Positions 1 through 55,660 of a stretch of 55,660 bases of DNA are shown here, one piece after another. Each line of letters starts with the position of its first letter. The stretch's first letter is position 1. The notes below the pieces were generated by a model. It worked only from the letters and a program-made list of their open reading frames with translations, did not search any database and was not told where the DNA came from. A program made the translations under genes and the position numbers. Source of the DNA: an uncultured Lachnospiraceae bacterium (GTDB taxonomy: Bacteria; Bacillota; Clostridia; Lachnospirales; Lachnospiraceae); NCBI GenBank assembly GCA_947384285.1, contig CANDGI010000019.1, positions 1 to 55,660 of the forward strand. The letters are read 5' to 3'.

Positions 1-131
1 AGAAAACTTCTGCATAGCTGCAGGAAAACTTAGGAACTGTGCAAAAATAACTTATAAAAATCAAAGAGGGACTGCCAGAAAACTTCTGCATAGCTGCAGG
101 AAAACTTAGGAACTGTGCAAAAATAACTTAT
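1..131. repeat. Direct repeat, 76-bp period, two copies
   Basis: A 55-bp block at 1-55 recurs without change at 77-131, separated by 21 bp. Each block contains GCATAGCTGCAGG and GGAACTGTGCAAAAATAA. The first copy begins exactly at the window edge, so the array may extend to the left. No gene is visible in 1-156. The repeat lies just downstream of the stop of the LacI gene on the minus strand, so it may form part of its 3' untranslated region. Confidence 0.85.
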
Positions 132-156
132 TACACAATTCCTTAGGAGTGCACCG

Positions 157-1161
157 TCACCCTATTTTAATACTCTTTTTCATCCGTATCTGTCCAGATA
201 CAATTTCCAATGTCCTGCCCTTTCCTGGGTTTCGGAACTGTTTTAATAACTTATCCAGAGCCACCTTTGTCATGGCTTTCATATTTACTTCATAAGTGGT
301 CACCTTCATATCGGCAAAACCCGGATAAACAAAATTATCAAACCCAATCACAGAAACATCTTTTGGCACCCGGCAGCCCTGTTCCTCCAGTTTGGATATC
401 ACAATCCCCGCCACCAAATCACAGTTGCAGACAAAGGCTTCCGGCATACAGCGGGGCAGCTCAAAGCCTACCTGCCCAAATTCATCCCGGTCTTCAATCA
501 GCCATTCCTCCGGCAGGGATATATGGTGCTCCAGCAGGGATTTGCGAAATCCGCAGTAACGATCCATAATACTGCTGGTGGCATAAATGGAGCCTACAAA
601 GGCTAGCTTTTCCATGCCCTGTTCAAACAAAAGCTCCGTCATCTGGTACATGCCATAGAAATTATCCGCAATGACACAGTCTTTTGCAATCTCATTGTCA
701 TAAAAATCCACATACACAATGGGCATTTCCGCCTTCTCCTGCAGCTTTCTCCGGTACTCTTTGTCAATTTCCCCAATCACAATCAGGCCGTCCACATTCT
801 TTTCTTTCACAATTTCCGGAAGCTCCAGGGTTTTCTTTTCTGCTGCTTTTTTCAGGACCTCCACCATGGTATAGCAATGCTTTTCCGCTGCTGCCAACGC
901 CAGCTCCTGATACATTTTCCAGTAATAGGTGGCATACTGAGCCAGGTAATTTTCTGCAATTACCACCCCGATTTTCCAAAATTCCACGGTTTCTTCCTTT
1001 TTTGCGGAAGCTGCTGCTTCATATCCCATCTTTTCTGCCGTCTCCAGAATCCTGGCACGCATTTGGGAACCGACGCCTTTTCTTCCGTTCAGGGCATTAT
1101 GCACGGTCACTGTGCTGACGCCAAGCGCATTTGCAATGTCTGCCAATCTTACTTTTTGCAT
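157..1161 (-). CDS. LacI/GalR-family transcriptional regulator
   Basis: A 334-residue sugar-responsive DNA-binding regulator. The N-terminal helix-turn-helix (about residues 3-50, with LADIANALGVSTVTVHNALN) matches the LacI family, and the rest is a periplasmic-binding-protein-like effector domain ending in a typical VIGFDNF...TTYEVN region. The ATG at 1161 is preferred over an upstream GTG at 1185 because AAGGAAAGGAACC precedes it and the domain starts there. It is a paralogue of the regulator at 2959-3993, with the same layout and several shared phrases (DGLIVIGE versus DGLIIIGR, VYVDFYD versus VYLDFYD). The effector and targets are unknown. A palindrome typical of LacI operators lies about 100 bp upstream, so autoregulation is plausible. 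Confidence 0.9.
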   Translation of the reverse strand: MQKVRLADIANALGVSTVTVHNALNGRKGVGSQMRARILETAEKMGYEAAASAKKEETVEFWKIGVVIAENYLAQYATYYWKMYQELALAAAEKHCYTMVEVLKKAAEKKTLELPEIVKEKNVDGLIVIGEIDKEYRRKLQEKAEMPIVYVDFYDNEIAKDCVIADNFYGMYQMTELLFEQGMEKLAFVGSIYATSSIMDRYCGFRKSLLEHHISLPEEWLIEDRDEFGQVGFELPRCMPEAFVCNCDLVAGIVISKLEEQGCRVPKDVSVIGFDNFVYPGFADMKVTTYEVNMKAMTKVALDKLLKQFRNPGKGRTLEIVSGQIRMKKSIKIG

Positions 1162-1262
1162 ATGGTTCCTTTCCTTTTTTGCCACTTAAACCCACTGTTC
1201 TAACCATGTTCATATTCTATAGCAAAAAACAAAGAATTGCAAGGATTTCTGCCGTGCATCAC

Positions 1263-1272
1263 TTTGCGCAAA
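1263..1272. promoter_or_regulatory. Candidate LacI-type operator palindrome
   Basis: TTTGCGCAAA is a perfect 10-bp palindrome with a central CpG, as in many LacI-family operators. It lies between the minus-strand LacI gene and the repeats that precede the plus-strand secreted protein. On the minus strand TTGCAA (1236-1241) and TATAGA (1215-1220) downstream could form a weak promoter with a 15-bp spacer. The operator role is inference. Confidence 0.3.
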
Positions 1273-1316
1273 AACAATTGCAACCCTTCAGCTATTGGGG
1301 TATACTATATGTAAGC

Positions 1317-1480
1317 GAATGCCTTCTGACGTTTTGCCGCCGAGGCGAAGGGGAGAGGGCATTTCACTGAAGGACGAATGCCTTCTGACGTTTTGCCATG
1401 GAGCAAAGGGGAGGGGCATTTCACTGAAGGACGAATGCCTTCTGACGTTTTGCCATGGAGCAAAGGGGAGGGGCATTTCA
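1317..1480. repeat. Tandem hairpin-forming repeat, three copies of about 57 bp
   Basis: Units begin at 1317, 1376 and 1433 with GAATGCCTTCTGACGTTTTG. The spacings are 59 and 57 bp and the last unit is incomplete. Copies 2 and 3 are nearly identical; copy 1 differs in its centre. Each unit can fold: GAATGCC near the start pairs with GGCATTTC near the end, and TTTTGC pairs with GCAAAG around CATGGA. The array ends about 20 bp before the start codon of the small secreted protein and so must lie in its leader or promoter. Confidence 0.85.
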
Positions 1481-1500
1481 TTTGGAAAAGGAGGAATCGC

Positions 1501-1932
1501 ATGAAGAAAAAATTAACTTCTGTCCTGGTATTATGCGTGATGTTTTTCACATTTACAATGCCGGTATCCGCATCCCAGGCAGCGCCGAAAGAACAGCAGC
1601 AGCCCACACATTTATCTGCAATATTTCCAACATTTACAATGCCGGCATCCATATCCAAGACAATATCGCAAACTATATTGGAGGAAACACAGCCCCAGCT
1701 GCAAGAATGTGAACTCTGCGGGGAAATGACAATGGCCGCTGTCAGGCTTGCAGCTTATGAAACAGGGCCTTTCCCTGAACCATGCACGCACGGATATCCA
1801 TACGGAGACGATCTGATTACAAAGAAATTTACTTCTTACCAGCATCAATGCTCGAATGATTCATGCTCATATAGAAGCGAAGCATGGGATATATTTTCCG
1901 GCGCTGTAACCGACTGCCATGGGCATAGGTAG
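1501..1932 (+). CDS. Small secreted cysteine-containing protein, unknown function
   Basis: 143 residues. The start at 1501 is set by AAAAGGAGGAATCGC directly upstream. Residues 1-24 form a signal peptide (KKK, hydrophobic core, then a VSAS-type cleavage site). A short internal duplication follows: TFTMPVSAS at about residue 18 and TFTMPASIS at about residue 49. The mature part has a CELCGEM pair of cysteines and later cysteines in QHQCSNDSCS and TDCHGHR, which could form disulfides or bind metal. I do not recognise a family. An open frame runs upstream through the repeat array, but the ribosome site and signal peptide argue for this start. Confidence 0.65.
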   Translation: MKKKLTSVLVLCVMFFTFTMPVSASQAAPKEQQQPTHLSAIFPTFTMPASISKTISQTILEETQPQLQECELCGEMTMAAVRLAAYETGPFPEPCTHGYPYGDDLITKKFTSYQHQCSNDSCSYRSEAWDIFSGAVTDCHGHR

Positions 1933-1953
1933 AGGAACGAAAACAGACAATGA

Positions 1954-1990
1954 AAAACAGAAGGAATCTTAAGTGCATTCCTTCTGTTTT
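1954..1990. terminator. Bidirectional intrinsic terminator
   Basis: AAAACAGAAGGAAT (1954-1967) and ATTCCTTCTGTTTT (1977-1990) make a perfect 14-bp stem with a 9-base loop. It lies between convergent genes: the small secreted protein ending at 1932 and the minus-strand secreted protein ending at 2093. U-tracts are present on both strands. Confidence 0.75.
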
Positions 1991-2092
1991 CCATTTCCAG
2001 GCAGCGGCTTTTGGCATACAGGAAAACCGCCCAAAACCTATCGGACCAGCCCCGCCCCTGCCATCTGCCTTCCCATCCATCTGCCGCCAGGA

Positions 2093-2962
2093 TCAGCCCC
2101 AGCCTGGCACATTCTCCAGATAACCAGTATTGTATTGGCTAAAAGCCGGGAAATAGAGCCAGCCCGTTTTGCCAGAGGACATCTTTACCTTCACATACAA
2201 TGCCCCCTCATCCTTGTTCTGCTCCACAGGCTTTAACTCCAGCGCATGGAAAGAGGTTCCCCCATAGCAAGTCATGGAGTTGCTGCTGGTGGACGCTTTC
2301 TCATACAAGCGCATGCTGTACTTTAAGCGGTACACGTATTTCTTTGTAGAGCCAAGGGTTTTGTAAGAGGACAATTTCTGGGCTGAAAATTTTTTATTTT
2401 TCATAGTGACAGGCACTTTTATATAATAAGACCCAAAATAAGAGTTACTATAGGGCGTGTCGGCGCTAATATAAAATTTATTCTGCCCGGTATTGGAAGA
2501 TACGGTAAAACGATAAAGATCCAGCTGCTTGGTATTGCATCTTAACTTGCTTCCACGTTCCTTGGTTCCTTCCAATATGCTCTTTTTATTTTTCCCTCTA
2601 TAACGAAAGGCAAAAAAATCTGCTGTTGTTCCGCTGTCGCTTATCGCATGTACCAGAATCTCTTTGTATTTATCTTTCTTATCCAAATCCACAAGATAGA
2701 ATTCTGCCCCAAGCGTGTCTCTTTTCCTGGAAAGGAGTTTCTTGCCATTGACATACACTTGAATCGTTGCATCAGAATAGCCGGATACCGTACATTTCAC
2801 TTTAACCGTTTCCTTTTTCTTATCCCCATTCAAATCGCAGCGGTATGTTTTATTTTCTTTTAAATGCACAATTTTACTGCCTGCCGCCTGCACGGCTGAG
2901 GCTGGAAAAAGCAATGCGCATACAAAAGAAACCGCTAATACCAATGATATTTTTCGTTTCAT
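2093..2962 (-). CDS. Secreted protein with VCBS-like and SH3-like regions
   Basis: 289 residues, with a signal peptide (MKRK, hydrophobic core, then AVQAA at about residue 26). DLNGDKKKE at about residues 43-51 resembles the calcium-binding loops of FG-GAP/VCBS repeats, and DLDKKDKYKEI at about residue 93 could be a second one. The C-terminal third (LYEKASTSSNSM ... GKTGWLYFP) looks like a bacterial SH3 domain that binds cell wall. The start codon overlaps the LacI stop as ATGA, so the two genes are translationally coupled. Function is unknown; a cell-surface role is inferred. Confidence 0.7.
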   Translation of the reverse strand: MKRKISLVLAVSFVCALLFPASAVQAAGSKIVHLKENKTYRCDLNGDKKKETVKVKCTVSGYSDATIQVYVNGKKLLSRKRDTLGAEFYLVDLDKKDKYKEILVHAISDSGTTADFFAFRYRGKNKKSILEGTKERGSKLRCNTKQLDLYRFTVSSNTGQNKFYISADTPYSNSYFGSYYIKVPVTMKNKKFSAQKLSSYKTLGSTKKYVYRLKYSMRLYEKASTSSNSMTCYGGTSFHALELKPVEQNKDEGALYVKVKMSSGKTGWLYFPAFSQYNTGYLENVPGWG

Positions 2963-3993
2963 AACCTTCTTCCTCCTATTTTTTTCACACTGTCCTTATA
3001 TACCGGATGGCCTTCCACCACAAACACCCCTTTCCGGTAATTCTCCCCGGCAATCTTCCTGACAATACTGTGGACTGCCCTGCGCGCCATCTCCTTGATG
3101 TCCACTTCAAATGTGGTTATCTCCACCTGGCAGATGCCTGGGTAAAGGTAATTGTCGTACCCCACCACAGAAATATCCTCCGGCACCCGGTAGCCTGCTG
3201 CATTCAGTTTGCGTATCACCTCGCTGGCAGTCAAATCGCAGTTGCAGGCAAATGCCGTAGGCATATCCTCTGGAAGCTCCATATAGTTTTCCACATCAAT
3301 ATGGCGGCTCCCTTCTTCCCTGTCATTCAAAACCCAATCCTTACGCACCTCCTTCCCATGCTCCATCAGCGCCTTGGCATACCCGAAATACCGGTCCGTA
3401 ATGCTGCCGGAAGCCAGCAGCGTTCCTACAAAAGCAATTTTTTCATGCCCCATCTCAAACAGATAATCCACCAGGCGGTACATTCCATGAAAGCTGTCCG
3501 ATATCACTGCATCACAGTCTCTCTTTTCATCGTAAAAATCAAGATATACCTGAGGCGTTTTTGCTTCCCGATCCAGGAAATCCAGATATTTTCTGCTCAG
3601 CCGCCCAATGATAATCAGGCCGTCCACCTTTCCTTCCTGCAGAAGCTTCGGCATAGCCAGTTCTTGCTCTTCCCAGGCTTCCACCACCTCCAGCATGGTA
3701 AAACAGTCCCGGGAAACAGCCTTTGTGGTTACCATCTGGTACATCTGCCAGTAAAAAGAATCATACTTTTCCAAGAAGCTTTCCCCAATCAGAACCCCGA
3801 TATTATAGCTTTTCTGCTCCCCTGGCCTGCGCTGCGCAGAAGGGGGCACATACCCCATTTCCTCTGCAAGCCGCTTGATTTTCCCCCGCATCTCCTCGCT
3901 GACGCCCTTTTGGTTGGAAAGAGCTTTCGATACCGTCACTGTGCTGACATTTAATTTCTCCGCAATATCCGCCAGCTTTACTGCTTTTGCCAT
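2959..3993 (-). CDS. LacI/GalR-family transcriptional regulator
   Basis: A 344-residue paralogue of the regulator at 157-1161. The helix-turn-helix (VKLADIAEKLNVSTVTVSKA) spans about residues 4-25, followed by the effector-binding domain (VVGYDNYLYPGICQVEITTFEVD near residue 290). The ATG at 3993 is chosen because GAAGGTGGAACT lies just before it; an in-frame GTG at 4026 lacks a ribosome site. It is downstream of the GH36 alpha-galactosidase on the same strand but has its own promoter. It probably controls galactoside use; this is inferred from position only. Confidence 0.9.
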   Translation of the reverse strand: MAKAVKLADIAEKLNVSTVTVSKALSNQKGVSEEMRGKIKRLAEEMGYVPPSAQRRPGEQKSYNIGVLIGESFLEKYDSFYWQMYQMVTTKAVSRDCFTMLEVVEAWEEQELAMPKLLQEGKVDGLIIIGRLSRKYLDFLDREAKTPQVYLDFYDEKRDCDAVISDSFHGMYRLVDYLFEMGHEKIAFVGTLLASGSITDRYFGYAKALMEHGKEVRKDWVLNDREEGSRHIDVENYMELPEDMPTAFACNCDLTASEVIRKLNAAGYRVPEDISVVGYDNYLYPGICQVEITTFEVDIKEMARRAVHSIVRKIAGENYRKGVFVVEGHPVYKDSVKKIGGRRL

Positions 3994-4056
3994 AGTTCCA
4001 CCTTCAAATACTTGATTTTTACACACTCAGTACACAATTTTCTCCTCTGTAAGTCA

Positions 4057-4085
4057 ATTATAATACGGCTAACCCTTATTTTCAA
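4057..4085 (-). promoter_or_regulatory. Sigma-A promoter of the second LacI gene
   Basis: On the minus strand TTGAAA (4080-4085) is followed after exactly 17 bp by TATAAT (4057-4062). It is oriented toward the LacI start at 3993, leaving a leader of about 55 bases. Confidence 0.7.
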
Positions 4086-4131
4086 CCTTTATCCCAAAAC
4101 CAACATACATGGAGCTGTCAAAAATATCTTC

Positions 4132-6321
4132 TCAGACCATTTTCAAGTAAATCAATTTCCCCTGGTAATCCCCCAAAAAGCTGCGCACATTAAGCCCGGC
4201 ATACATCAGGGTATCTCCCCGGTACGTCCTGGATTCCCCTTCTATCTGATATCTCTTCTCAGGATCCAGCCCTTCCAGGAAAATCCGCCTGCTGCGGAAA
4301 TTCGCCCTGCCCAGAACCTGTATGAAGGTCACAAGGCTCTCGCTTTTATCTTTTGCAGCCACCTGGCAACAATCATATTCATGATTTTCCTGATAAGAGG
4401 CAATCCGGTAGTAATCCCCTGTCCGGATCAGGTCATTGAACTTGTGGTACATGGCTGCCTGTTCTGGAATCATCTCCCGCTCCTCCCTGGGTATCTTCGT
4501 TACATCCAATTCATAGCCAAAGGTTCCAGCTAACGCCACATAGCCTCTGGTTGCAAAAGGCACGCTCCTTCCCAGCAAGTGGTTGGGACAGTCCGATACA
4601 TGGGCACCCATGGCAGACAGAGGATATATCATAGCCGTCCCCTCCTGGATGGAAAGGCGTTCCACCGCATCCGTATCGTCCGAACACCAAATCTGCGGGC
4701 TGTAATACAACATTCCCGGATCAAAACGTCCGCCGCCGCTGGTACAGTTTTCCAGTAAAATGCGGGGAAATTCCTCGGTCAGGCGGCGCTGCAGCTCATA
4801 TACCGCCAGCACATAGCGGTGATACAGCTCTCCCTGCCTGTCTGCTGGCAGTTTGGCGCTTCCCATATCATTTAACTGGCGGTTCATATCCCATTTTACA
4901 TATTCAATATTTGCACTTCGCAGCACCTTCGCCACCTTTTCATAAATACAATCCAGCACCTCCGGGCGGCTTAAATCCAGCACAAGCTGGTTCCTGGCAA
5001 GGGAGGGCGTTCTCCCCGGCACCTGGATTGCCCAATCCGGGTGGGCGCGGTATAAATCAGAATCCGGGGAAATCATTTCCGGCTCGAGCCAGATGCCAAA
5101 CTTCATCCCCAGCTTGTTCACTTCATCCACCAGATATTTCAAGCCGCCAGTAATTTTCTCCTCGTTAACCTCCCAATCTCCCAGGCTGCCATTGTCGCTC
5201 TCCCTGCGCCCGAACCACCCGTCGTCCATCACCAGCATTTCAATTCCAAGGCCGGCAGCTTCCCTTGCGATTTCCAGCAGTTTTTCCGTGTCAAAATCAA
5301 AATACGTGGCTTCCCAGTTATTGATGAGAATGGGGCGTTTTTTATCCTTATATTTTCCCCGGATCAGATGGTTCCGGTACAAGTCATGGAAGGTGCGGGT
5401 CATCTTTCCAAGCCCCTCGCAGGAATATACAAGAACGGCCTCCGGCGCCTGAAACCTCTCTCCCGGTTCCAGCTTCCAGCAAAAGCCCTCTGGATGAATC
5501 CCCATCATGAGCCTGACAGACCCAAACTGATCCACCTCCGCCTGCGCCAGGAAATTGCCGGAATACACGAAATTCACTGCATATACTTCTCCCCGCTTCT
5601 GATCCGCGTTTTTCTCTGCCAGCGCCAGAAACGGGTGCGCCTGGTGGGAAGATACCCCTCGCACAGAGCCAACGCTCTGCCTGCCAATCCCCAGCGGATT
5701 CCTCTGGATTCTCCGTTCCCTGGCCCAGGAGCCATTGAGGCTTATCATGTCATAAGAACGATTGTCCATATCCATGGAAAGGGACATAACCTTTGTCAGG
5801 TAGATTTCTTCCGTTCCCTGATTTCTAACCTGGATGCTTCTGGTAATTACATCCAGTTCCCGAAAAGCCGTATAGTATAATACCAGTTCCAGATGCAATA
5901 ACTTATCCTCCAACACCAATTCCAAGGTATCGCAGTCCTCTTCTGTTCCGAAGGTTGCTGGAAGCCCTTCCAGTTTGGGTTTGCCGCTGTATATTCTATG
6001 TTCCTTATACAGAGGCATCACGGTGCGGTGCCCGCCTTTTGTGCAGACCCCGACTGCTCCCTCACGGTAATCTCCGCCGCCGCTGCCTGGATATTCCATG
6101 GGAAAGGAATCTAAAAAGGAATTCCGGTCCCTGTTGTTCTCCGAAGGGAGAAAGGGCGGTTCCTCTGTCCGCATAAGATATGCAACATCATCCTCTCCGA
6201 TTTTTCTTCCGTAATAAATGTGTCCTGCAAATTTTTCTTTATCTGCAAGTCCCAGGATATAGCTGGAGCCCGGGGTGTCTAATTGAAAGGTGGATTCCTT
6301 TTCCCGATAAATAATACTCAT
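4132..6321 (-). CDS. GH36 alpha-galactosidase
   Basis: 729 residues, the normal length for large bacterial GH36 enzymes. It hydrolyses terminal alpha-1,6-galactose from raffinose-family sugars and melibiose, probably in the cytoplasm since no signal peptide is present. An N-terminal beta-sandwich (about 1-320) precedes the barrel. The nucleophile is Asp478 in YVKWDMNRQ and the acid/base is Asp548 in WCSDDTDA; these match the numbering known for Geobacillus AgaA. LVMDDGWFG (about 363-371) and GIWLEPEMISPDS (about 409-421) are further family signatures. ATG 6321 is chosen for the AGAGGAAAAA site; an earlier in-frame ATG at 6378 lacks one. No sugar transporter is nearby. Confidence 0.95.
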   Translation of the reverse strand: MSIIYREKESTFQLDTPGSSYILGLADKEKFAGHIYYGRKIGEDDVAYLMRTEEPPFLPSENNRDRNSFLDSFPMEYPGSGGGDYREGAVGVCTKGGHRTVMPLYKEHRIYSGKPKLEGLPATFGTEEDCDTLELVLEDKLLHLELVLYYTAFRELDVITRSIQVRNQGTEEIYLTKVMSLSMDMDNRSYDMISLNGSWARERRIQRNPLGIGRQSVGSVRGVSSHQAHPFLALAEKNADQKRGEVYAVNFVYSGNFLAQAEVDQFGSVRLMMGIHPEGFCWKLEPGERFQAPEAVLVYSCEGLGKMTRTFHDLYRNHLIRGKYKDKKRPILINNWEATYFDFDTEKLLEIAREAAGLGIEMLVMDDGWFGRRESDNGSLGDWEVNEEKITGGLKYLVDEVNKLGMKFGIWLEPEMISPDSDLYRAHPDWAIQVPGRTPSLARNQLVLDLSRPEVLDCIYEKVAKVLRSANIEYVKWDMNRQLNDMGSAKLPADRQGELYHRYVLAVYELQRRLTEEFPRILLENCTSGGGRFDPGMLYYSPQIWCSDDTDAVERLSIQEGTAMIYPLSAMGAHVSDCPNHLLGRSVPFATRGYVALAGTFGYELDVTKIPREEREMIPEQAAMYHKFNDLIRTGDYYRIASYQENHEYDCCQVAAKDKSESLVTFIQVLGRANFRSRRIFLEGLDPEKRYQIEGESRTYRGDTLMYAGLNVRSFLGDYQGKLIYLKMV

Positions 6322-6421
6322 TTTTTCCTCTTTTCTTCGGCTGTGTGCCGGTGTTTTTATTTTATAGCTGCTTGGCACTTATGGCGGGCCTTTTATCTTT
6401 GGATTTCGAATATGCAGCCCT

Positions 6422-7051
6422 TTAGCCTAAAAATGCAAAGGGAGTTTCCGGTTCCATATGCAGAAATTGCATCAGCAGATAGGCACAGCGCAAAGACACT
6501 CGTTCTGTTCCCAGAATCCGCTCCGCCTCCTGCCTGTCTGCCAGGATTACCTCAATGTCTTCCGTATCTTCCCTGTATTTTTCATCTATTTTCCCGGATG
6601 CAAATCCAAATACTGTTCCGCCTGTTTCATCCGTGAATCCAGGAGCAAAGAAAAACGGCAGGCGGTAAATGCTTTTCCCGCCCTGGTATACGGTAAAGTG
6701 AAGCCCTGTCTCCTCTTTCATCTCACGGACTGCCGCTTCCTCCGGGGTTTCCCCTGCATCCACCAGCCCGGCAGGAAGCTCATAGAGATAATCTCCAATG
6801 GGATAACGGTACTGGCGTATCATAACGATTTTCCCTGGGTCGTCCTTCCATATGGGATAGATCACAATGCCCTCCGGCTCTGCTCCGCCTGTGTTAATCT
6901 TTAGGTTTTCTTCCTGGTTCCGGCTCACAAAATAGTAATCAAAGGGTTTTCCGCTGTCTGCCAATGCATCTATATGGTACAAATTTAAAAAGGGGTTATC
7001 TGTCAATTTCTGTATCCCGGTAAATTTCTTTTTCTGTTCCATAAAAATCAC
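6422..7051 (-). CDS. NUDIX hydrolase, ADP-ribose pyrophosphatase type
   Basis: 209 residues. The complete Nudix box [17 protein letters not shown] is present at about residues 101-117, and a proline-rich [32 protein letters not shown] stretch precedes it as in ADP-ribose pyrophosphatases (shown here in parts: VIYPIWKDD and [11 protein letters not shown]). The substrate is probably ADP-ribose or a related nucleotide sugar. A GTG at 7051 has AAGGA a few bases before it; an ATG at 7042 is the alternative. The gene sits 50 bp behind the phosphoglucomutase gene on the same strand. Confidence 0.88.
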
Positions 7052-7101
7052 TCATTCCTTTCACCCTGCCCAGGCACAAATAGCAATGAAAAATATTATT
7101 T

Positions 7102-8811
7102 TTACACTAAATCTGCCTTTAAGCCTTTCAGTTTCTCTTCGGCATCTTCCAGGGAAGTTCCTTTTACCCCGAAATAAAACTTAATCTTTGGCTCTGTGCC
7201 GGAAGGCCGCACACAGCACCATGCATTGCCGCTTAACTCATAGTACAGCACATTGGATTTGGGAAGCCCTGCAGCAGTTATTTCCCCGGTTTTCAAATCT
7301 TTTCTGGTGTCTGCCTGGTAATCCCGCACTGCAAGAACCTCAAAGCCGCCCAGAGATGCTTTTGGCTCATTGCGCATTCTGCTCATCATTTCCTGAATCT
7401 GCGCGGCGCCGTCAATGCCTTTTAATGTCATGGCGGCAAGGCCTTCTTTATAGTAACCATATTTTTCATACATATCTATCATAGCATCCCATAAAGTTTT
7501 GCCCTTTGCCTTGTAATAAGCAGCCGCCTCGCAGAGCATCATCACCGCCACGCAGGCGTCTTTATCCCGGGCATAGGTGCCTGCCAGACATCCATAGCTC
7601 TCTTCCAGGCCAAACACATAGTGATAGCTGCCCTGCTCCTCGAACCACTTAATCTGCTCCCCGATATACTTAAACCCCGTCAATACCTCAACCAGCTTTA
7701 CGCCGTAATCTGCGGCAATGGCCTTGGCCATATCAGTGGTTACAATGGTCTCCACCAACGCAGGATTTTCCGGCATGGTTCCGGCTGCTGTCCGTTCTCT
7801 CAAAATGTATTCTGCAATCAGCATCCCAGACATATTTCCGGTAAAGCTTACATATTCCCCGCTCTTCGTGTCTTTGCAGTATACGCCCAGACGATCCGCA
7901 TCTGGATCCGTAGCCAGCACAATATCCGCATCCACTTCTTTTGCAAGATTAAGGGCCAGCTCCCAGGCCTCCTCAGCCTCCGGGTTGGGATAGCTGACAG
8001 TGGGAAAATTCCCGTCCGGCAATTCCTGCTCTTTTACCACATACACCTGCTCAAATCCAAGCTCCTTCAGCACCCGGCGCACTGGAAGATTCCCCGTACC
8101 GTGCAAAGGCGTGTAGACAACCTTAAAATCTTTTGCCGCCGCCCTGATGATTTCCGGGTGAATACTCTGTTTTTTCAGCTCCTCCATATAAGCATCATCC
8201 ATCTCAGAACCGATGAGCTGATACAGCCCCGCCTTTTTGGCATCTTCCTTCTCCATGGTTTTTACCTGGGAAAATTCCGTGACCTTTGCCACCTGGGCTA
8301 AAATATTTTTATCGTGAGGCGGCGTAATCTGGGCGCCATCCTCCCAATATACTTTATATCCATTGTATTCCCTTGGATTATGGCTGGCGGTAATCACAAT
8401 ACCGGAAATGCATCCCAGCCTCCTGACTGCAAAGGACAATTCCGGCGTAGGCCGAAGGCTTTGGAATACCCAGGTTTTAATGCCATTGGCGTTCAGGCAC
8501 AGCGCCGCCTCATCTGCAAATTCCGGTGACATCCTTCTGGAATCGTAAGCGATCGCCACGCCTTTTTCCTGGCCCTCCTGGCAGATGATATAATTGGCAA
8601 GTCCCTGGGTAGCCTGGCGCACCGTATAGATATTCATGCGGTTGGTCCCCGCGCCAATCACACCCCGAAGCCCTCCGGTTCCAAATTCAAGCTGACGGTA
8701 GAAACGGTCTTCGATTTCTTTTTCATCGGTAAGCGCCAAAAGCTCCTCTCTGGTCTCGTCATCAAAATACGGGTCTTCGCACCACTGTTTGTATGCTTCT
8801 CTGTAACTCAT
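7102..8811 (-). CDS. pgcA: Phospho-sugar mutase (phosphoglucomutase/phosphomannomutase)
   Basis: 569 residues, the length of the Firmicute PgcA class. It interconverts glucose-1-phosphate and glucose-6-phosphate, which links glycolysis to the glycogen genes glgC/glgD 3 kb away. The phosphoserine loop TASHNPREYNGYK lies at about residues 142-154, the metal loop DPDADRLG at about 302-309, the sugar loop GLEESYG at about 399-405 and the phosphate-binding RPSGTEPKIKFY near the C-terminus. AGGAGAAAAAAG sets the start. Confidence 0.93.
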   Translation of the reverse strand: MSYREAYKQWCEDPYFDDETREELLALTDEKEIEDRFYRQLEFGTGGLRGVIGAGTNRMNIYTVRQATQGLANYIICQEGQEKGVAIAYDSRRMSPEFADEAALCLNANGIKTWVFQSLRPTPELSFAVRRLGCISGIVITASHNPREYNGYKVYWEDGAQITPPHDKNILAQVAKVTEFSQVKTMEKEDAKKAGLYQLIGSEMDDAYMEELKKQSIHPEIIRAAAKDFKVVYTPLHGTGNLPVRRVLKELGFEQVYVVKEQELPDGNFPTVSYPNPEAEEAWELALNLAKEVDADIVLATDPDADRLGVYCKDTKSGEYVSFTGNMSGMLIAEYILRERTAAGTMPENPALVETIVTTDMAKAIAADYGVKLVEVLTGFKYIGEQIKWFEEQGSYHYVFGLEESYGCLAGTYARDKDACVAVMMLCEAAAYYKAKGKTLWDAMIDMYEKYGYYKEGLAAMTLKGIDGAAQIQEMMSRMRNEPKASLGGFEVLAVRDYQADTRKDLKTGEITAAGLPKSNVLYYELSGNAWCCVRPSGTEPKIKFYFGVKGTSLEDAEEKLKGLKADLV

Positions 8812-8933
8812 CTTTTTTCTCCTTCCTGGATTGCATCTGCTTTGTAGAAAAGTTTATTCCTGCCCCCTTCTGTTTCCATGCAAATTTATCCTTGAAAACT
8901 TAAAATAAATTCAATATTAGCTTAATTTAATCT

Positions 8934-8962
8934 ATTGTACATCAATTTTTAGTTTCATGCAA
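8934..8962 (-). promoter_or_regulatory. Possible promoter of the phosphoglucomutase gene
   Basis: On the minus strand TTGCAT (8957-8962) is followed after 17 bp by TACAAT (8934-8939). The -35 match is weak. It lies in the 422-bp gap 8812-9233, which otherwise holds only an AT-rich stretch and the hairpin at 9013-9054. Confidence 0.35.
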
Positions 8963-9012
8963 CTGTTTTTCTAATCAATGGATAAAAAAGAAAAAATTTT
9001 AATATGTGTAAA

Positions 9013-9054
9013 AAAGCGTTGTACCCACAATAAAAGTGGAAGCTACAGCGCTTT
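9013..9054. terminator. Hairpin with flanking A/T tracts, possibly an orphan terminator
   Basis: AAAGCG, TGTA and CCAC on the left pair with GTGG, TACA and CGCTTT on the right, with small internal loops. On the minus strand it is followed by TTTTTT, so it reads as an intrinsic terminator there. No convincing minus-strand gene ends above it, because the next gene to the right (9234) runs the other way. It may mark a lost gene or a small transcript. Confidence 0.4.
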
Positions 9055-9181
9055 TGGCATTCCAATGGTTTCAGCTTCTTCAATTTTATGGTAATTTCCT
9101 TTCACTTCCCACATTCATAACTAAAGCTCTATCCTGCCTTCCCGTTGGTATCCAAAATTGATAGAAAAGCGCCCACACACG

Positions 9182-9190
9182 TGATATAAT
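9182..9190 (+). promoter_or_regulatory. Extended -10 promoter element
   Basis: TGATATAAT fits the TGnTATAAT extended -10 form, 43 bp upstream of the acetyltransferase start. TTGATA at 9158-9163 is too far (21 bp) to be an ideal -35. I find no clear LexA box here despite the downstream Y-family polymerase. Confidence 0.5.
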
Positions 9191-9233
9191 ATCATCAGGC
9201 AAAACAAACACCTCAACGATAAGGAGAACAATT

Positions 9234-9791
9234 ATGGATACAGCCATCATCAGGGAAGCCAAACCAGAAGACGCCAAACGCCTTTTAGAAATCTATGCAT
9301 ACTATGTGGAAAACACTGCCATTTCCTTTGAATATGATGTCCCGGCACTTTCTGAATTCCTAAGCCGGATGGAACGCACCATGCAGCGGTATCCCTATCT
9401 TGTCATCGAAAAAGACGGGCAGATCCAAGGCTACGCATACGCAGGCCCATTTGTAGGCCGGGCTGCGTATGGATGGTCCTGCGAATTGACCATATACTTG
9501 GACCATACAGTCCAAAAATGCGGCTTTGGAAGAAAATTATACGAAGCCCTTGCGCATAAATTGCGTGAAATGGGCATCCTAAACCTATACGCATGTATCG
9601 GGCATCCCGAAACAGAGGATGAATACCTGAACAAAAACAGCGAAGAATTCCACGCACATCTGGGATTTACAAAGGTGGGGGAATTCCATAAATGCGGACG
9701 CAAATTCGGACGCTGGTATGATATGATTTGGATGGAGAAACTCATCGGCAGACATCAGGAGAGGCAGCCGCCTGTGAAACTTCCAAAATAG
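9234..9791 (+). CDS. GNAT N-acetyltransferase, phosphinothricin-acetyltransferase type
   Basis: 185 residues. It transfers acetyl from acetyl-CoA to an amine. The fold markers are the N-terminal IREAKPEDAKRLLEIYAYYV, the YAYAGPFVGRAAYGWSCELTIYL core (in pieces: GYAYAGPF, AAYGWS), a CoA-binding loop of the Q/RxxGxG/A type as KCGFGRKLYEAL at about residue 98, and LYACIGHPE. The closest characterised group is Pat/YncA, acting on phosphinothricin or methionine derivatives. AAGGAGAACAATT sets the start. The Y-family polymerase gene follows after 13 bp, so they are probably co-transcribed. Confidence 0.87.
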   Translation: MDTAIIREAKPEDAKRLLEIYAYYVENTAISFEYDVPALSEFLSRMERTMQRYPYLVIEKDGQIQGYAYAGPFVGRAAYGWSCELTIYLDHTVQKCGFGRKLYEALAHKLREMGILNLYACIGHPETEDEYLNKNSEEFHAHLGFTKVGEFHKCGRKFGRWYDMIWMEKLIGRHQERQPPVKLPK

Positions 9792-9804
9792 CAAGGAGCC
9801 ATAA

Positions 9805-11169
9805 ATGCAGCCAAAGACTTATATTTGTATTGATTTAAAATCTTTTTATGCCTCGGTAGAATGTGTGGAGCGGGGGCTGGATCCCCTGGCTGCGAATCTG
9901 GTGGTGGCAGACCCGGAACGGACGGAAAAGACTATCTGCCTTGCTGTCTCCCCAGCCATGAAGGCGGCGGGCGTCCCCGGGCGGTGCCGGGTATTTGAAA
10001 TTCCGCCGGACATTGAATATATTATGGCGCCGCCCAGAATGCAGCTTTACATTGACTATTCCGCTGAGATTTACGGCATTTATTTAAAATACATTGCCAA
10101 AGAGGACATTCATCCTTATTCCATCGACGAGGTTTTTATGGATGTAACGGATTACCTTGCCTTGTACGGTCTGACTGCGGAAGAATTATGCCAGAAAATT
10201 ATTCTTGATGTAGCAGAAACTACCGGCATCACCGCTGCTGCAGGCGTTGGGACAAACCTGTACCTGGCAAAAATCGCCTTGGATATCACTGCAAAACACA
10301 TTGGGCTGTCCATAAACATCCAAAAAGGCCATATGATCCCCATCGGAATCCTGGACGAGGAGGCTTACCGCCAGACCCTTTGGAAACACAGGCCGCTGAC
10401 CGATTTCTGGCGCATAGGCCCTGGCATTGCAGCACGCTTAGAACGGATGGGCATCTATACGATGGAGGAAATTGCCAAAGCAGACGAAGCCATGCTCTAT
10501 CATCTTTTCGGCATCGACGCCGAGCTTTTGATCGACCATGCATGGGGCAGGGAATCCACCACCATGGCGGACATCAAAAATTACAAATCAAAGGAAACCT
10601 CCATTTCCAGCGGCCAGGTACTGCCCTGTGATTACGATTTTGAAGATGGAAAATTGATCGTAAAAGAAATGACAGACCTCCTCTGCCTGGAATTAGTGGA
10701 TAAAGGACTGATTACCAACTCCGTTACCCTGCATGTAGGCTATGCCGGACGCTTCGGCAGAAAATCTGCCCATGGGACAACCGCCATGACCATCACAACA
10801 AGCTCCGCCTCACAGATTACCGCATATACCTTGAAGCTGTATGAGCAGATTGTAGACAGATACACTCCCATCCGCCGGGTAAACGTAAGCTTTAACCATG
10901 TTGTGGATGAGCTATGCCAGCAATACGACCTGTTTACCGACCCGGCAGAGCTGGAACGGGAACATCAATTGCAGAAAGCCATGCTTGACATTAAGGAGAA
11001 ATTTGGGAAAAATGCAATTTTAAAGGGGATGAACCTGCAGAAAAATGCAACAACCATGGAGCGGAACCAGCAGATCGGAGGGCATAAAAGCGGAATGAAC
11101 CTGCAGAAAAATCCAGCAGCCATTGCGCCAAACCAGCAAGCCGCAGGACATAAAACCGACGTCTGCTAA
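9805..11169 (+). CDS. Y-family DNA polymerase (UmuC/UvrX type)
   Basis: 454 residues. A translesion DNA polymerase of the group usually paired with YolD. Catalytic residues are visible: Asp10 in ICIDLKSFYAS and Asp108-Glu109 in YSIDEVFMD. The palm and fingers, a helix-hairpin-helix thumb (RIGPGIAARLERMGI) and the little-finger domain follow. The C-terminus is odd: residues 408-429 and 430-451 are two copies of a 22-residue unit beginning GMNLQKN and ending GHKS/GHKT, encoded by a 66-bp tandem duplication. The first copy resembles the tail I remember for relatives. Ribosome site AAGGAGCCATAA. Confidence 0.92.
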   Translation: MQPKTYICIDLKSFYASVECVERGLDPLAANLVVADPERTEKTICLAVSPAMKAAGVPGRCRVFEIPPDIEYIMAPPRMQLYIDYSAEIYGIYLKYIAKEDIHPYSIDEVFMDVTDYLALYGLTAEELCQKIILDVAETTGITAAAGVGTNLYLAKIALDITAKHIGLSINIQKGHMIPIGILDEEAYRQTLWKHRPLTDFWRIGPGIAARLERMGIYTMEEIAKADEAMLYHLFGIDAELLIDHAWGRESTTMADIKNYKSKETSISSGQVLPCDYDFEDGKLIVKEMTDLLCLELVDKGLITNSVTLHVGYAGRFGRKSAHGTTAMTITTSSASQITAYTLKLYEQIVDRYTPIRRVNVSFNHVVDELCQQYDLFTDPAELEREHQLQKAMLDIKEKFGKNAILKGMNLQKNATTMERNQQIGGHKSGMNLQKNPAAIAPNQQAAGHKTDVC

Positions 11170-11198
11170 GGAACTGTTAAGCGATTGGAGGACACAAA

Positions 11199-11519
11199 AT
11201 GACACGGACAAAAATGAGCCGGGAAGAGCGGGCAAAACAATTTATGCCCTTTGCTGCCTTAAAAGGCTATCCGGAAGCATTGCAGAAAAAAGAAAAAATC
11301 GTTGTTCCAAAAGCAGAGCTGTCAGAAGATTACCAGGAGGAACTGAACCGCATGCTCCTCCAGGTTAAAGTAAATGATATGATCACTGTCACCTGCTTCC
11401 AGAAAGGCGAATACCTGAAAGTCACAGGCATGGTTTCCAAAATAGATAAATCTGCCAGATTCCTTCAGATTGTCCATACCAAAATACCTTTGGACGATAT
11501 TTATCAAATCATAATATGA
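11199..11519 (+). CDS. YolD-like protein
   Basis: 106 residues. YolD-like proteins are typically encoded next to UmuC/UvrX polymerases in Firmicutes and plasmids and are thought to support or regulate them in the manner of UmuD. Family signatures are REERAKQFMPFAALKGYPEAL near the N-terminus (shown as AKQFMPFAALKGY) and the C-terminal DKSARFLQIVHTKIPLDDI. GGAGGACACAAA precedes the ATG. It lies 29 bp after the polymerase stop. Confidence 0.9.
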   Translation: MTRTKMSREERAKQFMPFAALKGYPEALQKKEKIVVPKAELSEDYQEELNRMLLQVKVNDMITVTCFQKGEYLKVTGMVSKIDKSARFLQIVHTKIPLDDIYQIII

Positions 11520-11523
11520 ATAA

Positions 11524-11558
11524 AGCCAGTGCAAAGGCTTTTTCCCTCTGCACTGGCT
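11524..11558. terminator. Shared terminator hairpin between yolD and spoVG
   Basis: AGCCAGTGCA (11524-11533) and TGCACTGGCT (11549-11558) form a perfect 10-bp stem between convergent genes. On the minus strand it is followed by TTTATT, which favours termination of spoVG; the plus-strand U-tract is poor. Confidence 0.6.
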
Positions 11559-11610
11559 CTGCCATTCCTTATTCTCTTTTCTAACATTTCCCATTGCATC
11601 AGTTCTCCTG

Positions 11611-11880
11611 TCATTCCTCTGCTGTCTCTGTTTCCATCCGATACTTATCCAGAATAATACTCTGAATTGTGTCCCGTGTCTGTGAATTGATTGGGTGGGC
11701 AATATCCCTGTATTCACCGTCTGCCGCTTTCCTGCTTGGCATCGCGATAAATAATCCTTTCTCGCCCTCAATCACTTTGATATCATGGACTACGAATTCT
11801 TCGTCAATGGTAATTGACACCACCGCCCGCATCTTTCCTTCCTTTTCCACTTTACGGATTCTCACGTCTGTAATCTGCAT
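11611..11880 (-). CDS. spoVG: Septation/sporulation regulator SpoVG
   Basis: 89 residues. SpoVG binds nucleic acid and affects septation, sporulation and many post-exponential genes in Firmicutes. The characteristic start [11 protein letters not shown], then [20 protein letters not shown] (in parts) and the conserved [20 protein letters not shown] region are all present. ATG 11880 is chosen because GGGGCGGTGAATGT precedes it and homologues begin here; the frame is open to 11925. It lies downstream of glgD on the same strand. Confidence 0.96.
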
Positions 11881-11921
11881 ACATTCACCGCCCCTTCGTA
11901 ATATGTTCTTCAACCACGCAA

Positions 11922-11947
11922 CCACTTTTACATAATCGCAAAAGTGG
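11922..11947. promoter_or_regulatory. Hairpin in the spoVG leader/promoter region
   Basis: CCACTTTT (11922-11929) and AAAAGTGG (11940-11947) are an 8-bp inverted repeat in the 81-bp gap between the glgD stop and spoVG. A TTGACG at about 11952-11957 on the minus strand could serve as a -35, which would place the repeat over the spoVG core promoter. It could also be a weak glgD terminator. Confidence 0.4.
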
Positions 11948-11961
11948 TCACATTCGTCAAG

Positions 11962-13077
11962 CTAAATCACATACCTTTCATTATGTTCATATACTACCTT
12001 GATCCCGTCCCCGCCGCTGAAATAAGTATTGGCACGTAGGGTATCCCGGCTTTCAACAATACAATTTTCAATATGTGTGTTATCTCCAATATATACGTCA
12101 TTCAAAATAATGGAATTCTTAATCACGCAATTTTTTCCTACAAAAGCCTTCTTAAACAAAATAGAATTCTCTACCTTGCTGTTAATAATGCATCCGCTGG
12201 ATATCAGGCTGTTACGCACTTCTGAGCCTATGTTGTACTTGGCTGGCGGAAGGTCATCCACCTTAGAATAAATCCTTGGCTCATCCTTGAAATACCTTCG
12301 GATTTCCGGCTTTAAGAAATCCATGTTTGTCCTGTAATAGGATTCTACCGTAGCGATATTGCTCCAGTATTCCTCCATCTTATAGCCGTAAATGCGCTTC
12401 ATGTTCTTATACCGGATTAGAATATCCGTTACAAAATCATGGCGGTTCTCCTGGGCACACCGCTCCAGCATCTCAATCAGCTGCCGTCTGCGGATAATGT
12501 AAATCCCGGCTGAAATGGTATTGGACTGGGCAACCATGGGCTTCTCCTCAAATTCCACAATTCTGGAATCCTCGTTCATCCTTACCACCCCGAACCGGCT
12601 CACATCCTCTCCTACCGGCATGTCCTTGCAGACGATGGTAATGTCCGCCTTCTTTTCAATATGGTATTCCAGGATCTTGTTGTAATCCATCTTATAAACA
12701 CAATCGCCAGCCGCAATAATCACATATGGCTCATGGCTTCTCTTCAAAAAATCAATATTCCGGTACATGGCATCGGCTGTCCCCCGGTACCACCATGCAT
12801 TATCTGATGTAACTGTAGGATTGAATACATAAAGCCCCCCCTGCTTCCTGCCAAAATCCCACCACTTAGAAGAACTTAAATGCTCGTTCAGGCTTCTTGC
12901 ATTATATTGGGTCAAAACAGCTACCTTCTGGATATGGGAATTGCTCATATTGCTCAAAGCAAAATCAATACACCGATAACTTCCGCCCACGGGCATGGCC
13001 GCAATGGCTCTCTTATTGGAAAGCTCCTGCATCTTGCTGTTATTACCGCCTGCTAAAATGATACCTAATGCCTTCAT
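11962..13077 (-). CDS. glgD: Glucose-1-phosphate adenylyltransferase subunit GlgD
   Basis: 371 residues. GlgD is the regulatory partner of GlgC in Firmicute ADP-glucose pyrophosphorylase, which makes ADP-glucose for glycogen. The N-terminal nucleotidyltransferase domain has the degenerate loop [26 protein letters not shown] (in parts) instead of the GGQGSRLG of GlgC, as expected for this subunit. A left-handed beta-helix with hexapeptide repeats ([20 protein letters not shown]) fills the C-terminus. Its start overlaps the glgC stop as ATGA, so the subunits are coupled. Confidence 0.94.
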
Positions 13078-14348
13078 ATTATGTCACCTGCCTTAATTAT
13101 TGATTCCCCGCTTGCCAGAATACCGTCTTTATAATCCCCTGCCTCTGTCTCGCCGGATATAGCCGTATTCTTCCCAACCTTCACGCCAGGCGGAATTATG
13201 GAATTCTCACCGATCGTCACAAGGCCGAAGGAGTAAACGCTGGGATTGAGCTTATTCGGAACTTCCTCCCCGATGCCCAGTTCGGCATGATCGCCTATTT
13301 TTACATTCTCAGCAATGATTGACTTGGCGATGCTGACATTGTCGCCAATCTTGGTATTCTGCATGATAATGGAATCCCGCACCACCGTATCTTTGCCGAT
13401 GATAACGCCCGGCCCAATGACAGAACCATATACCTTGCCGTAAATCTCAGAGCCTTCCCCGATAATGCAGCGCTCTGTCACAGCATCCGCGGAAATATAC
13501 TGGGGATCAATCTCATCACTCTTGGTATAAATCTTCCAATATTCTTCGTACAGATTGAACTCTGGAATTAAATCAATCAATTCCATATTGGCTTCCCAAT
13601 AAGACCCAAGGGTTCCCACATCCTTCCAGTACCCGTTATATTCATATGCAAACAACCGCCTGCCATTCTCCCGGCAATAAGGTATAATATGCTTTCCAAA
13701 ATCACAATTGCTCTGTTCTGACATGGTTACAAGGGCTTCCCGCAGCACACTCCAGTTAAAAATATAAATACCCATAGAAGCTAAATTGCTGGTAGGGTTC
13801 TGGGGCTTTTCCTCAAATTCCTGAATCTGCTTGTTCTCATCCGTAATCACCAGGCCGAAACGGCTGGCCTCCTCCCACGGCACCGGCATAGCGGCAATGG
13901 TAACATCGGCATTATTCTCTTTATGGAAATCAAGCATGACTTCATAATTCATCTTATAAATGTGATCCCCGGAAAGAATCAATACATATTCTGGATGATA
14001 GCTTTCAATATAATTCAGGTTCTGATATATTGCATTGGCAGTGCCTGTATACCACTCACTGTTGTCACTCTTCTCATAAGGAGGCAGTACCGTTACTCCG
14101 CCATGATTACGGTCCAGATCCCATGGAATACCAATTCCAATGTGGGCATTCAACCGCAAAGGCTGGTATTGGGTCAATACGCCTACAGTATCTATACCAG
14201 AATTCACACAATTGCTCAGCGGAAAATCAATGATACGGTATTTGCCGCCAAATGCAACTGCTGGTTTTGCTACCTTAGAAGTCAATACACCCAGGCGGCT
14301 TCCCTGCCCTCCTGCCAGAAGCATGGCAATCATTTCTTTACGAATCAT
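13074..14348 (-). CDS. glgC: Glucose-1-phosphate adenylyltransferase GlgC
   Basis: 424 residues. It is the catalytic ADP-glucose pyrophosphorylase subunit: ATP plus glucose-1-phosphate gives ADP-glucose. The signature [15 protein letters not shown] lies at about residues 8-22, with the catalytic [10 protein letters not shown] at about 130-139 and [10 protein letters not shown] near 180. The C-terminal beta-helix carries isoleucine-patch repeats ([12 protein letters not shown]). ATG 14348 is taken because AGAGGTGAGAGAC precedes it; a GTG nine bases upstream lies inside that site. The cell's phosphoglucomutase at 7102-8811 can supply the substrate. Confidence 0.96.
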
Positions 14349-14391
14349 GTCTCTCACCTCTCGTCATTAATTTCTTGTTACTTGTAGACCA

Positions 14392-14400
14392 ATTATACCA
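14392..14400 (-). promoter_or_regulatory. Extended -10 promoter of glgCD
   Basis: Minus-strand TGGTATAAT fits TGnTATAAT about 45 bp upstream of the glgC start. No good -35 is seen 17 bp further up. The surrounding leader is AT-rich. Confidence 0.55.
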
Positions 14401-14534
14401 CAAAAGAATCTTTTCGTACACATATTTCACAATTTTTTTCGCAAAAAATAAATTATTTTGTCATTTTAGACAATTTTCCCCCTTCTTCTCGCGAACCTGT
14501 GAACATTTCTTCCTACTCTTTTTTTATTTTCAAT

Positions 14535-14563
14535 TTGCAAAATACATTGCAGTAGTATAGAAT
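14535..14563 (+). promoter_or_regulatory. Possible murC promoter
   Basis: TTGCAA (14535-14540) and TAGAAT (14558-14563) are separated by 17 bp and lie 40 bp before the murC start. The -10 matches five of six consensus bases and the -35 four of six. Confidence 0.45.
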
Positions 14564-14602
14564 AAGAAGAAAGATAATATAAAAAGCAGGCAGGTAGAAA
14601 AT

Positions 14603-15982
14603 ATGTATAAAATTAATTTTAAAAAACCAATTCATCTTCATTTCATTGGAATCGGCGGCATCAGCATGAGCGGTCTTGCCGAAATCCTGCTAAAAGAAAA
14701 TTTCCGCATTTCCGGCTCCGACGCCAGAAGTTCCGAACTGACAGAAAAATTAATCGCTTTAGGGGCTGAAATCTTTTTCGGACAGCGCGCCTCCAATATC
14801 AAAGAAGGCATTGACGCTGTTGTATACACTGCGGCTATCCATCCAGATAACCCCGAATTAAAAGCTGCCATGGACAAACAGCTCCCCACCCTCACAAGGG
14901 CAGAGCTTTTAGGGCAGATTATGGACAATTATACCGAATCCATTGCCATATCCGGCACCCATGGAAAGACCACTACAACCTCCATGGCCACCCAGATTCT
15001 CTTACAAGCATGTACCGACCCCACCGTCTCCGTAGGGGGAATCTTAGATTCCATCAACGGAAATATCCGTGTGGGCAGCTCTGAATTTTTCCTGACAGAA
15101 GCATGCGAATACACCGACAGCTTCCTGAACTTTTACCCGAAATACGCCCTCATATTAAATATAGAAGAAGATCATCTGGATTACTTCAAGGATCTTAACC
15201 ATATCCGGCGTTCCTTCCGCCGGTTTGCCTGCAATGTTTCCCCAGAGGGCACGCTGCTCATCAACGGGGAAATTGATAATTTCCAGCAGATTACAGAGGA
15301 GCTTTCCTGCAATGTCAGAACCTTTGGCCTTGCCTCCTCTAATTCATATTATGCAGACAACATTACTTTTAACACACAAGGCTGCGCAAACTTCACCCTT
15401 ATGCAGGAAGGAACAGCCTTGGGCAGTATTTCCCTTAACGTTCCCGGCCTTCACAATGTAAGCAATGCATTGGCGGCATGTGCGCTGGCATTGGAAATGA
15501 ACATTCCTTTTACCAGCATCCAGTCTGCCTTTGGCGATTTCCACAGCCCAGAGCGTCGTTTTGAACATAAGGGAAATCTGGGCGGCATTACCATTATTGA
15601 CGACTATGCCCACCATCCAGCGGAAATCACAGCAACCTTAACAGCCGCAAAAAATTACGAAAGCCACCGCATCGTATGCGTATTCCAGCCTCATACTTAC
15701 AGCCGGACCAAGGCATTTATGGATGAGTTTGCAGAGGCCCTGTCTTTGGCGGACATTGTGGTTTTGGCAGACATTTACCCGGCACGGGAAACGGATACCC
15801 TTGGCGTAAGCTCCCTGGATTTACAGAAAAAGTTACAAAAATCCGGAACAGAATGCTACTATTTTCCATCTTTTGACGAAATTGAAAACTTTTTAATAAA
15901 TAAATGTATAAACGGTGATTTGTTGATAACTATGGGGGCTGGAGATATTGTGCAAGTAGGTGAACACCTTCTTGGGAAATAG
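14603..15982 (+). CDS. murC: UDP-N-acetylmuramate--L-alanine ligase MurC
   Basis: 459 residues. MurC adds L-alanine to UDP-MurNAc with ATP in peptidoglycan precursor synthesis. The N-terminal Rossmann domain has HFIGIGGISMSGLAEIL at about residues 13-29, the ATP loop is SGTHGKTTTTSM at about 117-128, and later Mur motifs are EACEYTDSFLNFYP, LNIEEDHLDYF and DDYAHHPAEI. GAGDIVQVGE closes the C-terminus. The ribosome site (GCAGGTAGAAAAT) is modest. The stop is followed at once by the DnaA-box cluster. Confidence 0.97.
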   Translation: MYKINFKKPIHLHFIGIGGISMSGLAEILLKENFRISGSDARSSELTEKLIALGAEIFFGQRASNIKEGIDAVVYTAAIHPDNPELKAAMDKQLPTLTRAELLGQIMDNYTESIAISGTHGKTTTTSMATQILLQACTDPTVSVGGILDSINGNIRVGSSEFFLTEACEYTDSFLNFYPKYALILNIEEDHLDYFKDLNHIRRSFRRFACNVSPEGTLLINGEIDNFQQITEELSCNVRTFGLASSNSYYADNITFNTQGCANFTLMQEGTALGSISLNVPGLHNVSNALAACALALEMNIPFTSIQSAFGDFHSPERRFEHKGNLGGITIIDDYAHHPAEITATLTAAKNYESHRIVCVFQPHTYSRTKAFMDEFAEALSLADIVVLADIYPARETDTLGVSSLDLQKKLQKSGTECYYFPSFDEIENFLINKCINGDLLITMGAGDIVQVGEHLLGK

Positions 15983-16000
15983 TTATCCACATTATCCACA
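15983..16000 (+). promoter_or_regulatory. Two abutting consensus DnaA boxes
   Basis: TTATCCACA occurs at 15983-15991 and again at 15992-16000 with no spacer. Both match the DnaA box consensus TTATNCACA exactly. They begin two bases after the murC stop codon. A weaker TGTGGATTT on the same strand lies near 16029. Confidence 0.75.
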
Positions 16001-16137
16001 TTCAAATGGGGAAAACTTTCCCGTTGGGATGTGGATTTTTAGGTTAACATAATGCAATTTTTCCAATTTGGGAAAATATAAGGTTTTTTCCGGTTTTATG
16101 GGTACTGGGAATGCTGCCATACACTTTCCCATACCTT

Positions 16138-16155
16138 TTATCCACATTATCCACC
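16138..16155 (+). promoter_or_regulatory. Second abutting DnaA box pair
   Basis: TTATCCACA at 16138-16146 is directly followed by TTATCCACC at 16147-16155 (one mismatch). The arrangement copies the pair at 15983-16000, 155 bp upstream. Together they fill the 307-bp gap between murC and dnaD and lie upstream of the dnaD promoter, which suggests DnaA control of the primosome genes or DnaA titration. Confidence 0.7.
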
Positions 16156-16230
16156 CTTTCCACATTTTCCGAATCCCTTGATTTTACGGGGTTTCCAGGA
16201 AAAAATTTACTTCTCATTTTGATTTTTATG

Positions 16231-16239
16231 TGCTATACT
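16231..16239 (+). promoter_or_regulatory. Extended -10 promoter of the dnaD operon
   Basis: TGCTATACT fits TGnTATAAT with one mismatch, 51 bp before the dnaD start. No clear -35 is present. The DnaA boxes lie 76-250 bp upstream of it. Confidence 0.5.
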
Positions 16240-16289
16240 TGATTCCACATTAAGTAACTTTTACCCTTTGGAGGATTTTGGAGGATATT

Positions 16290-17408
16290 ATGGAAGACAT
16301 CACATTACACAAAGACAACGGCAATCCCACAACGGCAATCCCCAACCGATTTATCGACGAATACATGACGGACGCCAACGGAGAATTTGTCAAAATATAT
16401 TTGTACCTTCTCCGCTGCATGAATTCACCCGGCTGCAGTTTTTCTATTTCCAGAACTGCGGACAAGTTCGACCACACGGAAAAGGATATCCGGCGTGCTT
16501 TAACCTATTGGGAAAAAATGAACCTGCTGCGGTTAGAATATAATGAGGATAAATCTATTTCCGGCATTTACTTCCTGGACGCTGGCGGCGCGTCCGCCAA
16601 AGACGATGCGGTTCCCTTGAAAAAAGCGGAATTTGTGGTTCCTCCCATGTCGCAGAAGGAATACCCCAAAGCTTTTTCAAGCGCTGATGCCTGTACCTCA
16701 AACCGCATGGCAGCTGCAAAGGAAAAGACAGCCTATACCCCCGGCGAATTGGCGGCATTGAAAGAAAAAGAAGAAGTCCGGGAGCTATTGTTTGTAGCGG
16801 AAAGCTACCTTGCCAGGCCTTTATCCTCTACCGATATCCAGTCCCTGCTTTACTGGTATGACGGCCTTGGCCTTTCCGTGGACCTGATTGTCTACCTGAT
16901 GGAATACTGTATTGCCGGAGGGCATTCCAGCCTTCATTACATGGAAAAGGTTGCCCTGAATTGGAAGGAAGCAAGAATTGAGACCGTGGAGCAGGCAAAG
17001 CGGAGCATCAATACCCACAGCCAGCTGCACTATGCTGTCATGAAGGCCTTCGGGATTCACGGACGCAGCCTGATTCCCGCTGAAACCGCTTATATAGAAA
17101 AATGGAGTAAAGAACTGGGATTTGGACAGGATATGATTACCGAAGCCTGCAGCCGTACCATATTAACCATCCATCAGCCTAATTTCGAATATGCAGACCG
17201 GATTCTCCTCAACTGGAAAAAGCAGAATATACATACTGCCGCTGATATCCGGAAAGCAGACGAGTCCTTCCAGGCTGCAAGAACTGCGGAAAAAACTGCA
17301 AAAAACGCTGCTGCAAGAACTGCCGCTGCAAACCGTTTCAACAGTTTTCCCCAGCGCACCTACAACCTGGACCAGCTGGAGGCAGAGTTATTAAATACGG
17401 CACGTTAA
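16290..17408 (+). CDS. DnaD-domain primosome protein
   Basis: 372 residues. DnaD-domain proteins act in replication initiation and restart in Firmicutes, helping load the replicative helicase. Residues about 10-100 form a winged-helix-like N-domain (IPNRFIDEYM ... CSFSISRTADKFDHTEKDI in parts). Two DnaD_B-type helical blocks follow, at about 165-235 (SLLYWYDGLGLSVDLIVYLMEYC in parts) and about 250-325 (AYIEKWSKELGFGQDMI). The tail is alanine-rich and probably disordered. GGAGGATATT before ATG 16290 sets the start. The gene is 25 bp upstream of the helicase-loader gene. Confidence 0.88.
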   Translation: MEDITLHKDNGNPTTAIPNRFIDEYMTDANGEFVKIYLYLLRCMNSPGCSFSISRTADKFDHTEKDIRRALTYWEKMNLLRLEYNEDKSISGIYFLDAGGASAKDDAVPLKKAEFVVPPMSQKEYPKAFSSADACTSNRMAAAKEKTAYTPGELAALKEKEEVRELLFVAESYLARPLSSTDIQSLLYWYDGLGLSVDLIVYLMEYCIAGGHSSLHYMEKVALNWKEARIETVEQAKRSINTHSQLHYAVMKAFGIHGRSLIPAETAYIEKWSKELGFGQDMITEACSRTILTIHQPNFEYADRILLNWKKQNIHTAADIRKADESFQAARTAEKTAKNAAARTAAANRFNSFPQRTYNLDQLEAELLNTAR

Positions 17409-17433
17409 GAAGAGATACCAAAAGGAGGCATCC

Positions 17434-18435
17434 ATGGCTTTAAGCAACACACAGTACAACACCTTAATCCGCCGCTATGAGGCAAGGCAGCTTGAGAACC
17501 AGCATATCGTAATGGAACGGATGAATGCCCTCTACCCTAAGTTTCCCCGGCTGATGGAGATAGATGAAACGATTTCCTCCCAGGCCGTGGCCCATGCCAA
17601 GAAATTTATCGAAGGGGATGAGAGCGCCCTTGCTCAACTAAAGCTGGAGCTGTCCGCCCTCGCCGCTGAGAAAAGAGAACTCTTAAGAAGCCATGGATAC
17701 CCTGAAAATTATTTTGAACCCCCTTACCAATGCCCGGACTGCAGGGATACCGGATATATCGGCAGGGAGAAATGCCATTGCTTCCGGCAGGCTGCCATCG
17801 ACTTGATTTATACCCAGTCTAACTTAAGGCAGATATTGGAGCAGGAAAATTTTGAGAATTTCTCCTATGATTATTATTCCGATACCTTAAAGCACCCTTC
17901 CACCGGGCTTAGCAGCCTTGCTACCGTAAAGCAGGCGGTTTCCCTGTGCAAAAACTTTATCAGCGGGTTTGACACAGAATTTAGAAATCTCTTCTTTTAC
18001 GGAGATACCGGCATCGGCAAGACCTATTTGTCCAACTGCGTGGCAAAAGAGCTGCTGAACCTGGGGCATTCGGTCATTTATTTTACAGCATCTTCCCTGT
18101 TCCACATTTTTGAAAAAAGCTTTTTTGGGAAAGAAGCAAGCTGCAGTGAAGATTACCAGAACATTTTTAACTGCAGCCTTCTGATTATAGATGACCTGGG
18201 CACGGAGCTTTCCAATGCTTTTACTTCCTCCCAGCTGTTTTTATGCATCAACGAACGCATCCTGCGGAGGAAATCCACGATTATATCCACGAACTTAAGC
18301 CTTGGACAGTTAGTGGACACTTATTCTGAACGGATATTTTCCAGAATTTCCAGCAATTATACGCTGATTAACTTGTTTGGAAATGATATCCGGCTTCAAA
18401 AGAAACTGGGGCAGAGCAGGGGTGTACCTACATAA
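17434..18435 (+). CDS. DnaC/DnaI-like ATP-binding helicase loader
   Basis: 333 residues. An AAA+ ATPase expected to load the replicative helicase together with the DnaD protein. An N-terminal helical region is followed by a zinc-binding motif CPDCRDTGYIGREKCHC at about residues 98-114. Walker A is GDTGIGKTY at about 190-198 and Walker B LLIIDDLGTE at about 249-258; NERILRRKSTIISTNL contains the sensor-1 region. Ribosome site AAAGGAGGCATCC. It forms a unit with dnaD and probably the PRPP synthetase gene. Confidence 0.9.
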   Translation: MALSNTQYNTLIRRYEARQLENQHIVMERMNALYPKFPRLMEIDETISSQAVAHAKKFIEGDESALAQLKLELSALAAEKRELLRSHGYPENYFEPPYQCPDCRDTGYIGREKCHCFRQAAIDLIYTQSNLRQILEQENFENFSYDYYSDTLKHPSTGLSSLATVKQAVSLCKNFISGFDTEFRNLFFYGDTGIGKTYLSNCVAKELLNLGHSVIYFTASSLFHIFEKSFFGKEASCSEDYQNIFNCSLLIIDDLGTELSNAFTSSQLFLCINERILRRKSTIISTNLSLGQLVDTYSERIFSRISSNYTLINLFGNDIRLQKKLGQSRGVPT

Positions 18436-18528
18436 CCGCCTTCCCTGTTTTTGGGAACATGCGTCAGATTCTCATAGATCCACAGACACACAAAAACACT
18501 TTTACTTAATTTTATGGAGGACATTTTA

Positions 18529-19713
18529 ATGCAGCGTAACGAAAGAAATTATGAAACAATTCCTGCTGGCGCTTTGGGCGTAATCGCCTTAGACAGCTGC
18601 CGGCCGCTGGGCGAAATGGTGGACAAGTACCTGGTGCGTTTCCGTGCGGAACGGGAACATGAACATGAAAACGATATTGCTTTCCGGGGATATCAAAGAG
18701 ATACCTACCTGATGGACTGCCACGCCCCCCGCTTTGGAACAGGGGAAGCAAAAGGCACGATTAAGCATTCTGTCCGAGGCTATGACCTGTTCCTTATGGT
18801 AGACATTACCAACTACAGCCTCACTTACACGGTGTGCGGCCACGAGAACCACATGTCGCCGGACGACCACTACCAGGACTTGAAGCGCATCATTGCCGCT
18901 GTAGGCGGAAAGGCCAGAAGAATCACGGTTATCATGCCCTTCCTTTATGAAAGCCGCCAGCACAAGCGCACTGGCCGGGAATCCTTAGACTGCGCCCTTG
19001 CGCTGCAGGAATTAGTCAGCATGGGTGTGGACAATATCATTACCTTTGACGCCCACGACCCCCGGGTGCAGAACGCCATCCCCTTACATGGATTTGAAAC
19101 GGTGCAGCCCGCTTACCAATTCATCAAAAGCATTCTGCGGGAAACCCCGGATCTTCAAATCGACAGTGACCACATGATGGTAATCAGCCCGGACGAAGGG
19201 GGAACAAACCGTGCCGTTTACCTGGCAAATGTTCTTGGGCTTGACATGGGAATGTTCTATAAACGCAGGGATTACAGTAAAATTGTGGACGGGCGCAACC
19301 CAATTGTGGCTCATGAATTCTTGGGCTCCTCGGTAGAGGGGAAGGATGTTTTCATTATCGACGATATGATTTCCTCCGGGGACAGTATGATTGACGTAGC
19401 TACAGAATTGAAAAAGAGAAAAGCAAACCGGATTTTTGTCATTGCAACCTTCGGGCTGTTTACCAATGGCCTTGAAAAATTTGACAAGGCTGTGGAAGAA
19501 GGCATTATTTTCAAAGTCGTTACCACAAACCTTACTTACCAGACGCCGGAGCTTTTGCATAAGCCTTACTATATTGACTGCGATATGAGTAAATATATTG
19601 CATATATTATTGATACCCTCAACCACGATACCTCCATCAGCGACCTGCTTGACCCTTATGAGAGAATTGAGGGGCTGGTGAAACGCTACAAGGCGGGGGA
19701 GAAGGTGAAATAG
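18529..19713 (+). CDS. prs: Ribose-phosphate pyrophosphokinase
   Basis: 394 residues, longer than the usual 310-320 of classical Prs. It makes PRPP from ribose-5-phosphate and ATP. The PRPP-binding loop DVFIIDDMISSGDSM lies at about residues 272-286 and the flexible-loop/ATP region includes YESRQHKRTGRESLDCALA at about 144-162. The extra length is at the N-terminus and in HEHENDIAF-type insertions. GGAGGACATTTTA before ATG 18529 sets the start; an ATG at 18514 would place this site inside the gene. PRPP is also the expected substrate of the PRTase at 49836-51092. Confidence 0.92.
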   Translation: MQRNERNYETIPAGALGVIALDSCRPLGEMVDKYLVRFRAEREHEHENDIAFRGYQRDTYLMDCHAPRFGTGEAKGTIKHSVRGYDLFLMVDITNYSLTYTVCGHENHMSPDDHYQDLKRIIAAVGGKARRITVIMPFLYESRQHKRTGRESLDCALALQELVSMGVDNIITFDAHDPRVQNAIPLHGFETVQPAYQFIKSILRETPDLQIDSDHMMVISPDEGGTNRAVYLANVLGLDMGMFYKRRDYSKIVDGRNPIVAHEFLGSSVEGKDVFIIDDMISSGDSMIDVATELKKRKANRIFVIATFGLFTNGLEKFDKAVEEGIIFKVVTTNLTYQTPELLHKPYYIDCDMSKYIAYIIDTLNHDTSISDLLDPYERIEGLVKRYKAGEKVK

Positions 19714-19768
19714 CCTACCCCATCCGGCCGGAAATTACAGTTATGCTTTGCATGATTCGTGCTAGTGC

Positions 19769-19840
19769 AAGGCAGGATGGCTCTTTGACACGCAAAGCGT
19801 TTCGGCAAACTAACTGCCAGCCAAAGAGCCATCCTGCCTT
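19769..19840. terminator. Long hairpin repeat (family C copy 1), likely prs/REase terminator
   Basis: AAGGCAGGATGGCTCTTTG (19769-19787) and its exact complement (19822-19840) form a perfect 19-bp stem with a 34-base loop, between convergent prs and the restriction gene. The loop also resembles the element at 44151-44217: the shared order is GGCTCTTT, ACAC, CAAA, GCGTT, AACTGC, AAAGAGCCATC. It is therefore both a terminator and a member of a dispersed repeat family. Confidence 0.75.
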
Positions 19841-19901
19841 TCTTGTGTATCCAAATATGCAAGGTTCTTCAAAAGAGGCTTGGCTTCATGCTTGTGAACA
19901 G

Positions 19902-20780
19902 TTAGGTAAGTTTCTTTGCGTAATCGTATATACGCTTTAGCATTTCCGTATTTCCTTTTCCCAGCTGGCCTTCTATCTCATTACTGAATCCTGCATATGT
20001 ATGGAAACCAAGCATATACACGGCCATTGCCATGGCCAAATCTTCTTTCTGCTGATTATACAGCGTGGCAGCATTTTTCAATTCCTGTATTACCGTATCA
20101 TGGGGCACAGAAACGCTGCCCTCTTCATTTACAACTGAATGAATGGTTTCAGGAAGCGCCATGCACATCTGATAAAAGGCATCCTCCTCACCAGTAAGGA
20201 TTGCATAAAACTGATCCATGCTCACGCGGCGTATGAACCTATGCTGGACATTCTTCCCATCAACCCTGGTTGTCCACTTTATATTTTGGGATTTCTTTGC
20301 AATAGCTTCTACCAAAAGGCAGGCGCAATCATCGTCTTCAAGAATCTGCCCCTGCATTTTGATATATGTTTTGGCAGAAGAAGCAGAGTTCATAGTATTA
20401 TGCTTATTCTTCATTTCCACATACAAAGTATGCACTACATCCCCATCCGGCATCTGTATCCCATCCGGATTTTTGTAGATTACATCCCACCCTGCCGGAG
20501 GCACTTCACATCCCTTGAAATAGGAGAATATATTCTGATGAAAATATCCTATGTCATTATTATTTGATTTGTCTCTCTGACGGAAAATTTCATTATTTAC
20601 AATCTCCTCCCAGCTGGCTCGGTACACAGACTTATCGAAAAGCAGTTTAACCGGATCAATCAGATTGCTGTTAAACCTTTTTAAATCATATGACTCCAGC
20701 TTTTCCCCATATTTCATAATTGTTGCACGGACATGATTCTTAAACGCTTCCTCAGATATAAAATTCAGTTTCCAACTCAT
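19902..20780 (-). CDS. Type II restriction endonuclease, Eco47II/Sau96I-like
   Basis: 292 residues. It is encoded directly after, and overlapping by four bases (ATGA) with, a C5 cytosine methyltransferase. A PD-(D/E)XK nuclease core is visible: Asp99 in PAGWDVIYK, then Glu122 and Lys124 in LYVEMKNKHNTM. The start MSWKLNFISEEAFKNHV and overall length recall the Eco47II family, whose members cut GGNCC. The family call is from memory of the sequence type, so the recognition site is uncertain. Confidence 0.75.
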   Translation of the reverse strand: MSWKLNFISEEAFKNHVRATIMKYGEKLESYDLKRFNSNLIDPVKLLFDKSVYRASWEEIVNNEIFRQRDKSNNNDIGYFHQNIFSYFKGCEVPPAGWDVIYKNPDGIQMPDGDVVHTLYVEMKNKHNTMNSASSAKTYIKMQGQILEDDDCACLLVEAIAKKSQNIKWTTRVDGKNVQHRFIRRVSMDQFYAILTGEEDAFYQMCMALPETIHSVVNEEGSVSVPHDTVIQELKNAATLYNQQKEDLAMAMAVYMLGFHTYAGFSNEIEGQLGKGNTEMLKRIYDYAKKLT

Positions 20781-22012
20781 TCTTCCAGTTCCTCCAGTGA
20801 TTTATATATCTCCCGCGCAATTTCATATGCCAGATTTACAGGAACCGCATTCCCTACTTGCTTATATTGGGACTGTACAGTTCCGCAGAATTGCCATTCG
20901 TCCGGGAAGGTCTGGCACCTTGCATTTTCCCGCACATGAAAAGGCCTGGCTTCCATGGGATGGCATCGTTCTGTCTGTTTTTGGGATGGAGAGGTCAAAA
21001 CTGTCAAGGATGGTTCATCCAAACTCATCCTTCTTAGTATTCCAGTTCTTCCTCCCTCCATATTCCAACAGCTTTTCATATATTCTTTTGCAATCTCGGG
21101 ATCGATATCCCTCCAATATCCACCCGGCGGCACAAGCTCAAATATTTTCCGTTTCTTTTCTCCATATGGAATCCCCGGCCCATCCGGGCAGTCCAATAGC
21201 ACATCCCGCAAAACAGGCTTATAATCATGTTCTTTTGGAAATTGATATGTAGTTCTGCCAGCTAAATCATTTCTTATGCCTATCGTGATTAAGCGTTCTC
21301 TCTTCTGCGGCACCCCGAAATCCCATGCATTCAAAACCTTCTTTTGAATCGTATATCCAGTTTCTCCAAAAATATGTGTAATTGTTTGATAGGTTCTCCC
21401 CTTATCGTGCGTCAATAACCCACGGACATTTTCAAATAAAAACATTTTTGGCTGCAATTTCTGCAAGAAAGCAGCATAATGGTAAAACAGGGTTCCCCTT
21501 GCATCCTCCAATCCAAGACGCTTTCCAGCATAGGAAAAAGCTTGGCAAGGCGCACCTCCAGACAATAAATCCAGCTCTCCCTTTTTTATGCCGAAGTATT
21601 CTTCCAAATCCAGGCAGGAAATGTTTGCAATATCATCATTGATTACCCTCCAATTCGGGCGGTTTGCTTTCAGGCTATCCGCAGCATCCTTATCAAGCTC
21701 AACCAGCCCTAACGTATCAAATCCAGCTTTTTCAATCCCCAGCGCAAGCCCTCCTGCCCCGGCAAATAATTCAATTGCGGAATAAACCCGGGGAAGCTTT
21801 TTCACAGAATCACTTCTGCGTATTTCAACCACATCTTCTATATTACAATTTAAAGTAAAGCATATTTTTTCAATCGTTTCAAAAGAAACTGGTTCATTTT
21901 TCCCTAATCTTGCCAACACATTAAAGCTAATGCCTGATGCTTCCTTCAAGTCTGTACGGTTCATTTTCCTATCAATCAGTAATTTCCATAGCCTGTCATA
22001 ACAAATCGCCAT
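20777..22012 (-). CDS. DNA (cytosine-5) methyltransferase with N-terminal helix-turn-helix
   Basis: 411 residues. Residues 1-65 are an XRE/Cro-type helix-turn-helix (MNRTDLKEASGISFNVLARL). The methyltransferase follows: motif I ELFAGAGGLALGI at about 81-93, catalytic Cys156 in SGGAPCQAFS, ENVRG (motif VI), QKRERL (motif VIII) and QVGNAVPV (motif X) at the end. It modifies the site cut by the adjacent endonuclease. ATG 22012 is chosen because GGGAGGAATTTAT precedes it; the frame is open to 22084 without a ribosome site. Such N-terminal domains in other systems repress their own promoter, and a direct repeat lies just upstream. Confidence 0.93.
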   Translation of the reverse strand: MAICYDRLWKLLIDRKMNRTDLKEASGISFNVLARLGKNEPVSFETIEKICFTLNCNIEDVVEIRRSDSVKKLPRVYSAIELFAGAGGLALGIEKAGFDTLGLVELDKDAADSLKANRPNWRVINDDIANISCLDLEEYFGIKKGELDLLSGGAPCQAFSYAGKRLGLEDARGTLFYHYAAFLQKLQPKMFLFENVRGLLTHDKGRTYQTITHIFGETGYTIQKKVLNAWDFGVPQKRERLITIGIRNDLAGRTTYQFPKEHDYKPVLRDVLLDCPDGPGIPYGEKKRKIFELVPPGGYWRDIDPEIAKEYMKSCWNMEGGRTGILRRMSLDEPSLTVLTSPSQKQTERCHPMEARPFHVRENARCQTFPDEWQFCGTVQSQYKQVGNAVPVNLAYEIAREIYKSLEELEE

Positions 22013-22084
22013 ATAAATTCCTCCCAGAAAATATCTGTTTCCTATCTTACCACACTTCTTTACTTTCTGCAAGGAATTCCTCAC

Positions 22085-22114
22085 TATATCGTTAGGTTTT
22101 CTCCTTATATCGTT
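22085..22114. promoter_or_regulatory. Direct repeat upstream of the methyltransferase, candidate operator
   Basis: TATATCGTT occurs at 22085-22093 and 22106-22114, a 21-bp centre-to-centre spacing, i.e. two helical turns. It is 73 bp upstream of the methyltransferase start. It could bind the enzyme's own helix-turn-helix to control the restriction-modification genes. Confidence 0.45.
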
Positions 22115-22155
22115 TTCCCTCTTTTCCTATGCAAAGCAGCTGCCGCAGGCGCCAG

Positions 22156-24177
22156 TTACCTGGCGCGCTCCCCTGCAATCCGGTAATATGCCTTGGCCGT
22201 AATTCCAAATACAATCCCATAAATCACTCCAAAGACACCTACGGTAACCACTACGCAGATTGCAAACAACCCAGCATTTTTCATATTAAACAACAAGAGC
22301 AGGCGGTTCATCATAGGGAATGCCATGGCAAGATGGATACACGCCATCACCAGCGGAAGGAAGAACACCTTTAAGATCTGGCTTCTTATGGAAGCCTTCA
22401 CCTCCCTAGGGCTCATCCCTACCTTCTGCATAATCTCAAACCTTCCTTTATCCTCATACCCTTCCGAAACCTGCTTATAATAGATAATCAATACGGTGGC
22501 CATCAAAAATACAAATCCCAGGAATACTCCCAAAAACAGGAAGCCGCCGCAGAAAATCATAAAGCTATCCTTCGATTCTGCCTTAGCGTCGATACGCACA
22601 CTGAGGGTATCCTCCTCGCCTTTTCCCTGGTTATAGGCTTCCAGCAGCTCCTCCAGCCTGCGGGCGCATCCCTTGCTCTCCTCCGCCGTGCCGGTAATAT
22701 CTGCATAGACGTAATAATCCGTAGTGCTGGCCCGGTTCTGGTAAACCTCTCTTTGCATCTCATTCAGCTCCTGCAATATGGCATCATCCCTTACCACAAT
22801 AAAGTATCCATCATAAATCACGTTGCTGTCTAACCCCTCCATATCGAAGTCCTTCAAATACTCCTTGATACGGAAGCTCCTGCCATTGAAACTGTATGAC
22901 TGATCCCCTTCTTTTCCCTGCCTTACACTGACCAGGATTTCATCCTCCGCCAGTTCCTTCTGCTCTCCCGCCGCCAGGTTGTATTCTTCTAAGGTGATAA
23001 ACTCAAGGGCACACAATTCCCCCTCTGCCGTTACGGCGCCGGGCGCGATGATATTCATATTTTCCCCGGACTTATACACAGCAATATTCAACGCCGTATA
23101 TCTTACGGTTTCTTCCACCGCCAGGGAAGATTCCTCCACCGCCTGCTGGAACATCCCGTCCAAAGCCGCTTTCTGCTCCTTTGTCATATTTCCATAGCCT
23201 GTAATGGAAATATCCTTGGGATACCGGTTATTGATAATATCATCCACCCCCGCATATAAGGACACGGTTCCTGATACCATAACAAGGACCATCGTACTTA
23301 AAATGCAGATATTGGCAAGCCCTACCGCATTCTGCTTCATCCGGTAAATCATGCCGGACACGGAAATAAAATGCTTTGTCTTATAATAATATTTTTTATT
23401 CCTTCGCATGATTTTTAATACTGCAATACTCCCCGCCGTAAAAAGACAGTAGGTTCCCACAATTACCAGCAATACCGCTACAAAGAACATCAGCAGCGCC
23501 TCCATGGGGCTTTCGATTACAATGGCGATGGTATAGCCGCCGCCTAACGCCAGCACGCCCAACACTGCCATCAGCCACCTGGTTTTCGGCTCTTTTTCTC
23601 CCTGGCTTGTGCTGTGCAAAAGCTCTATGGCATTGGCCTTCCTCACCTGGAGCATATTATACAAAAGAGTTACTGCAAACACAGTCAAAAAGCTGACTGT
23701 CATATTCGCCATCCCGGAATTGGAAACCGTAAAGCCAAAGGGCACCTCCAGCCCGGTAATGCGAAGCAGGACCAGAACTACCAGTTTATACAGGATAATC
23801 CCTGCCGCAAGCCCCCCTGCAATGCTTAAGGAAGCCACCATGCAGGTTTCCCAGAACATCATTTTTCCAATATGGCGTTTTTCCATGCCAAGGATATGGA
23901 ACAAGCCGAATTCCTTTTTCCGCCGTTTCATCAAAAAGCTGTTGGTATAAAACAGGAAAACCACAGCAAAAATCATGATAATCCCACACCCAAGACCCAT
24001 AATCATCTTTAAATCCGCGGCGCCCGGCATTTTGCTTAATCCCTCATCCCCAGTCAGGGCCACCATAATATAATACATAGCTCCAATGCCCACAGCAGCC
24101 AGGATGTAGGGCAGGTACAGCCTCCCGTTTTTCTTTAAATTGCTGAATGCAAGCCTTCCATAGAAAAATTTATTCAT
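22156..24177 (-). CDS. BceB/FtsX-type ABC transporter permease
   Basis: 673 residues. It is the membrane subunit of a peptide-antibiotic detoxification transporter of the BceAB class. It starts MNKFFYGRLAFSNLKKN with a first membrane helix at about 18-38. Several helices and an FtsX-like domain come next, then a large external domain (about residues 320-530), then three C-terminal helices. The start at 24177 overlaps the ATPase gene's end by eight bases (CGTCATGAATAA). Bce permeases also signal the antibiotic state to the partner kinase, consistent with the kinase three genes upstream. Confidence 0.92.
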   Translation of the reverse strand: MNKFFYGRLAFSNLKKNGRLYLPYILAAVGIGAMYYIMVALTGDEGLSKMPGAADLKMIMGLGCGIIMIFAVVFLFYTNSFLMKRRKKEFGLFHILGMEKRHIGKMMFWETCMVASLSIAGGLAAGIILYKLVVLVLLRITGLEVPFGFTVSNSGMANMTVSFLTVFAVTLLYNMLQVRKANAIELLHSTSQGEKEPKTRWLMAVLGVLALGGGYTIAIVIESPMEALLMFFVAVLLVIVGTYCLFTAGSIAVLKIMRRNKKYYYKTKHFISVSGMIYRMKQNAVGLANICILSTMVLVMVSGTVSLYAGVDDIINNRYPKDISITGYGNMTKEQKAALDGMFQQAVEESSLAVEETVRYTALNIAVYKSGENMNIIAPGAVTAEGELCALEFITLEEYNLAAGEQKELAEDEILVSVRQGKEGDQSYSFNGRSFRIKEYLKDFDMEGLDSNVIYDGYFIVVRDDAILQELNEMQREVYQNRASTTDYYVYADITGTAEESKGCARRLEELLEAYNQGKGEEDTLSVRIDAKAESKDSFMIFCGGFLFLGVFLGFVFLMATVLIIYYKQVSEGYEDKGRFEIMQKVGMSPREVKASIRSQILKVFFLPLVMACIHLAMAFPMMNRLLLLFNMKNAGLFAICVVVTVGVFGVIYGIVFGITAKAYYRIAGERAR

Positions 24178-24937
24178 GACGGCCACCACCTGTCGTAATT
24201 ACTGTAAGGGTATCAGAAATTTTCTGGTACATCTCCTCATCCGTACTGCTTCCCTTATAAAGCTGATGGAACACCTGCCCATCCTTGATAAACAGCACAC
24301 GTTTGGCGCGGCTGGCCGCCTTCGTAGAATGGGTCACCATCAAAATGGTCTGCCCCGCCCCGTTGATTTCCTGGAACTGGGACAGAAGGCTTTCGGAGGC
24401 CTTAGAGTCCAATGCCCCGGTAGGCTCATCTGCCAATATCAGCTGCGGATTTGTAATCAATGCGCGGGCCACGGCTGCACGCTGCTTCTGCCCTCCAGAC
24501 ACCTCATAGGGGTATTTCCCCAAAATCTGTTTGATGCCAAGGTTCTCAGCAATAGGCATCAGCCGCACACGCATCTCATTATAATTTTTTCCTGCAAGCA
24601 CCAGCGGCAGAAAAATATTATCCTGGATATTAAAGTTATCCAAAAGGTTAAAATCCTGGAACACAAACCCAAGATTTTCCCTGCGGAATGCCGATACCTC
24701 CGAATCCCGCAGGGTAGAAAGGTTCTTTCCATTCAGCAGCACCAGCCCGGAGGTTGCTTTGTCCAGAGCCGCCAAAATATTTAAGAGGGTGGTCTTCCCA
24801 GAACCGGATTCCCCCATAATTGCCACATACTCTCCTTTTTCCACGGAAAAGCTCACATCTGCCAAAGCCTGCACCTGATTTCCGCCGAATCTTGTGGTAT
24901 ACACTTTTTTTACATTATTTACTTCCAAAATCGCCAT
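24170..24937 (-). CDS. BceA-type ABC transporter ATPase
   Basis: 255 residues. Walker A GESGSGKTT at about residues 42-50, Q-loop FVFQDFNLLDNF, signature VSGGQKQR, Walker B LILADEPTGALD, and the switch histidine in MVTHSTKA. It powers export or target removal by the permease at 22156-24177. ATG 24937 has AAGGAGGACAATT before it; the frame is open to 25105 inside the MATE gene but the domain starts here. It lies 62 bp downstream of the MATE gene. Confidence 0.95.
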   Translation of the reverse strand: MAILEVNNVKKVYTTRFGGNQVQALADVSFSVEKGEYVAIMGESGSGKTTLLNILAALDKATSGLVLLNGKNLSTLRDSEVSAFRRENLGFVFQDFNLLDNFNIQDNIFLPLVLAGKNYNEMRVRLMPIAENLGIKQILGKYPYEVSGGQKQRAAVARALITNPQLILADEPTGALDSKASESLLSQFQEINGAGQTILMVTHSTKAASRAKRVLFIKDGQVFHQLYKGSSTDEEMYQKISDTLTVITTGGGRHE

Positions 24938-24999
24938 AATTGTCCTCCTTACTCTTTGTGGTTCTAAGGACAGTATACCGATTCCCGGCATCTGCTGCC

Positions 25000-26343
25000 T
25001 TAACTTTGGCTTACATTTTCCCAGGGATTTCTTACGCTTTTGTAAGAATGGCATAAAATAAGCGTAAGCAGGAAGCACATCGCCTCGCTCAACAGAGCAG
25101 ACCACCAGATGCCATCTCCCTGGAAAAGAGCCGTAAGCGCTTTAAGGCTTAAAGCCACAAACAGCACTCCCCGTCCCAAGGAAATGGACATGGACGCCCT
25201 GGGATACTCCACAGCAGTAAAGAATCCCCCAATAATAATGTTAAACCCGCAAAGGAGAAAAGAATAGGAAAATATATAAAAAACCCTTATGGAATCTGCA
25301 CGCAGCCCGGCAAGTCCTGGTGACACAAACAGGTGTACCAGAGGCGCCGCAGCCATCCTTGATACCGCAAAAGCAGCAACGGAACATACACTTCCAAAAC
25401 AAAGGGCATACCAAAGCAGCCGCCTGTACTTATCCGGCGAATTTTTCCCATAATGATAGCTGACCAGCGGCTGGATGCCCTGGGCGATACCAGCCATGGA
25501 CATTACAACAATGGTACTTACATACGTTACAATCGTATAGCTTACCACCGCCTCCTCATTCAGATAGGTAAGTATGGCATGGTTGAACAGATAGATGGCG
25601 ATACCAGGAGAAAGCTCTGTAATGCCAGAGGATAACCCTGTCTTTACCGTCCGCCATAACAAAGACAGCGAAGGGGTAAATTCCACCAGCTTCATATGTG
25701 TATTCTTACTGCAAAAGTGGGTAAGATACAAAAGAACTACAGCCAGCTGGGAAAGCCCCGTTGCAAAAGCCGCGCCCCAGACGCCTTTTTGAAGCAGGAT
25801 GACAAAAACATAATCCAGGATGCAGTTAAGCACAGCGCCAGCTGATACAATGACGGTTGCCTTCATAGGATACCCATCTGTTTTCACCAACACCTCCAGG
25901 GAATAGGAGCAGACAAAGAATACGCTGAAACAGGCAATCGTATTCAGGTAAGTCTGAACATATTCCAGCGTAAGCTTTGTGGCTCCCAAAAACAAAGCAA
26001 TGTCCTTTGACCTCCACAGGGTGATTGCCGTAATCAGGATAGAAACGATAATCACGATCAGGATATTCTGGGTAAATACCTCCCGGGCTTTCCTTTCTTT
26101 CTTTTCTCCCAGGAGAATTGCAATAATTGTTGAGGAACCCACTGCAAATAACAGCGCAACAGAAAAAAGCAATGTCAAAAACGGCATTGCAATGTTGACG
26201 CCGGACAAGGCCAGCTCCGATACTCCTCTGGCTACAAACAGCCCATCCACCATTGTGTAAAGGGCATACACCCATTGCGCCATCAGCGATGGGATAATAA
26301 ACCGGAAAAAATCATGTTTTAATGATTTTCCCTCCAATTTCAT
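25000..26343 (-). CDS. MATE-family multidrug/Na+ antiporter
   Basis: 447 residues with about twelve hydrophobic segments in two halves. It starts MKLEGKSLKHDFFRFIIPSL, and contains FVARGVSELALSGVNIAMPF (in parts: LFVARGVSELALSG) and GIAQGIQPLVSYHYGK, typical of MATE exporters. GGGAGGTTTTATTT before ATG 26343 sets the start. It sits 26 bp after the sensor kinase and 62 bp before the ABC ATPase, so an export pump has been inserted into a Bce-type operon. Its substrate is unknown; a cationic or peptide-like drug is plausible from context. Confidence 0.9.
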   Translation of the reverse strand: MKLEGKSLKHDFFRFIIPSLMAQWVYALYTMVDGLFVARGVSELALSGVNIAMPFLTLLFSVALLFAVGSSTIIAILLGEKKERKAREVFTQNILIVIIVSILITAITLWRSKDIALFLGATKLTLEYVQTYLNTIACFSVFFVCSYSLEVLVKTDGYPMKATVIVSAGAVLNCILDYVFVILLQKGVWGAAFATGLSQLAVVLLYLTHFCSKNTHMKLVEFTPSLSLLWRTVKTGLSSGITELSPGIAIYLFNHAILTYLNEEAVVSYTIVTYVSTIVVMSMAGIAQGIQPLVSYHYGKNSPDKYRRLLWYALCFGSVCSVAAFAVSRMAAAPLVHLFVSPGLAGLRADSIRVFYIFSYSFLLCGFNIIIGGFFTAVEYPRASMSISLGRGVLFVALSLKALTALFQGDGIWWSALLSEAMCFLLTLILCHSYKSVRNPWENVSQS

Positions 26344-26369
26344 AAATAAAACCTCCCTGCAGCCGCCGC

Positions 26370-27386
26370 TCAAAACAGCAGCTTCACCTTCGTTCCCTTT
26401 CCCGCTTCCGATTCCAGCATTATCTTGTGCCCCAGCTTATCCAATATTTTCTTCACCAGATACAAGCCTATGCCGGAAGCTTTCTTATCGCTTCTGCCGT
26501 TATAGCCGGTATATCCTTTATCAAAGACCCGGGGCAGGTCTTCCGGCAGAATTCCGATTCCCGTGTCCCTTACTACAAGGCATCCATTTTCCATATAAAT
26601 AAAAATATCCCCGGCAGAGGTATACTTGATGGCATTGCTTAAAATCTGCTCCAATACAAAGACCAGCCATTTCTCATCCGTCACTGCTTTCTCCTGTAAA
26701 GGCTCATAGTGGAGGGTTAGCTTTCTGCGGATAAACATGGGCGCATATTTGCGCACCGCCTGGCAGATGAGGCTGTCCAGTTCATATTCCTGCAATACGA
26801 AATCATTGATGCTGCTGTTCAACCGGAGGTACTGCAATACCATCTCTACATACTGCTCAATCTTAAACAATTCCGACTTTATTTCCCGTTTCTGCTGGTA
26901 ATATTGCTCCGCCGAGAGGAACTCCCCCTCGCCCTGGCTTTCATCCGCCATGGCCGGCTCCTGCTGCAATAACAAACGCATAGCCGCTATAGGCGTCTTA
27001 ATCTGGTGCGTCCATAACGTAAAATAATCGGTTACCTCCGCTTTTTCCTGAATAATCTCTCCTACCTGGCGGGTACGCTCTACCTGGGCGTTTTCCAGCA
27101 GCAATTGATATAACCTTTCTATTTCATCTTCTGGCTCAGGAAGCTTCTCCGTCCCGTTTTTCACCGCCTCCAGCTGCCATTCCAGCTCCTTGGCTTTCCT
27201 GCAGTAACGAAGGCTGTCTACAGCCAGAACAGCCGCTGCAATCAACAGGCACAGCCCTATGGCATATACCGCAGGCTCCATCGGAAGCTGGTACAAATAT
27301 ACCACCACTGCAAAGACAGCCCCAAAGACCAGATACATAAAAATCCCTGCCCTGTGGCGTCTGGCATAAGCATTAATCCACCGCAT
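26370..27386 (-). CDS. BceS-type intramembrane-sensing histidine kinase
   Basis: 338 residues. Two adjacent membrane helices at about 14-30 and 37-57 with almost no loop between them mark the intramembrane-sensing class. The phosphoacceptor is His127 in LWTHQIKTPIAAM. The ATPase domain has EQILSNAIKYTS (N box), VVRDTGIGILPEDL (G1) and SGIGLYLVKKIL (G2). ATG 27386 is used; it overlaps the response-regulator gene by 14 bases. The likely input comes from the Bce-type permease in the same unit. Confidence 0.93.
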   Translation of the reverse strand: MRWINAYARRHRAGIFMYLVFGAVFAVVVYLYQLPMEPAVYAIGLCLLIAAAVLAVDSLRYCRKAKELEWQLEAVKNGTEKLPEPEDEIERLYQLLLENAQVERTRQVGEIIQEKAEVTDYFTLWTHQIKTPIAAMRLLLQQEPAMADESQGEGEFLSAEQYYQQKREIKSELFKIEQYVEMVLQYLRLNSSINDFVLQEYELDSLICQAVRKYAPMFIRRKLTLHYEPLQEKAVTDEKWLVFVLEQILSNAIKYTSAGDIFIYMENGCLVVRDTGIGILPEDLPRVFDKGYTGYNGRSDKKASGIGLYLVKKILDKLGHKIMLESEAGKGTKVKLLF

Positions 27387-28044
27387 ACCCAATCCCTTTC
27401 CTGGTTTTTATGATATCAGCGACTCCCACGGCTTCCAGCTTCTTGCGAAGCCGCGCCACATTTACCGTCAATGTATTATCATCAATAAAGCTGTCTGACT
27501 CCCACAAAAGCTCCATCAATTTATCCCTGGTCACAATCTTTCCCTTCTGTTCCAGCAGCGCTTTTAAAATTCCCATCTCATTTTTCGTAAGCTCCACCTG
27601 TTTCCCTTCGTAAGTGGCAATCCCCCGGCTGCTGTCAAAAATCATTCCCTTATGCTCCAATAGATGGCTCTCCCCTGCAAAATCATAAGTCCTCCGAAGC
27701 ATAGCCTGCACCTTTGCCTGCAGCACATTCAAATCAAAGGGCTTGGCAACAAAGTCATCTCCCCCCATATTGACCGCCATAACAATATTCATATTATCCG
27801 AAGCTGAGGAAATGAAAATCACAGGCGTTTTGGAAATCTTACGGATTTCATCGCACCAATGGAACCCGTTATAAAACGGAAGGGAAATATCCATCAGCAC
27901 AAGCTGAGGGCTTTCTTTCACAAAAACCTGCAGCACATCCCCAAAATCCTCCGTGCATACCACCTGATACCCCCAGCCCTCCATATGGCTCTTGATGGCT
28001 CTGGCAATTACCTCATCGTCTTCCACTACCAACAGCTTATACAC
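27373..28044 (-). CDS. BceR-type OmpR-family response regulator
   Basis: 223 residues. Receiver domain: Asp9-Asp10 region in LLVVEDDEV, phosphoacceptor Asp52 in LVLMDISLP, conserved lysine in FVAKPFDLNVL. A winged-helix OmpR/PhoB domain follows (VTRDKLMELLWESDSFIDDNTL in parts, then VNVARLRKKL). The start is a GTG at 28044, chosen because GGAGGCGGCGCG precedes it; an upstream ATG at 28062 would bury that site. It is the first gene of the five-gene transporter/two-component unit. Confidence 0.93.
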   Translation of the reverse strand: MYKLLVVEDDEVIARAIKSHMEGWGYQVVCTEDFGDVLQVFVKESPQLVLMDISLPFYNGFHWCDEIRKISKTPVIFISSASDNMNIVMAVNMGGDDFVAKPFDLNVLQAKVQAMLRRTYDFAGESHLLEHKGMIFDSSRGIATYEGKQVELTKNEMGILKALLEQKGKIVTRDKLMELLWESDSFIDDNTLTVNVARLRKKLEAVGVADIIKTRKGIGYAVD

Positions 28045-28137
28045 CGCGCCGCCTCCTTGCATCTATTCTTTTCACTCTTCCACCTTCCTCAAAACAGCTC
28101 CATAATTCTCCCACGCAGCCTTCTCTGATTATCATCC

Positions 28138-29208
28138 TCATTCCCTGGATTTATCAATCTTATTGCGGATTTCCTGCATCTGGTAATCCAGCTCCTCGAT
28201 GGAATCCGCACAGGCTTTCAGCTGTCTTACGATTTCATCCGCATCCCCTACATCCTTTTTATATTTCAATTTATGTTCCAGGCTGGCCCAGAAATCCATT
28301 GCAATGGTGCGGAACTGCAGCTCCACCTTCATATATTCTTTTTTATCAGACAAAAAAATCGGCACGTTTAAAATCAAGTGAAGGCTCCGGTATCCGTTGG
28401 GCTTGGGCGCTTTGATATAATCCTTTTCCCGTACCAGAAAAATATCATCCTGGCTGGTGAAAAGCTCTGCCAGGCGGTAAATATCATCTGGGAAAGAACA
28501 AATCACCCGGACTCCCGCAACATCCGTCAGGTTCTCCCGGATGCTTTCTACCGTAACGGGAAAACCCTTCCGCGCTAATTTTTCGAAAATGCTGGATGGG
28601 GATTTCAGCCTGCTCTTGATGGATTCAAAGGGGTTCCTGTTATATTCCTGTGAAAACTCTTCATTCAATACCTTAAGCTTCGTCTCCACCTCCATAATGG
28701 CCGCCCGGTATTCCATCATCAAGCGGCTGAAGGGCTTTGCCTTGCGCAGCTGCTCCTCCTGCATCTGAATGATGTGGGACTGCCGTTTCAGCGCTTTCTC
28801 CTGCTCCTGCACTTTCTGCTCCAATTGATTTTTGTAGGAGAATAATTCCACGGCATTCCGAATCCGTTTCCGGACAATGGAGCCTTCAAAGGGCTTATGT
28901 ATAAAATCAGAAACTCCTAATTCAAAGCACTGATTTTCCGCTTCCACCGTAAATTCCCCGCTTATCACAAGAATCGGAATCCTCCTCATCCATCCCCTGC
29001 TTTTCATCTCTGCAATCACCGCATACCCGTCCATCCCCGGCATATGCAGATCAAGAAGGACGACTGCCGTTTCCTTCCGATACTGCTCCAATTTCTGCAG
29101 AGCCTGCTTCCCGTCCTCCGCCAGCTCTACCTTATAGTCATCCTCCAGTATATTTTTCAGCAGCTCACGATTGATTTCTACATCATCTACTACAATTATC
29201 CTCTGCAT
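28138..29208 (-). CDS. Response-regulator receiver fused to (p)ppGpp synthetase
   Basis: 356 residues. Residues 1-120 are a complete receiver domain: Asp8/Asp9, phosphoacceptor Asp53 in LLDLHMPGMDG, Ser83 and Lys105 in FIHKPFEGS. A charged coiled coil spans about 122-165. Residues about 175-350 are a RelA/SpoT synthetase domain with TDVAGVRVI (228-236), KPNGYRSLH (269-277) and KVELQFRT (294-301, Glu296). There is no HD hydrolase domain. The expected activity is GTP/GDP plus ATP to pppGpp/ppGpp under phosphorylation control. GGAGAGCAATAGG sets ATG 29208. No partner kinase is adjacent except the Bce-type one downstream. Confidence 0.9.
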   Translation of the reverse strand: MQRIIVVDDVEINRELLKNILEDDYKVELAEDGKQALQKLEQYRKETAVVLLDLHMPGMDGYAVIAEMKSRGWMRRIPILVISGEFTVEAENQCFELGVSDFIHKPFEGSIVRKRIRNAVELFSYKNQLEQKVQEQEKALKRQSHIIQMQEEQLRKAKPFSRLMMEYRAAIMEVETKLKVLNEEFSQEYNRNPFESIKSRLKSPSSIFEKLARKGFPVTVESIRENLTDVAGVRVICSFPDDIYRLAELFTSQDDIFLVREKDYIKAPKPNGYRSLHLILNVPIFLSDKKEYMKVELQFRTIAMDFWASLEHKLKYKKDVGDADEIVRQLKACADSIEELDYQMQEIRNKIDKSRE

Positions 29209-29244
29209 CCTATTGCTCTCCGTCCAGATATCATAATATGACAA

Positions 29245-29274
29245 ATCCACTTGTCATTCTCATAACAAGTGGAT
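29245..29274. terminator. Inverted repeat between the DUF6465-like gene and the alarmone synthetase gene
   Basis: ATCCACTTGT (29245-29254) and ACAAGTGGAT (29265-29274) form a perfect 10-bp stem with a 10-base loop. On the minus strand it follows the DUF6465-like stop and is trailed by TTTGTCATATT, so it could be a weak terminator or a regulatory hairpin in the leader of the synthetase gene. Confidence 0.5.
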
Positions 29275-29300
29275 CATAATTTTCTGTATGCCTTATCTTC

Positions 29301-29747
29301 TTATAGTGCAACGCCGCCTGCAATCTTTTCGTTGATTACGTAATATGCCATATTTTCTTCTGGCTTAATGTACAAGCGGATTGATTTAATGGATGATTCC
29401 CTGTGTCCCTCTGCAATATAAGCTTGCTTTGCTTTTTCCATAATCTCTTTTGTAAAAATCTCCTGGCCATGGAACTGAAGGTAAATCTCCTCCACTTTTT
29501 CTGTTTTTTTAGTCTCTGTCTTTTTCGCTGGGGATTTCTTCACTGGCTTTTTCACGCTGGTCTCTTTCTTCGCTGCTTCCTTTTTTGTCTCTTCTGCCTT
29601 TACTTCTGTCTTTGCTTCTGCTTTCTTAGCTGCTGTGGTCTTCGTTGTAGTCTTTGTCTCTGCTTTTGCTGCAGCCTCTTCTTTTACTTCTGCTGGTTTT
29701 GCTGTTGTTGTTTTTACTGGGGTTACCTTGTCATCTTTCTTTTCCAT
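29301..29747 (-). CDS. DUF6465-like lysine/alanine-rich protein
   Basis: 148 residues in two parts. Residues 1-85 are a highly charged low-complexity region of K, A, E and T (TTTAKPAEVKEEAAAKAE and similar), probably disordered. Residues 86-148 are an ordered domain (EEIYLQFHGQEIFTKEIM ... IKSIRLYIKPEENMAYYVIN in parts) resembling the DUF6465 family of Lachnospiraceae. The role is unknown. The gene lies 21 bp behind the HPr-like gene and is probably co-transcribed. Confidence 0.75.
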   Translation of the reverse strand: MEKKDDKVTPVKTTTAKPAEVKEEAAAKAETKTTTKTTAAKKAEAKTEVKAEETKKEAAKKETSVKKPVKKSPAKKTETKKTEKVEEIYLQFHGQEIFTKEIMEKAKQAYIAEGHRESSIKSIRLYIKPEENMAYYVINEKIAGGVAL

Positions 29748-29768
29748 TCTTTATTTCCTCCCTGATTA

Positions 29769-30023
29769 TTACTGACAGACTAAAAATTTTTCCATTGCCA
29801 ACAGTGCTTCTTCTTCATCGCTTCCATCGGCCACTATATTTACAGTCATTCCCTTTGACGGATTAAATGCCATGATTCCCATAATACTCTTTGCATTGAT
29901 TCTTGCCTCGCTGCTTTCCAATCTGATCTCACTGTCAAACTGACAAGCTACCTGCACCAGCTCTGCAATTGGATTACTGTACTCTTTCGCTACATTAGAT
30001 ACAATAATTTTTTTTTCGCTCAT
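29769..30023 (-). CDS. HPr/Crh-like protein lacking the phosphorylatable histidine
   Basis: 84 residues, HPr length and fold. The region that in HPr holds His15 reads KEYSNPIAEL, with Tyr at position 15. The regulatory serine is kept: Ser46 in NAKSIMGIMAF. This is the state seen in Bacillus Crh, which serves only catabolite repression and not PTS sugar transport. It could be phosphorylated by HPr kinase and act with CcpA. ATG 30023 is chosen (AAAGAGAGATAAG); an upstream in-frame ATG at 30041 would shift the numbering by six and lacks a ribosome site. Confidence 0.82.
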   Translation of the reverse strand: MSEKKIIVSNVAKEYSNPIAELVQVACQFDSEIRLESSEARINAKSIMGIMAFNPSKGMTVNIVADGSDEEEALLAMEKFLVCQ

Positions 30024-30292
30024 CTTATCTCTCTTTCTCATGTACTACTACGTTCTCATGTACCACTATGACACAACCTGCTCACTCCATGCGCTATATA
30101 CCGTAATAAATATAACCCAACCAATCTTCTTTTTCAAGGGGTTTCTGAAAAACTGGTAATTTCCACTGAAATAATGTCTTATCTGCAAGAAAAACTGAAC
30201 ATTTTTTCAAATATTTTTCCAGCTTCAACCACAATTATCACCCTAAAGTACTATCCCAGCCCCTGTTTACAGTATAATATGAAAGCTAATGC

Positions 30293-30358
30293 TTCCACAG
30301 CGGGACGGCCATGCGGCCTGTCATACGGCAGGCTGGGCATGATTGAATATTTACGATA
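30293..30358. repeat. 66-bp dispersed repeat (family B), intergenic copy
   Basis: This 66-bp block matches 50418-50483 at 54 of 66 positions with no gaps, including GGCCATGCGGCC and AGGCTGGGCATGAT. The other copy lies inside the PRTase coding sequence. The 382-bp gap 30024-30405 otherwise holds AT-rich sequence and a direct repeat GTACATGAGAA (minus strand, near 30035 and 30055) just upstream of the HPr-like gene. No gene is seen in it. Confidence 0.7.
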
Positions 30359-30405
30359 TCCCGCTTTTTAAAGCACACTCATAGTTATCTCACAAAATGC
30401 CAATC

Positions 30406-31584
30406 TCATTCCTGCCTGTGATATGCTTTATCTACCTGGATTACCACAAAATGATCCTCTCCCAGTCTCTGTTTCACATAACTCTGGATCTGTTTTTTCA
30501 GTGCCTCATCGCTGAGTTTATATTCATACGGAATCACAATGTCAAAAATCAGGTTTGTGTGGGAGGTTCCCAGCACCACCCTGAAATCATGCATGGAAAT
30601 AATCGGGTCGATGGCGCGAATTATTTCCTCCACATTTTTTTTCAAGCTTAAAATATGCTGATCCTCTGTCACAATTGGATCCATATGGATCACCGCGTCA
30701 CAATTCAATTTCCTGCGCAGCTCCACCTCTGTATTATCAATCACATCATGCAGCTCCAATATATTCCCCTCTGCGGGAACCTCCGCGTGAAGGGAAATCA
30801 TAAGCCTGCCTGGGCCGTAATCGTGGACCAGCAGGTCATGGATGCCACATATTTCCTCCTGTGCCAGTACGATTTCCTCGATCTGGTGCACCAGTGTTTC
30901 CTCCGGCGCCTGGCCAAGGAGGGGATCTAACGTTTCCTTTGCCGCCTGAATCCCTGCATAGAAAATAAAGATTCCCACCAGAACGCCGCACCAGCCGTCG
31001 ATTTTTAATCCGGTTATCTCTCCTGCCGCCGCAGCCAAAAGAACTGCCGTTGTGGCGCAGACGTCGCTCAAGCTGTCGGTTGCTGTGGCGCGCATAGCCG
31101 CAGAATCTACTTTTTTCCCAATCCTGTAATTATAATATGCCATATAAAGTTTGACAAGAATGGAAATGGCTAAAATAATTCCTGTGAGCATTCCAAACTG
31201 CACCGGCTGGGGATGGAGGATTTTGCTTACCGAAGTTTTTACCAATTCCACAGCCATCAAAAGGATGGCTCCTGACACAATCAGCCCGGCAATATATTCT
31301 ATCCTCCCGTGCCCAAAGGGATGGCCCACATCCGGCTTTGCCCCCGCCATTTTAAAGCCAACCAGGGTGACACAGGAGGAGCCTGCATCCGACAGGTTAT
31401 TCACAGCATCCGCAGTGATTGAGATGGAATGGCTGATGGTTCCTGCCAGAAATTTTCCCAGAAACAAAAAAATGTTCAAAACAATCCCCACCGTTCCGCA
31501 GAGCATTCCATACTGCTGCCGGACTTTCGGGTTTTTTACATCTTCTTTTTCTTTTATCAGTAAATTTATCAATATTGTTACCAT
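30406..31584 (-). CDS. Cation diffusion facilitator (CDF) metal transporter
   Basis: 392 residues. Proton-driven efflux of divalent metals such as Zn2+, Mn2+ or Fe2+. Membrane segments are visible from about residue 27; the metal-site pattern is SITADAVNNLSDAGS at about 56-70 and VGHPFGHGRIEYIAG at about 86-100, and the C-terminal cytoplasmic domain (about 200-290, HDLLVHDYGPGRLMISLHAEV in parts) is CDF-like. The protein has about 90 further residues beyond, an extra ferredoxin-like domain. ATG 31584 is preferred for the AGAGGGCAGAT site; an upstream ATG at 31608 is possible. Confidence 0.9.
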   Translation of the reverse strand: MVTILINLLIKEKEDVKNPKVRQQYGMLCGTVGIVLNIFLFLGKFLAGTISHSISITADAVNNLSDAGSSCVTLVGFKMAGAKPDVGHPFGHGRIEYIAGLIVSGAILLMAVELVKTSVSKILHPQPVQFGMLTGIILAISILVKLYMAYYNYRIGKKVDSAAMRATATDSLSDVCATTAVLLAAAAGEITGLKIDGWCGVLVGIFIFYAGIQAAKETLDPLLGQAPEETLVHQIEEIVLAQEEICGIHDLLVHDYGPGRLMISLHAEVPAEGNILELHDVIDNTEVELRRKLNCDAVIHMDPIVTEDQHILSLKKNVEEIIRAIDPIISMHDFRVVLGTSHTNLIFDIVIPYEYKLSDEALKKQIQSYVKQRLGEDHFVVIQVDKAYHRQE

Positions 31585-31844
31585 ATCTGCCCTCTGAAAT
31601 TTTTCCATATCCTGTTATCCCAAAAGCACGTTTTCCTACTATTGTATGCGGATTCCTTGTGGGATAGACATCAAACATGTATTATCTCCTGATTTTATGG
31701 ATATCATAGTATCATTTAAAAATGCCTTTTCAGACAATTATACTTCAATTAAGGTTTTTTGTAAAATGAAACCTGAATGTTCCGTTAAAATTTATTTTTG
31801 ACGTAATGGAAGGAAAACTTTTCATAGTATTTTTCCTAAATCCG

Positions 31845-31853
31845 TGTTATAAT
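31845..31853 (+). promoter_or_regulatory. Extended -10 promoter of the NCS2 permease
   Basis: TGTTATAAT matches TGnTATAAT exactly, 56 bp before the start at 31909. The 324-bp divergent gap 31585-31908 has an AT-rich stretch and TTGACG at 31798 too far upstream to serve as its -35. I looked for the conserved core of a purine riboswitch and did not find it. Confidence 0.55.
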
Positions 31854-31908
31854 GATTCCCGTATTTGCAATTTAAACAATTCCACACATTGAAAAGGAGA
31901 GTAAATTT

Positions 31909-33279
31909 ATGTTGGAAAAATTTTTCAAGCTGGAAAGCAATAACACCACCGCAAAGACGGAAGTGATTGCAGGATTTACAACTTTCATGACCATGGCGTA
32001 CATCCTTGCCGTAAATCCCAATATCCTGTCTGCAGCCGGCATGGATCCCAATGCCGTACTGATTGCCACAGCACTGGCTTCCTTTGTGGGTACGCTGCTT
32101 ATGGCTCTGATGGCGAATTATCCCTTCGCATTGGCTCCCGGCATGGGACTGAATGCCTATTTCGCCTACACGGTAGTCATCGGCAGAGGCTACTCCTGGC
32201 AGATTGCCCTGCTGGCTGTCTTTATCGAGGGTGTTATCTTTATCATTTTGTCCCTCACCAATGTCCGTGAAGCAATCTTCAATGCCATCCCCGCCACCTT
32301 AAAGGCTGCTGTCAGCGTGGGAATCGGCTTGTTTATCGCTTTTATCGGCCTGCAGGATGCGAAATTAATTGTACACAGCGATTCCACACTGGTTACATAC
32401 CAGGTCTTTAAGGGAGAAAACTTCCGTTCCATAGGCGTAGGCGCCATCCTGGCATTAATCGGCGTGTTGTTTACCGCAATCCTGCTGGTGAAACAGGTAA
32501 AAGGCGGCATCCTGGTCGGCATCCTTGGCACTTGGGTTCTAGGCATTCTCTGTGAGCTTACCGGCATTTATGTGCCCTCCCCGGATGCAGGCATGTATTC
32601 CGTCATTCCTTCCGGGTTTGTAAGCCTTGATTTCTCTTCCTTCAAGGAAACCTTCGGTGCAGTTTTTACCGCTGATTTCAGCAATCTAAAAATTTTAGAT
32701 TTGGCTGTTGTCATGTTCTCTTTCTTATTCGTAGATTTGTTTGACACGCTGGGAACCTTGATTGGCGTTTCCTCCAAAGCGGACATGCTGGACGAAGAAG
32801 GAAAGCTGCCAAGAATCAAACCTGCACTGCTTTCTGACGCAATTGCCACCTGCGTGGGAGCTGTTTTCGGAACCTCCACAACTACTACTTACGTGGAAAG
32901 CGCTTCCGGCGTAACGGCAGGAGGCCGCACTGGGCTTACTTCCCTGACTACGGCGCTGTTATTCCTGCTGTCCGTTATCTTCTCCCCGTTATTCCTAAGC
33001 ATTCCCTCCTTCGCTATCGCTCCCGCATTGATTATCGTAGGCTTCTACATGATGGGTTCTGTAGCGAAAATTGATTTCGAGGACATGGGAGACGCAATTC
33101 CGGCATTCCTCTGCATCGTGGCTATGCCTCTTGCTTACAGCATATCAGAGGGAATTGCCGTTGGGGTAATCTCCTGGACATTGATTAACCTGCTGACTGG
33201 CAAGGCAAAAGAAAAGAAAATCAGTATTTTGATGTATATTTTGACCATCTTATTTATTTTAAAATATGTGCTTCTTTAA
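31909..33279 (+). CDS. NCS2-family purine permease (AzgA/PbuG-like)
   Basis: 456 residues, about twelve to fourteen membrane segments. It probably imports adenine, guanine or hypoxanthine by proton symport. The start FFKLESNNTTAKTEVIAGFTTFMTMAYIL (in parts: AGFTTFMTMAYILAVNP), FALAPGMGLNAYFAY, FVDLFDTLGTLIG and TTTTYVESASGVTAGGRTG (in parts) are signatures of the AzgA-like branch. GAAAAGGAGAGTAAATTT precedes the ATG. It is followed by a strong terminator. Confidence 0.93.
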   Translation: MLEKFFKLESNNTTAKTEVIAGFTTFMTMAYILAVNPNILSAAGMDPNAVLIATALASFVGTLLMALMANYPFALAPGMGLNAYFAYTVVIGRGYSWQIALLAVFIEGVIFIILSLTNVREAIFNAIPATLKAAVSVGIGLFIAFIGLQDAKLIVHSDSTLVTYQVFKGENFRSIGVGAILALIGVLFTAILLVKQVKGGILVGILGTWVLGILCELTGIYVPSPDAGMYSVIPSGFVSLDFSSFKETFGAVFTADFSNLKILDLAVVMFSFLFVDLFDTLGTLIGVSSKADMLDEEGKLPRIKPALLSDAIATCVGAVFGTSTTTTYVESASGVTAGGRTGLTSLTTALLFLLSVIFSPLFLSIPSFAIAPALIIVGFYMMGSVAKIDFEDMGDAIPAFLCIVAMPLAYSISEGIAVGVISWTLINLLTGKAKEKKISILMYILTILFILKYVLL

Positions 33280-33282
33280 AAT

Positions 33283-33612
33283 TCAGGAAAAGTCCAGAGC
33301 CTTCTTACACTGGCCTGGACTTTTCCTTTTAGAAAAATAATTTTTATGGATTTTACGAAATGCATTTCCCGATGCTCTCAATTTTCCCATCTGCTTTTTC
33401 ATATCTTTTTGGAACTTACCGGATCTCTCAACACCAAATCCATTTTCAATATATCCTGCAATATCTACCACATTATAATTTGATAACGCCCTGGCACTGC
33501 TCCCATACTCTTCCCGCCTTCCATCTTGACTGCACATGGTTCTATGGCCTCTATATTTATCTATTGCAGCACGCAGAAAATTTTTAGCAATTATCCAATT
33601 GATAAATTTCAT
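33283..33612 (-). CDS. Doubtful small ORF of unknown function
   Basis: 109 residues from an ATG at 33612, basic and not recognised. It contains ALSNYNVVDIAGYIENGFG and ends inside the NCS2 terminator (KSPGQCKKALDFS is encoded by the stem). It overlaps the end of the GNAT gene by 29 bases and has no good ribosome site. The middle looks protein-like, so it may be a remnant, but it may also be chance. The rest of the 304-bp gap holds only the terminator. Confidence 0.2.
   Translation of the reverse strand: MKFINWIIAKNFLRAAIDKYRGHRTMCSQDGRREEYGSSARALSNYNVVDIAGYIENGFGVERSGKFQKDMKKQMGKLRASGNAFRKIHKNYFSKRKSPGQCKKALDFS
33286..33330 (+). terminator. Intrinsic terminator of the NCS2 permease
   Basis: GGAAAAGTCCAGAGCC (33286-33301) pairs with GGCCTGGACTTTTCC (33312-33326) with a single bulge, and TTTT follows. 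It starts six bases after the NCS2 stop codon. Confidence 0.85.
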
Positions 33613-34381
33613 ATGCGGGATATGCCCTGTCAAAATGGTAGCCTAACTTTTCTGCCAATTTGACGGACCACATGTTCTGGGCATCCCAGCTTGGGTACAA
33701 CCCCCGCTCCATACATTCCAGAATCAGCCTGGCTCCACACACGGATGCCAGGCCTTTTCTTCTGAAATCCTCCCTGGTTCCAATCTCTATCTCAATTCCT
33801 TCCCGGTACACCGTGTAAGAGGATGCCCCCGATACCAGTTCCCCATGAAAAAGCACTGCGGCGCCCAACCCTCGTCTGCGGTAGTCCTCATAATCTGCAA
33901 ACTGGGACGTAAAATCCACAGACCATGGAGATTTCCTGGTCTGTTCAAATATTTCTTCGTCTATCAATTTTACCCCATAGCCTTTTGGAAGGCTCTCCAC
34001 AATTCTCCTCAAATGCTCTCTGTCAAAAATACCTGGCTCCTTCTTTATGGCATACCGCTCTACCCGCCTGCAGCTGCCGCCATAAGCCTTCTCAATTTCC
34101 CTTGCCCAGCTTTCTCCTGTCTCATCCATGGGCGGCACCATAATCACAAATTTCCTGACCTGGTTTCTTATCTCCTCTGCCACCAGCTTTTGATTTGGTC
34201 TTCCTGCAAAAAAACAGAAGTCCGCCAACAGGATTCTGGCGGATACCGGATGATTTTCATTATCTGCCCACGCTTCTCCCATGCATCCTTCCAGGCAGGA
34301 CCAGATGAGGGATTCCTCCCATCCGGCAAACAGCGGGGCAATTTTTTCCATATTTTCCTTTTCTATCTTATAAATGCTCAT
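33584..34381 (-). CDS. GNAT-family acetyltransferase (GNAT_acetyltran type)
   Basis: 265 residues, the typical length of the PF12746-like GNAT family. An N-terminal helical domain (about 1-130) precedes the acetyltransferase fold, which has GAAVLFHGELVSGASSY and the CoA-binding IEIGTREDFRRKGLASVCGARLI (in parts: TREDFRRKGLASV). Substrate unknown. ATG 34381 is set by AAAAGGAGTGCAAAG; the frame is open to 34423 without a ribosome site. Confidence 0.85.
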   Translation of the reverse strand: MSIYKIEKENMEKIAPLFAGWEESLIWSCLEGCMGEAWADNENHPVSARILLADFCFFAGRPNQKLVAEEIRNQVRKFVIMVPPMDETGESWAREIEKAYGGSCRRVERYAIKKEPGIFDREHLRRIVESLPKGYGVKLIDEEIFEQTRKSPWSVDFTSQFADYEDYRRRGLGAAVLFHGELVSGASSYTVYREGIEIEIGTREDFRRKGLASVCGARLILECMERGLYPSWDAQNMWSVKLAEKLGYHFDRAYPAYEIYQLDNC

Positions 34382-34535
34382 CTTTGCACTCCTTTTCTGC
34401 CGTCTGGGGCTGATTGATTTCATCCTTCGCCTGCCAATTGCTGCTCAAGACCATGGTATATTTTGAACACATCTGGAAAATCTCGATACGATTGGCCAGA
34501 AAGAAAATGCAGTTGAGCCTGTCGCATAAGAAAAA

Positions 34536-35288
34536 TTATTGTAAACTACTCAGCATATATTTCAGCGCCTCATCCGAAAAAATTTCTTTTTCCCCAAAAT
34601 ACATCACATGCCGTCCTCTGATATGTTCTTTTTTCAATTGCCAGTGTGCAAGGGCAATGTCCGCCTCCTCCAGCATAGAAACATCAAATCTGCTGTCCCC
34701 TGCGGCCATTGTGATTCCAGCCCTTATTTTATGCCGGAACCGCCTTAGTGCCACCCCTTTACTAAGTTGTTTGGGTACAACATAGATTTTTGCCCCATTG
34801 GAAAGCACATCTACCTGGCTCTCTCCCAAATGCTTATGCAGCCTTTGAATTGTTTCTTCTGGCTTTGCGCTTTTGGTAAAGAGAAAAAGCTGTTCAATGT
34901 TTCTAACCTCAAATATAATATTTCTGCTGGTTCTTAAAAGCTCTTCTGCCTGAACTAAGTCCTCCTGGCAATTGGAAATCAGTCTCCTTGACTCCTCATA
35001 CCAGCCTTTGTCAATTTCTCCATGATGCAAAAGTATGCCTCCGTTGCACACTAAGGCGTATTCCGGCGGCTTTTTCCCCAGCTGGATTCTCTGATATTGT
35101 TCTATGGTTCTGGTGGTTGTGGGAACAAACAAGACTTGCTGCTGTATCTTTTGCAGCAGCTCCCAGGAACAATTTGTCATATTAGAAATTTCTCTGCCCT
35201 GATAAATTTCCACGCATCTTTTATCCGGGCCGATTTCATGTTTATAGGAGTAAATCAATGTGTTGTCCAAATCTGAATGAAATACCAT
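34536..35288 (-). CDS. HAD-family hydrolase of the Ter locus
   Basis: 250 residues. Motif I is FHSDLDNTLIYS at residues 3-14, with nucleophile Asp6 and Asp8. Motif II is VPTTTRTIEQY at about 55-65, and motif IV is MAAGDSRFDVSML at about 194-206. A Cof/sucrose-phosphatase-type cap lies between. It probably dephosphorylates a small phosphorylated metabolite. HAD enzymes of this type are recurrent members of the biosynthetic part of Ter stress systems, and here it is the last gene downstream of the TerD/P-ATPase unit. AAAGGATAAAACC sets the start. Confidence 0.85.
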   Translation of the reverse strand: MVFHSDLDNTLIYSYKHEIGPDKRCVEIYQGREISNMTNCSWELLQKIQQQVLFVPTTTRTIEQYQRIQLGKKPPEYALVCNGGILLHHGEIDKGWYEESRRLISNCQEDLVQAEELLRTSRNIIFEVRNIEQLFLFTKSAKPEETIQRLHKHLGESQVDVLSNGAKIYVVPKQLSKGVALRRFRHKIRAGITMAAGDSRFDVSMLEEADIALAHWQLKKEHIRGRHVMYFGEKEIFSDEALKYMLSSLQ

Positions 35289-35431
35289 GGTTTTATCCTT
35301 TGTTGTCCAGCATGAGGGGACGGGGAAATTTCCCTGTGTGCTGAAACACTTCCCCTCATAGGCTGGATATCATTTTACGCAGGAAATTGTTTGTAAGCGC
35401 CTGGCAAGCTGCACAATCCTTTTCCAGTTCC

Positions 35432-38086
35432 TTACCTTTCTACCACTGTTTTCCGCACCAAATCTACCGGAATCATAGTGGCTGCAAGCAAGACCACTGC
35501 AATCCAGCCTGTAATCCCAAAAGGCACACAGCTAAACATATTCCCAATCCAGGTAAATGCTGTGAAGGGCACCAGCGCCGCATTTACAATCACTGCCTGC
35601 ACCAGGATAATGGCAAAGAACACCTTAAGGAATCCGGTATTTTCATTCAATCCCTTAAAAATGCCGTATTTCTCATCTCGGACATTAAAACCGTTAAACA
35701 AGGCGCTTACAATAAACAGCACAAAATAGCCTGTCAGATGCTGTTCCTCTGTTTCAAAGAGGTTTACAAAAAATGGGAGCTTCAAGTACAAGAAACTAAT
35801 GCACACCAGCCATGCCCCCATGGTAACAATCTGCGCCATCATCTTTTTGCTTACAATGCTTTCATCCCTTCTTCTGGGCTTCTCATCCATATACTTCTTT
35901 AAGGCCGGCTCATTTCCAAGCATAATGGCTCCTAAGCCGTCCATCACCAGATTAACAAACAAAAGATGGGTTACCTTCAAAGGCTCCTCCACCCCGAAAA
36001 ATGGAGCAATCGCACTTACCACCACCGCTGCCACGTTTATCACCAACTGGAACTTACAGAATTTCAGGATGTTATGGTAAATGGTTCTTCCATACCAGAT
36101 GGCATCCTTGATGGACTTAAAGTTATCATCTAAAATAACAATCTTGCCCGCTTCCTTGGCGGCTTCCGTACCGCTGCCCATGGCAAATCCTACATCTGCC
36201 CGCTTCAATGCCGGGGAATCGTTGACGCCGTCTCCGGTCATGCCTACCACCAGATTCATTTCCTGGCACAGGCGCACCATTCTGGATTTATCTGTAGGAA
36301 GCGCCCTTGCAATCACCCGGATATTGGGGATGATTTTCTTTAGCTCTTCATCCGGCATTTCGTTTAACTGTACAGAAGAAAGGGCTCGGTCTGATTCATT
36401 TTTCAAAAGCCCCGCGTCTTTTGCAATAGCCACTGCGGTCTCCAGCCGGTCCCCGGTAATCATGACTACCTGGATTCCCGCATGCTGCACCAGTTCAATG
36501 GCTTCCCTGGCCTCGGGCCTTACATCATCCCGGATTCCAACCAACCCGATAATCACAATGTCCTCATTGATTTTATTTTCCACCAGCTCTTGTTCCGAAT
36601 AGCCGAAGGCAAGTACACGCATCGCCTTTTCTGCCAGCTCATCAATTTTACGGTCTAAGGCAGCTTTATCAATGTCCCTGATTTCCCCGTTTCCATCCAG
36701 GTATTGTACTGCAGAAGCTAACAGCCGCTCCGGCGCGCCTTTGTAAAAGGTTTTTCCCTCGCTGTCAAGCCTTGCCTGGCTGAACTTATTGGTGGAATTG
36801 AAGCCCTGGGCTTTTGAAACCACACAGCTTTTGTCCGATTCCAACGCACGGAAGGTTTCTTCCCCGATAAATTTCATCATGGCCTGGTCGGTAGCATTTC
36901 CGCCGATTACCCGGTGCTCCCCGTCAAACATGGACTGGGTGTTTTTCCCGATTGCCAAATCCAGCAGCCGTTTTACCTTCCCATGGCTGCCTAGTTCTGG
37001 AATCGGGATGGAAGCTCCATCTGCCGTAAAGAAATCTACCACTTCCAGGCTTCCCTTGGTAATCGTCCCTGTCTTATCGCTGAATAAAATGTTCAAAGAC
37101 CCTGCGGTCTCGATACCCTCTGCCTTCCGCACCAATACATTGTGGTCTAACATCTTGCTGGTATTCTGCATCAGCACCAGGGAAATCATCAAAGGAAGGC
37201 CCTCCGGCACTGCACAGACGATAATGACTACCGCAAGGGAAACTGCATTTACGATATCCTTAATGACCGTCTCAAATCCTGTGGAAAAATATGCGGATAC
37301 TCCGCCAGCAGAAACAATAAAAAATGCAAAATACAAAACTGCTATCACAACAGCTCCGATATAGCCAAAGGTGGAAATCTGCTTTGCAAGCTTTGCAAGC
37401 TTTACTTTCAGCGGAGAATCCGGCTCATCCTCCTGCATTTCCTCTGCCATCTTGCCCATCATGGTTTTCAGGCCCACTTTCCGCACATCCAGTACGCCTT
37501 CTCCGTCAAAAACCACTGCTCCGCGGAACAAGGAGTAGGAGTCCACGAAGGTATCCCCTGTAATATCCTCTGCAAGAGAAGTGTCCACAGAAGTTTCTTT
37601 CTTTTTACACTCCTCTGCCTCTCCATTCAATGCAGAGTTATCTACGCTGAGCGCACCGGAAATAAGGATTCCGTCTGCAGGAATTTTATCCCCTGACTGG
37701 AGAAGCACCTTATCTCCCACCACAACATCGTCCACATCAATGACGGTAACCATGCTGTTCCGGTGGACCTTGCACTGGTCTTTTTTCGTGCTGTCCTTTA
37801 ACTCCCGGTACTTGGTATCGCTGGCAACCCCGGTTTTTGCGGATACAAAAGCCACAATCAAAACAGCTGCAATTGTACCCAGGGGTTCATAAATCTCTGC
37901 ATACCCAAAGAAAAACATCACAATCATAAGAGCCGCTATGGCCAGCAGAATCTTAATCATGGGGTCTCCAAAAGTTTCCTTAAATTCTTCCCAAAATGTG
38001 GTAGGCTCCGAATCTGGAATCTCATTGGATCCGTATTTCCCTCTGGAAGCTTCTACTTCTTTATCTGTAAGTCCCTGAAATTTCAT
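35432..38086 (-). CDS. Calcium-transporting P-type ATPase
   Basis: 884 residues, the length of bacterial P2-type Ca2+ pumps. Phosphorylated Asp337 is in ILFSDKTGTITK; the ion-site PEGLP in the fourth helix lies at 294-298; hinge motif is GMTGDGVNDSPALK; LVMDGLGAIML in a late helix supports Ca2+ coordination. The actuator loop usually reading TGES is NGEA at 154-157, keeping the glutamate. AAGGAGATATAGA sets ATG 38086. It starts 11 bp after the diverged TerD gene, which fits with calcium-binding TerD proteins and Ca2+ pumps found together in Ter loci. Confidence 0.93.
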   Translation of the reverse strand: MKFQGLTDKEVEASRGKYGSNEIPDSEPTTFWEEFKETFGDPMIKILLAIAALMIVMFFFGYAEIYEPLGTIAAVLIVAFVSAKTGVASDTKYRELKDSTKKDQCKVHRNSMVTVIDVDDVVVGDKVLLQSGDKIPADGILISGALSVDNSALNGEAEECKKKETSVDTSLAEDITGDTFVDSYSLFRGAVVFDGEGVLDVRKVGLKTMMGKMAEEMQEDEPDSPLKVKLAKLAKQISTFGYIGAVVIAVLYFAFFIVSAGGVSAYFSTGFETVIKDIVNAVSLAVVIIVCAVPEGLPLMISLVLMQNTSKMLDHNVLVRKAEGIETAGSLNILFSDKTGTITKGSLEVVDFFTADGASIPIPELGSHGKVKRLLDLAIGKNTQSMFDGEHRVIGGNATDQAMMKFIGEETFRALESDKSCVVSKAQGFNSTNKFSQARLDSEGKTFYKGAPERLLASAVQYLDGNGEIRDIDKAALDRKIDELAEKAMRVLAFGYSEQELVENKINEDIVIIGLVGIRDDVRPEAREAIELVQHAGIQVVMITGDRLETAVAIAKDAGLLKNESDRALSSVQLNEMPDEELKKIIPNIRVIARALPTDKSRMVRLCQEMNLVVGMTGDGVNDSPALKRADVGFAMGSGTEAAKEAGKIVILDDNFKSIKDAIWYGRTIYHNILKFCKFQLVINVAAVVVSAIAPFFGVEEPLKVTHLLFVNLVMDGLGAIMLGNEPALKKYMDEKPRRRDESIVSKKMMAQIVTMGAWLVCISFLYLKLPFFVNLFETEEQHLTGYFVLFIVSALFNGFNVRDEKYGIFKGLNENTGFLKVFFAIILVQAVIVNAALVPFTAFTWIGNMFSCVPFGITGWIAVVLLAATMIPVDLVRKTVVER

Positions 38087-38097
38087 TCTATATCTCC

Positions 38098-38688
38098 TTA
38101 TACATATCTGTTTGCTAATTCGCCGATGCTCCGGTCGCTGGTTCCCTGCCCGATGGCATTGAACTTCCATTCTCCATTGCGGCGGTACACCTCGCCGAAA
38201 ATCATGGCCGTCATTCCAGAATAGTCTTCTGTCAAATTATATTTGCACATTTCATTGTTATTCCTGCCATCCACCAGGCGGATAAAGGCATTCTGGATCA
38301 TCCCGAAATGCTGCCTTCTCTCCACTGCCTGGTAAATATTCACTACAATCACAATCCGGTCATACTGAGCCGGCACCTGAGCCAAATCTACTGCAATCTG
38401 CTCATCATCTCCGTCCCCAGCCCCGGTCAGGTTGTCTCCCATGTGGAAAACAGCATTGGAATCATGGCGTAAATTGCCGAAAAATACCAGATCCTCTTTC
38501 CTTCTCAATTTGCCGTCACATAACAGCAGAGCCGAAGCATCACAGTCTATTTCCTGGGGCTTTGGTGCAAAAAGCCCCCGTCTCTTGCGCTGCACTTCAT
38601 CCCAGCCTAACCCTATCATAATCTTGGAAAGGCCTGCATTTTCTTTGGACAGGTTGACTTTCTGCCCTTTTTGTAAGCTGATTGACAT
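38098..38688 (-). CDS. Diverged TerD-family protein
   Basis: 196 residues. It is the last of three tandem TerD paralogues. The N-terminal MSISLQKGQKVNLSKENAGL and the loop NLTGAGDGDDEQIAVDL match TerD. The first acidic calcium segment, [11 protein letters not shown] in the paralogues, is here EIDCDASALLL, preceded by a basic insert QRKRRGLFAPK; the C-terminus is also different. It may have weaker or altered calcium binding. GTAGAGGAGGAATAAA sets the start, two bases after the previous stop. TerD proteins act in stress resistance to tellurite, phage and cell-envelope damage. Confidence 0.9.
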   Translation of the reverse strand: MSISLQKGQKVNLSKENAGLSKIMIGLGWDEVQRKRRGLFAPKPQEIDCDASALLLCDGKLRRKEDLVFFGNLRHDSNAVFHMGDNLTGAGDGDDEQIAVDLAQVPAQYDRIVIVVNIYQAVERRQHFGMIQNAFIRLVDGRNNNEMCKYNLTEDYSGMTAMIFGEVYRRNGEWKFNAIGQGTSDRSIGELANRYV

Positions 38689-38689
38689 T

Positions 38690-39277
38690 TTATTCCTCCT
38701 CTACATCCACGCCGTAGTTGGCGCAGAGGGCTGCCAGGCCTCCTTGGTAGCCGCTGCCTATGGCGTTGAATTTCCACTCGTTTCCATTTTTGTACAGTTC
38801 GCCGAATACCGCTGCGGTCTCAATGGAGAAGTCCTCTCCCAGGTCGTACCGCAGCAGCTCTTCCCCGGTATCCTCCTTGTAAATGCGGATGAAGGAATTG
38901 TTCACCTGCCCAAAGTTCTGGCGCCGTTTTTCTGCTTCATAAATAGTCACCGTAAATGCAATCTTGGTGATATCAGCCGGAACCATGGACAAATCCACTT
39001 TAATCTGCTCATCATCCCCTTCGCCGGCTCCGGTACGGTTATCCCCCATATGCTGGGCGCAGCCGGACGGATGCTGCAGATTCCCGTAAAACACAAAATC
39101 CTCAGAACGTGACACCTTCCCTGTGTCCGTTAACAAAAATGCTGCTGTATCCAGGTCGAAATCTCCTCCTGTATCAAAGGCATTCACGTCCCATCCCAAT
39201 CCTACTACAATTTTTGACAATCCTGGGTTATCCTTGGTAAGGCTTACCTTCTGGCCTTTCTGTAAATTTATCGGCAT
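38690..39277 (-). CDS. terD: TerD-family calcium-binding stress protein
   Basis: 195 residues. The TerD fold with both calcium segments: [13 protein letters not shown] at about residues 37-49 and [17 protein letters not shown] at about 84-100. It starts [20 protein letters not shown]. The closest neighbour is the TerD at 39373-39954, so a tandem duplication is likely. AAAAAAGGAGG precedes the start. It probably forms a membrane-associated complex with the TelA-like and YceG proteins encoded upstream. Confidence 0.95.
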
Positions 39278-39372
39278 ATGTTTCTAGACCTCCTTTTTTG
39301 CTATATGAATTTTCACCTGGGACAGCTTATCCTTTGGAAATTGCTGCCCCGGCTCTAACAAACGCACATTTC

Positions 39373-39954
39373 TTAAGCTACCTCGATTCCATAATGTCCG
39401 CACAATGCCGCAAGCCCTCCCTGGAACCCGCTTCCTATGGCATTAAACTTCCACTCCCCATTATGGCGGTACAGCTCCCCTACCACCACCGCAGTCTCAA
39501 TGGAAAAATCTTCCCCCAAATCATACCGTATCAATTCCTGCCCGGTATTTTCATCCACAATCCGGATAAAGGAATTGGACACCTGCCCAAAGTTCTGGCG
39601 CCTCACATCGGAATCGTATATAGTTACTGTAAATGCAATCTTTTCTACATTGGAGGGAATCAGGCCAAGGTCAATCTGAATCTGCTCATCATCCCCTTCG
39701 CCTTCCCCGGTCAGGTTATCCCCCATATGCTTGACGGCGCCGCTTGCATGTTCCAGATTCCCATAAAAAATAAATTCCTTTTCCGTCGGGCACCTTCCAT
39801 TGGAACCTAGCAGAAAGGCCGCTGCATCCAAATCAAAATCTGCGCCGGAATCAAATGCATTCACATCCCATCCCAAGCCTACCATAATATTTTTCAAGCT
39901 GGGATTTCCCTTGGTCAAATCAACTTTCTGTCCTTTGGTCAAATTAATAGGCAT
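39373..39954 (-). CDS. terD: TerD-family calcium-binding stress protein
   Basis: 193 residues. [13 protein letters not shown] at about 37-49 and [17 protein letters not shown] at about 84-100 are the calcium segments. The second ATG at 39954 is preferred because AAAGGAGG lies at optimal distance; an ATG two codons earlier (39960) is too close. It is 21 bp after the TelA-like gene and 95 bp before the next TerD. The three TerD copies match the yceC/yceD/yceE trio of Bacillus. Confidence 0.95.
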
Positions 39955-39975
39955 ATACATATCCTCCTTTATCCC

Positions 39976-41127
39976 TTAATATTTTTTCTCTGGCATATGG
40001 TACATTCTGTTAAACTCTGTCTTAATATTCTCAAGCCTTGCCTGATCCTGTACTCTCTGCTGCCTTGCATTCTGCTGAATCTGCCTAGTCTCATCAATGC
40101 CGTTTACAATTGTCCTCCAGGTCGTCTCCAATGTCTCAATCTTGATGGAGCTTCCGGAAGCCAGCCGCGCTGTCATCTTAGACTGCTCCACGGTATTCCT
40201 TGCATTCTTTAACAGCATCTCATTGGTCTTTTCATCCAGCGCAGACATGGCTTCTGCCTGAATCTTCTGGCGTTTGAGCATAATCGCCTGCGCCAATGCC
40301 TGCTTAAATACCGGAAGGGTGATGATGAAGGCAGAGTTGATCTTCCTCACCAGGTTCATATTGCTGAATTCCATGGTCTTAATCATGGGAATGGACTGCA
40401 TAGCCACGCTTTCTGCCGTCCGAAGATCCTGGGTTCTCTGCTCGAGCATCATCAACGCCTGCTGCAGGCTTTGGATTTCAAACTGGATCGAATTATCCCC
40501 GGAAGCCTCCATGTCCGCCTGCCGCTTTGCAATGTAATCCTCCAATTCCCGGCAGCCCTGTTCTCCAGCCAGGATATATTTGACCAGCTCATGGTAATAA
40601 TTCACATTTGCCTCAAACATCTGCTCTAATTTGCGGTTGGACTGCTTGATTTCCGATTCATACTGCTTTAACTGCACATAAATCTTGTCCACTTCTTCTC
40701 CCATAGTATGATACTTGGCAAGAATTTTATCCAGCTGCTTCCTGAGATTGCCAAACATTTTTCCAAACAGCCCAGGATTTTCCTTTAATTCCTCAAGGTC
40801 AAACTTGGACATGACTTTCGCCAGCGTATTGAGCATCTCGCTGGAATCGTCAAGCTGGGACATATTCATGCTGTTTAACACTACATCCGAGGCCTTGGAA
40901 ATCTCCTCTGCCGCCTCTGCCCCAAAGGACACAATCGTTTCCAGGTTATACACCTCTATGGTACTGGCAAGGGCATCCACCTCTGCAGAATTCGTCAACG
41001 TGTCGTTCATCTGCTGGCGGTCTGCCACAATATCATACTGCTCCACCACCTCAATCTCATGTTTCGTTTCCGGCACTGCCTGCTGCGGCTGCACCGCTGT
41101 TTTGCTAAAATCAAGTCCCATATGCAT
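39976..41127 (-). CDS. TelA-like toxic anion resistance protein
   Basis: 383 residues, mostly alpha-helical with long coiled-coil stretches (about 90-260), consistent with the TelA family (YceH in Bacillus). It starts near MGLDFSK and ends with RMYHMPEKKY. Family members give tellurite and other toxic-anion resistance and are tied to the cell envelope. AGAGAGGTAGTTG precedes ATG 41127, which shares its A with the stop of yceG (TGATG), so the two are translationally coupled. The order yceG, telA-like, TerD, TerD, TerD is a rearranged yce operon. Confidence 0.93.
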   Translation of the reverse strand: MHMGLDFSKTAVQPQQAVPETKHEIEVVEQYDIVADRQQMNDTLTNSAEVDALASTIEVYNLETIVSFGAEAAEEISKASDVVLNSMNMSQLDDSSEMLNTLAKVMSKFDLEELKENPGLFGKMFGNLRKQLDKILAKYHTMGEEVDKIYVQLKQYESEIKQSNRKLEQMFEANVNYYHELVKYILAGEQGCRELEDYIAKRQADMEASGDNSIQFEIQSLQQALMMLEQRTQDLRTAESVAMQSIPMIKTMEFSNMNLVRKINSAFIITLPVFKQALAQAIMLKRQKIQAEAMSALDEKTNEMLLKNARNTVEQSKMTARLASGSSIKIETLETTWRTIVNGIDETRQIQQNARQQRVQDQARLENIKTEFNRMYHMPEKKY

Positions 41128-43400
41128 CAACTACCTCTCTTAAAAATTTTATCGCGCCATGACTGACGTGGATGAGATGAAATCCTACCAAAATCCGGCG
41201 TCTGTAAATCATACATGTATCCGCCAATCTGGTGCTCTTCCATTCGCTTCTTATTCAAATGCCTTTCTATATTCTGATACCCGGTGGGAATAAAAAATAA
41301 AACATCAAACCCGGCCAGATTTAAAAAAGCCGTTAGAATCGTGTCCTCCAAAGACATCCATTCTTCTGTGGTATTAATATAGATAAACTTAGGATTTTTC
41401 CTGGTAAAATCAAACTTCTGCATCATCCTTAGCAGCTCTTTTTTCATATTGAGGATAACCGCTGTTATGGTATACTCCATGCCGTTTTCAAAGGTTCCCC
41501 GGATGATTTTCTGGTCAATCAACAGCTGCAGCTTATCTAAAATATGCTCCTGTATCTCTTCCCGCAGGAAGCCGTACTGGTAACTGGAATGGCTTTTGAT
41601 CTTCCCCCGCTGCAATTTCCCATTCTTAAAAAACTCTGTCACATAAGGCTTTACCGGGTTAGGTTCCATGGAATTGATGCAGGGAACCGCCGCTGCCACA
41701 AAGGTATCCTCCGTCATCAGCCTTTTTATGCCGCTCCAGTATTCCAAAGCCCCCTCCTTAACCCCGGAAACCTTTGCATAGATAACCGGAACATTCACAA
41801 CCCCTTCTACCGTGCTGAAATTAGGCCTGTATTTTAATTCCTGATCCCAGAGGATTTCAATCTCCTCATACATAGTCTGCAAGGTGACCGCATTGGCTTT
41901 TTCATACTGCTGGCTCCGGTAAAGCCCCGAGTCCTGGTACATGAGCGCATCCAATTCCCGCTCGGCATGGTAAGCCGCCGTCCCCATCCGTATCTCCGAA
42001 TTTTCCTGGGGAAACCTTTCCACTGCCATGGATTCCGGGAAATTCATTTCATAAAGCATCTTATCTTCCAGGCAGCATTTTCCATTCAAGCTGGGAACTA
42101 AAATCAGCACGTCCACCGGAAGCCTGGCCAAAAACCGCAGGAACATGGCCTCGTTTTCTGTTTTACATCCCCCCAGATAAATAAAACAGCCGATATCCGG
42201 CATCTTCCAATTGGAAAACAGTCCCGGCTGATACCGTTTCATCCAGCAGAGCAGGTAGACCGCCTTGCTGGTAAGCTTATTTAAGTTCCTTCCCGGAAGC
42301 TCTGCTTCCTCCAGCATCACATCGAGAAAGGATTTCCGCATGATCCTCTCCAGCTCTGGATTCGCCGGATACCTGATATTATTTGCAGCCAAATCGGCCA
42401 GCATCTGTTCCTGCTCTGTGTAATTTTTCCTAGCTACGCCGCTGATTTCTTCCATAGCTGGCGCTGGGATGGACTGCTCCGCAATCACAACCTTCCGCCC
42501 ACTGTTTTTCAGTTCCAGCTGAAATTGATAGAGCTCATTCAGGTATGCCAGCTTATCCTCCACGCCGTTTATCCTGTAAAAGCAGTTGTAAAAAAGGTTT
42601 GGATCGTCCCCCCTCGCCCGGATTCCTGTCGTGAAATCCGAAAGTCCCTTGCCCGAAATCCAGGCATTGGTACAATTCAAAACCTGGGGCATTTTCCCAT
42701 AGAGACGTTCCCGGTCCTGCTCCCTCTTCATTTCCTCCTGAAACAGTCCAAGGTGAAAGTTTTCAGGAAAAGGAACCATATTCTCCTCTTTCCACGCAAA
42801 AGAAATTTCAGAAGCCTTATCCAGTTTTTCATACGCTGCATCTCCATGATATTGAAGAAGCACAATATCGCAGCCTGCACGGGAAAGGACTGCCATCAGC
42901 TTCAATTCATAATTTCCAATGTCGCCTTCGTACAGTATTTTTGGAATATGCTGCTGCCCCAGCTGGTTCACCACACGCTCAAACTTATAATAAAGCCAGC
43001 ACATAAATTTAATGTAAGCATTTTTCAGTATATTCTCATTCTTTCCTGCCCTGCGCATCCCATCCAAAGTATCATAAATAGCCAGGGACACCTGTTCCCT
43101 CTGGTAAGCCCCCATCCTGGGCAGCCATTTTTTCAGGCTGCCAGAAATAAACCCCACGTTCATGGTGAAATCCATTCCCATAATCTCCCCATAATACGCC
43201 AGGTGTTTTTCTAAAGGATTGGGAATCCTGCCCTCAATCACAATGCCGGATCTTCTTGCCGCTTCGTAATATCTGCGGATAAAATCATGGATTTCCTGAT
43301 TGTATCCTGTAATCCGGTAAAAAAATACCCCCTGCTCTTTCCGGCTCCCCGGTTCCAGAAAATAGTCATTTAGATTCTGAATTCTTTTCTGTTCAAACAT
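41127..43400 (-). CDS. yceG: YceG-family component of the Ter biosynthetic module, enlarged
   Basis: 757 residues; Bacillus YceG is nearer 540. The PF14266-type protein has no known activity. Two similar segments are visible: HIPKILYEGD ... AGCDIVLLQYHGDA near residue 155-195, and NPKFIYINTT ... AGFDVLFFIPTG near residue 685-725. Each is a strand-helix-strand unit ending in a hydrophobic strand. Long helical stretches lie between. Its first 215 residues align with the N-terminus of the protease fusion at 44411-45976. It is expected to be cytosolic and to work with TelA and TerD proteins. The ribosome site is weak. Confidence 0.85.
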   Translation of the reverse strand: MFEQKRIQNLNDYFLEPGSRKEQGVFFYRITGYNQEIHDFIRRYYEAARRSGIVIEGRIPNPLEKHLAYYGEIMGMDFTMNVGFISGSLKKWLPRMGAYQREQVSLAIYDTLDGMRRAGKNENILKNAYIKFMCWLYYKFERVVNQLGQQHIPKILYEGDIGNYELKLMAVLSRAGCDIVLLQYHGDAAYEKLDKASEISFAWKEENMVPFPENFHLGLFQEEMKREQDRERLYGKMPQVLNCTNAWISGKGLSDFTTGIRARGDDPNLFYNCFYRINGVEDKLAYLNELYQFQLELKNSGRKVVIAEQSIPAPAMEEISGVARKNYTEQEQMLADLAANNIRYPANPELERIMRKSFLDVMLEEAELPGRNLNKLTSKAVYLLCWMKRYQPGLFSNWKMPDIGCFIYLGGCKTENEAMFLRFLARLPVDVLILVPSLNGKCCLEDKMLYEMNFPESMAVERFPQENSEIRMGTAAYHAERELDALMYQDSGLYRSQQYEKANAVTLQTMYEEIEILWDQELKYRPNFSTVEGVVNVPVIYAKVSGVKEGALEYWSGIKRLMTEDTFVAAAVPCINSMEPNPVKPYVTEFFKNGKLQRGKIKSHSSYQYGFLREEIQEHILDKLQLLIDQKIIRGTFENGMEYTITAVILNMKKELLRMMQKFDFTRKNPKFIYINTTEEWMSLEDTILTAFLNLAGFDVLFFIPTGYQNIERHLNKKRMEEHQIGGYMYDLQTPDFGRISSHPRQSWRDKIFKRGS

Positions 43401-43418
43401 ATACTTTTATAATCACCT

Positions 43419-44006
43419 TTAATATCTGTTCATCTTGTTTTTGTTCATCACATATCCAAGGGCAGCGCCCACAACACCGCCTAAAATATGGGTCAGGTTG
43501 GATATATTGTCCCGCACAAAGATTCCGTCGTAGACCTGCTGCCCGATATAGATTACCGCCACCAGAATAAAGGTCAGCGGAATCTCCCCTTCTTTCATAC
43601 AGGTGAAGGAGGACAGGAGAATCAATGCAAAAACCACGCCGCTGGCTCCTAAAAGCCCCACCCCTGGGAAAAATATAAAATGAACCAATCCTGTCGTGAG
43701 TGCAGTTGCCAGTATCACAAACAATAGATTGGACGATCCGTATTTTTCTTCCAGCAAAGGCCCTACAACCAGAATCAATGTAACATTCCCAAAAAAATGA
43801 TTCCATCCCGCATGGCCAAGCACATGCCCAAAAAACCTTACATAGGTCATTGGGCTTAGCAGGGAAGAACGGTATACGGTGAAAAATGCCTGGTTGGTGA
43901 AACCACGGGTAATAAAATTCAATATCATTACGAGGAAACACAGAATGGTAAAGCTTAAGATTACCGGTGAATTAAAAGACACTTTCAGCTTTCTGTTTAC
44001 AGACAT
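43419..44006 (-). CDS. Rhomboid-family intramembrane serine protease
   Basis: 195 residues, six to seven membrane segments. The catalytic serine is Ser122 in GLLGASGVVFAL, and the general base is His173 in NLTHILGG. HAGWNHFFGN at about 65-74 is the conserved HxxxNH-like oxyanion region. ATG 44006 is preferred (GGAG nine bases upstream); in-frame ATGs at 44012 and 44021 are possible. It is 18 bp upstream of yceG and so belongs to the Ter unit. It may cut a membrane substrate to start or release a stress signal; the substrate is not identified. Confidence 0.9.
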   Translation of the reverse strand: MSVNRKLKVSFNSPVILSFTILCFLVMILNFITRGFTNQAFFTVYRSSLLSPMTYVRFFGHVLGHAGWNHFFGNVTLILVVGPLLEEKYGSSNLLFVILATALTTGLVHFIFFPGVGLLGASGVVFALILLSSFTCMKEGEIPLTFILVAVIYIGQQVYDGIFVRDNISNLTHILGGVVGAALGYVMNKNKMNRY

Positions 44007-44150
44007 AGACATTCTCTCCATTTCACATTATTTCCTATTATATAGTTTCTTAGCTATTATTTCAATGTGTTTGTGGAATTACTTTATAATTTATTCTTTC
44101 CTGTATCTTTTTTCTTGTCATAATTCACTGCGGATACGGACGGAAATGCC

Positions 44151-44217
44151 GGCTGGCTCTTTCACACACAAACCAGGCAGCGTTCCAGCGAACCAACTGC
44201 TTAGCAAAAGAGCCATC
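44151..44217. repeat. Hairpin repeat, family C copy 2
   Basis: GGCTGGCTCTTT at the left and AAAGAGCCATC at the right frame a core that shares ACAC, CAAA, GCGTT and AACTGC in the same order with 19775-19834, with a seven-base insert. The arms can form a stem. It sits in the 404-bp gap 44007-44410, which holds no gene. A perfect palindrome TGATACGTATCA at 44402-44413 overlaps the stop codon of the protease fusion; flanking GGGATT/AATCCC suggest a terminator for it. Confidence 0.65.
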
Positions 44218-44410
44218 AACGAAATGGAATTGCCATTGAGTAAAAGGATAAAATGTAGGAAGGACGTTAGGAGATGCAAAGATTCGATGATGCATCTTTA
44301 GGAATGGTACACATCGGCAGGAAAGAACACATTCTTATGAAATACAAACGGGGAATATTTTGTGGGTTGATTGTAACGGCAGGTTCTTTCCAAGGGATTT
44401 CTGATACGTA

Positions 44411-45976
44411 TCAAACCAGGAATCCCCGGATAAAATTCCCTATGTACTCATACCCCACCGCCAGATTGATATTCTGCCCATTGTCAAAACCCGCGGTGCT
44501 GATTCCGATAACTTCCCCGTACATATTCAGCACTGCCCCGCCAGAGCTGCCGTTGGAAATGGGCGCGGTGAACTGAATCATGCTGACATCCTCTATCATG
44601 CGGAATCCTGAGATAATCCCATCCGACACAGAGTTAAACAGCCCCAGAGGGCTTCCAATGGCAACTACCCGCTGCCCCCGCACAAGCTTTCGCTCCCCCT
44701 TATAAATAGGAAGGGGCTGCAGCTTTCTGTCAATCCGTATGACGGCAAGGTCTAACACAGAATTGTATTTAATCATCTCATCGGTCCGGTAAACCCTTTC
44801 ATCCTCTTCTATCCTTACAGAATAACTCCTTCCCCGGCAAGCCACATGGTTATTGGTCAGAATGTAACCTGCACTTCCAATCATAATCCCGGAACCGCCG
44901 CCAATGATGTCTCCCCTGCCATCATGTATCATAATCTGCACCACAGAAGAAGCCAGCACGGCTAACTCCTCATACGTCAGCTCCCTTCTGCCAGCCTGCG
45001 GATGCTGCCGGCCTGCTTCCTGATATCCCCCTGCCCGTTCTTTCCCGGTGCTTGGCATATTGCTCCTGGCCGCTGTTTCTTTATGAGCCTGGAAATTCTG
45101 GTTTCCTGGTATTGTCCTGTTATTTCTGGAAAGCATTTGCTGCGTCCTCCGGTCGCGCTCCGGCACCCTTGTATTGACAAGAATACGCGCTGTTTCTTCC
45201 TTTCTGCTGGATGCCGGATTCCCACGATCAGGATACCTTGCCGGTATTCCCGTATTGGCCAAAACACGCGCTGCACCTTCCTTTCTCCCGGCATGCCTTT
45301 CAGGCATATATTCTGGAATCTTATACACACCCGGGTTTGCCGTTATAGACTTCTGGGACAGTCCCAGCTTGTCTAATTCCGGCGGAATATCCTGCCCTGT
45401 CTGCAAAAGAAGCACATCAAACCCAAGCAGCGTCAAAAGATAACAGAACAAATACTCCTGCTGTCTGGATACGTCCGCACACACAACCTTCCTGGAACAC
45501 TCCGGCTCCCATGCCTGTAAAGCAGCCGCTGCCGTCTGATCCAGCCAGAAGAGAATCTTTACCACAAAGTTCTTCTCTATGGACGGATTCATCCCTGGCT
45601 TTGCCTTCGCAAAGATTCCCAAGACCTTCTGGCAGGCCGTGCCAAGCGCCTGGCATACTTGCTGGTTTTTCCCGGTTGATTTCACAGAAGCGCAGGTTTT
45701 CCCACTGTTCACCCAGCTTTCATAACAGCCCGAATAAAAATCCACATCCTCCATAGCCGCCAGCCGGGGAAGGCTGTTACATCTATAATAAAATCCCCTT
45801 CCGCTTTTCATCTGCGCTGTAAGCGTCCGGTCCATAGCTTCTATCTGCCCTAATGTTCCCTGATTGATCCCCACAATCCTTAAAAAATATACATCCTTAC
45901 AGCCGTTAACATAGCCGCCTTTTGTATTCATAAATCCTTCCACGGAGCTCTTCTTAAAATTATCATGATTAGCCAT
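44411..45976 (-). CDS. YceG-N-like domain fused to trypsin-like serine protease
   Basis: 521 residues. Residues 1-215 resemble the start of YceG: VYFLRIVGINQG matches VFFYRITGYNQE and GFDVLLLQTG matches GCDIVLLQYHG. A disordered linker (215-330) has a duplicated RKExxARxLxNTxxPxR motif. Residues 335-521 are an HtrA-type protease: His377 in LTNNHVAC, Asp409 in NSVLDLAVI, Ser478 in SNGSSGGAV. No signal peptide or PDZ domain is seen, so location is uncertain; the first 215 residues suggest docking to the Ter complex in the cytoplasm. It has its own promoter with a palindrome. Confidence 0.85.
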   Translation of the reverse strand: MANHDNFKKSSVEGFMNTKGGYVNGCKDVYFLRIVGINQGTLGQIEAMDRTLTAQMKSGRGFYYRCNSLPRLAAMEDVDFYSGCYESWVNSGKTCASVKSTGKNQQVCQALGTACQKVLGIFAKAKPGMNPSIEKNFVVKILFWLDQTAAAALQAWEPECSRKVVCADVSRQQEYLFCYLLTLLGFDVLLLQTGQDIPPELDKLGLSQKSITANPGVYKIPEYMPERHAGRKEGAARVLANTGIPARYPDRGNPASSRKEETARILVNTRVPERDRRTQQMLSRNNRTIPGNQNFQAHKETAARSNMPSTGKERAGGYQEAGRQHPQAGRRELTYEELAVLASSVVQIMIHDGRGDIIGGGSGIMIGSAGYILTNNHVACRGRSYSVRIEEDERVYRTDEMIKYNSVLDLAVIRIDRKLQPLPIYKGERKLVRGQRVVAIGSPLGLFNSVSDGIISGFRMIEDVSMIQFTAPISNGSSGGAVLNMYGEVIGISTAGFDNGQNINLAVGYEYIGNFIRGFLV

Positions 45977-46036
45977 AATAGTACCGTTGCTTTCTGAATT
46001 CTTATTTTAAGTACACTGTAATGTAAATAAGTAGAA

Positions 46037-46073
46037 AAGTCAATATTATCTTCATCTAATATAATATTGACTT
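46037..46073. promoter_or_regulatory. Inverted repeat over the protease-fusion promoter
   Basis: AAGTCAATATTAT (46037-46049) and ATAATATTGACTT (46061-46073) are perfect 13-bp arms with an 11-bp spacer. On the minus strand the arm nearer the gene contains TTGACT, which with TACAGT 17 bp downstream forms a possible promoter for the gene starting at 45976. The repeat is a good candidate operator. Confidence 0.5.
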
Positions 46074-46185
46074 AGATAAGGAAACAAAATAATATATATA
46101 CAAGATAATTTTTTGTCCCGAAATAACTCACCTGTAGTCTGCAGGATTTTTCTTCTACAGTGGGAAGTATGATGAAATCGCGCAG

Positions 46186-46640
46186 GTGGAGGGATTTGAA
46201 CAAGTTACCTCCACCCAGATAGAAATCAGCGGTTTTTTCCAGGGGCGGGCGTACGGCAGCATTTCCGTTGAAGAGCCGAATGCCATCTGCCCGGCAGGGC
46301 GGCTGCAAAATGTATGGAATCAATCGGCACAGAATTGCGATATAACGTTCCAGTTGCAGTGGCGCTTGCGCTGTTTTTGCTTTTCGAAGCTGATGAATAG
46401 GTTATCTTCCAAGAAGAGGAGCAAACATTTGTTGAAACAGATGATTTGGGAAAACAGATGCCCGTATCCATGTGCCTGACGGATGTAAGCGGAATGCGGC
46501 AGCAGGGGCTTCGGATTCAGGAAAAGACAGTGGATAAGCTTGGGCAGCTGGATATCGAGGATAAAGTACTGACAGCGGAAAGCTGCGGGAATGTAAGCCT
46601 TGGCAGCCAGGATAACCTTAATCCTGGCTCCTGCCCATGA
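46186..46640 (+). pseudogene. Broken coding sequence, unknown family
   Basis: Plus-strand reading frames here look protein-like but are interrupted. One open segment runs from 46186 (FEQVTSTQIEISGFFQG) and a second in another frame from an ATG at 46314 carries a membrane-like stretch (VPVAVALALFLLFEADE) ending in TAG at 46398-46400. The same frame continues in a sensible sequence (FQEEEQTFVETDDLGKQM) to 46640. One frameshift and one stop would explain it. I cannot name the family. A hairpin AGCCAGGAT/ATCCTGGCT lies at 46605-46629. This fills the gap between the protease fusion and the Dph6-like gene. Confidence 0.4.
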
Positions 46641-46737
46641 AAGGCTGTGATAGAGGCTTTCTGCCTGCACAATCGGAAAAATAGGCAATGCAGGATTTGT
46701 CAGTTTTTTTCTACAGCCCTTAAACAAATCCAGGCAT

Positions 46738-47379
46738 TTATCTAATATCCGCAGCCGCATAATCCCCCATTTCAATATTATCACCGATTTGAAAAACCAA
46801 AGGTTCCCGAAACACCGGTCCATCCACGGCAAGGGTATGATATTCTCCATTCTCCCCGCAAATATCAATGCCCGCCGACTTCATGGTTAAAATGGCTGTT
46901 TCGTCCAGAAATGTTCCCAAAAGCTCCATTGGCAAAACCGTCCGGTTGACACTTTTGATCAGGCATTTATAGCCAAGCCGGATTAGTTCATACACAATCT
47001 TCTCCCGGCTCTGCTGCCACAACGGAAAGCAAGGGATCAGCCCGGCAGCCTTGCAGCGTTCTTCTTCCCACTTCCGGTTCTGTTCTATATCAATATCGCC
47101 AAAACAGACTGCTTCGGCACCTATAGTTTTTGCTTTCAAAAGCCCTGTCTCAAAAGCTGTCTGGTAGGTTGCACCTTCTGCCGGGCAGGTTATCACAGGA
47201 AGAGCCAGGGCCTCCCCATAGCGTTCCAGCATTGTGCTGTCTGCGCCATGGAAATAGGAACGGCCAGCGTCCTCCTTTACCATAACAACCAGACACACAG
47301 GTTCATGCCCCTGCTCCAGCATTTTGTGGAGAGCCAGGGTACTGTCTTTTCCGCAGCTGTATGACATAGCAAATTTCAT
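46738..47379 (-). CDS. Dph6-like ATP pyrophosphatase (diphthine-ammonia ligase family)
   Basis: 213 residues. The PP-loop SYSCGKDSTLALHKML at residues 5-20 is the ATP-pyrophosphatase signature, and EAVCFGDIDIEQNRKWEEERC (in parts: FGDIDIEQNRKW) and GENGEYHTLAVDGP are the Dph6/ydiI-like motifs. In eukaryotes Dph6 amidates diphthine; bacteria lack that target, so the bacterial substrate is unknown. The enzyme would adenylate a carboxyl group and add an amine. AGGAGGTTTTTT sets ATG 47379, which overlaps the stop of the small upstream ORF as ATGA. It lies inside the Ter locus. Confidence 0.88.
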   Translation of the reverse strand: MKFAMSYSCGKDSTLALHKMLEQGHEPVCLVVMVKEDAGRSYFHGADSTMLERYGEALALPVITCPAEGATYQTAFETGLLKAKTIGAEAVCFGDIDIEQNRKWEEERCKAAGLIPCFPLWQQSREKIVYELIRLGYKCLIKSVNRTVLPMELLGTFLDETAILTMKSAGIDICGENGEYHTLAVDGPVFREPLVFQIGDNIEMGDYAAADIR

Positions 47380-47573
47380 AAAAAACCTCCTGCCTGTTCT
47401 ATCACTTTGCAATATACCTGCCCCCTGTCATCTTCTGGAATTTTCATTGCTGCCATTACCTGTTCTGCTGTCCATTTCGTAGTATCCATCAGATTTTTAA
47501 TTGTTTTAAGCAATGTTTCCTGTTCCTTTTTCTCAAAATCTTCCTTCATAAGCTCTTTCAATGCTTCACGCAT
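47376..47573 (-). CDS. Small protein, possible C-terminal remnant of an Rpn-like nuclease
   Basis: 65 residues, helical and charged. TLLKTIKNLMDTTKWTAEQ and VMAAMKIPEDDRGQY-like endings resemble the helical tail of the PD-(D/E)XK (Rpn/YhgA-like) transposase-associated proteins, but the catalytic domain is absent. The stop overlaps the start of the Dph6-like gene, so translation could be coupled. GGAGG is 12 bases upstream of the ATG, rather far. It may be a real small protein or a decayed end. Confidence 0.5.
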   Translation of the reverse strand: MREALKELMKEDFEKKEQETLLKTIKNLMDTTKWTAEQVMAAMKIPEDDRGQVYCKVIEQAGGFL

Positions 47574-47731
47574 AACTTTGCCGCACCTCCTTATGGCCTC
47601 ATAAATCTCTTTTCTGGAAAAATTCTTATTGCAGGATGAAATGTCTAATGTTATGATTACTAGGAAGCTAAAACTTCCATAACTTGCTATATGTTAAAAT
47701 ATGAAATTTATCATAACAGGAGTATTTTCCA

Positions 47732-48691
47732 ATGAACCTTTCTCTCCCCGCTTACAGCGTTGGCGCGCTGCTCTACTGCCCTGCCAACAATGAAAACATT
47801 GTAAATTCACTGGCCAGCGAAAAATTCGGCAGACATTTTTCGCTGGCATTATGCTTAGAGGACACTATACAGGACAATTGTGTAGCCCAAGCAGAAGAAA
47901 AGCTGGCTGCTTCCCTGAAGGCCTTGCATATGCACCAGGCAGACAAACCATTTTTCCTGCCCAGACTATTTATCCGTGTAAGAAATCCCGGCCAGATTGA
48001 AAGGCTGCTGGACAGGCTTGGGGATGCGGGAACCCTTGTCACAGGCTTTAACATCCCCAAATTTTCCCTGGAAAATGCAGATGCCTATATTCAGGTGATT
48101 CAAACAATCAACCAGCATAAAGATATCCCTTATTATATGATGCCGATTTTAGAAAGCCCTGACCTGATTCATCTGGAACACAGGGCGCATCTTCTGTATG
48201 CCCTTAAGGAAAAATTAGACAGCATTTCCCAATATGTGCTGAATATCCGGGTGGGCGGCAACGATTTGTGCCATATGTTTGGCTTCCGCAGGCACAGCAG
48301 CGAATCCATTTACAAAATCCGGCCTGTCGCCAATATATTTTCCGACATTATCACCGTATTCGGCATGGACTATGTGGTTTCCGGCCCTGTCTGGGAATAT
48401 TACAACGGAAGAAATTGGGAAACCGGGCTGAGAAAAGAATTGAGCGACGACAGGCTGTGCGGCTTTATCGGAAAAACCGTAATCCACCCAAAACAGATTG
48501 CACTGGTAAATGAAGCTTATCAGGTGCCGCTGAAAGACTATAATGATGCGGCCTCCATCTTGAATTGGGATAAAGCTTCCCCCTCCCTCGTAGCTGGAAG
48601 CATTCGAAAGGAGCGGATGAACGAGTACAAAACCCATTACAACTGGGCTTTGCGCACGCTGCTTCTGGCACAAGCATACGGATTGAAATGA
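47732..48691 (+). CDS. HpcH/HpaI-CitE-like aldolase of the Ter locus
   Basis: 319 residues. The citrate-lyase-beta/HpcH-HpaI barrel shows LCLEDTIQDN (about residues 44-53), RLFIRVRNPGQ, MMPILESPDLI, LNIRVGGNDL and the C-terminal GFIGKTVIHPKQIALVNEA (in parts). It probably makes or breaks a carbon-carbon bond of a 2-oxoacid or acyl-CoA-like compound. This family recurs in Ter biosynthetic modules with PRTase and StiP genes, as here: it faces the StiP gene convergently with 12 bp between the stops. Ribosome site ACAGGAG. It is the only plus-strand gene in the locus. Confidence 0.87.
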   Translation: MNLSLPAYSVGALLYCPANNENIVNSLASEKFGRHFSLALCLEDTIQDNCVAQAEEKLAASLKALHMHQADKPFFLPRLFIRVRNPGQIERLLDRLGDAGTLVTGFNIPKFSLENADAYIQVIQTINQHKDIPYYMMPILESPDLIHLEHRAHLLYALKEKLDSISQYVLNIRVGGNDLCHMFGFRRHSSESIYKIRPVANIFSDIITVFGMDYVVSGPVWEYYNGRNWETGLRKELSDDRLCGFIGKTVIHPKQIALVNEAYQVPLKDYNDAASILNWDKASPSLVAGSIRKERMNEYKTHYNWALRTLLLAQAYGLK

Positions 48692-48703
48692 TATATACAA
48701 AGC

Positions 48704-49861
48704 CTATGCATCCGAAAGTTTTTGAATCAGTCCGCAGGATTTGTAATGTTCCAGCGGATAGTATGCCACAGGGACATTTTTTTCCTCTGCCAGGCGAAAG
48801 ATATGCGCCAGGGACTTATCATCCTTACAATCCTGGCGAATCAGAACCTTCCATGGGACACGCCGCAGCAAAACCCTGGTAGTCTCGCCAATCCCCGGCT
48901 TTACCAGGTTGATATCCGATATGCCAAATTCCCGGGCAATCCCCTGCACCTCCTCCATACCCGTTTTGGTATCCATCCCCTCTGCCTCTGCTTCCTCATT
49001 TTTAGTTTCTGCCCCCTCCGCTCTATCCTTCTCTTCCTTTAATCCTGCCTCCTCTGCTCCTCCTGCCTTTTTGGCCAACGGTTCCATTACCTGAGTATCC
49101 CTGTAGAATTCAAAGTTTTTCTCAATGGCTTCAATAAAGGCATAGGATAAATCCGCATCCTTCATTTCCCCATAATAAACTGCACCGTGAAAATCATCTT
49201 TTCCAATGATATCCTGCCGCAGGAACGTCCTGCTGACCAGCCCGGATACGGTACAATTCAAGCAGGAGCTTGGGATCAGGATATCCTCATGGGTTCCGCA
49301 TAATTCCGTTACATTTGCCGGGTCTGCCAGCACCGCAAGATCCGCTGATACCCCGGGATAATCTGACGCCGCTTTTTCCAATTCCCCTAGAATTGCCCCT
49401 TTCCCAATCCAGCCATCCACAAAAAGCAGATCCTCCCCTTTATGTTTATCCAAAAGATACTTCACTGCATTTTTGTCAATGCCTCTGCCCCGGATAATCG
49501 AAATAGAATAATGCTCTACGGTAAGATGATATTTCCGGGCAATATACCGTTTCAGCAAAATCCCAACAGGAGTCCCTGCCCTTGCCAGTGAGACAAGCAC
49601 CACATGTTCTCCCTTTTTCTGCATGATTTTATCTGCCAGCGCCCCCACCGCCAGCGCAGTTGGCTTGGCGTAATTTTTCAAGGCCTCCTGATATACTTCC
49701 ATATATTTTTCACTTGGCACATATTCTATGGGAAGCATTTCGCAGTAATGGCGTCCGGCCTGTATCTCCCTCTCCCGTTCCTCCGTGGATTGGGGCTTTA
49801 CCAGCCCTGTAATATCTTTTAACAGGAAAATCACATCACTTTCCCAATAAGAGCTTCTCAT
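48704..49861 (-). CDS. StiP-family protein with C-terminal PELOTA-like RNA-binding domain
   Basis: 385 residues. Residues 1-250 are a StiP-type (cysteine-protease-annotated) domain: MRSSYWESDVIFLLKDI at the start, VSLARAGTPVGILLKRY at about 107-123, SIIRGRGIDKN and FVDGWIGKGAI. A low-complexity Glu/Ala/Gly-rich linker spans about 260-305 (AEGAETKNEEAEAEG). The last 80 residues (TTRVLLRRVPWKVLIRQD ... NVPVAYYPLEHYKSCGLI) match the PELOTA/L7Ae RNA-binding fold described for Ter loci. ATG 49861 (GGTGGTGTGAGG upstream) overlaps the PRTase stop by 26 bases, so the two are coupled. Confidence 0.85.
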   Translation of the reverse strand: MRSSYWESDVIFLLKDITGLVKPQSTEEREREIQAGRHYCEMLPIEYVPSEKYMEVYQEALKNYAKPTALAVGALADKIMQKKGEHVVLVSLARAGTPVGILLKRYIARKYHLTVEHYSISIIRGRGIDKNAVKYLLDKHKGEDLLFVDGWIGKGAILGELEKAASDYPGVSADLAVLADPANVTELCGTHEDILIPSSCLNCTVSGLVSRTFLRQDIIGKDDFHGAVYYGEMKDADLSYAFIEAIEKNFEFYRDTQVMEPLAKKAGGAEEAGLKEEKDRAEGAETKNEEAEAEGMDTKTGMEEVQGIAREFGISDINLVKPGIGETTRVLLRRVPWKVLIRQDCKDDKSLAHIFRLAEEKNVPVAYYPLEHYKSCGLIQKLSDA

Positions 49862-51092
49862 CCTCACACCACCTAACCAAGTAAATTTTCTCATTGCCGC
49901 ATTGTGCAAGGGCATGGCACAAAGAAGCCGCCCCCAGCTCTTTCCCCGGCCTAGAGCATGTTTGAAAAATGCTTTCTGGCAGATGGGCATGATTTTTCAA
50001 ACACGCATTAGCATCTGTGAGAATCAAAACGGCATCATAGGATGCTAAATCATACAGATACGTGGTCCGGCCATCCTCATATAAGCTCACCAGCTCATAC
50101 CGCTCATGCAGCGGGTACTTTGGATTTCTGCTGACCAAAATGGGGCTTCTTGTGGTGGCATGGAATTTCACATCATTTCCCAAATCCTGTATCTTTTTGG
50201 CTGCAAACAGCGGTGGGTACATGAACTCCTCTGTGCCAAGGACAAGGATATTCCTGCCCACGCCAAAGGAAATCCTTGCCGCCATCTCCCGCCATAGCTT
50301 CTCGCAGGCGGCCTGGTAACCCACACCTCCATGGAGCCTTCTGGCATTGATGTACCCGGAAACTGCAAATTCCTCAACTCCTGGCAAATCAGCAATGCTG
50401 CTGTGAAAATCTCCGCCTTCCACAGCAGGATGGCCATGCGGCCCGCCGGACGGAAGGCTGGGCATGATGGCCTGTTTACTATAATAAACTCCATCATCAG
50501 AACATTTCTCTGCAATCTGCGGATACTCACTGTGGTCTGTCTTTATAAGGTAAACCAGGTCAATCTGTTCTTCCCGGTATCTTTCCTGAGCCTTTTCATC
50601 CATCCCATTCAACAGGGATGCCACAGAAAAACGCAGCTTTTTTCCATAGGCCTGCTGAATCAAATGGACAATGCTGCCAATGGTATTTCCCGTAGTTACC
50701 TCATCCTCCACAAAAACAATCCTATCTATCCTTTCAATGACAGCATCCAAATCATCTTTTACCAATTTCTGCTCTGTTGCGTGGCTGTGGGATTCTGAAA
50801 AATAGAAATACTCCACACCTTCTGCCATTTCTCTGGTGGTCTGCATATAATCTGCGCCAAGCTGTATGGCTAACGTCTCGCCGATTGCAGTTGCAGTCTC
50901 CGCAAACCCAATCAGCAGCAGGGTTTCTTTCTGATACCGCTTGGCAACGGCTTCTGCCAGCCCCGAAAACATTTTAAAGGGCAGATCAGGAGCTATCGGC
51001 ACATGCTTTCCCTGGTATTTATTGACAACCAGGTAATTTCGTTTTGTATTGTTGTCCCTTTTGGCAATTCCTATGATTTCCTCTGTATACAT
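49836..51092 (-). CDS. Ter-type phosphoribosyltransferase with TRSP domain
   Basis: 418 residues. The PRPP loop VFVEDEVTTGNT lies at about 126-137. The C-terminal domain bears the diagnostic TRSP tetrapeptide (HATTRSPILV, about 311-320). Such enzymes are proposed to attach ribose-phosphate to a base-like compound in Ter biosynthetic modules. Residues 204-225 (Tyr to Glu, with LPSGGPHGHPAVE) are encoded by a 66-bp dispersed repeat, exactly 22 codons, between the two domains. TTTTTGGAGGAGGTTC sets ATG 51092; the frame is open to 51146. The gene leads the StiP gene. Confidence 0.9.
   Translation of the reverse strand: MYTEEIIGIAKRDNNTKRNYLVVNKYQGKHVPIAPDLPFKMFSGLAEAVAKRYQKETLLLIGFAETATAIGETLAIQLGADYMQTTREMAEGVEYFYFSESHSHATEQKLVKDDLDAVIERIDRIVFVEDEVTTGNTIGSIVHLIQQAYGKKLRFSVASLLNGMDEKAQERYREEQIDLVYLIKTDHSEYPQIAEKCSDDGVYYSKQAIMPSLPSGGPHGHPAVEGGDFHSSIADLPGVEEFAVSGYINARRLHGGVGYQAACEKLWREMAARISFGVGRNILVLGTEEFMYPPLFAAKKIQDLGNDVKFHATTRSPILVSRNPKYPLHERYELVSLYEDGRTTYLYDLASYDAVLILTDANACLKNHAHLPESIFQTCSRPGKELGAASLCHALAQCGNEKIYLVRWCEDEKLLLGK
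50418..50483. repeat. 66-bp dispersed repeat (family B), copy inside the PRTase gene
   Basis: It matches 30293-30358 at 54 of 66 positions without gaps. It starts and ends on codon boundaries of the PRTase gene (codons 204-225), so it adds 22 residues and keeps the frame. The insertion site is the hinge between the phosphoribosyltransferase and TRSP domains. Confidence 0.7.
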
Positions 51093-51356
51093 GAACCTCC
51101 TCCAAAAACGGATTCCACCTTTTACTTTATTTACTCTTTCGTTCAACCGTTAAATTCTGCATGTATTCCCCAAAGCCTCGATACAGCTCAGGATACATTC
51201 TTGCCGTTACGATACAGCATATCCAATAACACTTCTCATCCATATCTGGCGCCTGAATCAAACGCGTATCCCTTGGTTTCCAATTAAAATCCCGCCTGTT
51301 TTACTCCTGCTCATTGCCTTTTCCCCCTTGTATCTTACTTTTTCTATGATATGAAA

Positions 51357-51380
51357 AAGGCTCCTTTCACAAGGAGCCTT
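51357..51380 (-). terminator. Intrinsic terminator of the transketolase unit
   Basis: AAGGCTCCTT (51357-51366) and AAGGAGCCTT (51371-51380) make a perfect 10-bp stem with a 4-base loop; minus-strand TTTTT follows. It ends the fsa-transketolase transcript. The rest of the 392-bp gap 51093-51484 has no gene; a TTGAAC at about 51142-51147 (minus strand) might belong to a PRTase promoter. Confidence 0.85.
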
Positions 51381-51484
51381 CCATCAAGATACTTTTGAAT
51401 GTTTGAAAATCTGCCGCTGTATCGGTGGAATAACTCTTTAAACACACTTTGGCAGGCACTCATAGCATCCCTTCCCCTTGCAGA

Positions 51485-52426
51485 TTATTTTACAAAGCTC
51501 TTCACTTTCTCATACACGCCCTGCCCGTCCAGTCCGTATTTCACCAGCAGTCCCAATGCCGGGCCTGACTCCCCGAATACATCGTATATGCCGATTTTGC
51601 ATACCGGGACAGGCGCATGTTCGCAGAGACAATCGCACACCGCGCTGCCCAGTCCGCCCACAACGGTATGTTCTTCTGCAGTGACAACCTTTCCGGTTTT
51701 CTTTGCAGAATTCACAATGATTTCCGTATCCAAAGGCTTGATGGTATGGATGTTGATGACCTCCGCGCTGATGCCGTCCGCTTCCAGCTTCTCTGCCGCT
51801 TCCAAGGCGGAAGCTACGCACAGGCCGGTTGCCACGATGGTAACATCTGTCCCCTCTTTCAGAATGATGCCTTTTCCCAGTTCAAATTTATAGCCAGGCT
51901 TGTCATTGATCACCGGAACCGCAAGCCTTCCAAATCTCAGGTACACCGGGCCGTCTATCTCATATGCCGCACGCACCGCTGCCTTGGCCTCAATATAATC
52001 TGACGGATTGATAATGGTCATCCCAGGGATAATTCGCATCAAGGCAATATCCTCGTTGCACTGGTGGCTTGCTCCATCCTCCCCAACGGAAATCCCTGCA
52101 TGGCTTGCTCCGATTTTTACATTCAGATGGGGATATGCAATGGAATTCCTCACCTGCTCAAAGGCTCTTCCCGTTGCAAACATGGCAAAGGAGCTTGCAA
52201 AGGGCACTTTTCCGGTTGCCGCAAGCCCTGCTGCAATCCCCATCATATTGCACTCTGCAATCCCACAGTCGATATGCCGCTCTGGAAATTCTTTTTGAAA
52301 CATGCTTGTCTTGGTTGCCGCGGCAAGATCCGCATCCAGCACCACCAGATTGTCATGCTCTTTTCCCAGCTCCACCAGCATTTCTCCATAGCCTTCCCTG
52401 GTTGCAATTTTCTTTACTTCTGGCAT
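51485..52426 (-). CDS. Transketolase, C-terminal subunit
   Basis: 313 residues. It carries the pyrimidine-binding and C-terminal domains of transketolase. VLDADLAAATKTSMFQKEFP, the acid ERHIDCGIAECNMMGIAAG (in parts: IDCGIAECNM) and HAGISVGEDGASHQ (TPP-pyrimidine site) are visible. With the N-terminal subunit it transfers two-carbon ketol units in the pentose phosphate pathway. AGGTGAAGCATT sets the start, which overlaps the N-terminal subunit gene by 13 bases, so the split halves are translated together. Confidence 0.94.
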   Translation of the reverse strand: MPEVKKIATREGYGEMLVELGKEHDNLVVLDADLAAATKTSMFQKEFPERHIDCGIAECNMMGIAAGLAATGKVPFASSFAMFATGRAFEQVRNSIAYPHLNVKIGASHAGISVGEDGASHQCNEDIALMRIIPGMTIINPSDYIEAKAAVRAAYEIDGPVYLRFGRLAVPVINDKPGYKFELGKGIILKEGTDVTIVATGLCVASALEAAEKLEADGISAEVINIHTIKPLDTEIIVNSAKKTGKVVTAEEHTVVGGLGSAVCDCLCEHAPVPVCKIGIYDVFGESGPALGLLVKYGLDGQGVYEKVKSFVK

Positions 52427-53253
52427 AATGCTTCACCTGCTTTCTCCAATTCTTCCATGGCAATCTTGTATTCTTCGTCATTTGGAGCCTTGCCGTGCCA
52501 TCCGGCCTGGTTTTCCATATAGGAAACGCCTTTTCCTTTGACCGTTTTCAGCACCAGGGCTGTGGGCATTCCTTTTATCTCCCTGGCTTCTTTAAATGCC
52601 GCCCGCAATGCGTCAAAGTCATTGCCGTCCTCCACGTTGATGACATGGAAATTAAATGCCCGGAACTTTTCATCAATCGGATAAGGAGAGCATACCTCGT
52701 CAATTTTCCCGTCAATCTGAAGCCCATTATTATCCACAATCACCACAAGGTTATCCAGCTTCCAATGGCCTGCAAACATAGCAGCTTCCCAGACCTGGCC
52801 TTCTTGAATCTCACCATCCCCCACAAGGGTGTATACCCGGTAGCTTTCATTGCTCATCTTTGCAGACACCGCCATGCCCACAGCTGCAGAAATTCCCTGG
52901 CCCAGGGAACCGCTTGACATATCAACGCCCGGCGTATGCTGGAGGCAGGGATGCCCCTGCAGATAAGAACCAATCTTGCGCAGCGTCTTTAAATCCTCCA
53001 CCGGGAAAAATCCACGGCTGGCAAGGGCGGCATACAGCCCCGGAGCCGTATGGCCCTTAGACAGGACGAAGCGGTCCCGGTCTGCCTTATCCGGGTCCTT
53101 GGGGTCGATATCCATTTCTTCAAAATACAGGTAAGTGAACACCTCCGCCGCGGAAAGAGAGCCGCCAGGATGTCCTGCTTTGGCTGCGTGGACGGAAGTA
53201 ATGATTCCCTTTCGGACTTCATTCGCCACTTTCTGAAGTTCTAAATTTTCCAT
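52414..53253 (-). CDS. Transketolase, N-terminal subunit
   Basis: 279 residues. It is the thiamine-diphosphate-binding half: GHPGGSLSAAEVFTYLYF at about 28-45, LSKGHTAPGLYAAL at about 68-81, and the Mg2+-diphosphate motif GDGEIQEGQVWEA with VDNNGLQIDG at about 144-175. Split transketolases are common in Firmicutes and archaea. It is 84 bp downstream of the transaldolase gene and shares its unit. Confidence 0.95.
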   Translation of the reverse strand: MENLELQKVANEVRKGIITSVHAAKAGHPGGSLSAAEVFTYLYFEEMDIDPKDPDKADRDRFVLSKGHTAPGLYAALASRGFFPVEDLKTLRKIGSYLQGHPCLQHTPGVDMSSGSLGQGISAAVGMAVSAKMSNESYRVYTLVGDGEIQEGQVWEAAMFAGHWKLDNLVVIVDNNGLQIDGKIDEVCSPYPIDEKFRAFNFHVINVEDGNDFDALRAAFKEAREIKGMPTALVLKTVKGKGVSYMENQAGWHGKAPNDEEYKIAMEELEKAGEALCQK

Positions 53254-53337
53254 GTAACTGTCTCCTTTTCTGTGATGCAGCAGCCCGGCTCCCTAACATC
53301 AGAAAGCCTTGCAGCTGCCAAACTGCCGTAAAACTTC

Positions 53338-53991
53338 TTATTCACCAAAAACTGCTTTGTAGTCCTTCTGGAACTTTTCAATTCCCTGGTCTGTCAGAGG
53401 ATGCCTGGTCATCTGCTCAATCACACTGTAAGGCACTGTTGCAATATCCGCTCCCGCAAGGGCGCAGTCATTTACGTGGATGGCATTTCGGATGCTGGCT
53501 GCAATAATCTCTGTCTCCAGCCCGTAATTTTCAAAAATCGCCACGATATCTTCAATTAAATGAATTCCCGGCTGGCTGATGTCGTCCAGCCGCCCCACAA
53601 ATGGCGATACGTAGGCTGCCCCTGCCCTTGCCGCCAAAAGCGCCTGGTTCGCAGTAAAAATCAATGTTACATTGGTCTTGATGCCTTCTGCGGCAAGAAC
53701 CTTTACCGCCTTTAACCCTTCTATGGTCATTGGAATTTTTACAATCATATTAGGATGGATGGCTGCAATTTCGCGCCCCTCTTTTATCATACCCTCCGCG
53801 TCCACTGTGGTCGCTTTTACCTCGCCGCTGATCGGCCCGTCCACAATATCGGTAATCTCTTTAATTACCTCGTTGAAATCCCTGCCTTCCTTTGCAATCA
53901 AAGAAGGGTTTGTGGTCACTCCGCAGATCACTCCCATGTCATTGGCTTTACGGATATCCTCTACATTAGCTGTGTCAATAAATAACTTCAT
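53338..53991 (-). CDS. fsa: Transaldolase/fructose-6-phosphate aldolase (FSA type)
   Basis: 217 residues, the short transaldolase family. The Schiff-base lysine is Lys85 in NMIVKIPMT, as in E. coli Fsa[30 protein letters not shown] and the end [18 protein letters not shown] (in parts) are family marks. It moves dihydroxyacetone units or cleaves fructose-6-phosphate, and works with the adjacent transketolase to interconvert pentose and hexose phosphates. AGAGGAGGAAACC sets the start. Upstream is AT-rich with no strong promoter. Confidence 0.94.
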
Positions 53992-54285
53992 GGTTTCCTC
54001 CTCTTATTTACATGTTTGTTAGCATTTCTTATTTTATACTATATAAATGATAAAATATAGACTACTTTTTAGACTTTTTTTCCGTACATTCCGAAATCCA
54101 TCTATGACTGTACTGTACATCTCCTGCCTTTGTTTTCTACATGCAGCCCTGCATGAAATCACTTCTGGCTGCTGCACGATTTCATTGTACAGGAAATTTT
54201 CATTTTCGACAAGCAAAAGAGACAAGTTTCAAGCTGAAAATTTTTTAATTTAATAGAAATATAATTTATGGTATGTTATTAATGA

Positions 54286-54408
54286 AACAAAAGTCCGCCA
54301 TCGCTTAGAGGAGTGCAAGGAAAATATGATGATAATTTAAAAAATGCATTTATTTTAGATGGGATTCAGCGGTTAAACACCTTGAATGGGGATTACCATA
54401 TAATATAA
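54286..54408 (+). pseudogene. Remnant of a DUF262-like (GmrSD N-domain) protein
   Basis: A 40-codon open piece after a TGA at 54283 reads with no natural start and contains NAFILDGIQRLNTLNGDYH. The DGxQRLxTL pattern is the hallmark of DUF262/GmrSD and ParB-like nuclease proteins. The rest of such a protein is absent, so this is a scrap of a defence-type gene. The 829-bp stretch 53992-54820 is AT-rich and holds this remnant, the small ORF and inverted repeat below, and nothing else I can name. Confidence 0.4.
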
Positions 54409-54549
54409 CAGCACATTATGCATAAGTTCACCTTCCAGTATGCAAGTGCTGTAGAATACATTCACTATTTCGCAATTAGAATTTTTAATAAAATTATTTA
54501 AATCATCTTCAAGATATGCAGATACCGTATTGAAAAACAGCTTTAACAT
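54373..54549 (-). CDS. Small ORF of unknown function
   Basis: 58 residues from the ATG at 54549. MLKLFFNTVSAYLEDDLNNF, EIVNVFYSTCILEGELMH and the ending YYMVIPIQGV look like a small globular protein. I do not recognise it. Other in-frame ATGs are at 54570, 54597 and 54660. The start region overlaps the long inverted repeat 54549-54592. No strong ribosome site is seen. Its last 36 bases overlap the DUF262 remnant on the other strand. Confidence 0.35.
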   Translation of the reverse strand: MLKLFFNTVSAYLEDDLNNFIKNSNCEIVNVFYSTCILEGELMHNVLLYYMVIPIQGV

Positions 54550-54592
54550 AAACTTTCTTTTTTTCCTCATTATATGGAAAAAAGAAAGTTTA
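54549..54592. repeat. Long AT-rich inverted repeat
   Basis: TAAACTTTCTTTTTTTCC (54549-54566) pairs with GGAAAAAAGAAAGTTTA (54576-54592) over 17 bp with one bulged T and a nine-base loop. It could be a terminator in either direction, or the end-to-end remnant of a mobile element. Confidence 0.6.
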
Positions 54593-54820
54593 TTCATTTC
54601 GATACATGTAATAGCAGCAGATGACTGACTGCAGCTCAGAATCCGGTGACCCGGTTGCATTGGAAACTGGTGTGAATGGAATACAGTGCTCTAGTATTTA
54701 TTACTGTGATCCTATGCAGAGCGGACAGAAAGGCGGACTGGAAATAAACTTTTCACATTTCCCTTGTAAGAAATAATATCTTCCTTTTATATCTTACACA
54801 TATTCCGCAAAATAAATGCT

Positions 54821-55660
54821 TTAATGCTCTTGCATCTTCCACAATGCCATTGGATGATTCATGATCCGTCTGATGACCTGTTCATCATCATAAAGCAGTT
54901 CCGGGCAATATTTCTTATCCCTGAATTTTCTCAAAAAATCCTGTTCATCCGCTGTAAGAACCATTAATTCCGACAAAAATTCCTTTACTCGGTTCTTTAT
55001 TTTTTCCAGCTCTATAAATTCTCCCTTTTGAATAACAGGAAGGAGATCCGTCCTTATTTTTCGGATGCTGATCCGGTCGATCACATTCACATCATATCTT
55101 TCCGGAATCTCTTCCTGTGATATGGCCGTATAAAACACCACCGATTTTCTCAGCATCTCATATTCGTCTTTAGAAAATAGTCCCATATCGATCATGTTAT
55201 ATGTATCACAAAGATCCCTCGCTGCTGCCCGGCTGAGTAACGCGTTGATCTTTGCCGCAAAAAGTTCAATAGGCGAAAGCACAGTGATCAAATGCTCCAT
55301 ATGGATCACATCCGATAGAACAGGCCTGTCTTCCAACTCAAACAAATGGCTCCTCAGTGAATAATTTATTTCTACTTTGATATTATCCCTCATCCCTCCC
55401 AGATTTGTATAAGTGAACACAAAGGAATCCAGGCTATGGCGGCACCTGCTTTGCGGATTCAAACTATACCCCTGCGTCTGCATAAATTTTTTCAGGTCTT
55501 CTGAAATCTTCTGCCTTTGCTCCAGCATCTCGTTGCGGTTTCCATCCGAACAATAATCCAGATCAATGTCAACCGATAGCCTGGGAAGATGAAAGACTGT
55601 CAGATTGATGGCTGTTCCCCCTTTCAATGCAAGGCAGCCTTTCATAATGGGATTACTGTT
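54821..55660 (-). CDS. AbiEii/AbiGii-type nucleotidyltransferase toxin (5' end beyond window)
   Basis: At least 279 residues. The frame is open to the window edge before the first ATG at 55645 (NSNPIMKGCLALKGGTAINL), so the true start lies outside. The nucleotidyltransferase core reads LKGGTAINL then LSVDIDLDYCSD, with SPIELFAAKINALLSRAAARDLCDTYNM (in parts) as the C-terminal motif of the family. AbiEii toxins are type IV abortive-infection toxins paired with an AbiEi antitoxin, normally just upstream; it is outside the window or absent. The ending PELLYDDEQVIRRIMNHPMALWKMQ is typical (in parts). Confidence 0.85.
   Translation of the reverse strand, partial: NSNPIMKGCLALKGGTAINLTVFHLPRLSVDIDLDYCSDGNRNEMLEQRQKISEDLKKFMQTQGYSLNPQSRCRHSLDSFVFTYTNLGGMRDNIKVEINYSLRSHLFELEDRPVLSDVIHMEHLITVLSPIELFAAKINALLSRAAARDLCDTYNMIDMGLFSKDEYEMLRKSVVFYTAISQEEIPERYDVNVIDRISIRKIRTDLLPVIQKGEFIELEKIKNRVKEFLSELMVLTADEQDFLRKFRDKKYCPELLYDDEQVIRRIMNHPMALWKMQEH

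Follow-up and report, generated by a model that had tools for sequence, protein, structure and literature searches.

A YceG-trypsin fusion protease recurs with a Ter-type stress locus in Lachnospiraceae and may serve as its output

Ter systems occur in gut bacteria, plasmids, and phages. Their nucleoside-type cassette comprises PRTase-TRSP, PELOTA/StiP, C-C lyase, and HAD proteins, typically but not universally accompanied by an ATP-grasp. Among the described relatives, the yceC to yceH genes of Bacillus subtilis are reported as a single unit controlled by sigma W, B, and M (PMC3498285). According to one account of Ter systems, it is unclear how their biosynthetic cluster is linked to the membrane complex (PMC8115787).

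We analysed a window of 55,660 nucleotides, which is one whole contig (C19) of an uncultured Lachnospiraceae bacterium whose draft genome is 83% complete. A previous reading of the letters alone (hereafter, the sequence-only reading) had named 13 genes, nearly all on one strand. Pfam models recovered all 13 above their curated cut-offs, at 34536-51146 and with 12 on the minus strand (Table 1). The proposal that they form a Ter-type system equipped with a nucleoside-type cassette was upheld as well, with matches to TerD, TelA, PRTase-TRSP, StiP-PELOTA, the C-C lyase, and HAD. Judged by these domains, the locus is Ter-type and joins a core (YceG, TelA, three TerD, and a Ca2+ P-type ATPase) to a biosynthetic cassette. 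The three TerD genes are the sole TerD matches in the draft genome (257-283 bits), and the TelA and YceG frames overlap by 4 bases. The listed frame of the Ca2+ ATPase extends to 38170, the internal start at 38095 being our choice, and that of the PRTase-TRSP protein begins with TTG at 51146.

Table 1. Genes of the Ter-type locus, with positions in the window and the matches that identify them.
Feature	Position	Strand	Evidence
HAD-type phosphatase	34536..35288	-	Hydrolase_3 41.5 bits, S6PP 30.2 bits
Ca2+ P-type ATPase, PMCA-type	35432..~38095	-	Pfam; TIGR01517 553.4 bits (cut-off 507)
TerD paralogue c	38098..38688	-	PF02342 256.9 bits
TerD paralogue b	38690..39277	-	PF02342 277.7 bits
TerD paralogue a	39373..39960	-	PF02342 283 bits
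TelA	39976..41130	-	PF05816 346.9 bits
YceG, three YceG_bac stretches	41127..43400	-	PF14266 451.3 bits
Rhomboid protease, 200 aa, optional member	43419..44021	-	PF01694 73.1 bits
YceG-N/trypsin fusion	44411..45976	-	One frame: YceG_bac 38.6 bits (residues 102-194) and Trypsin_2 90.8 bits
Dph6-like PP-loop ATPase (SCGKDS), passenger	46738..47412	-	PF01902 (Diphthami_syn_2) 130 bits
HpcH-like C-C bond lyase (HpcH/HpaI gene of the sequence-only reading)	47732..48691	+	PF15617 (C-C_Bond_Lyase) 324.6 bits
StiP-PELOTA protein	48704..49858	-	PF11202 345.8 bits, PF15608 (PELOTA_1) 106.3 bits
PRTase-TRSP protein, EDEVTTGNT motif	49836..51101	-	PF15609 (PRTase_2) 139.3 bits, PF12500 (TRSP) 79.2 bits

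The fusion protein consists of a YceG-type domain (residues ~9-198), a variable linker (~201-330), and an HtrA-like serine protease (~331-521). Its N-terminal domain aligns to residues 7-189 of YceG in a profile match (E 9e-7), and that of a distant copy in genome G454 scores 85 bits against YceG_bac over residues 36-252. The YceG profile itself matched nothing in the PDB at E <= 1 and no further Pfam family at E <= 10. The catalytic triad (H377, D409, and S478) does not vary among the 20 aligned copies. The active-serine motif is GSSGGA in all 33 distinct fusion frames listed, and GNSGGA in L030 and L115, the former being counted as a trypsin only and not as a fusion. The alignment (A1) and the tree leave out L028, which is cut at a contig end; also missing from the tree are the window's own copy and L096 and L073, in which the search pattern fitted no frame. 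Peak 19-residue hydropathy is at most 1.89 in any of the 20 fusions, against 2.56 in the rhomboid. Because hydropathy gives no evident export signal or membrane helix in these 20 proteins, the fusion is predicted to be cytosolic, and is probably a cytosolic HtrA-like protease.

The fusion is a true member of the Ter-type system, because its 15 carriers in a family sample of 299 genomes all fall among the 28 that carry YceG (p 5e-18), with the two genes at most ~1.1 kb apart in 12 of the 15. The sequence-only reading had counted the fusion as a Ter-locus member and had named frequent occurrence apart from Ter genes as its refutation; a separate YceG match lies outside the fusion's own frame in every one of the 15 carriers, and the membership stands. 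Twenty named loci (L010-L029), of which L026 belongs to Petralouisia muris NM01_1-7b, show the same linkage in detail: YceG is in view in 14, StiP and PRTase-TRSP in 13, and the lyase in 14, always on the strand opposite to the fusion (14/14). In the other 6 the fusion lies away from the core, at ~10 kb in two and on other contigs in three; YceG is elsewhere in 5 of these genomes, and no separate YceG was found in one draft. The linkage recurs in another family of the phylum: in G627 the fusion is likewise next to a Ter locus, at the HAD end and on the opposite strand. Around the distant copy of G454, no Ter gene match lies within ~9 kb, and YceG is present elsewhere in the genome. With species history uncontrolled, distances between fusion copies correlate with those of YceG (0.93), TelA (0.92), the ATPase (0.94), HAD (0.94), the lyase (0.91), and StiP (0.77), and the correlation with TerD-a is low (0.50). 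The fusion is missing from 13 of the 28 YceG genomes, 7 of which have TRSP, so the system works without it.

Plasmids gave no match to the fusion at E <= 1e-20, and the 19 pattern matches in viral contigs included 0 relatives. YceG matches 3 records of a phage collection. We took the two examined for bacterial and not phage DNA, because they are unannotated UNVERIFIED faecal scaffolds with Ter genes, the longer without the fusion. No description of the fusion was found in the literature searched, which did not include Anantharaman, Iyer, and Aravind (2012), a paper that may mention it.

The sequence-only reading had seen the system as enlarged by two proteases and a Dph6-like enzyme. This holds for the fusion, is weakened for the rhomboid, which is present in 10 of the 20 named loci and adjoins YceG in 7 of 18 further regions, and fails for the Dph6-like gene, found at 1 of 20 related loci and in 2 of 57 genomes, in one of them on a separate contig. 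The rhomboid keeps its GASG and HxxGxxxG motifs in all 10 copies examined and is an optional member or helper. The Dph6-like gene was rejected as a part of the system and judged a passenger. At the one related locus it is 84% identical, a Fisher test against YceG (0.24) gives no sign of association, and its third-position GC (0.50) falls within the range of its neighbours (0.45-0.62) and thus gives no sign of recent foreign origin. Its PP-loop domain is matched, but the protein scores 100.5 bits against the TIGR03679 equivalog, below the cut-off of 197.3. These counts bear on the reading that proximity to Ter genes is all that ties the Dph6-like gene and the proteases to the system. It suits the Dph6-like gene, and partly the rhomboid; for the fusion, the presence of YceG in every carrier, the short distances, and the linkage in G627 speak against it, and as an account of the locus we regard it as very improbable.

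The ATP-grasp genes that had not been visible in the window were not found elsewhere in the genome either, which extends the observation to the whole 83% draft for a Ter-type ATP-grasp; the two ATPgrasp_Ter matches in this draft are frames of 1129 and 1081 residues, a size that would fit carbamoyl phosphate synthase. An ATP-grasp match above 120 bits occurs in 5 of 29 genomes, and a strong one in 4 of the 13 that have both the fusion and TRSP. Frames of 332-568 residues match at 41-66 bits in G029, G176, G253, G185, G003, and G088, none near the cassette. The ATP-grasp is an optional part, and its absence is not special to this locus. The absence of TerC from the locus is a point beyond the sequence-only reading: TerC has no match in 50 family genomes, the window's own included, and matches in 9 of 14 control genomes. 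With TerC absent, the locus is not classed as a terZABCDEF-type operon. The locus may hold three proteases, because Pfam labels StiP a cysteine protease; residues C199, H37, H116, and H224 are invariant in 14 of 14 rows. A PDB search with the StiP profile returned L7Ae-type proteins only, in the PELOTA part. The idea, from motifs seen by eye, that StiP is a PRTase-fold protein was dropped at a profile comparison probability of 2%.

From the gene content, the recurring linkage, the domain homology, the intact triad, and the lack of an evident export signal, we infer a three-layer Ter locus with a YceG-docked protease as output, to which we give a probability of about 0.45; the assembly, docking, gating, signal, and substrate below are part of that inference. 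YceG, TelA, and TerD would assemble on the inner side of the membrane, and the Ca2+ P-type ATPase would fill the membrane role held elsewhere by TerC. PRTase-TRSP, StiP-PELOTA, the HpcH-like lyase, and HAD would synthesize a compound resembling a nucleoside or nucleotide. The cytosolic HtrA-like protease would dock on the YceG/TelA/TerD assembly through the fusion's YceG-type domain, and metal or envelope stress sensed there would turn the protease on a specific protein. The Dph6-like gene would stand outside this mechanism, with the rhomboid as an optional helper.

The nature of the protease domain could also point to quality control, with the fusion, and the rhomboid if present, clearing damaged or mismetallated proteins under stress, free of any signalling and with the YceG-type domain only positioning the protease. 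The protease part is indeed HtrA/DegP-like: it scores 100.1 bits against the family model TIGR02037 (below the cut-off of 416.2), and among its 104 PDB matches at E <= 0.01, the 60 listed are mostly DegP, DegQ, DegS, and HtrA, with RsgI9 the best. Under Mn/Zn stress, the B. subtilis rhomboid YqgP is reported to cut a metal transporter (PMC7231995). However, Pfam found no PDZ domain in the fusion, and the strong conservation of the protease (mean pairwise identity among fusions of 80%, against 44% for the N-terminal domain and 28% for the linker) would fit a single substrate better than bulk clearance. We find this account rather unlikely.

The fusion might instead be a signal-gated effector, switched on directly when a nucleoside- or nucleotide-like messenger made by the cassette binds its YceG-type domain. 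This agrees with the presence of TRSP in 13 of the 15 fusion genomes (10 of these 13 have both genes on one contig), with the frequent position of the fusion between cassette and core, and with a published view of Ter systems as signal makers combined with ligand-binding domains (PMC7824862). Yet TRSP is present or absent in 13 and 2 fusion genomes versus 7 and 6 fusion-less YceG genomes, a difference that is not significant (p 0.096), and a dependence of the fusion on the cassette beyond its tie to YceG is suggestive only. Two genomes, G162 (97% complete, ~210 contigs) and G240 (89%, ~400), carry the fusion without a TRSP match, ligand binding by YceG is purely hypothetical, and PADLOC models match the protease part alone (RT-Protease_XI, 54 bits). 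We consider such gating unlikely. A full metabolite-signalled proteolytic switch, in which YceG-type domains read the cassette's nucleoside-like messenger and the fusion is the effector cleaving a cytosolic target, seems quite improbable; if true, it would mean that the Ter network has a defined output and that YceG is a messenger receptor.

Returning to the docked protease, our results suggest that a Ter system can act by cutting proteins inside the cell, in a cluster that often carries the fused protease in Lachnospiraceae-related gut bacteria, and they leave the earlier idea of a surveillance device with proteolytic output plausible. A protease that bears the system's own domain and occurs only in YceG genomes (15/15) is a concrete, assayable output. 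Its substrate would show what the Ter system protects or switches, and the soluble fusion would offer a handle, through a partner or a ligand, on the otherwise unexplained YceG domain.

Compared with known systems, the locus resembles the yceC-yceH operon in that TerD and YceG_bac also match in the B. subtilis control genome; it differs in having TRSP, which has no match in B. subtilis, and in TerC, which is present there and in 0 of the 50 family genomes. The enterobacterial ter locus (terZABCDEF with terXYW) is described as likewise having a putative biosynthetic cluster, with HAD, next to its Ter genes (PMC8115787), whereas here TerC and, in the draft, a Ter-type ATP-grasp are lacking, and YceG, the Ca2+ ATPase, the rhomboid, and the YceG-trypsin fusion are added. 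The rhomboid recalls YqgP of B. subtilis, reported in a metal-stress setting (PMC7231995), but has only 200 residues and is not constant in the locus. The fusion shares with HtrA, DegP, and DegS a catalytic domain with the H-D-S triad, and differs from them in having a YceG-type domain in place of a detected PDZ domain, signal peptide, or anchor. In design it resembles the trypsin-bearing NTP-dependent conflict systems, described as joining a trypsin-like peptidase to recruiting or sensing domains (PMC7159879); Pfam detects no such system in the locus, and the partner genes here differ, being those of a Ter-type core and cassette.

The Ter locus holds 13 genes of the kinds named in the sequence-only reading, every one confirmed above its curated Pfam cut-off. 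The HpcH-like lyase is the sole plus-strand member of the run, in which the TelA and YceG frames overlap by 4 bases and that of PRTase-TRSP overlaps StiP-PELOTA, an arrangement as in operons. A scan of the window for tRNA genes and Rfam families gave zero matches. The source is a draft genome of 3.23 Mb in 74 contigs (83% complete), of which the window is one entire contig; in its closest named relative, Lachnospiraceae bacterium 3-1, TerD, TelA, and the ATPase are 95–97% identical to those of the window, which suggests that the genome is of the family Lachnospiraceae.

Features of the Ter locus and its surroundings in the window
Feature	Position	Strand	Description	Basis
13-gene run	34536–51146
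Fusion	44411–45976	-	one frame, YceG-type domain joined to trypsin-like domain	Pfam
Fusion–Dph6 gap	45977–46737		136-base remnant
PRTase-TRSP	49836–51101	-
Transketolase and transaldolase	51485–53991		transketolase split over two genes, plus transaldolase; adjoin the PRTase-TRSP gene
AbiEii-type nucleotidyltransferase	54821–55645		contig end	Pfam 84.9 bits, PADLOC 348 bits

A profile of 20 fusions (the window's copy and 19 loci) aligned with YceG residues 7–189 over 172 columns (probability 91%, E 9e-7), which identifies the fusion's N-domain, at the level of sequence profiles, as a diverged first unit of YceG. In a distant copy (genome G454), the Pfam domain YceG_bac scored 85 bits across residues 36–252. 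The catalytic triad His377, Asp409, and Ser478 is identical in all 20 aligned rows. In a broader pattern scan, 33 distinct frames of the fusion were listed, all with GSSGGA around the serine; the frame of L043 does not include the N-domain. Hydropathy revealed no signal peptide or membrane helix in the fusion; eight further trypsin frames examined from the phylum search (L087–L093 and L097) have signal-peptide-like starts by eye and no YceG domain. The fusion likely arose once, a conclusion weakly supported by a FastTree phylogeny of 53 protease domains that places the 35 fusion domains in one group (local support 0.745). The protease part is far more conserved than the N-domain (80% versus 44%), a difference that is only suggestive and would suit a substrate that stays constant together with a partner that co-varies.

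Among 299 family genomes, the window's included, 15 carry the fusion (called at E <= 1e-40), 28 YceG_bac, and 21 TRSP. Each of the 15 fusion carriers also shows a YceG match beyond the fusion frame, in G076 just a fragment at a contig start; the hypergeometric p-value of this overlap is 5e-18, and shared species history makes such values overstate independence. The two genes lie within about 1.1 kb of each other in 12 of the 15; in G076, G162, and G240, drafts of about 170–400 contigs, they are on different contigs. TRSP is present in 13 of the 15, on the fusion's contig in 10. A scan of genome contigs gave 21 loci, 20 with the fusion (L010–L029) and one with trypsin only (L030). Within view at the 20 are YceG and the lyase (14 each), PRTase-TRSP and StiP (13 each), the rhomboid (9), and Dph6 (1). 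In L010 and L015, YceG is out of view some 10 kb along the fusion's contig, and in L016, L017, and L025, it is on a different contig; in L020, none was found other than the fusion's own domain.

In the phylum search, 27 of 398 genomes matched at E <= 1e-30, mostly in the protease part only, and the fusion carriers besides the window were G627 and G454. In G627, it adjoins a HAD-ATPase-TerD-TelA-YceG run that is read from the other strand and has the lyase at its far end. In G454, the 19 kb around it gave no match to any Ter gene, and YceG is on another contig. Two unverified, unannotated faecal scaffolds labelled 'Bacteriophage sp.' (L122, MT836648.1; L123, MT838549.1) also carry Ter genes, L122 both core and cassette; they are probably bacterial DNA.

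Across the regions of 19 family genomes, the YceG-TelA-TerD-ATPase core recurs, and the lyase, rhomboid, fusion, and ATP-grasp are variable. The fusion is absent from 13 of the 28 YceG genomes, 7 of which have TRSP. The rhomboid adjoins YceG in 7 of 18 YceG-bearing regions (its match in G268 is split in two pieces). Ter-type ATP-grasp (> 120 bits) occurs in 5 of 29 genomes, including 4 of the 13 with both fusion and TRSP, and lies within the cassette in L025. The core is distant from the cassette in G185, a genome without the fusion where another trypsin-like gene (L115:1441-1908, GNSGGA) is separated by about 0.8 kb from the core's Ca2+ ATPase match. TerC was found in none of 50 family genomes and in 9 of 14 controls by the same search, so the Ca2+ ATPase probably takes its place in the membrane. 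A gene of the AIM24 family was seen repeatedly within or close to Ter loci (L025:2628-4123, L027:15086-18026, L104, L108, L121), in the first four next to an extra divergent TerD gene, and is possibly a further optional module. Both transketolase genes are close to the cassette in five of the 20 named loci (L011, L012, L013, L021, L026), four of which have the transaldolase; we infer that these enzymes could supply pentose phosphate for PRPP.

The Dph6-like gene occurs in 2 of 28 YceG genomes versus 0 of 29 others. The window and L010, where it lies about 3.7 kb from the fusion, share it at 84% identity. The remnant in the fusion–Dph6 gap matches a portion of a 155-aa frame in L010 at 78% identity, so the window and L010 share, as judged from these sequences, an old insertion between fusion and Dph6 that later changed.

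Ter systems are described in part of PMC7824862 as having PRTase and HAD enzymes that make a signal, TerB and TerD that bind ligand, TerC in the membrane, and TelA beneath it. Given this description, the further studies cited below, and the anatomy of the locus, we tentatively propose (probability about 0.45) that the YceG/TelA/TerD assembly would act through the fusion as its proteolytic output, with the fusion's YceG domain holding the protease on the assembly. Direct gating by a messenger, in which a nucleoside-like cassette product sensed by the YceG-type domain switches the protease on, is a less likely rival. A passage of PMC8115787 terms the ties of the Ter complex to the biosynthetic cluster unclear. 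Passages of three further studies report that envelope-stress sigma factors control the B. subtilis operon yceC-yceH (PMC3498285), metronidazole raises TerD synthesis in C. difficile (PMC6262375), and lantibiotic resistance genes include telA (PMC10877564). A role of the fusion in quality control is the other rival, rated slightly above direct gating and below proteolytic output, which is the preferred reading.

No model in the Pfam, NCBIfam, or PADLOC scans covers the fusion as a single architecture, and no report of a YceG-trypsin fusion was found in the literature searched, whose reach did not extend to the central 2012 Ter paper. Ter loci combining YceG, TelA, and TerD are already known.
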